A stretch of 64,000 nucleotides of DNA, from positions 1,997,241 through 2,061,240 of the forward strand of contig PSQN01000005.1 in the NCBI GenBank assembly GCA_002989075.1, written 5' to 3'. Of this stretch, positions 1 to 64,000 are shown piece by piece. The notes under the pieces are model-generated. The model did no database searches, had not been told where the DNA came from, and saw only the letters and a list, made by a program, of their open reading frames with translations. Positions within the stretch are counted from its first letter, which is position 1, and each line of letters opens with the position of its first letter. The position numbers and the translations under genes were made by a program. Source of the DNA: Arthonia radiata (taxonomy: Eukaryota; Ascomycota; Arthoniomycetes; Arthoniales; Arthoniaceae).

Positions 1-34
1 TGCGCCGGCGCGCTCTCAGAGCAGTCACTGACAG

Positions 35-1660
35 GCTAGACACGTCCTCGACAACGCAGATTCAATTGCACACGCTGCATGTATAGACAGTGGCAAGACG
101 AGGGTCGATGCTTCGTTCGGCGAGATCCTCGTAACGTGCGAAAAGCTCCAATGGACGATCAAGAATCTCGAGAGGGCGTTGCGAAAGGAGCAGCGCCCCG
201 CAAACCTCCTCATGATATACAAGTGCAACGAAGTTCGTTACGAGCCTCGCGGATTGTTGGCTGCGCTGGTGTCATGGAAGTAAGCACGTACTCTCTGTAT
301 GCTCCGAACGCCTGCTAATTGTCCTTTCAGCTACCCGGTAAGGAGATCATGCCCAAAGACTTTGATGAGTTCAACTTATCACTACCCATAGTTCCACAAT
401 GTGATGCATCCAGTCATCTCCGCAATCGCGACTGGTAACGGTCTTCTGCTCAAGCCCTCGGAGCGTACGAGCATTTCCGCAGAATACTTCGTCAGCATCG
501 CACAGCAAGCCATCAGGTTATGCACGCCAGATCAGCCCGACTTGTCCGACCTCATACAATGCGTGCCTTGCTGGCCGCCAGAAGCAGAATACCTCGCCTC
601 ACATCGCAGCATATGTCACGTCACCTTCATTGGATCTCATACAGTCGCCAGAAAAGTCGCACAAGCGTGCGCGACGAATTTAGCACAATTGACCTTGGAG
701 TGCGGTGGCAAAGATCCAGCGGTGGTCCTCGCCAACACTCCACGCTCCGACCTGGAGCGTATTGCGAGCATTCTCATGCGCGGCGCCTTCCAAGCCGCAG
801 GTCAAAATTGCATTGGAATCGAGAGAATCTTGATTCAGCCTCCTCATCTCGAGCAGCTAGTCAACGTGCTCCTACCACGGGCTAAAGCACTGAGGGTTGG
901 CGATCCACTTGATCCAAATACCACGGACGAGGTCGACGTTGGCGCCATGATCTCAGACGAACTATTCGACGAGTTAGAAGATTTGATCCAGGAGGCGGTC
1001 AACGAGGGAGCTGATCTTCTTGTGGGCGGCAGTCGTCGCCGGCATGAGATACACCACAAAGGACACTATTTCCAGCCGACAATGCTCACGAACGTCCGCC
1101 CAAGTATGCGCATCGCCCAGGCAGAGCTGTTCGCCCCTGTCATGCTCATATTCAGTGCGGAATCGACAGCTGAACTATCCGATATCATCAACACTGCAAA
1201 CGGCACACAATACGCGCTGGGTGCGTCCGTCTTCGGCAAGCCAGGGTCCCCAGAGTTGGAAAAAGCGGCTACAGAGATCGCTTGCGGTGCCATGTGCATC
1301 AACGACTTCGCCAGCGGCTACTTATCAAGCCTACCTTTCGGTGGAGCGCCAAACGACAAAAGAAGGGGCGGCGGCAGCGGCTATGGCCGGTTTGGCGGTG
1401 TTGAAGGACTTCGTTCTCTGTGCAACTTGAAGTCCATCAGCGAAGATCGCTTCCCGTCCTTGGGCCTCAAGACCTACATCCCGCGTCGTCTGGATTACCG
1501 CCGCGCTGTGGAGGAAAGTAATGGCGGCGGCGGAACCTTTACACATCGTGGTACGGAGGCAAAGAGGTGGCTTTTCGCCCACGGCCTGGTCCGTTTTGGC
1601 TTCGGGATGAATGTCAAGGAGAAATCGTCCGGGCTGTGGGATGTGATCATGAACTCATAG
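35..1660 (+). CDS. MSC7: MSC7-like aldehyde dehydrogenase, 3' part (5' end outside window)
   Basis: NAD(P)-dependent aldehyde dehydrogenase of the yeast Msc7 (YHR039C) type, which oxidises aldehydes; the physiological substrate is not well established. Visible coding exons are 35-279, a 7-nt exon 331-337, and 392-1660, separated by introns 280-330 and 338-391. An upstream intron appears to end at 34 (CAG), so the N-terminus lies outside the window. Family landmarks in order are DSGKT (86-100), RYEPRG, SWNYPFHN (spelled only when the 7-nt exon is included), ITFIGS-like TFIGS, LECGGKD with the general-base Glu (codon 698-700), and GQNCIGIERI with the catalytic Cys (codon 809-811). Near the C-terminus the usual PFGGxxxSGYGRFGG motif carries an extra basic, glycine-rich stretch (about 1342-1375). 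No ATG opens the long reading frame at 401, where the codon is GTG, which supports the spliced model. Msc7 proteins often have a membrane-anchoring N-terminus, not visible here. The gene ends 193 bp before the transposon nest. Confidence 0.9.
331..337 (+). other. 7-nt microexon of the MSC7-like gene
   Basis: The seven bases CTACCCG are flanked by a CAG acceptor (328-330) and a GTAAGG donor (338-343). They supply the last base of an Asn codon, then Tyr and Pro, of the conserved SWNYPFHN motif. Skipping them shifts the frame. Retaining the downstream intron brings a TAG at 389-391 into frame. The upstream intron has a GCTAAT-type branch site near 314-319. Confidence 0.8.
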
Positions 1661-1853
1661 GGCGACGTAACTCCGGGCGACGAGCAGTAAAGCGGGGCCG
1701 GATCAAAGTGTCAAACATTGACACATTTGATCCCCAAGTCTGACTTGAAATTTAGTAGGTGAGATACCGATTCTCCAAAAGCTCTGCTCCTGCTCTTCAC
1801 ATTGGAATTGTGAAGTGTTCCATTCGTCGGCAGGCACTTAGCACCTTGCATTT
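1661..1853. other. 3' flank of the MSC7-like gene up to the insertion site
   Basis: No gene is seen. The stretch holds the imperfect hairpin at 1701-1732 and ends in CATTT (1849-1853), the left copy of the host target duplication that borders the transposon nest. Confidence 0.6.
1701..1732. repeat. Imperfect inverted repeat (hairpin) 40 bp after the MSC7 stop
   Basis: GATCAAAGTGTCAA (1701-1714), a 3-nt loop ACA, then TTGACACATTTGATC (1718-1732). The arms pair fully except for one extra A in the right arm. It may form a stem in the 3' untranslated region of the transcript; no function is known. Confidence 0.7.
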
Positions 1854-2038
1854 TGTTGTGTGCAGGATCGCCCAGTCCAGATGGCCATGCCAAGACACGG
1901 GATGCCTGGTAGAGAATTGCCTGAATAGGCATATATTGGGATCACGTGATGGACGCACTTATATTTTCCGTCTCATCCTCATGTACCTACCTTCCTACCA
2001 TATTAGTCGGAATGTAATAAAAGCTATATACCTTATAA
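1854..2038 (+). repeat. 5' LTR of the Copia element
   Basis: 185 bp beginning TGTTGTG. It matches 37638-37822 along its whole length and is much less AT-rich than the interior. TSD CATTT lies immediately upstream. Confidence 0.93.
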
Positions 2039-2099
2039 GATTATAAGCTCGGCAGCTTCAACGCAGCAAGGAGTTATTACTATTAACTTCTGATTAAAT

Positions 2100-3830
2100 T
2101 CTAACCACCAGCGGCGTCGCTATCGTCGTCGATCCGAAGTTGCCCTCTACCGCTCAGGGGGTAATATTATTACTATCGAAAGTAAGGCCGAACGGTAAGA
2201 TATCAAGATTTAAACGTTATTCTAATATTACTAGCGTACCTCTTTACCTCCGAAGTACAATCTTCTTAAAGATTAGATCTTTAAATCTACCTTATCGACG
2301 TCGTTTAAACTCGCCTTTAGGCAGTAAAAGCGACGCTCGAGTATTATTTGTGCTAAAGGCCTTATAAGTTAAATTAATAGATAGCAGAATTAAGCACTAT
2401 TGTAGGCATTTACCCGCTTTAAATTAAACTAAACTGTATTTACTTTTATCTTCGTTAAACGTAATTTTCGCTATAAACACTAACAATTTATTCTCTTCTT
2501 ACTACCCCGATAGAGCTTTCTAGTAGCGTATAAGGGGCCTAAAAGTCTTCTAAAGATACCGCATTAAAGTTAACAATGCCCTTAGCGCCGCAGGCCTTAA
2601 GACCTTTGTCTTATATAAGGCTCTTAAGCTAGTATAAGAGGAAGAAAAGAGATATTATAAAGAGAAGACCTAATATCAGCTATAAGATTAACTAAACAGT
2701 AAAGTAAAGTAGATACTCCTACGGCATCTGTCTACGGATATAGCTGTTATTATAGGTGGTTACCTTACTACCTAAAATATATAGAATTATACCTACGAGC
2801 AATATTAAATATTACCCTTGTCTAGAATATTTAAGCTTGTCGACTATCTCCCTAATATTACTCTTAATAACTTAAAAAGTTTAAAAGACTATATCTATCG
2901 ATTTCTAAAGTATAGAGAGGAACTCTGTATCCTAGAAAACAACAATTAAATATACCTAAAATTCTATAACAGTGTCTTATTTCTACGGGGCCTAAAGACA
3001 GAGACAAGACTAACTACGGTAATAAGAGACTTACGCTTTTTAGACCTAGTTTTAGTTATTTACGTCGTTATTAATCGAATTCGTACTAAATACTAGTACA
3101 AGAACATCCCGATAACGAAGAATAAGAGACTAGGGCTATCTATAGCTAAATCTTACGACAATCTTACTGCTACTAACGACCTACCAGCCGCTTTGGCCGC
3201 TAAGGGCGGATTAAGCAGAAAGAATTTTAACAGATATTCTAACCGATATAATTTACATTCTAATTTAATATATAAGAATTTAGAATACTACAAACAGTAT
3301 TCTAACCTTCTTACTAAGAATTAGAAGAATAAGGTAGATAAGAGTAAGTTCTCTGATATAGCAGGCGTTGCTATATCTATACCGTTGACGATAACGTCTA
3401 GTAGACTGTTTACACGGTCTAGTAAATCTTTCTTCTCCGGTATCTAAATATACAATATTAGAGCCACTATTTATATTTATACGGATATTAACGCCTTTAT
3501 AGCTATTAAGAAGCTTAAAGAACTAAAGTAGATTAAGGTTGCGGATAGTTTTACTTTTGCCACCCAATTTAGTAATATAATTCTAAACGTTAAACTTACC
3601 GACGGTAGTAAGGGCGTACTGCGTCTACTAGACGTTTTGTACGTACCGTTAGGGTTAATTAATATTATTTCTGCTCACAAATTAAAGAAAGAATATAGAA
3701 TATATCTTAACTATTAAAACGACCGCCTTATAGTTAAAACTAAAGTATACGCTAAACTTACTATTATCGATAACCTTTTATTTATTATTTCTACTAACGT
3801 CGAGACAGTAAGGTAGTTCGCTACTGTAGC
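2100..3830 (+). pseudogene. Copia gag and protease remnant
   Basis: Decayed coding region just inside the 5' LTR. The clearest piece is at about 3450-3700, where an aspartic-protease-like start is followed by LDVLYVPLG and then an NIISA-like segment, the spacing seen between protease and GAG-pre-integrase in Copia polyproteins. The gag part is recognised by position only. Many breaks; fossil. Confidence 0.7.
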
Positions 3831-3922
3831 ACTAGTAGTACCGGCGACGCTGCTATTACTAGAGCTTATTTACAAACAACTAAGCTATTCAGAAATATTT
3901 ATCTTAAAAAAGATAATAAAGG

Positions 3923-4393
3923 TGTTACAAGCACCAGCCCCAGACGGCCTAGCGCACGTCCAAGCATCAACCACCGCCAGTTACCTCAGTCCTACAAGCA
4001 TAATTCCCGACTAAGCCTATAAACCAGCTGTAGGCATTATCGAACAAGACGGCTATAAAGGCCTATATTCCCTATAAACCCGATATAGGTATTGTCGAGT
4101 TAACGGACATAGAGGAACTTCCCTATGTACCTTAGACTATATAGCTAGACTAATGGCCGACCTTAGGATAGACTTTAGTCTATTAACTTAATATTTAAAT
4201 ATAAGTTTCTTAACTATATTTAGGTAACGTGCTTTACCTTCTATCTACTTTAGTTAAGCCCCTCTTACCTTCTATAATCTGTCTCGCCTCTCCTACCTTT
4301 TAGTCTCTAGCACACAAGATACCTACTACTAAGGTTAATAAGTATATAAGGTAAGTAAGCCTTAGTTCGGTTTTTCTAGCGATCGGCGTTATA
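3923..4393 (+). repeat. 5' LTR of Gypsy A
   Basis: 471 bp beginning TGTTACAAG. The first about 100 bp keep many CpA dinucleotides that appear as TpA in the 3' copy, so RIP hit the two ends of A unequally. Confidence 0.92.
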
Positions 4394-4435
4394 CTTTAAT
4401 AGACTCGCTACAAAAGTAGAGAAAGTAGATTAGTT

Positions 4436-5350
4436 ATGTCTACTACTTCGGTATCTAATAGCCGCAACGCTACGAACAGGTTGGCCAATAGAATAACCAG
4501 CACGAGTAAGATATCGAACGTTAACACTAAGATAGAAAAAAGCTTCTTAAATAAATATTTTAAAGTTACTTTATTCTTAATACGCCTAGCTATATACTTT
4601 AAAACTTACAAAGATTAGTTTCTAAACGATACTACTATAGTTCTATTCGCTACCTCTTATATAGATAGAGATGCCTATAAGTAGGTTAAGTACTACTTCA
4701 ACGATTTTTTATTTACCCCGATAAAGAGTAGACGCAAGGATACCGACGAGTTCTTTGCTAGCTTTACCTTCTTTTAGAAGAAGCTTCGCAAAATCTTTAA
4801 ATAGACCGACGCTAGATGCATCGCTATTAAGAAGCTTAGAAACCTTAAGCAAATAGAACCAGCAAGCAGGTACGCCGCCGAATTTATATAGTATACTAAT
4901 TAAACAGAATAGAACAAAAAACCTCTTATCGAGACCTTTTATAAAGGACTTAAGAACTATATTAAGAAAATAATCTATATTTGTAGAGAGAAGTTTAACG
5001 ACCTCGATAGCTTTATACAGCGAGCAAAGGAGATTAACGATAGTAACTTTAAAAGATAAATAAAAAAGAAAGGTAACCCTACTAATAGATTCTATAAAAC
5101 AAAGAATTAAGTAAACTTACAATAAGACCGAGGCAATCTAATAGAGTTAAATTTTATAAAGCCTCGAAGAAAACTAAACAACTAAGAAAGAGAATATAGA
5201 ATAAAGAATAAGCTATACTTATATTATAGAAAACCAGAGCATTAAGTTAAAGAATACCGTTTCAAGAAACAATAGTTTAACAGTACCGGCAGAAACAAGC
5301 GTAATAATTAATCTTAGAAATCCTGTTTTCTACAACAATATTTTAATATA
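4436..5350 (+). pseudogene. Gag remnant of Gypsy A
   Basis: Starts 42 bp after the LTR with an ATG opening a Ser/Thr/Asn-rich segment (MSTTSVSNSRNATNRLANRI). It runs towards a degraded CCHC zinc-knuckle near 5215-5270, the usual C-terminus of Gypsy gag. The first 60 codons are open (4436-4618); the rest is broken many times. Confidence 0.7.
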
Positions 5351-6389
5351 ACTACCTAGACATAGGAGGACAGTCGCTAAGTTACTTCCAATTAAGAGTA
5401 TAACAAACTAAACTTATTTGACCTATATAAGAACCGGAATACAGACATCGAGTTATAGAAAGAGACAAAGGAACGACAAATAAAAAAGAAACAATAAAAT
5501 TTATAGGACTGAAATAACATTAACCGCACTATTCTAAGGCAGTAAGTATAAAATATCGTTATACTACACGAAACACTATTCTAGACTACGTACTACAATA
5601 ACGATTGTACGATCTATAAATTTAACAAACTAGGATTAGGATAGTAGTCAAAGAAACCGATATCTCTAAAACAAGGTTCGACACAAGAACTAGGCCTTAC
5701 CCGAAAACAACCTAAGTTACCTTGCTTAGAGACCTAAGGGGAATTTAAGGAAGAATAGACCGTAGAAGCTAAGTAAGATAGCAGCTACGATGCGTTATAG
5801 GTAAGATAACGACTTAAAGATAAAAATATAGATTCTAATAGTACAGAATCCTCTCTTAAGGACAATACTAACTAAAAAGAGCAAACTCTAATCCGTTAGG
5901 AAGAAATAATATAGAGACTTTGTTAGTTAGCCTTTTACGAGAGGAAGTTAAGCACTAATAAAGAAATTAACAATATTCTAAGATATATTTACTTACGCTT
6001 ACGACAACTAGTAAACTATCTTATTAGAGGTCTAGAATTACGTAGTTAGTACTAATATCTTTAATTAACAATATACAATCTATAAATATAATAAGTTTTA
6101 ATTAGCGATAGTTATATAATTAAAGTAGAGATTGTAAATAATAAACTAAACGTTATAATAAAAGCAGTACTAAAACATTCTATATAGGAATTCTTATAGC
6201 AGATTAACCGACAGTAGATTCTAGTACCTAAAATACTTTAGAACGTATACAATTAACAGAAAAAAGACTAAGCCGACTGCTTCGAGGGCAGTAGTACCGG
6301 CCTATTTAACGGTTAGATCCTTTAAGAGTTTAGCTCTATACAAGCTTAGCTGTTTACAAAACATATTTACATACTTAAGTAACAATAAA

Positions 6390-8345
6390 CTACAGAAACA
6401 TTAAAATTATAATTAATTTAGGCGCAACAGGCAACTTTATCTTAATACGCTACGTTAAGGAGTACTAGATATAAACACAAAAGAAGAAATTACTCTACGC
6501 ACTATTTAGATTCTAAGAGACAGAGAAAAGAGTTAACTACAAGACTTTGCTAATAGATATAACTATTAAGGACTATTAAGAAGAAATTACTTATAATATT
6601 GTAGATATTAACTAGTATCACGCTATACTAGGTATACCCTAGTTACAACAATATAACCTAAAAGTAGATTAGAGAACTAAGAAACTCCTCTTTACTAAGT
6701 ATAAGTACTTTAGATAAGAGTCGTTCTACGGAATAGATACTCTATAAGCTATTTTTAGTAGTAAAGATAAGAAGCGCAATAAAGAACTTATGTAAGTTAG
6801 CACTACTATACTTTAATATTCAGATATTCTATAAAAGGAGTTTAACGCAGTATCTTGTCTATAGCTAGCTACACGCAAGTATAAATAAGAAACGACTATA
6901 CGCCAACAATTCTATACAACAACAAGTACTTAGTTAATTACTAAGATACTAGAGAAATATAATTAATTCTAATACCTATTTAAGGAAGCTAAGCTAAACT
7001 CAGCTCTCTTAGAATACAAATCGTAGAATTATACAATACCTTTATAAGAAGGTAAAACGCTAATATTTAGTCTAATATACTCTCTATTAGAAGTAGAAAA
7101 TTAAGCGCTCTGCGACTATTTTAATAAAAATCTTAAAAAGGAATTTATCTAAAAATTAATATTACTAGCCGGATACCTAATACTCTTTGTACCAAAGAAG
7201 AATAATAAACTACGACTCTATATAAATTATAGACAATTAAATAGAGTAACTATTAAAAACCGATATTCTCTACTACATATCGACGAAATAATAGATCAAT
7301 TGTATAACGTACAATAGTTTACTAAGTTTAACCTATAAGGAGCTTACAACCTAATTTATATAAGAAAAGGCGAAGAATAGAAAACAGCCTTCTATACTAG
7401 ATACAGACTTTTTAAGTATTATGTTATACCCTTTAGGCTAATAAACGCACTAGCATTATTTTAGAAACTAATTAACAATACACTCAGTAATTACTTAAAT
7501 ATATTTATAACTACTTATCTAGACGATATCTTAGTATATAGCTGTATACTAGAAGAACATAAGAAATATATTAAGAAGGTATTAAAAAGATTAGCGCGTA
7601 TTAATTTACAAATTAATATCAAGAAAACCTAGTTCTACTAACAATCCGTTAAATTTCTTAGATTTATAATTACTAAGTACAGTCTCTAAATAGAAGATTT
7701 AAAGATTCAATCTGTTTTAATTTAGCTTACACTAAAGAATATAAAACAATTACAAAAGTTTCTTAGTTTTGTTAACTACTATAGGCAATAGATATCTAAC
7801 TTTAGTTAAATTACAGTACTACTATCTTAACAGACAAAACAATCGATAGAATTCTTCTAGACGTAAAAAGAACAATTAGTATTTAAAGAGCTTAAGAAAG
7901 CTTTTAAGATTAGACCTATACTAGCAATATTCGACCCTAATCTACCGATTATTATAAAAATAGACGCGTTAGACTATACAATTAGAGTATATATAAGTTA
8001 AAACAACAAGGAAAGAAAGCTTAAACCAGTAGCTTTCTACTTAAGAAAAATATTATCTATAGAACAGAACTATAATATTTACAATAAAGAGCTTTTAGCT
8101 ATTATAGTAGCATTTAAAATATAGCGAGCTTACCTAGAAGGAGCAAAATATATAATTATAATATATATAGACTATAAAAACCTAACTTATTTTATAATAA
8201 TAAAGAAACTTAACTGCAAATAAGTTAGATAGTTAGAGACTATAGCTCTATACAACTTTATTATTACTTACAAGAAGGGTTCTAAGAACGATAGAGCCGA
8301 CGCTCTAAGCCGACGTCTAGATTACCTTAATAATAAGGAACACGT
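6390..8345 (+). pseudogene. Protease, reverse transcriptase and RNase H remnant of Gypsy A
   Basis: A protease-like motif (GATGNF, about 6420-6440) is followed by reverse transcriptase landmarks KTAFYTRY (about 7381), PFRLINA (about 7430) and YLDDILVY (7513-7536), then RNase H ending in SKNDRADALSRRLDYL (about 8281-8328). The region stops shortly before the insertion point of B. Broken many times. Confidence 0.8.
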
Positions 8346-8567
8346 TAAACACACAATATTTCGAAAATATAACAACAAGATTAAATACAATTAATTAGCT
8401 ATAACAACTAAGTTTGTTATCGAACTAAACAGCCGAATCCTAAACATTCTAAACGACTCTAAGACCTACTAGGAAAACGAGAAACGATACCTAGAACTAG
8501 TTAAGAACAATAAGGGCTATTATAAATTTTAGAGCAAGATCTATGTCCCAAGGAATCTAATTTAACG

Positions 8568-9017
8568 TGTAACGCCGGTCGCTAGGAGAACTAAACTAAG
8601 GCTTACTTGCCTTATATACTTATCGACCTTAGTAGTAGGTATCTTGTGTGCTAGAGACTAAAAGATAGGAGAGGCGAAACAGATTATAGAGGATAAGAGA
8701 GGCTTAACTAAAGTAAATAGAAGGTAAAGCACGTTACCTAAATATAGTTAAGAAACTTGTATTCAGATATTAAGTTAATAGACTAAAGTCTATTCTAAGG
8801 TCGATTATTAGTTTAACTATATAGTCTAAGGTATATAGGTATGTTTCTCTATATTTAACGGTCCCGACAATCTCTTTGTTGCGTGATTGGGATCCTATTG
8901 CGATGTAGCGACGTTGCCGATATCGCTGTATCGAAGTTATCGGGTATACTGTATAATACTCTAATAAGGCTAGCTGCGCTTAGCCTTATACTAGCTTAAT
9001 GTAGTAAGATCGTAACA
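8568..9017 (-). repeat. 3' LTR of Gypsy B (left copy)
   Basis: 450 bp; begins TGTAACGCC on the plus strand, the reverse complement of the LTR end GGCGTTACA seen in A. It matches 15215-15664. Confidence 0.9.
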
Positions 9018-9837
9018 TAAGGTCTTCTCTTTAAGGCTAGTCGTTCTTAACGGCCCTAGAGACATTAAAACCTCGTTGTTATTCTATAGTAGATCTAGTT
9101 CTATAAGTTGTTATATTTAAAGTTAAAAAGGCTCCTAACGCTAATAAAGCGCTCGAGATTAATACCGTTCTTACTGAAGTCTGTAGTCGAAAGATGCTTC
9201 CGTATTCCTGTTGCTCTTATCTAGGTAAGAAGTATGTCCTAAAGTCTGGGAAGGCCTCCTATTTTGTGTGTACTCGCGATAAGAAGTTGTATAACGTTCG
9301 TCTATTGTTAGAGAATAGTTAGTTTCTATCTTACGTTTATTTTTTGTGTTAGTTTAACTTATTTTTAGCTTAGAGTATCCGTTCTTAGTACTTATAGGTA
9401 TTGAATGCCCTTTAGGGGTAACGTAAGCGTTTAGCGAAAGAGAAGGAAGTCGTTTGTACGGCGAAAAGATAGCGCGAAGCTATTAAAGCGGTAGTAGTAG
9501 ATTTAGAGAAAGAGCTTAAAAGATTGTACGTTTAGGCGTAGAACAAAATAAATTAGAATAATATATTGTTTGAGAAAGAATAGCTGGCGGCTATATCTAG
9601 TAGTAATATTATAGATATACTAAGTAGCCTAAGTATAAATTTTTATAACAATCTATTTCTAGAGTTAGGTAGTAGGCTACTAATATAGTAGGCTAGTTTG
9701 TTTATAGATAACCTAGGCGCCAGCGAGGCGCACTAGATAGTAGATTAGAGTATTAGTGCTGCTACAATTAACTAATACTTTAGTTTTAATATCGTTGAAT
9801 AGTATCTTTATAGTTAGTTAGGTTTTATTTTAGTTTC

Positions 9838-12800
9838 TATTAATTTTTATGTTTAGAATATCCTTTCTATTTTATAAGATACTATCGTTTGCCTTAATAT
9901 TATCTATAAGCTCGAACCGTTTTAACCTTATACTCGGGTTCTTAATTATTAGGAAGGATTTCTAGGTTAGATCGTTCTACCTCTTAAAAGTAGACTAGCT
10001 CTAATAGCGCTATATAGAATATAGAATGTATTTTTATTGTTTTTAAGAGTTTAAGTTTAAATGTTACGGGTCTTAATTGCTATAAGATTTTAAACGGTCT
10101 TGTCTTAGTATAGTTAAGTTTCTTACTTAGTTTAATAGTTTTTATGTTTCTTATAAGCAAGTAAGCTCTTTCCCCCTCTTTTATACTTATATTTAGGGTA
10201 ATTCTTAACTTGTTATACTATTTTCTTATTTGTTCGTTAATAAACTTGCTGTTAGCTTTTAACTACTAGTACAGGGTCTTTATATTCGTTGCTATTCGCG
10301 TAGCAGTATCGTTCTCTATATTGTTTTATAGTTGTCTACCTTAAAGAGGGTAATAGCCGTATAAGGCATAGAATAGTATTGTTTTGGTTGTATTGTTTTT
10401 AATATTGTTGTATGCTGCTTACGCTACTAGTAGTAATTGTACCCAGTCGTTCTGCTAGTAGTTAATATATACCCAGAGATACTGTTTTAGTGTTTAATTT
10501 GTTTGTTCTGTCTATCTGTCTGTCTATAGATAGAATAACGTTAATATTTTTTGTTTTGTCTCTACCTGTTGTATTAGAGATATTTAAAATCGTAAGACAA
10601 ATTTTCTGTCTCTGTCTAAGATAATCCTTTGCGGTTAACTATAGTTTGCTAAGATAATCTAAAGGAATATATATATTAATTGTTCTAAATTGCTAGCTTC
10701 TTTGTAAGGTACAAAGTACGCGTATTTTGTTAGTTTATTGTATATAACTAGGATAGCGTCGTATACTACTTTTATAAGTAGATCCTTAGATATTAGTAAC
10801 TTAGTAATAAAGTCTAGTAAGACTATATACTATAGTCTCTCGGGTATTTCTAGTAGTTGTAGTTTACTATATAATAAATGCCTTGCGTGCTTAGTTCTTG
10901 CGTATATATTATATTCTTAGATATAATTCTTAACGTAGTATTAGATTCTCGGGATGTAGTAGGTTCGTATAATCTTTTTAATAGTGTTGTTGATGCTCTT
11001 GTATTCCTTTATTAAGTTATTGTAGAAGTTACTAATAATGTATTGAATTAGATTCCTTAAAACGTAGATTTTGCCTTAAGATTTATAATAGCCCTTATCG
11101 TTTTTAGTTAGTACTAGGTATCGTTTCTCGTTTTCCTAGTAGGTTTTAGAATCGTTTAGAATGTCTAGGATTCAGCTGTTCGGTTCGATAACAAACTTAA
11201 TTGTTATAGCTAATTAATTGTATCTAATCTTGTTATTGTATTCTTAAAATATTGCGTGTTCGACGTATTCCTTGTTATTAAGGTAATCTAGTCGTTAGCT
11301 TAGAGCGTCGGCTCTATTGTTCTTAGAACCCTTCTTGTAAGTAATAATAAAGTTGTATAAAGCTATAGTCTCTAACTATTTAACTTATCTGCGGTTAAGT
11401 TTCTTTGTTGTTGTAAAATAAGTTAGATTCTTATAGTCTATATATACTATAATTGTATAGTTTGCTTCTTTTAGATAAGCTCGCTATATTTCGAATGCTG
11501 CTATAATAGCTAAAAGCTCTTTATTGTAAATATCGTAGTTCTATTCTATAGGTAACATTTTTCTTGAGTAGAAAGCTACTAGTCTAAGCTTTTCTTCCTT
11601 ATTATTTTAACTTATATATACTTTAATTATATAGTCTAACGCGTCTATTTCTATAATAATTAGTAAGTTAGGGTCAAATATTGCTAATATAGGTTCGATC
11701 TTAAAAGCTTTCTTAAGCTCTTTAAATACTAATTGTTCTTTCTATATCTAGAAAAATTCTATCAATTGTTTTATCTATTAAGACAGCGGTACTATAATTC
11801 GACTAAACTTAAATATCTATCGCCTATAGTAGTTAGCAAAACTAAGAAACTATTGTAATTATTTTATATTCTTTAGTATAGGCTAGGTTAGAACAGATTA
11901 GATCTTTAAATCTTCTATTTAAAGACTGTACTCAATAATTATAAATCTAAGAAATTCGACGGATTGTTAATAGAACTAGGTTTTCTCGATATTAATTTGT
12001 AAATTGATACGCGCTAATCTTTCTAATACCTTCTTAATATATTTTTTATATTCTTCTAGTATACGGCTATATACTAGGATATCGTTTAGATAAGTAGTTA
12101 TAAATATGTCTAAATAATTACTAAGTGTATTGTTAATTAGTTTCTAAAATAATGCTGGTACGTTTATTAGCCTAAAGGGTATAACGTAATACTCAAAAAG
12201 TCTGTATTTAGTGTAAAAGGCTATTTTCTATTCTTCGCCTTTCTTTATACAGATTAAGTTATAGACCCCTTATAGATTAAACTTAGTAAACTATTACGCG
12301 TTATACAATTAGTCTATTATTTTGTTAATATATAGTAAAGGGTATCGGTTTTTAATAGTTACCCTATTTAATTGTCTATAATCTACGTAAAGTCGTAGTT
12401 TACTATTCTTCTTTAGTACAAAGAGTATCGGGTATCCGGCTAGTAATATTAATTTCTAAATAAATTCTTTGTTAAGATTCTTATTAAGATAGTCGTAGAG
12501 TGCTTAATTTTCTACTTCTAATAGAGAGTATATTAGACCGAATATTGGTGTTTTGCCTTCTTATAAAGGTATTGTATAATCTTACAATTTATATTCTAGA
12601 AGAGCTAAGTTCGACTTAGCTTCCTTAAATAGATATCGAAACTAATTGTATTTCTCTAGTATCTTAGTAATTAACTGAGTACTTGTCGTTGTATAGAATC
12701 GTTAGCGTACAGTTGTCTTTTGTTTATATCTACGTATAGTTAGCTACAGACAAGATACTACGTTAGACTTTTCTCGTAGAATATTTAAATATTGAAGTAT

Positions 12801-15180
12801 AGTAGTACTAACCCGTATAAGTTCTTTATCGCGCTCTTTATTCTTACTACTAAAAATAGCTTATAGAGTATCCGTTCTATAGAACGACTCTTGTTTAGAG
12901 TGCTTATATCTAGTAAAGAGGAGCTTCTTAGTTCTCTAATTTACTTCTAAATTATATTGTTATAACTAGAGTATACCTAGTACGGTATAATACTAATTAA
13001 TATCTACGATATTGTAAGTAATTTCTTTCTAATAGTTTCTAATTGTTATACCTATTAGCGAAGTCTTGTAGTCGACTCTTTTCTCTATCCCTTAGAATCT
13101 AGATAGTATATAGGGTAATTTCTTCTTTTGTGTTTGTATCTAGTACTCCTTAACGTAGCGTATTAAGATAAAGTTGCCTGTTGCGCTTAAATCGATTATA
13201 ATTTTAATGTTTCTATAGTTTATTGTTGCCTAAGTGTGTAGATATGTTCTGTAGACAGCTAAGCTCGCATAGAGCTAAACTTTTAGAGGGTCTAACCGTT
13301 GAATAGGCCGATACTACTGCCCTCGAAGTAGTCGGCCTAGTCTTTTTTCTGTTAATTATATATGTTCTAGAGTATTTTAAGTATCAAAACCTATTGTCAA
13401 TTAATTTGCTATAAGAATTCCTATATAAGGTGTTCTAGTACTACTTTTATTATAACGTTTAGTTTATTGTTTACAATCTCTACTTTAATTATATAATTAT
13501 TGCTGGTTAAAACTCGTTGTGTCTGTAGATTATATATTGTTAGTTAAAGATATTAGTACTAACTACGTAAATCTAGACCTTTAATAAGGTAGTCTACTAG
13601 TTGTCGTAGACGTAAGTAAATATATCCTAGAATATTGTTAATCTCTCTATTAGTACTTAACTTCCTCTTGTAGAAGGCTAACTAACAAAGTCTCTATATT
13701 ATTTCTTCCCAACGGATTAGAGTTTGCTCTTTCTAGTTAGTATCGTCCTCGAGAGAGAATTCTGTACTATTAGAATCTATATTTTTATCTTTAAGTCGTT
13801 GTCTTATCTATAACGTATCGTAGCTACTATTTTGCTTAGCTTCTATAGTCTATTCTTTCTTAGATTTCCCCTAGGTTTTTAAGTAAGGTAACCTAGATCG
13901 TTCTCAGATAAGACCTAATTTTTATATCGAACCTTGTTTTAGAGATATTAGTTTCTTTAACTACTATCTTAACCCTAGTTTATTAGATTCTTAAATTGTA
14001 CAATTATTATCGTAGCACGCGGTCTAGAATAGTGTTTTATATACTATAGCGGTACTCTATACTCGATACCTTAGAATAGTGCGGTTAATATTGTTTCAGT
14101 TCTGTAGGTTTTATTGTTTCTGTTTTGTTTATCGTTCTTTTATTTCTTTCTATAACTTACTGTCTGTATCCTAGTTCTTATATAGATTAAACAAGTTTAG
14201 TTTATTGTACTTCTAATTAAAAGTAACTTAGTAACTGTTCTTCTGTGTCTAGGTAGTTATATTAAAATATTGTTGTAAGAAACAAGGTTTCTAAGATCGA
14301 TTATTGCGCCCGTTTCTACCGGTACTGTTGAACTATTATTTTTTAGAACAATATTCCTTAACTTAATACTCTAGTTTTCTGCAATATAAGCATAGCTTGT
14401 TCTTTATTCTATGTTCTCGTTCCTAATTATTTAGTTTCCCTCGAGACTTTATAAAATCTAACTCTATTGGATCGCCTCGGTTTTATTGTAAGTTTACTCG
14501 ATTCTTTATTCTATAGAATCTATTAGTAGGGTTACCTTTCTTTTCTATCTATCTTTTAAAGTTGCTGTCGTTAATTTTCTTTGCTCGTTATATAAAGTTA
14601 TCGAGATTATTAAACTTCTCTCTATAAATATAGATTATTTTCTTAATATAATTCTTAAGTTCTTCGTAAAAGGTCTTAATAAGGGGTTTCTTGTTCTATC
14701 CTGTTTAATTAGTATACTGTATAAATTCGACGGCATACCTGCTTGCTAGTTCTATCTACTTAAGGTTCCTAAGCTTTCTAATAGCGACGTGTCTAGCGTC
14801 GGTCTATTTAAAGATCTTATAGAGCTTCTTTTAAAAGAAGATAAAGCTAGCAAAGAACTTATCGGTATCCTCGCGCCTACTCTTTATTAAAGTAAACAAG
14901 AAATCGTCAAAGTAGTACTCAACCTACTTGTAGATATCTCCGTTTATATAAAAGATAGCAAATAAAACTATAGTAGTGTCGTTCGGGAACTAGTCTTTAT
15001 AAGTTTTAAAGTATATGGCTAGGCGTATTAAGAATAAAGTAACTTTAAAACGTTTATCTAAGAAGCTTTTTTCTATCTTAGTGTTAACGTTCGATATCTT
15101 ACTCGTGCTAGCTATTCTATTGGCTAACCTATCTATAGCGTTGCGGCTATTAAGTACCGAAGTAGTAGATATAACTAATC
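9838..15180 (-). pseudogene. gag-pol remnant of Gypsy B
   Basis: Collinear in reverse with A: gag at the right end, reverse transcriptase about 12.5-11.9 kb, RNase H to about 11.3 kb, integrase to about 10.0 kb, chromodomain-like end near 9.85 kb. Short plus-strand open frames inside it are antisense chance frames. Many breaks. Confidence 0.75.
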
Positions 15181-15214
15181 TACTTTCTCTACTTTTATAG
15201 CGAGTCTATTAAAG

Positions 15215-15664
15215 TATAACGCCGATTACTAGGAGAACCAAACTAAGGCTTACTTGCCTTATATACTTATTAACCTTAATAGTAGATATCTTATATGCTA
15301 GATACTAAAAGATAGGAGAGGTAAGATAGATTATAGAGAGTAAGAGGGGCTTAACTAAAGTAGATAGAAGGTAAAGTACGTTATTTAAATATAGTTAAGG
15401 AACTTATATTTAGATATTAAGTTAACAGACTAAAGTTTATTCTAAGGTTAGTTATTAGTCTAGCTAGATAGTCTAAGGTACATAGATATGTTTCTCTATG
15501 TCCGACGGTCCCGACAATCTCTTTGTCGCGTGGTCGGGATCCTATTGCGATATAGCGACGTTGCCGACGTCGCTATATCGAAGTTGTCGGGTATACTGTA
15601 TAATGCTTCAATAAGGCTGGCTGCGCTTAGCCTTGTACTAGCTTAATGTAGTAAGATCGTAATA
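15215..15664 (-). repeat. 5' LTR of Gypsy B (right copy)
   Basis: 450 bp, the same length as 8568-9017 and aligned along it. The right edge is followed by CAACG (15665-15669), the target duplication. Confidence 0.9.
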
Positions 15665-15669
15665 CAACG

Positions 15670-16880
15670 TATTATTAGTAACTTCTACGATAACCTAACA
15701 AAAGAATATAAAGGCATCGATAACACTATAGAAAAGATTATAAGAACCTACTATATTCCGAGAATCCGACATTACGTCAAAAATTATATCCGAGAATGCG
15801 ACGTATACGCAAGAACTAAGTACCCGAGATATTTACTATACAGCAAATTTTAGCTACTAGAAATACCTAAGAGACTATAGTATATAGTCTTACTAAACTT
15901 TATTACTAAGTTACTAATCTCCAAGGATCCGCTTATAGGAATAACTTACAACGCTATTCTAGTTATATGCGACAAACTAACGAAATACGCATACTTTGTA
16001 TCTTACAAGGAAGCTAGTAATTTAGAACAATTAGTATATATATTCCTTCGGATTATCTTAGCTAATTACGGTTAACCGTAAAGAATTATCTTAAACAGAG
16101 ACTAAAAATTTATCTTACGATTTTAAATATCTCTAATACAACAGCTAGAAACAAAACAAAAAATGTTAACGTTATTTTATCTACAGACCGATAGATAGAT
16201 AAAGAGAATAAATTAGATACTAAAACAATACCTCTGAGCATATATTAACTACCAGTAGGACGACTAGATATAGTTACTACTAGTTGCGTAGGCCGCGTAT
16301 AATAATACAAAGAACGATACAATAAAAATAACTCCGTTCTACGTCTTATATAGCTATTACCCTCTCTAGGGAAGACAACTATAAAACACTATAGAAAACG
16401 AATTAGCTACGCGAATAGCTACGAACATAAAATACTTGTATTAGTAGTTAAAGTCTAACAGCGAGTTTATTACAGAATAAACGAAAAAATAGTATAATAA
16501 GTTAAGAACGACCCCAAACACAAGCATAAAAGAGGAGAAAAGAGCTTACTTACTTATAAGAAACTTAAAAACTATCAGACTAAGCAAGAAACTCGACTAT
16601 ATTAAAATAGAATTGTTTAAAATCTTACAGCAATTAAGATCCGTAACATTTAAACTTAAACTCCCGAAGACAATAAGAATATATTCTGTATTCTACGTAG
16701 TGCTATTAAAGCTAGTCTACTCTCAAGAAGCAGAACGACCCAACCTAGAAATCCTTTCTAACAACCAAGAACCCGAGTATAAGGTTAAAACGATTTAAGC
16801 TTATAAACAATATCGAGACAAACAACAGTATCTTATAAAGTAGAAAGAATATTCCGAACACAAAAATTAATAGAAACTGA
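15670..16880 (+). pseudogene. Integrase and chromodomain-like remnant of Gypsy A
   Basis: Continuation of A after B. It shows integrase-type segments (zinc-binding region about 15.7-15.85 kb, catalytic core about 15.9-16.5 kb). An open 61-codon stretch (16613-16798) begins in the integrase C-terminus (FKLKLPKTIRIYSVFYVVLL) and ends EPEYKVKTI, typical of the start of a chromodomain. The following about 70 bp keep chromodomain-like residues. Broken. Confidence 0.75.
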
Positions 16881-17702
16881 AACGAAACCTAATTAACTAC
16901 AAAGACACTATTTAACGATATTGGAACTAAAATATTAGTCGGTTGTAGCAGCGCTAACACTCTAATTTACTATCTAGTATGCCTCGCTAGTACCTAGATT
17001 ACCCTTAAACGAACTAGCTTACTACGTTATAAGACTACTACCTAACTCCGAGTAGGGGTTACTCCGAAAGTTAATGGACAACCTACTCAGACATTTAAAT
17101 ATATTACTATTAGCTATCGACGTAGTAAACTTCTCTTGCTTCAATAACTTATTTTAAGCTAACTTCGCTGCTATCTGCGTACAAGTCTTCTTAACCTTCT
17201 CTTTTAACTTTTGAACCTTAAATCGATTACGCTGCATAGCTGCAATTAATACTGCTATCTAAGACTTTAACGCGCGTAACTAACGTTTTGTACGCTAAAG
17301 GGCAGCCGACTGAGAGAAATATTAAGAGTAAACCGAACGCGCTGCAACTAAGTTAGTGCTAAGCATTATAGAACGACAACAATAGGGCATACTATCTACC
17401 ATTAATACCCGTAAATTACAACTCTTCCCGTCTCAAGTATATACCGAACACGTTGCCTTTCTAAACTGAACTACATACCTTTCCCTAGTCGACACATATT
17501 TGAAACAAAGAGGCATTTCGGTACCGTAGGCTTTAATTAGCAGGTATTAGCTATACTTTTTGTTAAGACCCGTAGTAACGGATTTTATACGAGATATAAC
17601 GACTTACAGATTAGTTACGAAAGGAGGGGCGACACGCAACTTATAGGTATTTAAAAAGCTAAGGGTCAATCGAGAATAATTTAACTAGAAGAGGAGGAAT
17701 TG

Positions 17703-18173
17703 TATTACGAGTACTAGCCCTAAACGGCCTAGCGTACGTTTAAGTATTAACTACCGCTAGTTACCTTAGCCCTACAAGCATAATTCCTAACTAAGTTTAT
17801 AGACCCGCTATAGACATTATCGAATAAGATAGCTATAAAGACCTATATTTCCTATAAACCCGATATAGGCATTGTCGAGTTAACGGACATAGAGGAACTT
17901 CCCTATATACCTTAAACTATATAGCTAGACTAATAACCGACCTTAGAATAAACTTTAGTCTGTTAACTTAATATTTAAATATAAGTTCTTTAACTATATT
18001 TAGGTAACGTACTTTACCTTCTATCTACTTTAGTTAAGCCCCTCTTACCTTCTATAATCTATCTCGCCTCTCCTATCTTTTAGTCTCTAGCATACAAGAT
18101 ACCTACCACTAAGGTTAATAAGTATACAAGGTAAGTGAGCCTTAGTTCGGTTCTCCTAGCGATCGGCGTTACA
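17703..18173 (+). repeat. 3' LTR of Gypsy A
   Basis: 471 bp, the same length as 3923-4393. A purine-rich tract (AGAAGAGGAGGAA) lies just upstream as primer. It ends GTTACA, followed by the duplication AAAGG. It is more RIP-altered than the 5' copy. Confidence 0.92.
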
Positions 18174-18297
18174 AAAGGAGTATAATAAGTTAAAAAGCTT
18201 ACTAAATATCTTCTAGTACAAGATATACTATATATTAAAATCCTAAAGAGTATAATTTAGTATCGCACAACGATCTAAACGGCCTATACAGCGCCTC

Positions 18298-18493
18298 TGT
18301 AATGCATAAACGTTCCGATAGCGAATTAAGACAGAATGTTGTCTATTTAGGAATACTACGATTCTAGGAGAATATCTTTCCTCTAGTGAACGTATTTCTT
18401 TCTAGTCTTCTTAATAATTAGCTTAAATACTAGTAGAGCCTATTTAGGCTCTTTTTGCTATCTAACTGCTTTCTACCCTACATTTAGATTATA
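18298..18493 (+). repeat. 5' LTR of Gypsy C
   Basis: 196 bp beginning TGTAATGCATAAACG and ending GATTATA. The same repeat occurs in reverse at 20614-20809 and 28432-28627, and again at 34054-34762 once E is discounted. Confidence 0.92.
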
Positions 18494-18699
18494 TCCTAAT
18501 TATTCTAAACCTACAAGGAGGGCGGCCGGCAGTTAGGTACCTTATTAACGTCGCTTAGAGGTTAACTCGGTATAATCAAGTATAGCCGAGACTCTATATA
18601 CACGTTAAAATAAATAATATTAAAATTGATTGATGGTCGGTGCTAGCAAGTACCGTGTTTAAAGAAAACGAGTAAGAAACTAAGTACGTAACGGTAGTC

Positions 18700-20608
18700 G
18701 CTTTATAATCGCTATATAAGTAGAATATAGAGCGTAGTAAAATATAGCTAATGCCGAAGAAGACTAGAACCCTTATATAGAATTTAGCGACGATAATAAG
18801 TAAGAGAGCTTATAAGCCGGTAAATAGACGCCGAGTAAGTTATAAACTAAGAAGAACGATAGTTTAAACTAAAACAATAACGACGACGAAGGGGCTTACT
18901 AAGGCTCTAACTACAAAGAATCCCTCTTTAGCGCCTTTTTAAGCGTTGAAGTACGAAAGCTAAGATAAGAACTGCTAGTATAGCAGTAGCAGTATACTAT
19001 TAAGAAGCTTAAGCTCGAAAAGTAAATACTTAAAGTTAAGCTTCAGTTTACTTATAATTTAGAAGCTAGTAGCAAGCAGCTATAGAGCAATTTAAGCCTT
19101 TAAAGCTAAATTAACGAGTTTCTTAAGAAAAAAGCGTTTAAGCTTAAAAGAGCTATAAACTCTGTAAACATTTAATAAACTTAAACTATTAAGAAAAGAT
19201 TTTAGATAGCTAACGTATTAGACTCTAACAACGTTTATATTATTACTTAGTACGTTTAGAAACTTCTTAGAGACCTAGCAGATAGATAGTAAACTTACGC
19301 TAAAGAGAATAAAAAGAAGACGTTACTCTACGTATAGGCGTACTTTAAAGAATAAGTAATAAAATATATTATTAACTTAGCTACGGCTACTATAGCTAAC
19401 GCAAAAAAGTTCTTTATATTAATATAGAGTTCGATATAGAAGCTTAAGAACTTTCTAAGCTTTCTATAAAATAAAGAAACTAAGTTACTAAGTAGCAAGA
19501 TACTGGACCTAAATTAGACCGTATTTTACTATATACGCTTATCTTTATAAATTAAAGCGAAGCTAATTAAGTAAAGTTTCTTAAAGAACCTACTTAAAGA
19601 TATAAATAAGCTTCTAAAGAAAGTTTGTTAATATATAAATATTAATTATAATATATTATAGAACGCCCGCAACACTAATATAAACTAAGATCGCTTTAAT
19701 AGCAGATTAAATATAAACTGTAGTAATTATAATACTAAAGCATCTCTATAGAGGTCGAGCCGCAAACAAGGTAGTTTATATTAAGAACGAGGCAACTTGC
19801 TGGTCTAATAAAGAGACAATAACTCTACTGTATAGAGGCAATTAAGATTAATATACAGTAAGATAAATATTACCTACTTTATATACAATTAGAAAGGGTA
19901 TTATATTACTAAATATACTATACTCTGAATTAGTATTAATTTAACGCTAATTAGACAAAAAAATAATAGGCTCTAAGGGTAAGTCTCGCGTCTTTAAAGC
20001 TTAGAACTATTAATTAATAGCAAGGACGAATTAAAGTTTTAGTACAGCTAAGCAGGTCGCCGCAAGAGATTCTTGCGCTAGTAGATTTTAGTACAAAGAT
20101 TAATCTTATTAATTATCGTATTGTACTTAAAAGAGAATAGCAAAAATTATATAAAGTAAAGCTTCTATATACTAAGTTCTTTAATAAAAATAAGCTGTAG
20201 CTTTATAGCGCTTATAACGTAAACGTAACTATAAAAAATATATATAAAGAGAAATAGTATTGCTAACTTTATCTATATTTAGCTAACTTTATAGAATATA
20301 GTCTCGTTTTAGAATATCTATAGCTTAAGTAAGTTAAGCTCTAAATTAGCTAGACAATAAGAACAATCGCTTAAAGAAACCTCTTTGTGTCTAAAGAACG
20401 GGTAGCAGAAGCTAAATTTATTAAAATTGTTAATAAAGACGTAATTTTAATATATTTATAAAGAGACGAACAGTATTATTCTACGATCTTATAAATAAGA
20501 GCAGATAAACGTTATAAGTATTAAATAGCAGTCTTATTAGACGTTAGTTTGCCGCTAGACTAAACTCTAAATAGTAAGTCTAAGAAAGTAGAGAAGCGAG
20601 ATAAGCTT
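18700..20608 (+). pseudogene. gag and protease remnant of Gypsy C
   Basis: Degraded coding region between the 5' LTR of C and the insertion of D. A Lys/Glu-rich, coiled-coil-like stretch about 18.95-19.2 kb suits gag. A protease-like motif lies near 20085-20130. The region stops at D, which landed between protease and reverse transcriptase. Confidence 0.65.
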
Positions 20609-20613
20609 CCTTC

Positions 20614-20809
20614 TATAATCTAGGTATAGGATAGAGAGCAGTTAGGTAGCAAAAAGAGTCTAAATAGGCCCTACTAGTGTTTAAGCTAATTATTAAGGAG
20701 ACCAGAAAGAGATGCGTCTACTAGAGGAAAGATGTCCTTCTAGGATCGCAGCCTTCCTAAATAGACAACATTCTGTTTTAATTTGCTATTGGGACGTTTA
20801 TGCATTACA
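20614..20809 (-). repeat. 3' LTR of Gypsy D (left copy)
   Basis: 196 bp, reverse complement of the C/D LTR; its right edge is GCATTACA (20802-20809). Confidence 0.91.
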
Positions 20810-22900
20810 ACTATCTTCCTTCTTAAGGAGAATTGCCCTCAATCTAGGTGTAATCCGCTATCTCTATCGTACCTTTTATTTATTGTTTTACGTAGAGCAA
20901 CAACCTTGTTAAAAACCTGCTAGCTTATGTCTACGTTTAGTCGGAAAAAGAGTAATGTTGCTTACTGTCATTCTACGCGTCGTTTAGTACTAATTTTCTG
21001 TAATATCGAGTTATAGTACTAAGCTTTACTTTTAATTTAAAGCTTCTAAGCCTAAGTTATAAGCTCGGTAGTGAGGTTATATATTATTTTTACCTGATTT
21101 TACGTTCTTTTGTATGCTCTTATGCACGCTTTTACCGATTAATTGCCTCTGTAGGTAGTAGTAACCTATATAAATAGGCTTCTTTACTCCTATATTAGTA
21201 TCTATAGACAGAAGCTTTGTTATTAATATCTAATAATAGATATAAAATAAGGCTCTTGCTCTTTTAAACTTTCTCTTTCTTTCTTCAATATTATTACACT
21301 CTTCTACTTAGTCTGCAAGCTTCTCTTCTCTAGTAGACCTTTACTCCTCTTCTTAGGTAATAAGTTTATAGCTAATCTAGTATTAAATTGCCTCTAATTT
21401 GCCTTTACGATCTCTACTATATCGAGTTTTAACCTTGTTAACAAACCCGCTGCTAGAGCGAGCTCTTCTAAAGCGCTAACTTACCGCTTAACTTACGGTA
21501 TTAAGAACCTTAAAGCTGCCGTTAATTTTAAAGCTCTTCTTTATAACGCCTGCAAAAAGAAAGTTCTTAAGGTTACTTTACTAATTTCTAAATTATCTAC
21601 AGCTTCTTCTAGTCTACGCTCTTCTAAACTAGATAGCGTATCTCTAACTTCTACGACTTCTTATAAGTCTACTATCTCTTATTACTTTATTTTAGTCTAA
21701 ATATTAGTATTTTAGCTTATTAAAAGCGTTATATTTATAAAGATAACTCTAATAATAATAAGATTGTTCGTTCTCTCTATTACCGCGGTACTGCTTATAA
21801 GCCCGAGTCGTCTATAAAGTCTTGCCGGTCTATCTCCTTGAATTCCGCTTTTTGCGCCGTATCTGCGTTAATTTAGCCTTAGCTAGAGGCTTACGTCTTA
21901 GTATACTACCGTTGTATAAAGATCTTATTTAGCGATATAGCTGTATATAGTAGTTCTTCTGTAAACTCTAATTTTAAGTATTACGAGAATTAGACCTGCG
22001 AGTAGTCTAAGAGACAGTATACTAAGTATACTTGCTATACTAGTATTAAGAGGTTGGAAGACAAGTATAAGATAGTAAGTCTAATACTTTTTTCGTCTTA
22101 GATACTAATTGACTCTATATTAATGTATATTAGGTCTCCGCTCGGTAGAAACGTACCTATAACCTTCTTATATACGCTAACTTCTTCTTAACCTCTAGCG
22201 AGGACGTTTAGGATAATAAAGAGTCTTTCTACGACAACTATCTTACTCTACTTCGCGCTTTTTACGTTTAGCTATAGGCTTAGTAGCGCGGTCTAGATAC
22301 TAAGTCGGTTGAGTAGACTAATACTAACAATTTTAAGTATATTAAGGCGCTACGCTAGAGCTTTAATTCTGGTATAGGGTTGTACGACTCTTAGCCGCCT
22401 ATAAATAAGGCTCCTTACGAGCTAGCTATAGTAGATCTAGTTAATTAGATTTGAAACCGCGTCGATAATAGTCGCGGCTAGGTTAAGTAGTATTATACTA
22501 CCGATCCGTACTAACTTCGGCGCTAGTTTAGGTAGTCTTCTTGTAGTTTTCTATCTTTTATTCGGCTAGAGTTTTAGTCTGTATAAGTAGTTTTCCTTGG
22601 CCTATCGGAATAGTTCTATATTTTCTTCCTGTACAAGTTTTATTTTAGCTTTCTTATAGCTTAAGCTTTATAATTATATATAAATAGTCTTAGAGTTTAA
22701 TACTATACTAATTTTATGTTCTAAACTATACTTAAGGTAATTCGCCTTCTCTTTAATATTATATCGTAGACTAATCGCGTAGGCTTGTAGCTCTTTCTTA
22801 TCTACGTTATTTAGTTTGTTTTAGACGCTTATCTCTCGACTTAGCGTCTTTACGCTTCTTAAATTTCTTAAGAGCGTTAGAGTCTTTAAGATATGTCCGC
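20810..22900 (-). other. Unassigned 3' region of Gypsy D
   Basis: About 2 kb between the end of the integrase/chromodomain-like region and the 3' LTR, homologous to 32.1-34.05 kb in C. I recognise no retroelement domain on either strand. It is longer than the matching interval in A or B (about 0.8 kb). Confidence 0.5.
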
Positions 22901-22949
22901 AGCTCTATTGTGTTATTTACTTTTAACTACCTCTGCTACTTAGTTTAAT

Positions 22950-25900
22950 ACTAGTCTTTATTCTTAATCTTAAAGTAGATCGCCTTAATAAGCTATTCTT
23001 TACTACTATCGACTTCGACCGGATTAGACGGTTCTATACCGGGCCGACGGCAATATAGCTCTAGTAAGAATATATAAAAGACAGAGTAAATACGGTAGAA
23101 GTCTAGTAGTACTAGCTAGTAAGCTTATTTACCTACTTTCTTAAGGATTCTAAATAGTTCTAAGCTTCGATCGTTAAGCTTCTTTATTAACCTCTTTGTT
23201 TTAAGGTTCTTTAACGACAGCAGTACTAAGTTACCTACTATATAGTGTTTTAATATATACTTAGTGTTATACTATTTTATCTATAAACGTTAAGCTTTCT
23301 TTAGCTGCTGCTTTATTTCTTGTTAGCGGAGAAGGCGTTCTTCTATATACTTAACTGCTATAGAATGTTCTAGTCTAGACTATCTTCTCTCTTAACGGGA
23401 GGTATCTTTACCGATAGGAAGGTTGTTCGGCTTAACTACGGTGCGGTGCTAATTTAGCGGCGGCGCGCCGTCTAGTACGTCTGTAACGCGATCGAACGTA
23501 TATTTAATCGGCAAAATTTTTGTTAATAAATAAACTTTTAAATTGTATGTAAAAGTAGCTTCTTTTAGATACTTATACTAATTATCTTAATTCTAAGAGA
23601 TATAAATACGTAGGTAGTTTTTAAGCTTCTAGTTCTAATGCTCGGTTTAGCTATTAGTTTAAGGGTAAAATACTGTACTCAACCTTCGTTTTATAGCTAA
23701 ATACTAGCAGAAGGTGCTTTAATATAAGCTAGTAAATATAGATTCTCTATTAGATAAGAGGCTTCTCGGAAATTTTAATGTTTTCGTCTAGTGTTTATAA
23801 AGCACTTTTACTAGCTCTATAGTATCTATAGTTTTACTAACTAAAATATAGGTTATAAACTTAGAGAAGCGGTCTATAATTATAAGAATTAAATTAACAA
23901 TGTCTCCGTTCTTTAAAAGAACTATCGGTAGTTTAACAATAAAGTTTAAAGATAGGTTCTTAAAGAGGCTAATTGAAACTAATATTGTTGCTATTTTACT
24001 ATATAGCTTATACCTTTTTATAGCTGTTCGTTAGTATATATTATATTTAGCAATAAAGTTTTTAATATACGTTGCTATCTTTTTCTACGTATATTTATGT
24101 CTTAAAATTTTAAAAGTCTTTTTAATCTTAAAGTAGCTAGTAAGCTTATTATTATAATTTCTGCTTATAATTTTAAGCTTTAACGTAGAGTATTCTAATA
24201 TCTAGATTTTACTATCTTAGCGCAATAACTTATAGCTATCGACTAACTATTCTATATACTTTAGAGACTTAGAGTTTAAGTTAGACTCTATTAGAGTATC
24301 TAAGTCGATTCGACTTGTACGACGCTTTCTTATACCAACTTAATAGCGATCTATTGCCGTTTTATTACTTTACTAATCTTTAGTCTTAGTTAATAATTTT
24401 AACTCTAATACTTTCTACTTTATAAAGGCGTCTCTCTACTAGACTTTAAGGATTAGAGTCGCGAGACTTTAAGAAGTATTATTATAAGCTATTTTGAGAG
24501 CGGTAGCTGCAACTACCTTAACTCGTAATACGAGAGCTATCAAAAAAGGCTCTATATTAGTAGAGAAAGACAGACACGTTTCTTGCTCCTAGACGTTCTA
24601 TATAAGGTCTGTATTTAACTCCAATCTACCTTCGATTTAGGTTATAGTCGTATTTAGGATTTTAGGTCGGTAGCTAAACCGCTAACAGTATTTAAACTAA
24701 TTTTTAAGCAATATAATTAAGACAGCAATTATACCTTCTTTTAAGCTAGAGGGCTCTTTCCTAGTACTAGGTAAAGTAGTACCTCTTCTAAGCTTCTACT
24801 ATAGGCTTAGTAACATCTTATTAGCGTTATCTTTCTTTGCTCTATATAAATTCTTATAATCTAGACAGCGTAACGGCGTATCTACTAGATTCTTACTATT
24901 CGTACGGTATAGTATTTTAAAGTTAAATACTAACAGGTCTTTTGTTTAGCGCGCCTATCGGCAAGACAATACTTTTATTGTTATAAAATATCGTAGATTA
25001 TTATAGTCTGTTATAATCTTTATTAAGTACTATATATTAATAAGATAATAGCGCTAGTACTTAAAGCTAGTCTATATTATTATAAGCTCTTTATTATAGG
25101 TATTATATCTTAGCTTAGCGTCTATAAATTTCTTTAAAAAGAACGCTACTAGATATAAATATATATCTGCCTTATTATTAATACTAGTCTAGGCGGTGTT
25201 CGTTATATTTAGTGTAGATAGGTTTAAGTTAATATTTAATAGCAATAGTAATCGGCTATCTTTCCTTAGCTGAAGTAAGATACCTACTATTATAAAGTCT
25301 AATACGTTAGTTATTAAAACGATCGATAGTACTGGGTTAAAGTACGTTAGCACTAGTATATTTATAAAGGCTTGCTTTAGCGCTTCAAAAGCTTCTTGTT
25401 GGGCTTTGCTCTAGACAAACTTAATGTCTTTCGTTAGTACGTTTATTGGTACTACGATGCGGCTAAATCTATAGATAAATTGCCGGTAGAAGTTTGCAAA
25501 TCTCAGAAAGGACAGAATCTGCTTTATAATAGTAAGAACTGGCTATTTAGCTATAGTTTGTACTCTTTCTAGGTCTATTTCGATACTATCGACTTCTATA
25601 GTGAACTCTAGGAAAGAAACCTTAGTAATATAAAATTAATACTTAGACAGCTTTATAAATAATTCTTATTTATAAAGCCTTTATAGAACTTCTTTAATAT
25701 AGCCTTTATAGCTTTCCTTGTCTTCAGAGAAAATTAAAATATTGTTTATATAAACAATATATACGGTATCAATAAGATTACCTATAGCTTTATAGATATA
25801 TATCTAGAACGTAGTAGGGGCGTTTGCTAGTCTAAAAGGTATTACTAGGTATTTATAGTGCCCGTATCGGGTACAAAACGCTGTCTTCTACTTATCCCCT

Positions 25901-28300
25901 TTAAGAATATAGATACAGTAATAGGCATCGCAAAGATTAAGCTTTATAAATATCTTCGAGCCTTGCAGGCGATTAAGAATCTTAGAGACTAGCGGCAATA
26001 TATAGCGATTCTTTACAGTTATATTGTTTAAACCGCGGTAGTTAACATACAGTCTTAACGATCCGTCTACCTTAAATACAAATAGAACTAGAGCACCCGC
26101 TAGACTAATAAAGGATTGTATCTACCCTTTCTTAATTATAGTATCTAGGTACTTCTAGAGCGTCTTTAGCTTATTCTACGATATAGGGTAGATTAGCTTA
26201 TATGGAGGTTCTATGCTATCCTTAAGCTTAATCTTATAAGTATACTTATTAAGCGGCGCAAGCTTACTCGACAGTTCTTTAGAAAAGATATCTTTATATT
26301 TAGCGTACTAAGGAGAAAGCTTATCTCGCTTCTCTACTTTCTTAGACTCGCTATTTAAAGTTCGGTCTAGCGGCGAACTAACGTCTAATAAAACCGCTAT
26401 TTAATACTTATAACGTTTATCCGCTTTTATCTATAGAATCGTAGAGTAGCACTGTTTGCCTCTTTATAAATATACTAAAATTACGTCTTTATTGACGATC
26501 TCAACAGATTTAGCTTCTGTTACCCATTCTTTAGGCGCAGAGAGGTTTCTTTAAGCAATTATTCTTATCGCCTAGCTAATTTAGGGCTTAACTTACTTAA
26601 GCTATAGATATCCTAAGACGAGGCTATATTCTATAAAGTTAGCTAAATATAGGTAGAGTTAGTAATACTGTTTCTCTCTATATACGTCTCTTACAGTTAT
26701 ATTTACGTTATAAGTACTATAGAGCTACAGCTTATTTTTATTAAGGAACTTAGTATACGGGAGCTTTACTCTATACAATTTTTACTATTCTCTTTTAAGC
26801 ACAATACGATAATTAATAAGGTTAATCTTTATACTAAAATCTACTAGCACAAGAATCTCTTGCGGCGACCTACCTAGCTGTACCGAGACTTTAATTTATT
26901 CTCGCCGTTAATCGATAGTCTTAAGCTTTAGAAACGTAAGACTTATCCTTAAGGCCTATTATTTCTTTACCTAACTAGCGTTAAATTAACACCGGTTTAG
27001 GGCGTAGTACATTTAGTAGCATAATACCCTTTCTAATTGTATATAAAGTAGATAATATTTGTCTTACTGTATATCGACCCTAGTTGCCTCTATGCGGTAG
27101 AGCCATTGTCTCTTTATTGGACTAGTAAGTTGCCTTATCCTTAATATAAACCGCTTTATCCGCGGTCCGATCTCTATAGAGATGCTCTAGCGTTATAACC
27201 GCTACAGTTTGTATCCAATCCGCTACCGAAGCGATCTCGGTTTATATTAATATTACAGACGTTCTACGATATACTACGATTAATATTTATATATTAACAA
27301 ACTTTCTTTAGAAGCTTGTTTATATCTTTAAGCAGGTTCTTTAAGAGACCTTACTTAATTAGCTTTATCTTAATTTATAAAGATAAGCGTATATAGTAGA
27401 ATACAGCCTAATTTAGGTTTAGTATCTTACTACCTAGCAACTTAGTTTCTTTGTTTTGTAGAAAGCTTAGAAAGTTCTTAAGCTTCTACGTCGAACTCTA
27501 CGTTAACGTAAAGAACTTTTCTACGTTAGCTGTAGTAGCCGTAGCTAGGTCGACGATATATTCTATTATCTATTCTTTAAAGTACGCTTATACGTAAAGC
27601 GATGTCTTCTCTTTATTCTTTTCGACGTAAGTTCGCTATTTATCCGCTAAGTCTCTAGAAAGTCTCTAAACGTACTAAATAATAATACGAACGTTATTAA
27701 AGTCTAATATATTGGCTATCTAAAATCTTTTCTTAATAGTTTAAGTCTATCGAGTATCTATAGAGTTTATAGCTCTCTTAAGCTTAGGCGCTTCTTTCTT
27801 AAAAAGCTCGTTAATTTAGCTTTAAAGGCTTAAATCGCTCTATAGCCGCTTACTACTAGCCTCCGAATTGCAGGTAGACTGAAGCTTAACTTCAAGTATT
27901 CGCTTTTTAAGCTTAAGCTTCTTAATAGTGTACTGCTACTACTATACTAGTAGTTCTTATCTTAGCTTTCGTACCTTAACGCTTAAGAAGGCGCTAAAGA
28001 GGGATTCTTTGCGGTTAAAGCCTTAGTAAGCCCCTTCGTTGTCATTATTGTTTTAGTTTAGACTATCGTTCTTCTTAGTTTACAATCTACTCGGCGTCTG
28101 TTTGCCGGCTTATAAGCCCTCTTACTTATTGTTGTCGCTAAATTCTATATAAGAGTCCTAGTCTTCTTTAATATTAACTATATTTTGCTACGCTCTATAT
28201 TCTACTTGTACGGCGGATATAAAGCGACTACCGTTGCATACTTAGTTTCTTACTCGTTCTCTTTAAATACGATACTTACTAGCACCGGCCATTAATTAAT
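22950..28300 (-). pseudogene. gag-pol remnant of Gypsy D
   Basis: Mirror image of C: gag at about 28.3-27.0 kb, protease near 26.85 kb, reverse transcriptase about 26.3-25.5 kb, RNase H about 25.5-24.8 kb, integrase about 24.5-23.3 kb. Interrupted many times. Confidence 0.75.
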
Positions 28301-28431
28301 TTTAATATTATTTATTTTAACGTATATACGGAGTCTCGGCTATACTCGATTATACTAGATTAACCCCTAAGCGACGTCAATAAGGTACCTAACTGCCGGC
28401 CGCCTCTCTTGTAGGTTTAAAATAATTAGAA

Positions 28432-28627
28432 TATAATCTAGATATAGGGCAGAGAGCAGTTAGGTAGCAAAAAGGGTCTAAATAGGCTCTACTAGTATTC
28501 AAGCTAATTATTAAGGAGACTAGAAAGAGATACATTTACTAGAGAAAAGATATCCTCCTAGAATTGCAGCCTTCCTAAATAGACAACATTCCGTTCTAAT
28601 TCGCTATTGGGACGTTTATGCATTATA
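28432..28627 (-). repeat. 5' LTR of Gypsy D (right copy)
   Basis: 196 bp, followed by CCTTC (28628-28632). It aligns end to end with 20614-20809. Confidence 0.91.
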
Positions 28628-28632
28628 CCTTC

Positions 28633-31600
28633 TTAGTATACTAAATATAAAGATATCTTTTTTAAAGAAATATCGAGTAAGCTTACGCCGCTTAGTAAGC
28701 ATACTTATAAGATTAAGCTTAAGGATAGTATAAAACCTCTATATAAGCTAATCTACTCTATATCGTAGAATAAGCTAAAAACGCTCTAAAAGTATCTAAA
28801 TGCTATAATTAAGAAAGAATAGATATAACCCTCTATTAGTTCGGCGGGTACTCTAGTTCTATTTATATTTAAGGTAGACAAATCGTTAAGACTATATATT
28901 AACTACCGCAGTTTAAATAATATAACTATAAAGAATCGCTACGCATTACTACTAGTCTCTAAGATTCTTAATCGTCTATAAGGCTCGAAAGTATTTACGA
29001 AGCTTAATCTTTACGATACCTATTACTATATTTATATTTATAAAGGAGATAAGTAGAAGACAGCGTTTTATATTCAATATAGACACTATAAATACTTAGT
29101 AATGCCTTTTAGACTAATAAACGCTTCTACTACGTTTTAGGTATATATCTATAAAGCTATAAGTAATCTTATTATACTATATATATTGTTTATATAGACA
29201 ATATCTTAATTTTCTCTAAAGACAAGGAAAGCTATAAAGGCTATATTAAAGAAGTTCTATAAAGGCTTTATAAATAGAGTTTATTTGTAAAGCTGTTTAA
29301 ATATTAATTTTATACTACTAAGGTTTCTTTTCTAGAGTTTACCGTAAAAGTTAATAATATCAAAATAGATCTAAAAAGAGTATAAACTATAGCCGAATAG
29401 CTAGTTTCTACTACTGTAAAGCAGATTCTGTTCTTTTTAGAATTTATAAACTTTTACCGGCAATTTATTTATAAATTTAGCTGTATCGTAGTACCAATAA
29501 ATATACTAACAAAAGACATTAAGTTTATTTAGAGTAAAGCTTAATAAAAAGCTTTTAAAGCGCTAAAGCAAGCCTTTATAAATATACTAGTACTAACGTA
29601 CTTTAACCCGGTACTATCGATTATTTTAATAACTAACGTATTAAACTTTATAATAGTAGATATCTTACTTTAGCTAAGAGAAGATAGTCGATTGCTATTA
29701 CCGTTAAACATTAACTTAGACTTATCTACACTAAATATAGCAAATACTGTCTAGACTAGTATTAATAATAAGGTAGATATATATTTGCATTCGATAGCGT
29801 TTTTTTTAAAAAAATTTATAGACGCTAAGCTAAGATATAATATCTATAATAAAGAGCTTATAGCAATATAAATTAGCTTTAAGTACTAGCGCTATTATCT
29901 TATTAGTATATAGCACTTTATAAAAATTATAATAGACTACAATGATCTACAGTATTTTATAACAATAAAAGTATTATCTTGCTAATAGGCGTGCTAAGCA
30001 GAAGACTTATTAGTATTTAACTTTAAAATACTATATCGTACGAATAGCAAGAACCTAGTAGACGCGCTATTATACCGTTTAAATTATAAGAATTTATATA
30101 AAGTAAAGAAAGATAACGCTAATAAGATATTACTAAGTCTATAGTAGAAGCTTAGAAGAGATACTACTTTGTCTAGTACTAGAAAAGAGCTCTTTAGTCT
30201 AAAAGAAGGTATAATTACTGCTTTAATTATATTACTTAAAAATTAGTTTAAATACTATTAGTGGTTTAGCTACCGATCTAAAACTCTAAACGCAACTATA
30301 ATCTAAATTAAAGGTAGATTAAAGTTAAATACAGACCTTATATAGAACGCCTAGGAGTAAGAAACGCGTTTATCTTTTCTTACTAATACAGAGCCTTTTT
30401 TGGTAGCTTTAGTATTACGAGTTAAGATAGTTGCAGCTACCGCTCTCAAAACAGCTTATAATAATACTCCTTAGGGTTTTATAATCTTAATTCTTAAAGC
30501 TTAGTAGAGAGACGTCTTTATAAAGCAGAAAGTATTAGAGTTAAAATTATTAGCTAAGACTAAAAATTAGTAGAGTAATAAAATAGCAACAGATCGCCGT
30601 TAAGCTAATATAAAAAAGCGCTATATAAGTTAAATTAACTTAGATACTTTAACAGAGTCTAACTCAAACTCTAAGTCTCTAAAGTATATAAAATAGTTAA
30701 TTAATAGCTATAAGTTATTGTACTAAAATAATAAAATTTAGATATTAGAATACTCTACGTTAAAGCTTAAAATTATAAGCAGAAATTATAATAATAAGCT
30801 TACTAGCTACTTTAAGATTAAAAAGACTCTTAAAATTTTAAAATATAAATATACGTAGGAAAAGATAGTAACGTATATTAAAAACTTTATTGCTAAATAC
30901 AATATATACTAACAAACAGCCGTAAAGAGGTATAAATTATATAGCAAAATAGCAGCAATATTAGTTTTAATTAGCTTTTTTAAGGATCTATTTTTAAACT
31001 TTGTTATTAAACTACCGATAGTTTTTTTAAAGAACAGAAATATTGCTAATTTAATTCTTATAGTTGTAAACCGCTTTTTTAAGTTTATAACCTATATTCT
31101 AGTTAGTAAAACTATAAATGCTATAGAGCTAATAAAAGTACTTTATAAATACTAAGCAAAAACATTAGGATTCCTAAAAAGCCTTTTATCTGATAAAGAA
31201 TCTATATTTACTAGCTTATATTAGAGCACCTTCTGCTAGTATTTAGCTGTAAAACAAAGGTTGAGTACAGTATTTTACCCTTAAACTAATAGCTAAACCG
31301 AGCGCTAGAACTAGAAGCTTAAAAACTATCTATATATCTATATCTCTTAGAATTAAGATAATTAGTATAAGTATCTAAAAGAAGCTACTTTTATGTACAA
31401 TTTAAAAGTTTATTTATTAACAAAAATTTTGCTAATTAAATGTACGTTCGGTCGCGTTACAGACGTACTAGACGGCGCGCCGCCGCTAAATTGGTACTAA
31501 ACCTTTCTATTAGCGAGGATATCTTCCGTTAAGGGGGGAGATAGTCTAAACCAGAACATTCTATAGCAGTTAAGTATATAAAAGAACGCCTTCTCTGCTA

Positions 31601-32100
31601 ACAAGAAATAAAGCAGCAGCTAGAGAAAGCTTAGCGTTTATAGATAAAATAGTATAATACTAAGTATATACTAAAATACTATATAGTAGGTAACTTAGTG
31701 CTGCTATCGTTAAAGAATCTTAAAATAAAGAGGCTAATAAAGAAGCTCGATAATCGAAGCTTAAAACTATTTAGAATTCTTAAGAAAGTAGATAAACAAG
31801 CTTACTAGTTAGCACTACTAGACTCTTATTACATTTACTCTGTCTTTTATATATTCTTACTAGAGCTATATCGCCGTCGGCTTGGTACGGAACCGCCTGG
31901 TCTAGTCAAAGTCGATAGTAGTAAAGAATAGCTCGTTAAGGCGATTTACTTTAAGATTAAAAATAAAGACTAGTATTAAACTAAGTAGTAGAGATAGTTA
32001 AAGATAAATAATACGATAGAGCTGCAGGCATATCTTAAAGACTCTAACGCTCTTAAAAAATTTAAGAAGCGTAAAGACGCTAAGCCGAGAGGTAAGTATC
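28633..32100 (+). pseudogene. Reverse transcriptase, RNase H and integrase remnant of Gypsy C
   Basis: Continuation of C after D. Landmarks are a YINYRSLNN-like segment about 28.9 kb, KTAFYIQYRHYKYLVMPF about 29.05-29.11 kb, YIDNILIFSKD near 29187-29230, an integrase core with IVVNRFFKFITYI about 31.06-31.1 kb, and a segment ending NALKKFKKRKD near 32.05-32.08 kb that resembles the end of a chromodomain. Broken throughout. Confidence 0.78.
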
Positions 32101-34053
32101 TAAGATAAACTAAACAACGTAGATAAGAGAGAGCTATAAGCCTACGTAATTAGTCTACGATATAACGCCGAAGAGAAGGTAGATTACCTTAAGTATAGTT
32201 TAGAACATAGAATTGCTAAAATAAGACTTGTATAGAGAGAAAATATAGAACTATTCTAATAGGCTAAGGAAAACTACTTATATAAACTAAAACTCTAGCC
32301 GAACAAAAGGTAGAAAACTACAAGAAGACTACCTAAACTGGCGTCGAAGTTAGTACAGATCGGCGGTATAATACTACTTAACCTAGCTACGACTATTATT
32401 GACGGGGTCTTAAATTTAATTAACTAGACTTACTAAAGCTAGCTCGTAAGGGGCCTTATTTATAGACAGCTAAGAGCCGTATAACTCTATATTAGAATTA
32501 AAGCTCTAACGTAGCGCCTTAATACGCTTAAAATCGTTAGTATTGGCCTACTTAGCTAACTTAGTACTTAGACCGCGCTGCTAGGCCTATAGCTAAACGT
32601 AAAAGGCGCGAAGTAGAGTAAGATAATCGTTATAAAAAGACTCTTTGTTATTTTAGACGTCCTTGTTAAAAGTTAAGAAGAAGTTAGTACGTATAAGAAG
32701 GTTATAGATATATCTTTATTAAGCAGAAACCTAGTATACGTTAATATAGAGTCAATTAGTATCTAAAACGGAAAAGTATTAGACTTACTATCTTATACTT
32801 GTCTTCTAACCTTCTAATATTAGTACAGCGAGTATACTTAGCGTACTATTTTTTAGGCTACTTATAGGTTTAGTTCTTATAATGCTTAAAATTAAAGTTT
32901 ATAGAAGAACTACTATATATAGCTATATCGCTAAATAAGGCCTTTATGCAACAATAGTATACTAAGATATAAGCCTCTAGCTAAAGCTAAATTAATGTAG
33001 ATATAGCGCGAAAAGCAGGATTTAAGGAGGTAGACTAGCGAGACTTTATAGGCGACTTAGACTTATAAGCAGTACCGCGGTAATAGAAAGAACAGATAAT
33101 TCTATTATTATTAGAGTTATCTTTATAAACGTAATACTTTTAATAAGCTAGAATACTAATAGTTAAACTAAAATAAAGCAATAAGAGATAGTAAACTTAT
33201 AAAGAGTCGTAAAAGTTAGAGATACGCTATTTAGTTTAGAAGAGCGTAGACTAAAAAAAGCTGTAGATAATTTAGAAATTAGTAAAGTAACTTTAAGAGC
33301 TTTCTTCTTATAAGTGTTATAAAAAAGAGCTTTAAGATTAATAACGGCTTTAAAGTTCTTAATACTATAAGTTAAGCAGTAAATTAGTGCTTTAAGAGAG
33401 CTTGCTTTAGCAGTAGATTTATTAACAGAGTTAAAATTCGATATAGTAAAGATTGTAAAGGTAAATTAAAGGCAATTTAATATTAAATTAGCTACAAACT
33501 TATTACTCAAGAAAAAAAGTAAAGGTCTATTAAAGAAAAGAAGCTTATAGACTAAGTAGAAGAGTATAATAATATTAAAGAAAAAAAGAGAAAGTTTAAA
33601 AGAGCAAGAGCCTTGTTTTATGCCTATCGTTAGATACCGATAATAAAGCTTTCGCCTATAGATACTAATATAGAAGCAAAGAAGTCTATTTACGTAGGTT
33701 ACTACTACTTATAGAGGCAATTAATTAGTAAAAGCGTATATAAGAGTATATAAAAGAACGTAAAATTAAGTAAAAATAATATATAACCTTACTACTAAGC
33801 TTATAACTTAGGCCCGAGAGCTTTAAATTAAAAGTAAAGCTTAGCACTATAACTTAGTACTATAGAAAATTAGTACTAAACGACGTATAGAATAATAGTA
33901 AGCAACATTACTCTTTTTCTAACTGAACGCAGACATAAGCTAGTAAGTTTTTAATAAGATTATTGCCTTACGTAAGACAATAAATAGAAGGTACGATAAA
34001 GATAGTAGATTGTATCTAGATCGAGGGCGGTTCTCTTTAAGAGGGAAGGTAGT
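32100..34053 (+). other. Unassigned 3' region of Gypsy C
   Basis: Nearly 2 kb downstream of integrase, ending in a purine tract (AAGAGGGAAGGTAG) just before the LTR at 34054. It is homologous in reverse to 20.81-22.9 kb. No domain is recognised and RIP has erased most coding signal. Confidence 0.5.
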
Positions 34054-34762
34054 TATAATGTATAAACGTTCCGATAGCAAATTAGAACAGAATGTTATCT
34101 ATTTAAAAAGGCTATAATTCTAAAAGAATATCTTTCCTCTAGTAGACACATTCCTTTCTAGTCTCCTTAATAATTAGCTTAAATACTAGTAGAGCCTATT
34201 TAGGTCCTTTTTACCACCTAACTGCTTCCTGCCCTACACCCAGATTTGTTAAAAAAGGTGCAGGGAAGAAGAAGAATACTATTACAAAGAGTAGAAAGAC
34301 GAGACTAGCTTGGGACTGGTGCAATACTTAGGCTTGTTACAGGTACAATACTTAGTAACAAAGAGAAGCTGTTGTTGTATTGTCTGTCTTGTTAGCTAGA
34401 ATCCTCTAGAGGAATCCTAGCTTATATATCTAAGTTTAGCGGCCCGTATAGAACTTAATAGATATCTGTTCTTTTGATAGAGGCCAGATAACCCGTAACT
34501 TACCGTATAAGACAGTAATTCCGTCTATCTAAAACTATTAGTCTCTAAGTCCATTTTGTGTTGTCTTAGACTATAGGCCAGCTGTTTAGGACGGGTCGTA
34601 CAATGCTCCTTTTTAACCTAGGCTCGGGCTACTAGGCCCGACCCTTTAGGTAAAAGGCTTGTTCTATTTTAAACCGAGACAGCTGGTAGGACCTGTCCGA
34701 TACTCCGGGCCCCTAGAGGTTCCGGCTAACCAGCTAGTTGGTTAATTTCCAATAAGATTACA
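34054..34762 (+). repeat. 3' LTR of Gypsy C, interrupted by a solo LTR
   Basis: 709 bp that becomes exactly 196 bp when E (508 bp) and one 5-bp duplication are removed. It ends ATTACA and is followed by GCCTC. Confidence 0.9.
34247..34754. mobile_element. Solo LTR E (508 bp)
   Basis: Begins TGTTAAAA and ends CCAATA. It is flanked by the duplication AGATT (34242-34246 and 34755-34759) copied from the last bases of C's LTR. It has no internal region, so it is most simply a solo LTR left by recombination between the two LTRs of a lost element. It is clearly richer in G+C than its surroundings, with blocks such as CCGGGCCCC, so it has largely escaped RIP. Family unknown; no second copy is present in the window. 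Confidence 0.8.
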
Positions 34763-34767
34763 GCCTC

Positions 34768-37490
34768 TATACAGACACTATTAGCTAAGTTACGTTTACT
34801 AACAACAACAACGTTCTCTAGGGAGCTAGCAAGTATACTATTATTGTTACAGACAATTGTACCCGCTACAGGTAGTCGATAACATTCTTATCGAAAGACT
34901 GTATCGCGAAAGGTATAATTTATCTATTTACTTATCTCTATAATCGCTACCCAGACTACTATATTGCGGAGTTCTATATTAACGGTAGTACAGAGTCTAA
35001 TATTATTGTCTTTAAGGCCTTTAAGCTAGAAATACAGATAAGAATATCTATACTATATACGTTTAAGAAACACAGCTTAGCAAAATCGTTCAATAAGATT
35101 ATTCTTATTAAAGCTAGAAGTATAATAATTAAGAGTAGCGTTCTAGGTTGTCTTTAATCTAATGCGTTAGTATATACAACTTATATTTCGAACAGAATAC
35201 TATTTAGTAAGAAGGATAGATGTTTCCTACAGATTTTTAATAATTTTAAGGATAAAACTCTAAAGTCGCTTAATCTAAGCTATCTTCGTTAGTTTAGTTA
35301 TATAGCCTATCTATATTTATCTGTATAGATATATACAGTAAGCTAGAAGTTTGTATCTAGAGTAAAGAAGCTTATCTTCGTAAGATTCGTTGTCTAAACT
35401 ACTTACGTCTACTAAATTATTAATCTTATCGACTTTAAAGTCTATTAAAGTCTGTACGTTACTTTTAATAAGTCTTTAGTGTTTAAGAACTGCTTATAGT
35501 TGTTCTTTAATATTAATAATACCTTCTAAGTTACGCTAAATAACAATATTTTAGTTAATATTCTATATAGCTACCTTTAAAATAATTATATTATATCTTA
35601 TATTATCTTTAAAGAGCTATAAATAATTAAAATCGGTATTCTAGACTAAAACCGTTTATATATACTAACTCTAAAAGAAATCGAATAAAATAATTTTTTG
35701 TATAAAAATTCTTCTAACTACTATAACGACGACCCCCCCGAGGGCGGTAACCACTAAACTATCGATGGTAGCGTCAATAGTAATATCTCCGGGTATAAAA
35801 TCGATGCCGGAAAAGCTGCTCGTAAAGAAACTAAAGCTCTATCTTTAACGGTTCAGTCTCAGCGTCGTTTCAGCAGAAACACAATTCGTCGAAATTATAA
35901 TAATGTTAATAGAAATAGACTTTCTAGATCTACTTTATACGTCTTTTCTATAGCTACTATTAATAAGCTTTTACTTAATTTTACGTTATATAAAGAAGCT
36001 ATAAGACGGCTAAATACTCTTAAATAGGACTTTACGTCTAAAGTTAAGCTAAAATAGCTGTATAATACTAATACCGTTATACGTTACTCTATATTAAGCC
36101 TTCTAAAGGATATAAAGCCGATACTAAGTACGCTTATATTTAAGCTAAAACGCTATTTAAACGGAACGATCGACAAATATAAGGTACGTCTGATTGCCCG
36201 CGGCTTTAAACAAAGATACAGAATTAACTACTGGAATACTACGGCGTCGACCGTAAGTATACCCGCGGTACGTATTCTCCTTACTATCGCTGTATAGCTT
36301 AGATAAACCTTTCTATAGATCGACGTCGTTGGTATCTATCTTAACAGCGTATTAAACTATAAAAAACTGTTATATATATAGTTCTTAAAAGAACTTAAAG
36401 AAGAAGATATAGTCCTTTGTATCTAAAACTTACTATATAGCTTAAAGCAGTCTGCTATACTATAGTAAGACAACTTTAAAGAGACAATATAGAAATTAAG
36501 CTTTATTAGCCTCTTTTCTAAAGTCTGTCTGTACGTTAATAAGGACCGTACCTGCTTAATACTTATTTACGTCGATAATATTAAAATTACTATATCTAAT
36601 TCTAAAGCTATTTATTAGCTTAAAAGGGACCTTAAAAAGAAATATAAAATTAAGGAAATAGATTAAACGACTAGCTTATTCTTAAGGCTCGTTATTAAGA
36701 ATTTGCTACAAGGACTTACTGTAGCCCAGCCGCAATATATCAACAAGATACTGTATAATTTCGGTATAAAAGACTGTAATAAAACAAAGTTTCTCAGCAA
36801 CGTTTAGCTTAAAGCTCGTACTATTGGTACAGCGTCTTAAGCTAAGGTTGTTCTATATATATTAGCTACTAGATTATTATAATATTTTACTATTTAAACT
36901 CGACTAGATATATTAAATTAAACTAATATATGCGCTAGATTTAATTATAACTCTAGGCGTACGCACTAAGAGGCAGTTAAGCGATTATTTTAATATTTAA
37001 AGAGTACTTGCTAGCTAGACTTACTTTTTACTAAGTACGACTATCTTACTATCGACGCCTTTAGCGATACTAACTATACTAGCGACCTAGATAACCGTAA
37101 GTCAACAAGCGGCTCTATTATTAAGATTAGCGGTAGCCCTATTGTTTAGCGCAGTAAACTTTAGAAGAAGGCGGTTTTCTCTACTATTAAAGCAGAATAC
37201 TATACCTTATCTAAAATAACTAGAGATATTCTTTAGTTAAACAATATACTTAAGAAACTTTACCTTACTAAATTAGCTAATTTACTAATTACGATCTATA
37301 AAAATAGCAATAGCGTTATTAATTTAGCTACTAATTATACTAATTATAAGCGCTCTAAGTATATTAATCTAGCTAATTATATCTGTCGACAATTAGTCGA
37401 AAACCGCTCTATCTGCGTTTAAAAGATAGATACTGCAGATTAAGCTGTAAATAGTCTTACTAAGCCTTTGCTACTCCTAATATAGATAGG
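34768..37490 (+). pseudogene. Copia integrase, reverse transcriptase and RNase H remnant
   Basis: Integrase about 34.77-35.65 kb, then reverse transcriptase with KVRLIARGFKQR (36181-36216), a Y-V-D-N active-site motif near 36570-36585 and SLKQS near 36440. RNase H about 36.85-37.45 kb has DAFSDTNYTSDLDNRKSTSG (about 37050-37110) and a LVENRSICV-like end near 37390-37420. Dead, with tens of breaks, although RIP looks lighter towards the 3' end. Confidence 0.82.
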
Positions 37491-37637
37491 CTTTATTTAA
37501 CAATTAGAGCTCTACGCCTAGTTACACTACGTACGCTATTTCTTTTGTTACTTACTGCCTTCGGTAGGCCGTTCCTTTTATTCAAAACGATAACATTTGG
37601 CTTGTTATTTACCTATATTGGTGATCCTAAGGGGGTG

Positions 37638-37822
37638 TGTTGTGTGTAGGATCGCTCAGTCCAGATGGCTATGCCAAGACACGGGATGCCTGGTAGAGAA
37701 TTGCCTAAATAGGCATATATTGGGATCACGTGATGGACGCACTCATATTTTCCGTCTCATCCTCATGTACCTACCTTCCTACCATGTTAGTCGGAATGTG
37801 ATAAAAGCCATATACCTTATCA
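37638..37822 (+). repeat. 3' LTR of the Copia element
   Basis: 185 bp, TGTTGTG to TTATCA, followed by the host duplication CATTT (37823-37827). It carries a TATA-like GTGATAAAAGCCATATAC segment (about 37798-37815) upstream of the next host gene. Confidence 0.94.
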
Positions 37823-37827
37823 CATTT

Positions 37828-38219
37828 GCAGATCTCGGTCACCCCTGATCTAGTCCTGTCTAGGCAAAGCGTTCAGATCTCCCAACACCAGCGACGTCAC
37901 TGTTTCTACAATCGCTGCAAGAAAGAGATGAGACGCAGCTTTGATTCCTGAGCTGTTTGACTTTGTATTGCAGAGACATCTCTGAGAATTAAGATCTTCT
38001 GTCACATCTCGCACAAGCCGGTAGAACGTCTTGTGGATTTTGTTCCTCGCGCGTCCTGTAAATCATCTGTTTACATCCCTCCACCCTCTAGCGCTTCGAG
38101 CAAACTGCAGCATTAGCCGCTTGTGTCTTGGTCTTAGCAATCTCTTCTCGCCGCACGAACTCGTGAACCCTTTGAACGCCCATACGCGACGCGTCGCGTT
38201 TCCGCCCATACAAGCGATC
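37828..38219 (+). promoter_or_regulatory. Upstream region of the HhH-GPD gene
   Basis: 392 bp of host sequence of normal base composition between the transposon nest and the start codon. The reading frame is open back to 38031, but the only in-frame ATG is at 38220. No definite promoter element is recognised; the native upstream sequence was cut here by the insertion. Confidence 0.5.
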
Positions 38220-39752
38220 ATGACTGTGCGAGCCACGCGCTCCCGCACTTCCCTATCGAAGCAAGTCACTGACGATGTCAAACAATCTCCAGCTCAGACA
38301 GGTTCGAAGAGCAAGCCTTCGAAGCGTAGCAAGAAATTCGAGGAGCAGTCTGATGCTGAGGGGCATAAGCTCTCCCCAAACACGTCGCGGAAGAGAAAGC
38401 AAGTCCACTTCAAGGCGGAAGATGACAGCACTGAGGAAACCACCATGAGCGGCGCATTGCAGCCCGATGACGACGAGGACGTGAAGCAAGAGTCCGACGC
38501 ATCAGCCGAGGAGCCTCCACCAAAACGACGCAACCAGAAGACTAAAGCACCACTTAAGACCGCTCCCAAGAAAAAGTCCCCAAAGAAAGCTTCCACCACG
38601 GACGACTCCGAAGGTCAGAAGATGACCGAGAACTTCAAAGCGCATCGCGACTCCCAACGCTCCGAGGACTCTCCTACGAAAGCCGCCCGCCAGAAGAACA
38701 ACCCCTACGGCCTCTCACCCGGCGTTTCGCCCTTCCCAACCTTCACGGCACCAACACCCGAAGACTGCCAGAACGTCAACGATATCCTCGCCAAGCACCA
38801 CGGCACGGTCTCACAGCCCAAGACGATCCCGCAACCAAGCCTGAACAGCTCAGGCTGCGGTGAAGTCCCCAGCGTGCTCGACGCGCTGATCCGCACGCGT
38901 CTAAGCGCAGCCACAAACGGTGCGAACAGCTCGCGAGCTTTCCGCGGCCTCGTGGAGAAGTTTGGCATCATCAAGGACGGCGTCGGCAAAGGCAGCGTCA
39001 ACTGGGAAGCTGTCCGCTCTGCGCCGGTCAAGGAGGTGTACGAAGCGATCAAGAGTGGCGGACTGGCGGATGTGAAGAGCAGACACATACAGGAGATCTT
39101 GAACATGGTCAAAGCTGAGAACGAAGCCGACCGCCAGAAGGTGGAAGAAGGCAAGACCGATGAAGACGACAACACCCAGGCGAAACAGGCAAGAGATCGC
39201 GAAGTCGCCAAGGCGAGCGGTGGTGTGCTCAGCTTGGACCATTTGCACACGATGAAGGACCAGGAAGCTATGCAGCATCTGTTGAGGTATCCTGGCATCG
39301 GACCGAAGACGGCGAGTTGCGTCCTACTGTTCTGCATGCAGCGGCCGTCGTTCGCGGTGGATACGCACGTCTTCCGCTTGACAAGGTGGCTCGGCTGGGT
39401 GCCCTCCGACATGCAAGCGCGTGGTATGTGGAAGCGAGGCGAATGTAAGAGTAAGGTCGTGGGAAGGGAGAGCGCGTATGCGCACATGGAGACGAAGGTG
39501 CCGGACGAGCTGAAGTACCCGCTGCATTACCTTATCATCAGGCATGGCAAGGAGTGTGGCTGGTGCAGCGCCAAGGCTGGGAAGGATCAGAAGGTCGGGA
39601 CGTGTCCGCTTGCGCATCTGATGAAGGGAAAGGGAAGGGCAAAGGGCTCGGCGCCGAAGAGCGGTGAGGATGCCGATGAAGACCATGATGAAGAGGATGA
39701 GCACGAAGCAGACGAAGAGTCTGAAGGCGAGCATCCTGTCAAGAAAGAATGA
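38220..39752 (+). CDS. HhH-GPD superfamily DNA glycosylase (endonuclease III-like)
   Basis: Base-excision repair glycosylase of 510 aa, expected in the nucleus. The open frame extends upstream to 38031 but starts there with TTG; the first in-frame ATG is 38220 (MTVRATRSRTS). Residues 1-160 are basic/acidic low complexity with KRxK-type nuclear signals. The glycosylase domain spans about 170-460. A helix-hairpin-helix LLRYPGIGPKTASCVLLF carries Lys363 and is followed by FAVDTHVFRLTRWLGW with Asp381. The Lys-to-Asp spacing of 18 equals that of E. coli endonuclease III (K120/D138), implying a bifunctional glycosylase/AP-lyase. After LIIRHGKEC the iron-sulfur loop is atypical: three Cys spaced C-x2-C-x12-C rather than C-x6-C-x2-C-x5-C, so a normal [4Fe-4S] cluster is doubtful. 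The C-terminus is very acidic. No intron is seen. It could be a divergent Nth paralogue rather than Ntg itself. Confidence 0.88.
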   Translation: MTVRATRSRTSLSKQVTDDVKQSPAQTGSKSKPSKRSKKFEEQSDAEGHKLSPNTSRKRKQVHFKAEDDSTEETTMSGALQPDDDEDVKQESDASAEEPPPKRRNQKTKAPLKTAPKKKSPKKASTTDDSEGQKMTENFKAHRDSQRSEDSPTKAARQKNNPYGLSPGVSPFPTFTAPTPEDCQNVNDILAKHHGTVSQPKTIPQPSLNSSGCGEVPSVLDALIRTRLSAATNGANSSRAFRGLVEKFGIIKDGVGKGSVNWEAVRSAPVKEVYEAIKSGGLADVKSRHIQEILNMVKAENEADRQKVEEGKTDEDDNTQAKQARDREVAKASGGVLSLDHLHTMKDQEAMQHLLRYPGIGPKTASCVLLFCMQRPSFAVDTHVFRLTRWLGWVPSDMQARGMWKRGECKSKVVGRESAYAHMETKVPDELKYPLHYLIIRHGKECGWCSAKAGKDQKVGTCPLAHLMKGKGRAKGSAPKSGEDADEDHDEEDEHEADEESEGEHPVKKE

Positions 39753-42700
39753 GCCTGGGCGAGATCTGTATAAACACACGGTTTTGCAGCGGTATGTCCT
39801 GTCACACGCAATTGGACTTTTGAAAACATGTTGAAAAGCAGCCTAGAAAGGGCCATGGCAATATGCTTCAGTGTTTGACTCCCCCGCCGTGGTCACTGGG
39901 TCCTTGACTATCGTCCATCAACCGTTTCCCCCTATGATGAAGCTGACCAGCATCGACCCATACGCAACATTTTTTACCAAAGCTACAGTCATTCAAAGTC
40001 ACGCTGCTAGCAAAGATCTTCAGACATGGAAGTCGCGTCTGCAAATTTCTCGCGCTCCCCTGCAAAAAGCCTCTTCCTGCATGTCAAACCAGGTCCAGTA
40101 GCCAAGCTGGAAGGCTACTTGCACTGAGCAGTTCAGTGATCAACGAGCTTGAGCACCAAAGCGTAGCCACCAGCGAATATATCACCAACGTAGAGCGCCT
40201 CTTTCGACTTTCATGGCCATAACGCTGTTGAAGCGTGCTGCACAGAAGTATCAAGGCTTTTAGCGATGCTGCTAGTGTCCATACTCGAAGATACGTTACT
40301 CCTTACGAACGCGTGCGTAGCAGCAGAACGAAACTGCTCCGTAGATCAATACGAGCTTGAACGGATGCGATGATGGCCATTAGCGAGCAGCTTGGCCCAT
40401 AAGCTGATTGATTGGGACTTGCTGGACAGCGAAAAGATCTGAAGATGCTCGTGCTACGAGCCGTGCCCCTCCAAGGTCAGTCTCATTTGTGGTCCAATGC
40501 TGTCTTTTGACGAATGTCACAGCAGCAGTAGCAAAGCTCTGGATGGGCTTTCAAGAAGTTCGTAAAGAGGCATATCAGTACGTTCGTCGGGCTGTTAACA
40601 AAACTCCATCTCACAAATAGGAAAGCAAACGTTTCGAATGGATCACAAAGTCGATCCCTGGCTTGCGCGCCATGCAATGAACAAAACAGCAATCAAGATA
40701 GGGGCTCTTAAGTGCACACAAAGATCGGACAACGTTTCAACGCTCGGTGACGCCCACAGTAAGTTATCAAGACGAGCGACTGGGTAGGCAAACATTCGCA
40801 ATGATCCTCACCTCCACGGAATCGCCGCAGTTTTTTGAGAATCTCCAAACCTGTAAGAACAAGCCACAGCGATGATGAAGTCGTCTTAAGACATTCGAGC
40901 GCCCCCTTGTATTTCTTCGCCAGCTGTCTTCAGCAAGGCAGTAGCCAATGTCCATTCAATGGTTCGCTCAGCACGGTAATCTCTTTATATCTGGTCTCCA
41001 TGTCATCTGACAGTCGGACCTGCGTTATTCATCATGACGACTTGCTCACAAGACTGTTCTCATCAACTCCTCAACAACGCGGGAGATCCTGCATGAAAGA
41101 AGAGCAAGGCAGGATCGCAGGGGCTCGCTGATCATCTTGTGGTTGTGATCTTTGAAAGCCCGTTCGTTATGCGGACAGCGCGAGCTGAGCTTCGACGACG
41201 ACTTTCATCAGCAGCACATACAGAAGCAACGCTCGCCCGTTCATCGAAGTTTTCACATCTGATGATCTGCGAAGGCGAGACGGCCGCACAGATTATGCCC
41301 CTCAAAGAACGGCTTGTAACGAGCCCTCGATGGGAGTCATGTTTACATGTGGATGGCTGGAAAAGAAGTAGTTGTCTGTTAAATACTGCAGGCCATTTCT
41401 GGTTACTATTGCTAACGCTTGGGAACCTGTGATGGTTGTGCTCAATACGCGTTGAGCAATTTGCCCCAGAGAAGATATCACAATAACCGAGTCGGTCACC
41501 TTCATTCTTGAAGCTTGAAGATGCAGAGCCAGTAGGCATTTCGTACTACAAAAAGCCGAAGGGGCGAACCGTGTGCCGGCGTACAATTACCTTTTGATTG
41601 TGCTAACCTTTTTGCTGGGACACGGCTCCAGCGACTACAACACTTTCTTGGCGCTATGCAGCACCGGCATACAGCTAACAGAGCGGAGATTCCGAGCGCG
41701 TTGTATCTTCGCCAGAGTTCATAGCCTCTGTGATGTCTACGATTCCTCTAACCAGTTCCAGTCCCACACTGGACGATGCAGCTTTGCACTTTATTGGGCA
41801 AAGGCTCCAATATGAATATCCCTTGGAATTAAACTATGGTGGCCGCTGGACTGAAACTCCTCCAGCATTCCCATCGTGTTAGCAAGTGCGACGGCGTCTA
41901 TCCGCTGTACTCAGTACAACAACCATGACCATTTCATACTTCCGGAATTCTACTGGGAACCAGGGGTTGTACTTGCAAACACTATCATTTCTACGATTAT
42001 TGTGGGTTTGCCCAGCAACATGAGCGTTTGGTCTCCTGTTATTGGCGCTCGGCACCATCTCGATCTGTATCATTACTCTGTTTCGTATCCGTCCAGCAAC
42101 TCAGGTAATCTAGCGCGCAGAACCAGGAGACAATCGGTCAACAAAGCCAAATGTACGGTCTCCTCAGCCACGTGTTGTCATCTACCAGTGGATATATGTA
42201 TCACGCTTAAGCAGGCATACTGCCGAGGCTCATGCGAGAGTCTTCTCGAAGCCAATGGCTGCCGGCTTCACGTTCTTGACGTGCCCAACGAGCTCAGCCC
42301 ATTTGTAAAATTATTCGCATATACCCACATATAGTACGCTGCAGTACATTGGTGAACCACAGATCAGCAAAATGCTGAAGGGATGTTCACTGCTTGTTTT
42401 TTGGCGAGTCCCAGTCTCAATGCCGCAAGACATCGCATAAACTGGAAAGCGCTTTTCAACGGCAGCGATGATCATTATCAATGACGGACAATCGTTTCCA
42501 ACCAAATGGCTGACGGTGGAGCGGCGTTCTAACGGCTATGCCCCTCAGCCATCTTTTCTCCCTCTCATCGAATTGATAGTCAGCTTTGCGTTTGCGCAGA
42601 AGTTATCTAACAGACCTGCTGCAATAACCACCTCATATCTGGTGTACGCCCAACGATCTTGGAAACGAGAAATAGTCCGCTACATATTGACTGCAGTGGT

Positions 42701-45700
42701 TTCATTCCACGCCGACGATTGCAATTACAGCAGATCAAGCCGCAGATGAGAGTGAAGAGCAAAGGACGCACCAGCCAAGGGGATCTTCTGTCGACGCATT
42801 TCTCTGCTCAGAAGTTGATGATTACTGCTCCCAGACACCAAACAGTAACGCTTGTCGTCATGCCAATTCTTGGCATAGCGGTTTTCCGGATCAGATACTG
42901 CCTGTGAAAATTGCGGACATCATAATTTCGGGCTTTTTACCCCTGAAATAGGTTTTGAGATTTTTGAACATCCACCTGCGATGCAGAATGTAACTGTATC
43001 AGCGACTGCCGTTCCTATGTCTATCTATACGGATCAATTACAACCTGACTCCTGCAAGCGCTAACTTCAGTACACATCGCTCAATATATATCAGACTTAG
43101 CAGAAAATTGATCAAGCTAGACTCTATCAAGCAAAGCAGCTTGAGAAAGTGAAAGGCGTGCATCGAGTGTGCCAGGGGTCAGTCAGTCGTATGTGAGACG
43201 GGAATGACATGCAGCTCCTCGGGGATCGCCAAGACTATCACTTCACGCATGCTCACGATGTTCTGTGTGACACTGCCCCTCGTCGCTATCACCGACGGAT
43301 ATTCTTGCCGGTACCAGCAGAACGCAGATTTAAGATCTCGTTCCACGTCGAACACAGCGCTCAAACGGCGACTTGGCACTTCAAATCCCCACTCCCTCCA
43401 CCTTGAAGAGCATTTTTATCAGATGCTATGTTACTGTTTGCTTATCGTAGGGAGCAATCAAGGGCCTACAGGCCCGTAAGAGAAAGACTGAGATGACAAA
43501 TACATTGATCTTAAAGCAGGCTAAGCCAGTTCTCTTACGACCAGACCGCAAGATACAGGATCTCCTATGGACCCAATGCTGCCAAGATTGAAGGGCGTGC
43601 ATCGCAACTACCTTTTCGGCTTGGGTATCATAGCTCCAAATACTTCGTGATCAACCGCGCTTGGGCGTAGCAGGTAAAGACAAGTTCCAGTCTATTAGGG
43701 GACTTGTTTGCTCGCTCTCAAAACCTCTGCGACAAATTGAAAAGTTGAAGCTTTCTTCTCTATTGAGAGGATCACACGCATCACTCATCATCTTCTTTCC
43801 GGGAGACCATTGCAAACCAGTGACTTTCCCTTCGAGCGTGCCAACATGCGACTAAAGGCTCAACGTCCTCTGCAAGCTGGTGAGCACCGCAATTTCTACC
43901 GCACAATTACACACACAACACTCGATTATACTCAAATTGCCGCTCCCATATTGTAGTAAGTAAGCCGGTCCATTTTTTGACGCTATCGCAAGCTATCCCA
44001 GCATATATACGGATTGTCTCTGGAAGCTTTCCGATTCCGCACAGAGTCCGCAAAAGCTTTTCCCTTGCATGGGAAAACAATAACAAAGGGGTTGCAAGGC
44101 TGATAGAGAGTTGCTTTCTAGCAAGCAGATGTAGGCAAGCTACCTTCTCGCGTGCGGGTGCGTGCAACAATGCTGCTCATCGGCATCAGCACCAACGAAG
44201 CTTTTCAACGGCGATCGCAAGACGTTGCACGATGTTTTTGTATGCTTCATACAGAATATCCACCATGCGGCCATACACGCATCCCCTATGACATCTTGAC
44301 AGCTTTTGGTATTTCTCTCAGTAGCCGCGCAGGCTGTGACTCCATGTTCGCAAGCAAGGATTGGGACCTTTTGTATTGGAGCACGGCGTCTGAGGATGAC
44401 GCTATGAAGTGGTATAAGAGGGTTCTAGACATTCGTTCGAAACGGGAGTTCATAGCTTACGAATGAACAGAGTCCGAAAACATAGCCAGGGGGTGCAGCG
44501 TGGCTACCTTTCATCTTTATGATTGACAGTGCGCAAAGACATTATGGCACGGTTCTTTCTCAAGACCGACATGGCTTGAGGGGTGATACTGCTCGGCATC
44601 TTCACATGACATCTTGGCGAAGTTGAAATCCTACAACGTGTAGTACTTGCCAACGCAAAAAAGCTTCGCAAATGCGTCCGCTATCTGCGAAACTCTCCAG
44701 TGAAGTCCGCCCGAACTTGCTGCTGTGACGATTCTCTCTGGGTCGGTGGGTTTCGCCTTATTTCGCCACGTTCTACGTATTCCGACTGACTTGGCGCTGG
44801 TGATAGCGCCAACGTCCAAAAAAAAGATGCGAGCTCAAGCTTCCTCGCTCTTGCATCCACGGATGTCAAGGTGCCCGATCGTTGTGAGAAGCAAGGACAG
44901 GGGCAGCAAATCTGCTTCAATCTGTTGGATCACAGTCTGGCCCACGGCTTCAAGAGCTTCAGCCGCAATAGCGATCAGCTTCACGCTCACTTATCATCAC
45001 CTTCATCTCGAATCACACGAGCACTGGTTCCTACTCTCCATACTTCACATAGCAATTCCCTGGTGCTGCAAGCTCCCCTCAGAGTATAGCATCGTGGGCG
45101 CAGCCCCTACGCCCACAGTCTCTTTGCCTTCCTCTTGTTGGTGGTGTTCTGGCTTCTTTTAGTTCGGATGCGTTTCCGATGTGTATCAATGTCGCACGTC
45201 CGCCCACTTCACGATCTCGGCATTGCCTGTGTTAAAGCGTGCTGGCGCCTTCATCCTGCTCTTGCATCTTCGTCCCTGCACAGACTGCAAGTTGATTAGA
45301 CATTGGGCAGGGCAGAGGGGAAGATTCTTTGCAGACTTTTCTCGGTCATAGCATGGTGCTGACACCATTCTTGCGCATCAAGCATAGACTGCACAAACAT
45401 GTTGATCAGCATCATTGATGAGCTACATCATCAGCTTCCACCGTCGAACCGTTGCATCACACACAAGCTCATCAGAAGATACGAAATCCTCAGCTTGTAA
45501 TAAATCAACGGACAAGTGCGGATGGAAACCCCTCCGCCGCTTCCATCTACTTTTTGCTCTTCATATGAATCGCGCGCACCTTCTCTCAGGAGTCAGATCG
45601 CAAGGGCGTTGTGCATAGCCAAACACTCAAGTGTCCAACTCTCCCGCGGCGCCTTGAGGGAATAAAAGGAGACCCGCTTCTGCGGACCGTCTGTCACATA

Positions 45701-46579
45701 GGCCTTCTTAAGCCTCCAATTAACATTGCAGCCGATGAGGGGCGTACGCATCTGCACTTGCCTGCTTTTTACTAAACTAGTTCGATTCAAAAGCCTGGTT
45801 TCGCGTGAACGGTGATGATGCATTGCAGTGCCACGCCAAAAGTCTCCTACTTGTTTGCTCCTTACTAAAGTAGCGAGCCTCACACACGTGCATCGAGCCT
45901 CTTGCCCCTTGCTCATCAGCGCTTCATCCATACATAGACAAATCGCTCGTAATGACGAGAGGGCTGCACAGAGACGTAAAGGTACGCGACGTCAAAGAAT
46001 CGACGCAGGCGGCCACGGTCACAGCACAAAAGCATAAGATAGGATAGACCAATCCAATTTCAGGCCTAATCCAACTATCTAACGCCAACGCCAACGCTGC
46101 ATGTCATTGTCCATAACGCCTCAATCCGAGCCAACAAGCCGTTCCATGCCGTTGCCATTGTCGGTCGTCAAGTGTGATGTCAATTTGGTGTCAAGAAGCG
46201 AATGTAACCTAGGAAAGAAGTGGTTGTTGAAGGGCGGGCAATGCTACCAGTCTCATCGGTGCTCAGTTGATGCTTGTGGTGGCGATGAGATATCCGGAAC
46301 TGGCTGATGGAGCGCTGGTGCTGCCGTTTTGGAAGTGAAGTGAGTGAAGTGAACAAAAGAGAGTTGTCAATCTGGTGTGTGTGTGCTGATGGGTGTCAAT
46401 TTGTTGGGTGAAAGGACGGAGCTGAAGGTCAAATCTTTTTTTTTGTGCTTTTCTGTTTTCTCGATGTGGTTGTATTTGGTGTCAGACAGATGAGTGAAGA
46501 GTGTTGGAAAGGTGAGCTGTGGGAGCGGCGATAGACGTGGACGCACGTTCAATCGATCGAGCTCGTGGGCAATGCTGGC
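39753..46579. other. 6.8-kb interval with no recognisable gene
   Basis: Base composition is like the host genes, with no visible RIP. It contains only short open frames (152 codons at most), which lack family motifs and often begin with GTG or TTG rather than ATG. No tRNA or rRNA is seen. Near the right end (46434-46444) is a T-rich run downstream of the minus-strand RRM gene, consistent with its 3' flank. Confidence 0.4.
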
Positions 46580-49500
46580 TTAAGCCGGGTAGTAGTAGAC
46601 AGGCGTACCGTAGCCCTGGGAGACCATGTAGGTCCCGTAGCCGGTGTCCTGATATGTGACAGGAGTAGGCTCAGCGCTCAACTGCTGCGCATGCTGTGGT
46701 TGGTACGTCAGAGGCGCCAAGGTCTGACCCTGAGCGAGGTATGGGGAGTTGACCTGAGTGGTGCCCTGAGCTTGCATGCCCTGACCCTGGATAGGGTACG
46801 TGGACTGCAGCAGAGGCGAGGTCTGCTGGGGTACGTAAGCTGCCGCAGTCGGGAGGAGGGGCGTGGTGTACACCGACGACGGGGTCGGAATGGCGGGCTG
46901 CGGGTACTGCGCCTGGTAGATGACATCCTGGTAGTGCTGCTGCAGCTGTTCCGCGGTGTAGGCGTAGCCGCCGTGTTGCTGGCCCTTGCTGCAGTAGTCG
47001 GTGATCACATAGTCCAGCATGTCTCTCTCGTGCGCGGCGGCGGCCATGAAGGTGGTGCCGGCGAGGTCGGCGGAGCGGTACTCAGCCATAGGACCGAAGG
47101 GGTCTTTCGAGTAGTCGACGATCATCTTCTTGGCCGCCTTGTCGCCCAACATCGAGGAGTTGGTGGCGACCTTCTCGGTGCTGATCTTGATCATGGCGGC
47201 GTACCACTTGGTGAGAGCCTCGGAGGACTGCTCGTTGCGGCGAAGTGTCTCGAACGGCCAGTACGGCGCGAGGTACGGGGAAACCCAGCGAGGCTGGCCA
47301 ACCATGCCGTCGGAGGCCTGGAGGCACTCCAATCGCTGCTTCTCGGAGAATCCGGGGCACATGAGGGAGACACAGAGGAGCTCCTCGAGGAGGCGGAGAT
47401 CGAGCGTGGGGGGGGTGCCTGGGCGGTTCTCCCAAATGGTAGCTGCCAGGGTGGCGATCATCTCGCGAGTGGTATTCGCAATGGCGTCGCGCTCGCCCAT
47501 CAAGTAGAGGTCGGTGCGCCACCACGGGAACTTGTTGATGACCGAGATGATGTTCTCGAAGGTGCGCTGAACGTGCCGACCGGCGAAGCGAGAGCGCTGT
47601 GGGTGGGTGGCGTACTTCAGGACGGAGTGCAGCTCCTCGTTGGTGATGAACTCCTTGAAACCTGTCTCCCAAGAGGTGCGCGGCTTGCGGATCGTGGGCT
47701 CTTGACCCCTCCACTCCACGCACTTGGCACGAGGGAATATCTGCCGCATGAGCTCGTTTTGGGTGACGACGGTAACCGTGACGTTGCGATCGCCAATGCG
47801 AGGATTGCGGTTCCACTTGTCGTCGCGGGTTTGGCCGTGCTTGATGGCTCGAGCGAAGCGTGCAGCTGCAATAGTCTGTGTTCAACACTGTTAGCTCAGA
47901 ATCGCGAGTTCAGGATAAAGAAGCACTTACGGCATCCTGTGGTGTCTCAAACTCGATGTAAGCGTCGTTCGACTTGGCAGTCGAACGCTCCATCATGATG
48001 TGAATGGCGTAGTATGGAGTACCACGCGGCATTGCGACCAAGCGGGCATTGCGTCCAAAGAACGCAATCATCTCCTGACGACTCGTGGAGTAAGGAATGT
48101 CCGTGACCTTGACAACGCCTGCGGCTGAGCCTTGAGTCTTGCTGGCCATTTCCGTGAACGGAGAGTGAGTATTGACGCTGTCCAAAGGTGGAATCCCATA
48201 CGACTCGAACGAAGTCACGACGGGATCGACCTGGCCGGGAACGTTGAATGGAGGGGCGCTCGGCTGGACGTGGGGAACGTAGGGCATACTGCCAGTATAC
48301 GTAGAAGGCACGGTGTATTGAGAATTGCGAGCGAATGCTGAGTTGCCAGTCGGCGGAGGAGACTGCCTACGGCGAGCCGGCGCAGGGGGGCGCCACTGAC
48401 CAGTACGAGCCGGTGGGCCGACGTGGTTCGAAGGTTTGTAGGCAGGATCAAGCTCAGACGGATGTGGCTCGGCGGCACCAGACTTGATGAGGTCGGCCAT
48501 ATCCCTCGCACGTCGCTGACTCGGTTGCTGGAAGACTGGTTGAGGAATCTTGGTCGGTTCGACGGCAGTCCGAGTAGTCGCAGTCTGAGCAGCTGCTGAC
48601 TGCTGAGAGTTGGCTCGACCGCGCTGAGCTGGGTTCGCCATCTCTGCAGCTTCGCTGAGCTGGACTTGGGAGTTGTGGGCGGAGTACAAGCTAGAGACCG
48701 AGTCAGGTGGCGAACCAGGCTCATTCTCGGCCATGTACGCCGCCATGTCTTCAGCATGTTCATGAGCTTTGAAGCGCTCCACCTTCTCTGTGAAGGTTAG
48801 GCCCCGCATCGCGGATAGGCTGGTGTCTGGGAGACGAACACCGCCGGCTTCGGACTTCATGCAGGATGCTGTACGCTTGGAGTATGATTCGGAACGCAAC
48901 TTCGCCGACTCTGCAACGCCAACCTGCTTGGGGGTGGCACCTTGAGTGTACGGCAGCGCTGGCTCGTTCTGAGGTGACTCCTTCTCACGAATGGGGTCGA
49001 GGCTGATACGATTCTTTCGCTTCTTCTCGGGGGAGATCTTGAAGGGATCGTTGACGGTCCTCGGGTTGAAGCTAAAGGTGCCGATGGTGGCTGACCTGGG
49101 CACCGGTTTGCTCCCAATAGGCAATGGGATGAAGCTGGGCAGAGCCGGAGCGCCAGAGCCACCGAGGAGTGCGGAGCTGCTTCGGACGCGGCGAGCGAAT
49201 GTAGCTGGCTTGTCTTGTTCATAAGGCGAACTGGCCACACCGAAATACGCAGCAGCGCTCTCAGTGGAGGTAAAGTTCGGCTGGCCAGCGGCGCGGGAGC
49301 TGTAACTGAGGTTGGAGCTGCTGCGCACGCGGCGAGCGTATGATGGCTCCTCTTCATCCTCTTCATCAAGTCCCAACAGCTGATCAGGGGTCATACTGTA
49401 GTCATTGTCCTCTGGAGAGGATGGAGTCAAGCTCGGCCGACGAATGTGTTCAAGGCTGCGGTTGATGTAAGTGCTGCTATCGATGCGGCGATGAATCGGG

Positions 49501-50146
49501 GACTCTTCAGTGTTCCATGGAGAGTAACGCTTTGGTGTCCCCACGGGCACATTGCCTTGTGGAGTGACCGGACCGCTACCGTAGGCAATCGTGCCGCCGA
49601 GATTATCATAAGAAGCTCGCTTGTTTGGAGTAGCTGGGAAACGATAGCTCCAATTATCGCTCTGAGAGCTCATGAAGCGGTTCTTGTTCTGAAGATCTTG
49701 ATGGGCCACAGGCGTGGTCTCATGTTCACTGTCACCTTGATGATGGGTAGGGGTGACCGAGCCGACTCTAGCATTAGAGCGTCCAGCAGAGGTGGGAGTG
49801 ACCGCAATCGAGCCACGACGCGAGCGATGTGGGGTGGAAGGCTCCTCCCAGGGAGCGGATCGCCCGGAGGACATTGTCCACTGGATGTGGTTAGCAAAGC
49901 AAGCAATGAGATTTGCGAGCCTTTTCGACGACGGTGACCATCAAAAAGCGTGCTTCTATGGGCAAGACTTACATATGCCTGATCGATGGTCAAGGCAGTC
50001 TTTGGATCAATAATGCCTTGACTCACAAGGGAGTTGAGATCGTCGGGCGTGTAATCCAGATTGGCTGTCGATTGGTGACGGATGAAAATTTTGTCAATTG
50101 AGCAAGGTCTGGTTGTCGCGTGAGCTAATTCGATTTGCAAAGACAT
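46580..50146 (-). CDS. Large RRM-domain RNA-binding protein, three exons
   Basis: Predicted 1139 aa from exons 50146-49973, 49880-47931 and 47875-46580, with introns 49972-49881 (GTAAGT..CCAG) and 47930-47876 (GTAAGT, GCTAAC branch site, ACAG). All junctions are in phase 0. The start is the first ATG in frame with exon 1; the frame is open further upstream but begins with TTG, so an extra 5' exon is possible. Residues 60-640 are Ser/Pro-rich and probably disordered, with an acidic patch (LGLDEEDEEEPSYARRVRSS). An RRM begins near residue 646: GVVKVTDIPYS looks like RNP2 and DAYIEFET (interrupted next by intron 2) like RNP1. A possible second degenerate RRM follows (RNVTVTVVTQ). The C-terminal about 130 aa are Gln/Pro/Tyr-rich. 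The role is presumably mRNA binding; I cannot place it in a named family. Confidence 0.82.
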
Positions 50147-50904
50147 AGCAGCCAATTGCTTACCTTTCAAGCTTGATGCGAGTTAGATTTCGAAGGTAAT
50201 ATAGCTACCGTGACTTGAGGTGCGCCCAACGCGTTGACTTGGGAAGTAGACGCGTCAAGTCGACGTTGTTATTTGACTGACCTCGGACTGACCGAGAGAA
50301 TGGTAGTGCAGACAAGTTTGAAAGACTCTGAAGATCAAGGTAGTCGGAGGTCCCGAAACAAGGTTGGCAAGGGTGGTAGGAAGGTTCGCAGGAGAGGGAG
50401 GAGAGTGAGCGAGGAGAAAAGCTAAACAGGCGGCAGTCAACAGAAAAGAGGCAACCACAAGACTCTATCACATGCGAGAAATGAGAGCCTCACTAACAGG
50501 GTAATGCCAAGCGAAGCAGATCAGGGGCGGTAATATGCAATTGAAGACAGGTACACCGTAACCACGGTTACAGAGCGTCGTCCTCCATGGTGGATACGCG
50601 TCATGATCGACCTCAACGATTGAGGTGGATTTTCTATGAGCCAAGCAAACTCCAGCTCGGAATTGAAGAGTTGGTAGGATGTCTTCGAATTCCTGTCGGC
50701 GCATATTGAAATCTTGCTGAAGACCCGTCTCGATATCTTTCAGCTTACTCTATGGCATATGCTTTTAATCATATTGAGTTGCACGTCACGTCGTACTAAG
50801 CCCGACGCTGTAACAGCCGCACCAGAATCCGCGCTTACGCCGAATGCTACCACTTTCGCACGCCACCTGACTTTCAATCAAACTGTTCAAAAATTAGCAA
50901 CACA
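50147..50904 (-). promoter_or_regulatory. Upstream region of the RRM gene and 3' flank of ARPC4
   Basis: 758 bp. On the minus strand there is a pyrimidine-rich tract (purine-rich on the plus strand, about 50386-50422), a common feature of fungal promoters and 5' leaders. A GTAAGC at about 50158-50163 (minus strand) could be the donor of a leader intron. No other gene is seen. Confidence 0.45.
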
Positions 50905-51592
50905 TCATCGACGCCGATCGTGGGTTGTACAAACAGGCGTCAAGAATGACTCTGCCACGAATCTTGCTCTTGCATTCAGCTGGAGCAGCGTCAGTGGGGT
51001 GGCAAAACGTGACCAAATCCGCAAGTGTACGGACAAAGAGCTTCATCTCCGAGATCTCCTTATCCACCTCCTCCATAAACTGAATGATGAAGTCGACCAG
51101 CTTGTGCTTGAGCATTTCTTCGGTATGGAAATTGGTGACGAGGAACGAAATGTCATATCCCTACAGGCTGTCAGGGCTTGTGCCGCACCTTAACATGCTA
51201 ATCACACACCTTGATCGGTTTCCTCCGAAGTATCAAGAACTGCTCGGCTCGCTGTGTCAGGAAGCGTGTGAATTTGTGCACCAAAATGTTCTCAATTTCG
51301 TCTGCCTGTTTGATCTTGATGCTGATGCGAACGCTGTTGACGCTTGGTTCGAGGAGGACACGCTCTGACTCGTTGCGCGCAATTGTGAGAGGGTTGAGCA
51401 AGAGCTCCGGAGATGTTGCTGCCTCGATCTCGGGGACGTTGTGTCGTTCAGAGGTTTGGGACGCAAAGTCTGCGAGGGACAAGGCGGCTGTGAGCGAGGA
51501 ACGAACGCACTGGAGGTAAGGCCGCAGAGATTGAGACTGGCGATCATATTAGCCATATTGCAAGCAGTCAGATCGCGAATGAGGCTCACCAT
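50905..51592 (-). CDS. ARPC4: Arp2/3 complex subunit 4 (ARPC4, p20)
   Basis: Core subunit of the Arp2/3 complex, which nucleates branched actin at cortical and endocytic sites. ARPC4 pairs with ARPC2 to form the structural centre of the complex. Exons: 51592-51590 (ATG only), 51536-51210, 51160-51035, 50979-50905; introns 53, 49 and 55 nt; predicted 176 aa (human 168). Matches to the family run along the whole protein: [34 protein letters not shown]-like [79 protein letters not shown] and [13 protein letters not shown]. The last intron uses a weaker donor, GTCCGT, required to reach LNARARF. The C-terminus ([11 protein letters not shown]) is slightly longer than usual. The first intron separates the start codon from the rest of the protein. 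Confidence 0.93.
51590..51592 (-). other. ATG-only first coding exon of ARPC4
   Basis: On the minus strand the ATG is followed at once by GTGAGC, a donor. The intron runs to CCAG at 51537 and the next exon begins TCTCAATCT, giving MSQSLRPYL, the usual fungal N-terminus. Without the splice the ARPC4 frame meets a TAA a few codons upstream. Confidence 0.8.
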
Positions 51593-52361
51593 AGTGTCAC
51601 ATTGAAGCTGGATCTCAATGCATGTCGTCCCAAGCACCGGGGGACATTTCCACTTCGGACATGCGATGGATGCTATCTCCGGCTTAACTCCGAACCGAGC
51701 TCGAAGTACGGCTAACGCGAGGTGAAGTCGATTTGAATCAAAAGGAGGCAGATGAATTACACTTCGAATCTCATTTCCCACTTGACGTCCAAGAAAGCGT
51801 TGCGAGTTCCACACTTCACTTCGTGCCTCTTCACTCGATCGACCATTTTGTGTATAGCTGCTGTATCTTCTTACCTTCAGGGATCAGGTAGGTCTAAGAG
51901 CCCACCGAGTGTTCACGCCTCATGGCAAGCGCGGTGTTGCAATGTCCTGTCATTTGAATGCTTATAAAGAGCGGCTGAATGGTCGAATGTGGACGCGGGA
52001 AAGTGCAGACGTTTCTCGCGAGTTGGCCACGGCTCTGGCGATGGAGCCCACGGGGCTGGAAGGTGGTCGCGTCATTACATGCTTGACGAATCAGAGTTGC
52101 GGTGGTTGAGATTGAGGATGCAAAGCGTAAGTCTAATTAAGAGGATTTTCAAGAGGTCTGCCAGGTATTCCAACAGCCTTAAAGATACCGTGATAGCAGA
52201 CAACGAAGATGCAAGACAGCGGATTGCCATCAAGGACCGGCCTTGTTTCATTAGATATTACCTACGAGCGCTGAAATATCAAAAGAAAACGGGAGACCCA
52301 GGTCAAACAGACAATTCAAAAACGACATCCTCCGCACTATTTCCTGCGCTTCGCTTGCTGC
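51593..52361. other. Intergenic, ARPC4 upstream region
   Basis: 769 bp between the ARPC4 start and the 3' end of the secreted-protein locus. Open frames here are short and carry no family motif. No RNA gene is recognised. Confidence 0.4.
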
Positions 52362-52844
52362 TCAGCACGTGTGACCACCGCAGTCCTTGAACGGCACCAT
52401 GAAGCTCTTGGCCGGCCTGCTTCCAGGCTTAGCTGTGTGGCAGATGTTGTCTGCTGCAGGATGTGTCGTCAGGTGACCCGTGCAATCGCCATTGCTGTAG
52501 AAGTGGCGGTCGTCCCTTCAGGCACAGACAGCTTCCAGCCCCGAGCAGGAGCGAAGAGCGTGGTGCAGGTGTTGTAGGCGTATCCGTCAGTGACAGGACG
52601 GGACGTGGCGCTACAAGTGGTGTCGGTGGCAGTGAACCAGTCTTCGAAGTACCAGATCTTGGGAGCCGGGACGGCGCGCTCGGTCAAGTCTTCGGAGGCG
52701 GTTGCGAAAGGCTCGAGGATGGGGTTGGCAAGGGTAGTTGTGAGGGCGGTGGCCAGGACGGCGAGCTGTGGCATATTAGAAAGATGGTAGATGATGGAGC
52801 CACAGGAGGCAGGGGAGTCGTACGGTGGTGATTGAGAATTGCAT
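52362..52844 (-). CDS. Small secreted cysteine-bearing protein, gene model uncertain
   Basis: The ATG at 52844 opens a 21-nt exon (52844-52824). The intron 52823-52766 has a GTACGA donor, a TTTCTAAT branch site and a CCACAG acceptor. Exon 2 starts at 52765. The spliced start gives a signal peptide with hydrophobic core LAVLATALTTTLA and likely cleavage after Ala20. The mature part contains APKIWYFEDWFTATDTTC and YAYNTCTTLFAPARGWKLSV. In this frame the protein stops at 52469 (105 aa, two Cys). A different frame on the same strand, 52517-52362, also looks coding, with four Cys in 51 codons (GDCTGHL, DNICHTAKPG, FKDCGGHTC), as expected of a disulfide-rich secreted protein. So either there is a splice I cannot place or the locus is a disrupted gene. 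No known family is recognised; a secreted candidate effector is an inference only. Confidence 0.55.
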
Positions 52845-53876
52845 GTCTTGTTCAGGCGAGGCGATTGAGTTATAGTGATATCGATATGCTGGCTTCGAGG
52901 TTGCTGATTTGTTCGGGACTAGGGTAGAATCTGCTGTTTGTAGTCTTTGTTGATGTGGCGCTTGTCGAGTGGTCGATGCTGTTGCTCTGTGAGTGTTGTT
53001 GATGATGAAATGTCCTGCACACATGTTATCATCTTCCTCTTCTTATCTTGTCCACTAAATCTCTCGCTAAGGTCGAGAAGCGTCCATGTGCGATCCCATT
53101 ACGAACGAGCTTCTATTTCGAAGCGCCAAGTTGAGTCGGCTGTCATGATGAGTCTCAAGCAATTACGGTGAGACCCGAACAAACACGCATGATTGTGTTG
53201 GCCATGAAGCCACCGTCACCTTGGAATCACGCAAAAGGTTGAGAATGGGGTGTGTGCAGCCTTGCAGCCACCTTCTTGGTAGTGGAAAGTGAGGGTGAGT
53301 AACCAGGAACATGGGGTTCAATCACTCGTCATAACATTTCAGTGTCTTATAGTTCGTCAGCAGACGAGAGTGGAGATTGGGAAAACCGAGAAGCTTGGCT
53401 GTGACTGAGTATAGATACTTGGATGGAACAGAGGTCGCGTGGTGGCGCGTTGCATTCGCTCCAGTCCGCGCCAAGCCGTCGTCTTCTACAACAATGCATT
53501 CTTTACTGGCCTTATTGGTGACTAAATGGGAGTTGCGCACGGGATCTCAATCATGCCAACGAGATGACGGAGTACGATAGCGTTTCCTGTGCTAGTGCTT
53601 GGGGAAGGAATGAAGGGAATAAGATAGAAGCAGGACAAGGCACGAGAGAGGAGATCGTATGAGCAGGGTAGGAAATGACATCATGGCTTTTGACCAAAAT
53701 ATTGTTTCAACGTAAATGCGCCCGAATCTTCTGCAAGCATCAGTCCGCAGTTCGCCTTTGCCACTGCTCAAAGGACGTTTGTTCTCGTGTGTCCGCATCT
53801 ACCGGCACTTTGATTTCACGAACTACCGGGGCATCGCATCGCCCAGCAACACGTCAGCTGTAGAGGCTCACTCATT
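52845..53876. promoter_or_regulatory. Divergent promoter region between the secreted-protein gene and UBP6
   Basis: About 1 kb between two divergently transcribed genes, so it should hold both promoters. No TATA box or known operator stands out. Short open frames on both strands lack support. Confidence 0.4.
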
Positions 53877-55729
53877 ATGGAGGCGATCCCAGGTATGACA
53901 AGGCCCATCCTGCTCGGGGGTGTGGACGCTCCTGACACTTCCTAGTGACCATTCAACACGGTGCGCAGAAGCATAAGCTCGATATCGATCCTAGTGCAAA
54001 TGGCGAGACCTTCAAGTTCCAGGTCTACTCAGTCACAGGCGTCGAGCCCGAGCGTCAAAAGATCCTGATGAAAGGCGGACCGCTCAAAGACGAGGCAGAT
54101 CTTGGAAAGCTGGGCATCAAGCCCAATCAGGTCATTCGCATGATGGGCACACCGGCGTCCGGTGTCATTCAGAAGCCCAAGCAAGAGATGAAGTTCGCTG
54201 AGGACATGACGGAAGCAGAGGCTGCCATGTTGGAAGGCGCAACGCCGGCAGGTCTGCAAAACTTGGGAAACACATGCTACCTGAACTCCACGTTACAAGC
54301 GCTGCGTTCAGTACCGGAGCTTCAGAAAGAGCTGCTGGAGTACCAAGCTTCGAACAACACCAGCTCCGGACAGGGCAGCTTAGGCGACCTTAGCCAATTC
54401 GGCCTTGGTGGTCTCGGCTCGTCAACAGATCTCACGGCCTCCCTTCGCGACCTGTACAAACAGATGTCTGAGACGCAAGAAGGCTTTCCACCTCTCATGT
54501 TCCTCAATGCTTTCCGCACGGCATACCCTCAATTCGCAGAACGCTCCCGCGACGGCCGCGGCTACGCTCAGCAAGACGCCGAAGAAGCATGGTCCCAGAT
54601 CATCACCACACTACGCGGCAAGCTCAAGCCTTCCGAGTCGCAGTCTGACTCCGCTGAAGCCTCCAAAAGCTTCATCGACGAGTACATGGCTGGCTCCTTT
54701 GCTAGAAGCGAGGAGTGCATCGACCCTGCCGCAAAGGAAGCGGGCGAGCAGCCCACACAGAAGCCTGATGAGACCTTTCTCAAACTCAATTGCTACGTCG
54801 CGTCCAAAGATATCAGCCACCTCCGTGAGGGCGTGCAAGCCGCGCTCACAGAGACGTACACCAAGAAGTCACCGACCCTGGATCGCGATGTGGAGTACAG
54901 ACAGACTTCGCAGATCTCGCGCTTGCCCAAGTATCTACCTGTTCACTTTGTTCGCTTCTTCTGGAAGACCGGCGTGAACAAGAAGGCCAAGATTCTGCGG
55001 AAGGTCACGTTCCCGCATGAGCTGGACTGTGTAGAATACTGCACCGAGGATCTGCGCAAGAAGCTGGTACCAGTGCGAGACTGTGTGCGCGATCTGCGGA
55101 AGGAAGAGCTGGACGTCGAACGTGCGCGTAAGCGACAGAAGCGAATGCACGCAGCTCAAGAAGCAGACAAGGAGCGACAACTGAAGGTGGGTGGTCCGGC
55201 AAGCGAGAAGGAGTTGCCGAAAGACAAGAAGGCTAGCAGTGCGCCGACGCCAGCTGCTAGCTCCTCAAGCAAGACGAAAGAAGGCAAAAAGGACGCGAGC
55301 GGCGACACAGAGATGAAAGACGAGGAGTACAAGACAGACGCGCAGATCGAGGAAGAGCGAGCTGCCTCAATCTTGGCAGCTAAGAAGGCACTGCTAGATG
55401 CCGTAAATCCAGACATTGCAGCAGACAAAGGCGCCAATCAGACGGGCATCTACGAGCTGAGAGGCGTAGTGACGCATCAAGGCGCGAGTGCTGATAGCGG
55501 GCATTACACGGCGTACGTGAAGAAGGAGGGCAAGGTGGTCGACGAGAAAACAGGCAAGCGCGAAGAAGACGGCAAGTGGTGGTGGTTCAACGACGAGCGG
55601 GTGAGCGAAGTGGACGAGGACAAGGTGAGCGGTCTGAGCGGCGGCGGCGAGAGCCACAGTGCGCTGATACTGCTGTATCGCGCCGTCGAGCTGCCGGTGT
55701 TGACGGATGAGGAAAAGGCGAAGGCATAA
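53877..55729 (+). CDS. UBP6: Ubiquitin carboxyl-terminal hydrolase 6 (UBP6/USP14 type)
   Basis: Proteasome-associated deubiquitinase that trims ubiquitin chains from substrates at the 19S particle and recycles ubiquitin. Exon 1 is only 16 nt (53877-53892, MEAIP plus one base). The intron 53893-53945 runs GTATGA..CCTAG and exon 2 is 53946-55729, giving 599 aa. The open frame itself begins with GTG, so the spliced ATG is needed. A ubiquitin-like domain occupies about residues 1-75 (TGVEPERQKILMKGG is typical). The USP domain follows: Cys box GLQNLGNTCYLNSTLQAL with Cys116, His box HQGASADSGHYTAYV with His525, and WWWFNDERVSEV holding the third catalytic residue. An insertion at about 390-480 is Lys/Glu-rich, Ala/Ser-rich and coiled-coil-like. 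All catalytic elements are intact. Confidence 0.95.
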
Positions 55730-58700
55730 ACCAGCAACCATCAACGACTAATGATGCAAGTACTCGCAGCATTGGAGAGTGGGTATCTCATAAAACCTAG
55801 AGAAGAGCATAGAGCCGAAACTCGCCGTCATGGGCCGAGATCCCTGATGCGCCTTTCCTAGTCCTGCCTTGTAAAGGTCTGATGTATTGACCGCATGCCT
55901 TCATAAGTCGTCAGCCTGAACGCATGTTCTCTTTCTCACGCGAACGAGCCAGGTAGACTGAGGTTAGCTTACGACCACGAATCTCTAGGGGTCTGTATGC
56001 ATCACTACGCCTGGTGATACTTTCCGCATGGCTTTCTGAGAAGGGCTCACGATCGTGCCTGCTGATCACGAAGCAACAGTGCGCATCATCATATATCGCT
56101 CAATGTCATTACCAGATCGTGCAGCCTGCTCAGATTCTGGCGCAGCTCCCATATGAGCTCGACTGAGCTATTCCGATGTTGCCCCTGTACTCTTCGTGAG
56201 CAAGCATCAGTCAATTTGGAACTCCACTGGGTGTTTCATGCAGAACTGTCAGATCTCGAGCAGTATCATCAACGATGCCCGCTAGAAATGGTATAGCGCT
56301 CGAAGGTACAAGTAAGCCTTGAGCCATCGATATCGTTCTGGGATGGATATTGTCAACAGACTAGAAAACAAGTATCGCTGTGTTTAGGGGCCTGCAGTTT
56401 CACGCAATGCTTGATAGGTTGCATTGACTGACCTCGGCGCTGCAGATCCCGCGGTCCTTTACAACGGCACGCCACGGCGCACATCAGCATCACCTCGATC
56501 CACAGCCGTTCGCATCGACACTGCGTACGCTACATTTCGCGCAGGCGAGTAGGAGTCCATCAAAAGCCCCCTTAGACTGTGCAATCTTTTATTGTCTGCG
56601 AGTTTTGTGCACATCACACCGAATGCTAAGACGTCAAGGCTCACATGATTCTATTTTGAGGAGGAGCGCGTACTCGCCCGCCACAGGTACGTCATCCATT
56701 CCGCTTGCCAGCCAGTGTCATACGCGCACTGATGCTTTCAAGGTTGCATAAAGCTTGAGTGATCGTGTGGGCCTGATCTCAGGAGTCAACAGTCGCAGCA
56801 GTGCTCTGTATTACTCAAGACCTTCGAGGGAACACCGATAGATGCTGGTGTTCAGGTCAGTTCGTTTTCTCGGCCTCTGGTAGCTGGACGACCATTCGCA
56901 CAGAGGTTTGAATTACGATCCTTGCTATCGAGCTCACCATCATCGCTGTCCTTGCAGCTGCGACTTCACGTCTGCCACGACAGCATCTCAGGTATGCTAG
57001 CCAGAGTGCGACGTGAAGTGACGCTCAGCAACCCCTCGTCTTGGAGAATCTCATGAATACTGGTGGAGTATCGCGTCTGGCTAGCAAGACATGCAGCAAG
57101 CGTGCTTGAAGTATCGGCCTATGAGACCCTCGTGCCAAGCGTCATGACTTGCATCACCATATCCGTCCGTCATGACGTCTTCGGAATTCAGTCTAGGCAA
57201 TAAACGCCCCTTTCTTTGTTTTGTAAGAACTTCTGGCTCTTCAGTCCACGATGTTTGGCAACAGCAAGGTTCGAAGCAGCTCACAATCACTAAGCGCCAG
57301 CCGAGGGGCTCTCAGACGCGTGTATGTGTCGCCTGAAGCTTTTGAAACAGCGTTGGTGACGTAGCCTGACTACCTCGCTCCGTTATGACGATCTCTATAG
57401 GTAGCCTAACACCGATCATCATCGTATGAGCAAAAGCCCGCACCGCAGGTTCGTGCGACTGATTAGCGCATCATCTCATCTCGAAGACGTTTTGACTGAT
57501 CCCCTTAAACCAAAACGCCGAACGTTAATGTGTCATTGCTGCGTTGACCGCATCTCGAAGAGCAGACTCGATCAAGTTCATATTGGCAATTGTAAAGGTC
57601 TGCACGATTTGCTAGCCCTCATGGCTTTCGCTTGAAGTTTGACAGCTAATACACTTGGTCATCAGCAAACTAATCACACACTCTACCCGTTCTGTACGAG
57701 GACAAAGCTCGACGTCGAGGCTAGATATTAAGTTTCAACTTCGTCCGAGCGGCGTTTCTTCGACATCGAAAAGCTGCCACCGAGAGACACTGAAATCATG
57801 ATTCAGGGGGATTCAACAAGCATGGGAGGTGACGAGAGGATGCCAGCGTGCTTCCGCCACAAGCTAAGGCAGTGCTGTGATGCTCACCAGCATCTTCGTT
57901 ATCTGCGGCTTCGTCACTGACAATCCGAGCGGCGAGTAGATAACAATTTACTCATTGCAGAAACAGCTCACCAAAGAATTGCGCAGTGCATGTATTTTCA
58001 GTCCCCTGAGCCGTCATCAGGCTGAACAGCTGGAACAGTGTCTTTTGTGTCCAGATTGAGAGACCTGGCATATCCGCCGACTTATTGACTTATCGTTGTT
58101 TCCAGGCTGCGATTTTTTGCAGGGGAGTAGTACGGCCCATACTACTGAATTTCCCAACGTTCACCTGCTTCGGATTATGCCTGGAAAGCGGCCATAAAAA
58201 CGTTCCGCTTATGCTGACATGTTGCCATGTTCATCCGTAGCATCGAACGCGATACCTCATGTCCACACAACCTAACTAATTGGACTTCTAGGGGACATGG
58301 TGGATATCTTTGCCTCCCCGTGAAGACCTTGAGAGTCGGCAACGAGAGCATACTTACTTCTTGCTCCTTCCAAGCTCGACAACTAGCAAGATCGCGCGTT
58401 TCATCATCTTACACATTCTATCGCCCATCTTGTTCGCAACTGCACATTGTGCCGAGCTGAGAATGTCTCTGATACTACCGTGTTTTCAGCATTGAGACAA
58501 CTTGGCGTTTTCAATGATCCCCTGAGTCGTAGATGTGCTTTGCTCAAATCCAGAGCAGCTCTGGTCGAAATATCTACCGGAGCGCCGAGGCACGCTATAA
58601 ATATCTTGCAGCCTTTGTAGAAGTAGCCGCAGCTGACTGGACCGCAGCCCCACGATCTCATTAGCCTAATACTATGTAGGCTTTGTTTACATGTGCGGCA

Positions 58701-59622
58701 CATTGGAGGACCAAGTTGGCGTATAAAGGTACGAGCTGGCCACTGGCATACTGATGGTTATTCAACAACTGCGAGATCCACTGACGGATGGATCATGGGA
58801 ACAGAGGGGATATCAGCAAAACAGCCACACACTTTGCTTCTGATGCGTGGGCTTTGACGCGTCGGCTCCGATGCGTCGATGTTCTTGAGGCGATGTGATG
58901 GTGGCCAGCATCGATCGTGATTGAGTTTTATCGCCGGTCGTCCGCTGAGAATGTTTGCCACTGCATACCCGGCACAAAACTGTGACCGGTAGGTGAGGAA
59001 TTCAGCCCCTACGACAAGATCTTCTGCTTCTCTGACGCTCAGCGTTCAACTTTCACAATTGAATATAATTCCTCGCAGCGCGCTTTTGTAACTCGCTGCC
59101 AACACAAGTCTGGTACGCAATACCTCAAGCGAAGCGACAGACTCCGACCTGGAAATGGACGCTGAAGATTTGATTCGAAGCAGTGACTTGGGGTTCCATC
59201 GATTATAAAGCGTATACGACGGGACTAACGACAAGGGAAGGGGATACCGACCGAGCGCATTCTAAACACAGAATCGTGTATCTAAGTCGTACAACTGCAT
59301 TGCTTTACTGTGGCATTAACGGACTTGAACGCGCTGACAGCAGCCCCATTCAACACTCATCATCACCGCAATTGGCGTCTGGCCGCTTGATCAACAACGC
59401 CTTGCCAGCTTAGCAGCTAGACTACAGGCGGTCACTTGCAGTAAGTTACTGAAGCCCCTCGTAGCGCCAGTCACCTATCTCGTTTTTCATAGCTTCGGAT
59501 GTAGTATTGTATATCTGTCCGCGCGCACATACTATATAATCTTTATCGGAACGTCGGAAAGATTACGCAGCAAAAGCAGGGACACTACCGCGCGTCTTTG
59601 AAGCATAAAGTCCCTGCGTTGT

Positions 59623-60045
59623 GTGCCAATAGTAGAGTACGGGAACAAGAAATCATGCGAATTTGTCCGTCGCCCGGGAAGGGGGACAGATCGATACAGC
59701 CTTTGCTTCAAGACCAGTCTCGACTTTATCTTTGAAGTTGTTAGGCTGTTCGGGAAATCCTCCAATGGATGTTTCTTGGGCGATGGCGCAGATCATCCCG
59801 AGGATTACCTCGCCCGTCAAATCTTGCTTATAGTGGAGCAATTCTCTGAGCTTTCTCTGCGAGCCCTGGAGGGTATCTGCGCTCGAGAAGCCCCTGGCTT
59901 CGTCGAACTGAAATTGGAGGACTGGCCCGTCCGATCGAGATGGAAAGGGCAGTACTATCTTGCTCTGTGGCGTTTAGATACATCTGCTCATCATGCGATT
60001 TGTAAGGAACCAGGTTGCAACACCCGCGTGAGTCGGCTAGCTTGA
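59623..60045 (+). CDS. Possible coding stretch of unknown function
   Basis: 140 open codons beginning with GTG; no in-frame ATG start was found, so it would need an upstream exon or be a gene remnant. The translation has a protein-like composition, with segments such as VEQFSELSLRALEGICARE and RWKGQYYLALWRLD, but no motif I can name. It could be chance. Confidence 0.2.
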   Translation: MPIVEYGNKKSCEFVRRPGRGTDRYSLCFKTSLDFIFEVVRLFGKSSNGCFLGDGADHPEDYLARQILLIVEQFSELSLRALEGICAREAPGFVELKLEDWPVRSRWKGQYYLALWRLDTSAHHAICKEPGCNTRVSRLA

Positions 60046-63000
60046 CTGCATTGTAGCAAGCGTTTTACGCGACTTAATATTTGAGCAAGAATTCCATTGT
60101 AGTGATGGAGTATGGTCACGTATTGCTGTGATGAAAAATATAAGAAAGATGCGAGGGGCTAGCACATATAATTAACGCTCGAGAGGTAGCTTCACAACTA
60201 TCTCGACGTAATAAAACCCTAGCACGTAAACTTGAGGTCCAGGTGATGGTACTGATCATTCTTTGCTCAACCACAGCCCATCAGTACCATAACCAGCAGA
60301 TTTATTCGCCACGGCTAGGTATATTCTCCATCTGAGACTTTCAAGGAGACGACGTGCAACAAAGTTTGTACAAGCCCCCTGCATATCCTTGCCCCAAGTG
60401 AAAGCTACACGCGCTCGTTCTGATGGAAAGTCTGAGCAGCTCTTGTTTCTTTTATACTTGGAGATTTGAAACCAAGAGGAACGTCTTCCATGCGACATAT
60501 CGTTCCGTGCCTGGGCAGGCAAGCTGGTACAGGTACATAATACCTCAGGATTACCGCAATCAAGAAGTAAGAGGTAAACTCAGCAGGCTTGGGCGAACGA
60601 GGCTTGCGCGATCTCAGGGGCATTCTAGAGGATGTGTGCGGAGTTGGAAGCACAGCCCTAAGTAAACAAATAATTAGTAGCGTTTGAACTCTCACCGGTG
60701 CGCAGAATGAGAAACGTTCGTATAGCAAGATGATAGTCTTCTTGAGTGCGGTGCCGATCACTGGCGTTCCTTGATACTCAGGCTGGATGAACGGGAAGTG
60801 TTCGACGGCAGAGCTTCTGCAATACAATATGGTGCACGGAGAACCTCTCGTATCTGCCCCTAACATATCTGTAGCGCCTTGTTGCCCACGAAGCCGGGCC
60901 GTTGAGGTACTTGCTCGAAAAAAGTTCTTATTTTGTACTAGGTTTAAACTAAAGCCAAAGATACTTGTTGGTGCTGTGTCAAGATTGTTGAAGCCATCTT
61001 GCAGTAGCCTGTGCTATTCAAAGACAAGAACAAGAGCTTAAAAATGCAGTAGAAGGTGGACTTGAGGGGCTTGAGTCGGCGTGTGACGCTATACTGCGGT
61101 ATTTTCAAGGCGCTTTTGGCTACGTCCGCGCAGAAGCTGTCAAGAACTGTGATGGTAACAATTAGCATCTCGACCCGGCGAGTGAGTGTCTATCACGGCG
61201 TTGGATCGTACGATGAATGAGAATGAATATGCTTCAACCTGTTGAAGACCTGCTAAAGCATCCCCATGGGATCGTTGGGATATTGAGTGCTCAAAGTCTG
61301 CCGCATCATTGATGACATACTGAAAGTGGAGACGTTGTCTGGTCGTGAGGCATCTAAAGCGTTTGCGTTCGTGCACGTTGTGTATTGTCGCGTTTAGATC
61401 ATCCTATAAATACTTGCGGGGAAGCCCGCAGATGTTTCTCTAAAGTCGTTGGTCACGCTACGCTAGGACGCGTCATGCGTCTGGAGCAGGGGAGGTCGAG
61501 AAATGCTTGTTCGAGGTCGGACACACGAACCGTGCAGTCAATGGAATCTTGCACGAACATGTTGCAGATAGACCTGTACGGCATTGGAAAAGGTGATGAC
61601 AACCCGCCTCGCGAATGTGTCAGCGTCACTACGTCTGCTTGATGAGACGGGTGACAGTATGCACACGCAAGGTCGTGTGGGATTCGGTAAACATCCTTTG
61701 GAGCGCGGGCCCCTGTCTGGCATCGTATGTGGCTCCTAGTCGAGCGATGCGTCAGTCATTGCAGAGGATCTGTGGTGCGTCGGGTGTTTTCTGAGGCTTC
61801 GGCCACCCGTTGGAGACGGTAGTTGCACATAGCTCAGAAGTCGGACGTCTGCGTTTCGAGAAGCAGAAGAGCTATATAACATTTCAGTTCGGGAGACCGT
61901 ATTTTGTCTCAAGTGGTATCTGCACGATGTAAGCATCGACGAAGAAGGCCGGAAGGGGCTTTGAAGTGATGTTGTATAGCGGAAATTGGATGACGAAGGT
62001 GGTTTCCGGCGCAGCTTGAGCGGGGCCCGTGCTGAGTGGATGGTGATGAAACTCGTCGTCAGTGTGGCTCATCACTGTTTGCGGACGTTCTTCGATCATT
62101 CTTGGAGCACGCACTTTCGGAACAACTGGTAGTACATGTAAACAGCTGTTAAGTGCTCCCCTAAGTCTCTCAGAGGCGACGTTGGTATCTGAGTTCTGAG
62201 ATCAGTATGGGGAGACCAAGACCATGGCCGAGACTTTAACATATCGGTCATGCCCCCAATGAACACCTTGAAGCGCCCGTGCACATGCATGACCACGGAC
62301 TTCATAAGCCCAGCAGTCACTTGCACTTTACGATGCGGGCCACGACTACGTGTGAGTCCACATCGTTCTGGTCAATCGGAGGGGATCTGTGAAGATCTGT
62401 CAGCGTTGTACTCTGTCAGCGCATAGAAAATCCCTTGTGTTTGCACAGACGCGACACAAACTCACGTCGCGGATCGAAGTGGGGTGGTAATAGTGATGGT
62501 TATTAGCTTCGTATCCTTGCACTAGCATCAATTCCCTCGCTGGCTTAAAGTGCGACGATGGCGCGAACGAGGCCGTGCAACGTGTGTCTGTGGCTTGCTG
62601 AAGATCTCCCCTTGAAAGACAAAACGCCGAAAATATGGCTGCATGCATCTTGACGGCTTGCAGAGGGTCCAGGTCATGAAACCTGCTTGAATACTATGTG
62701 CTCTTCGCAGATTGACAGCGCAAGGTCGATAGCTCAAATCGTCTTTCTCCGAAGTACATACACGGCTCTTGCCTCAACGCTAACGACTGTTGCTCACAGT
62801 GAGCGGCTACATGCTGAGAGCGATGGGGAGACTGGTCAGGGGCTGCGGACATGTTAGTCACATCTCTGGTTCAGTCTCTGCGATCTTGTTCCTGTGCCTT
62901 GGGCAGTCCTTGATGTCTCCAGCAGTGACGATAGTCATTGGCACTGCGACGCTGATCATTGCCACATCTTCACCGCGTGGAAGCTAGCAATGCATTCTAT

Positions 63001-63404
63001 GATTTTCTCGAGACTGAGAGCTTTTGTAAGTGCAAAGCAGCACCCTGAGCAGACCTCAAGAGCAGGACTTATGAACCCCTCGTACACCAGGTTCGACAAT
63101 TTTGGAAGCCATCCGCTAGCATGCACGACTCTAAATCTTCGAAGGCATGCGCCTTATAGCTTGATGGTACAGGGGTACAATCGCGATGGGGTTGCAGCAC
63201 CTGTAATGGTGGAGACGAGCGCTCAATGTAAATCAGATCGAAGTGGAGATGTCGATTTTGGGAACGATCGGCGTGTTGATAGTCGTGACTTGTCTGAGAC
63301 GAGTGGCCACGGGTCGTCAACACCAGCATGAACTCACTGTTAGATGAGCCGGCAAGGATGCGCTGGATTGCGATGAGGGGCTAGCACTTCGATAACACCA
63401 GATC

Positions 63405-63926
63405 TTAACGGCGAGGTCGTTTGACATGCGGACTGCCATCCACGCGAAACGAAGTGGAGCCGGGGGTGAGAATGACAGCACGTCCGATGATGGCCTTCAG
63501 CTGCAAAAACCTGCACGGAGAATTTGGAGCGCTGGCGTCGGAATGATTTCGTGATGTTGAGTATGAAGGTAGGGCACGCGCCCGCTGATCGCAGCGGTCC
63601 ACAAGGAAGATGTCGGTGCCGGGCGAACAGCAAGACCAGTGGTCTGTCATGGCTAGGAAGAGCTGTGCAGGAGGTACGAGACGATGGCGTGCTGATAATG
63701 TTGAAGGACTTAGAACCTCAAGCTTAGGAGGTGTTTGCTGCTTCACGGCTCCGACAAATCTGAGATGTTTGGGGTCTGGATAGCAAGCCTTGAGACGTGA
63801 CCAAGCCGAGGGAAGCTGCGGGATAGAAGCGTAGCGGTGGCGTCGAGATTCGCTGATGCGCTCGAGCGGAAGGCTTGAGGTGCTGTCGCTGTTCGACGGC
63901 GATCCTGCGTCTTGGGAGTTGGCCAA
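63405..63926 (-). CDS. Possible coding stretch near the right edge, unknown
   Basis: 173 open codons on the minus strand beginning with TTG. The first part is Ser/Pro-rich (SPSNSDSTSSLPLERISES). The start could lie in an upstream exon beyond the window edge. There is no recognisable domain, and the second half reads less like protein. Low support. Confidence 0.15.
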   Translation of the reverse strand: MANSQDAGSPSNSDSTSSLPLERISESRRHRYASIPQLPSAWSRLKACYPDPKHLRFVGAVKQQTPPKLEVLSPSTLSARHRLVPPAQLFLAMTDHWSCCSPGTDIFLVDRCDQRARALPSYSTSRNHSDASAPNSPCRFLQLKAIIGRAVILTPGSTSFRVDGSPHVKRPRR

Positions 63927-64000
63927 GAATGAGCGTATACCAGACGGCCGTTGCTGGCATTAGTTGAAAAGGCAAACTCAATATTGGAAACGACAAGAGG

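What the first reader, a model, noticed from the sequence alone, without database searches (positions are those of the whole stretch)
1849..37827. A 36-kb retrotransposon nest resolved to the base: five elements plus a solo LTR, all with target duplications
Every layer has matched LTR lengths and a 5-bp duplication: Copia 185/185 bp with CATTT; A 471/471 with AAAGG; B 450/450 with TAACG/CAACG; C 196/196 with GCCTC (after discounting E); D 196/196 with CCTTC; E with AGATT. Net lengths are sensible for each family (about 5.2, 7.15, 7.1, 7.9 and 8.0 kb). This fixes the order: Copia first, then A and C, then B in A, D in C and E in C's LTR. The whole block is one original insertion at one host site, not a gradually grown heterochromatin edge.
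Basis: seen in the sequence. Interest (0 to 1): 0.75.

Follow-up and report, generated by a model that had tools for sequence, protein, structure and literature searches.

The report
Nested dead retrotransposons in lichen fungus
A 36-kb block of dead jumping genes, stacked one inside another, sits between two ordinary genes of what looks like a lichen-forming fungus; such blocks are common, but in this one the oldest layer looks youngest, probably because the fungus's mutation defence fades at the edge of a repeat.

Summary
Each internal junction was also found uninterrupted elsewhere: both Copia junctions in 16 of 16 close Copia relatives in the same genome, B's target inside B, D's inside D, E's in C's other LTR. 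A/B and C/D are two Gypsy families; E is a solo LTR of a second Copia family. The uninterrupted host site could not be sought.

Such nests are ordinary in fungi with repeat-induced point mutation (RIP). The order is only partial. LTR identity cannot date it: 157 of 162 LTR differences are transitions, and the outermost, oldest Copia has the most similar LTRs (95.1%).

The more interesting result: RIP fades towards the outer edge of Copia copies, in opposite directions in 5' and 3' LTRs of the same sequence, and is nearly absent from gene-space LTRs without a body (8 of 698 sites). One family only. New member of a known kind.

The parts
1849..1853 (.). host target duplication CATTT, left copy (right copy 37823-37827)
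1854..2038 (+). outer Copia 5' LTR, 185 bp, little RIP
2039..3922 (+). outer Copia body, part 1, with A's target AAAGG at 3918-3922
2039..2052 (+). probable primer-binding site of the outer Copia (GATTATAAGCTCGG; GGTTATGAGCCCGG in less mutated copies)
   Evidence: match to initiator tRNA-Met recalled, not shown
3923..18173 (+). Gypsy element A with B inside; LTRs 3923-4393 and 17703-18173; target AAAGG, second copy 18174-18178
8568..15664 (-). Gypsy element B, same family as A, inverted; LTRs 8568-9017 and 15215-15664; target TAACG 8563-8567 and CAACG 15665-15669
16493..16795 (+). piece of A matching the Tf2-1-like SH3 domain (PF24626, E 6.2e-08)
18179..18297 (+). outer Copia body, part 2, with C's target GCCTC at 18293-18297
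18298..34762 (+). Gypsy element C with D and E inside; LTRs 18298-18493 and 34054-34246 plus 34760-34762; second GCCTC 34763-34767
20614..28627 (-). Gypsy element D, same family as C, inverted; LTRs 20614-20809 and 28432-28627; target CCTTC 20609-20613 and 28628-28632
34247..34754 (-). E, solo LTR of a second Copia family inside C's 3' LTR; target AGATT 34242-34246 and 34755-34759
34768..37637 (+). outer Copia body, part 3, reverse-transcriptase domain RVT_2 at 36085-36786
37638..37822 (+). outer Copia 3' LTR, 185 bp, little RIP
37823..37827 (.). host target duplication CATTT, right copy
392..1660 (+). left neighbour: open frame with aldehyde dehydrogenase domain (PF00171); the name MSC7 was not tested
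38220..39752 (+). right neighbour: open frame with HhH-GPD DNA glycosylase domain (PF00730)

Best explanation
A Copia retrotransposon inserted between two host genes of an ascomycete (probably an Arthoniomycete) with a 5-bp duplication. Two Gypsy elements of different families, A and C, later inserted into it 119 bp apart; B entered A and D entered C, each a member of the same family as its target and inverted; an element of a second Copia family inserted into C's 3' LTR and was reduced to the solo LTR E. RIP (C-to-T mutation of repeats, here most often CpA to TpA) disabled the layers. RIP weakens over the last few hundred bases of a repeat where it meets unique DNA, so the two outer Copia LTRs and the adjoining gene flanks stayed almost unmutated while the buried LTRs did not. 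Shown: structure, target duplications, junctions, transition bias, and the edge gradient in this Copia family. Inferred: integrase-made insertions, LTR-LTR recombination for E, RIP as the mutator, and the homology edge as the cause of the gradient.
For: Matched LTR pairs and target duplications. Uninterrupted junctions: both Copia junctions in 16 of 16 close relatives (12 printed); B's and D's targets read in B and D, E's in C's 5' LTR. Related protein pieces cross the B and D insertion points without loss. 157 of 162 LTR differences are transitions, 85 of them at CpA/TpG; internal pieces have composite RIP index 1.2 to 1.6, Copia LTRs and gene flanks -0.6 to -0.9. Edge gradient: 5' LTR thirds 0.15, 0.31, 0.63 (10 copies) against 3' LTR thirds 0.16, 0.05, 0.02 (6 copies); slope difference reached by 1 of 8008 label arrangements, by 2 of 18564 when two left-out copies are added. 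E-type LTRs: 14 of 20 fetched are directly flanked by identical 5-bp repeats, and two others are the two ends of one element with AGAAT on both outer sides.
Against: No empty host site could be sought. RIP context is not purely CpA: 72 of 157 transitions lie elsewhere, and in C and D fewer than half (19 of 50) are at CpA/TpG. The RIP methyltransferase gene was not looked for. The gradient rests on one family with related copies, and three elements supply both a 5' and a 3' LTR. One of six 3' LTRs (L065) shows no fall; L034 has a weak slope without a clearly RIPed flank; the plateau is higher at the 5' than at the 3' end.
Confidence: 0.85

Rival explanations
1. The clean ends come from gene conversion: the many unmutated LTRs elsewhere overwrite the LTRs of full copies.
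For: Un-RIPed donor LTRs exist: 22 gene-space LTRs without an adjoining body show 8 of 698 sites mutated.
Against: Conversion from a lone LTR has no reason to be graded in opposite directions in 5' and 3' LTRs, and the decline goes on into the body, where a lone LTR has no homology.
Confidence: 0.1
2. Selection: insertions whose RIP reached neighbouring genes were lost, so surviving copies have clean ends.
For: The nest begins 188 bp after one gene and ends about 0.4 kb before the next start codon.
Against: The decline spans several hundred bases inside the element, where mutation would not by itself harm a host gene.
Confidence: 0.12
3. The block is an assembly composite, with repeats wrongly joined.
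For: Stretches of N occur near E-type LTRs elsewhere in the assembly.
Against: No N in the window, and every layer has its own exact duplication and junction.
Confidence: 0.03

Closest known systems
RIP-inactivated LTR retrotransposons of Podospora, crapaud (PMC10787394; abstract and passages seen)
   Same: Full copies carry RIP while most solo or fragment LTRs do not; families share body and part of the LTR while the 5' half of the LTR differs, as A and B do here.
   Different: The passages I saw compare full with solo LTRs by GC content; I saw no position-by-position decline towards the element's edge.
RIP in Neurospora (PMC4858203 and PMC7296669; passages seen)
   Different: Here the mutation level falls well inside the repeat. 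One paper notes leakage into flanks; the window's flanks show none by composition index.
Fungal Copia elements, GalEa and FunCo1 clades (PMC5445492; passages and one section seen)
   Same: Short LTRs with TGT...CA ends, 5-bp target duplication, Copia reverse transcriptase.
   Different: The sequence after the 5' LTR is GGTTATGAGCCCGG in less mutated copies, neither the GalEa hairpin motif nor the FunCo1 primer site; length 5243 bp is just under the GalEa range given there (5428-7018).

Membership tests
Ty1/Copia superfamily (outer element) | Copia-type reverse transcriptase | tested here: met
   RVT_2 at 36085-36786, 102.6 bits with 10 stops; piece 36058-36294 E 2e-09
Ty1/Copia superfamily (outer element) | integrase before reverse transcriptase | not tested
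   no integrase search was run on the element
Ty1/Copia superfamily (outer element) | matched LTRs and 5-bp target duplication | tested here: met
   185/185 bp, CATTT
Fungal GalEa Copia | conserved hairpin site CTGATCAGT or like after the 5' LTR | tested here: not met
   motif; sequences after the LTR in 13 copies
Half-tRNA primed Copia | primer site complementary to the anticodon arm of the host initiator tRNA-Met | tested here: inconclusive
   likeness recalled from yeast tRNA; a tight pattern found 0 matches in the genome
Ty3/Gypsy superfamily (A/B and C/D) | Gypsy-type reverse transcriptase | tested here: met
   protein pieces from RVT_1 loci L008/L009 match A and B (up to 77% identity), from L006/L007 match C and D (up to 62%); direct Pfam on one D piece only E 0.031
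Ty3/Gypsy superfamily (A/B) | integrase after reverse transcriptase | tested here: inconclusive
   a Tf2-1-like SH3 domain lies in the last part of A; the integrase core was not searched
Solo LTR (E) | lone LTR with target duplication; same sequence found as the LTR pair of a full element | tested here: met
   AGATT on both sides; L020 and L016 are the two ends of one C5 element with AGAAT outside and an RVT_2 match between them
RIP-mutated sequence | transition bias with CpA/TpG preference | tested here: met
   157 of 162 differences transitions, 85 of 157 at CpA/TpG; the preference is weak in C and D
RIP-mutated sequence | RID methyltransferase and sexual-cycle timing | not tested
   not searched; timing cannot be tested from sequence

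The most novel reading that the evidence does not exclude
In this fungus RIP is graded: its intensity falls from a plateau to near zero over the last 200-500 bp of a repeat that borders unique DNA. Short LTRs of elements beside genes therefore systematically escape, stay similar and can go on recombining to solo LTRs, while buried LTRs are destroyed. LTR identity then runs opposite to nesting age, and the depth of the gradient would measure how far inside homology the RIP machinery must be.
Probability: 0.55. Interest if true: 0.5.

Novelty: new member of a known kind. Interest (0 to 1): 0.3.

Why it matters
Nests like this are normally dated by LTR divergence. Here the order known from nesting contradicts that clock: the outermost element has 95.1% identical LTRs, the inner ones 84.2-89.8%. 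The likely reason, RIP fading at repeat edges, can be tested in any RIP-active genome and bears on how RIP measures homology. The host appears to be a lichen-forming Arthoniomycete (nearest named relative Coniocarpon cinnabarinum); that the group is lichen-forming is recalled.

Tried and rejected
Dating by LTR divergence: rejected; only 5 of 162 differences are transversions, 0-2 per pair. GalEa membership: rejected on the motif after the LTR. Host initiator tRNA: 0 matches with a tight pattern, left open. Pfam on 15 short open pieces of the nest: above cut-off only RVT_2 (Copia) and SH3_Tf2-1 (A); the rest gave none or weak sub-threshold matches. Published accounts of a RIP decline at repeat edges: the searches and passages of five papers showed me none; the library is partial and I read passages only, so this is no claim of absence. 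Papers on nested, RIPed LTR elements: (listings). Whether same-family, inverted nesting (B in A, D in C) exceeds chance: not computed; both families are abundant (779 and 256 candidate LTR matches, of which 40 each were scored).

Rows dropped: of 22 gene-space Copia LTRs without adjoining body, 16 with full 185-bp matches were counted (3 of 514 sites mutated) and all 22 (8 of 698). Of 12 different 5' LTRs with body, 10 were used; L045 (saturated, 34 of 34 sites mutated) and L079 were added; L070 is the window's own LTR again. The distant copies L047, L048 and L051 were not used for the gradient. That the 22 LTRs without body are true solo LTRs was not checked by target duplication.
Full report
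What was checked. The window has no N. A self-comparison shows direct LTR pairs for five elements and large inverted matches between A and B and between C and D, 82-87% identical, ungapped except for one C/D match with 10 gap openings. All ends were read to the base. B's two target copies differ by one C/T change at a CpA site, the kind of change RIP makes.

Independent proof of the junctions. The same genome holds other copies of the outer Copia (23 matches including the window's own). In 16 of 16 close relatives (L031-L046) the three Copia pieces of the window lie side by side with a single copy of each target, sometimes mutated (12 of the 16 shown letter by letter). Four distant relatives are contiguous too, the A junction one base short. 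B carries the uninterrupted version of A's target in its own body, D that of C's target, and C's 5' LTR that of E's target. Protein pieces from other loci cross the B and D insertion points without loss: L009 residues 1-187 match 8002-8562 and 186-258 match 15659-15877; L006 residues 1-234 match 19913-20614 and 232-295 match 28625-28816.

What the layers are. The outer element is Copia (RVT_2 at 36085-36786). A and B are one Gypsy family and C and D another, by protein pieces from loci found with the RVT_1 model. A and B share most of the LTR, but their first 155 and 133 bases show no significant likeness, the kind of variation described for crapaud in Podospora (PMC10787394, abstract and passages). 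E matches 40 scored places out of 518 candidates. Of 20 E-type loci fetched, the window's own included, 14 are directly flanked by identical 5-bp repeats. L020 and L016 are the two ends of one element on C5 with AGAAT on both outer sides, a purine-rich stretch before one LTR, GTTATAAGCCCGG after the other, and an RVT_2 match between them. L014 and L015 look like the two ends of another, with AGAAC outside, 12 kb apart. L013 has no matching repeat and L023 runs into N. On that evidence E is a solo LTR of a second Copia family, coding strand minus.

Host. A ubiquitin hydrolase at 53936-55726 is 80% identical to a Coniocarpon cinnabarinum protein and 68% to one of Chrysothrix; the other named proteins among the 120 listed are at about 63% or below. 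Coniocarpon belongs to Arthoniales, Arthoniomycetes. One protein is thin evidence for the class. The assembly has 33.5 Mb in 16 contigs and no relatives held.

RIP and the failed clock. Over 1498 paired LTR sites there are 162 differences, 157 of them transitions, of which 85 are at CpA/TpG; in C and D the share is lower, 19 of 50. LTR identity is 95.1% for Copia, 89.8% for A, 88.0% for B, 84.2% for C and 89.8% for D. Nesting says Copia is oldest, so identity ranks it wrongly. The internal pieces and E have composite RIP indices of 1.2 to 1.6 and A's LTRs 1.5 and 1.9; the two Copia LTRs and the host flanks lie between -0.6 and -0.9.

Why the outer LTRs look young. At sites where some copy keeps CpA or TpG, the fraction turned to TpA was counted by distance from the element's edge. 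At the 5' end (10 copies) it rises from 0.15 in the first 62 bp to 0.36 and 0.62 within the LTR, is 0.51-0.54 over the next 300 bp and 0.59-0.78 from 0.5 to 1.5 kb, with 0.50 in a last bin of 10 cells. At the 3' end (6 copies) it rises inward from 0.02 to 0.05 and 0.15 within the LTR, is 0.33-0.62 up to 0.8 kb, then scatters at 0.30-0.55. Both LTRs have the same sequence, so sequence cannot explain opposite slopes: on shared sites the 5' LTR thirds are 22/148, 30/97 and 46/73, the 3' LTR thirds 14/90, 3/60 and 1/44. LTRs in gene space without a body show 3 of 514 sites mutated in 16 and 8 of 698 in all 22. The difference in slope is reached by 1 of 8008 label arrangements, and by 2 of 18564 when the two left-out 5' LTRs are added. 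L045, which lies in AT-rich DNA, has a saturated LTR (34 of 34 sites).

Do flanks matter? The three 5' copies with a RIPed outer flank (L036, L044, L038; composite index 0.97, 1.28, 0.38 over 153-154 bp) have weak slopes (4.7, 21.1, 32.0), and those with index near or below zero mostly strong ones (51.8 to 73.0); but L034, index -0.05, has only 29.3. This fits RIP needing to be some distance inside homology, though the flank stretches are short and the test was not planned.

Limits. The gradient rests on one family, related copies and an ascertained set of sites; three elements give both a 5' and a 3' LTR, so the label test is not fully independent; L065 (3') shows no fall. The plateau differs between the two ends. 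RID was not looked for.

Verdict. The nest is real and as described; such nests are an expected product of LTR elements in a RIP-active genome. The order is partial, and 'one original insertion' is likely but lacks an empty-site test. The part worth carrying forward is the RIP edge gradient.

Noticed in passing
window 38220-39752: The gene beside the nest encodes an HhH-GPD DNA glycosylase with long charged ends; nearest solved sequences are endonuclease III and plant ROS1. Whether it bears on RIP is unknown.
   Followed up: partly
G000 C1, C5, C6, C9, C11, C15, C16: Seven pairs of E-type LTRs lie 4.80-4.85 kb apart in the same orientation. In the one pair fetched (L022/L023) the LTR with about 0.3 kb of flank is an 821-bp exact repeat on both sides of a stretch of N: perhaps unmerged contig ends, perhaps withheld sequence; the middle was not fetched.
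   Followed up: partly
L019, L022, L023, L024, L027, L028, L029: These E-type LTRs differ by only 0-3 transitions and 0-3 transversions from one another's reference (L022) yet have different target duplications (L022/L023 excepted), which suggests recent spread followed by loss of the bodies.
   Followed up: no
window 3923-4393 versus 15215-15664: A and B share the body and about the last 317 bp of the LTR, but the first 155 and 133 bp are unrelated, as if the LTR's promoter half had been exchanged.
   Followed up: partly
L055-L081, 22 loci: Many unmutated 185-bp Copia LTRs without an adjoining body lie in normal-GC DNA, which suggests frequent loss of bodies in gene space.
   Followed up: partly
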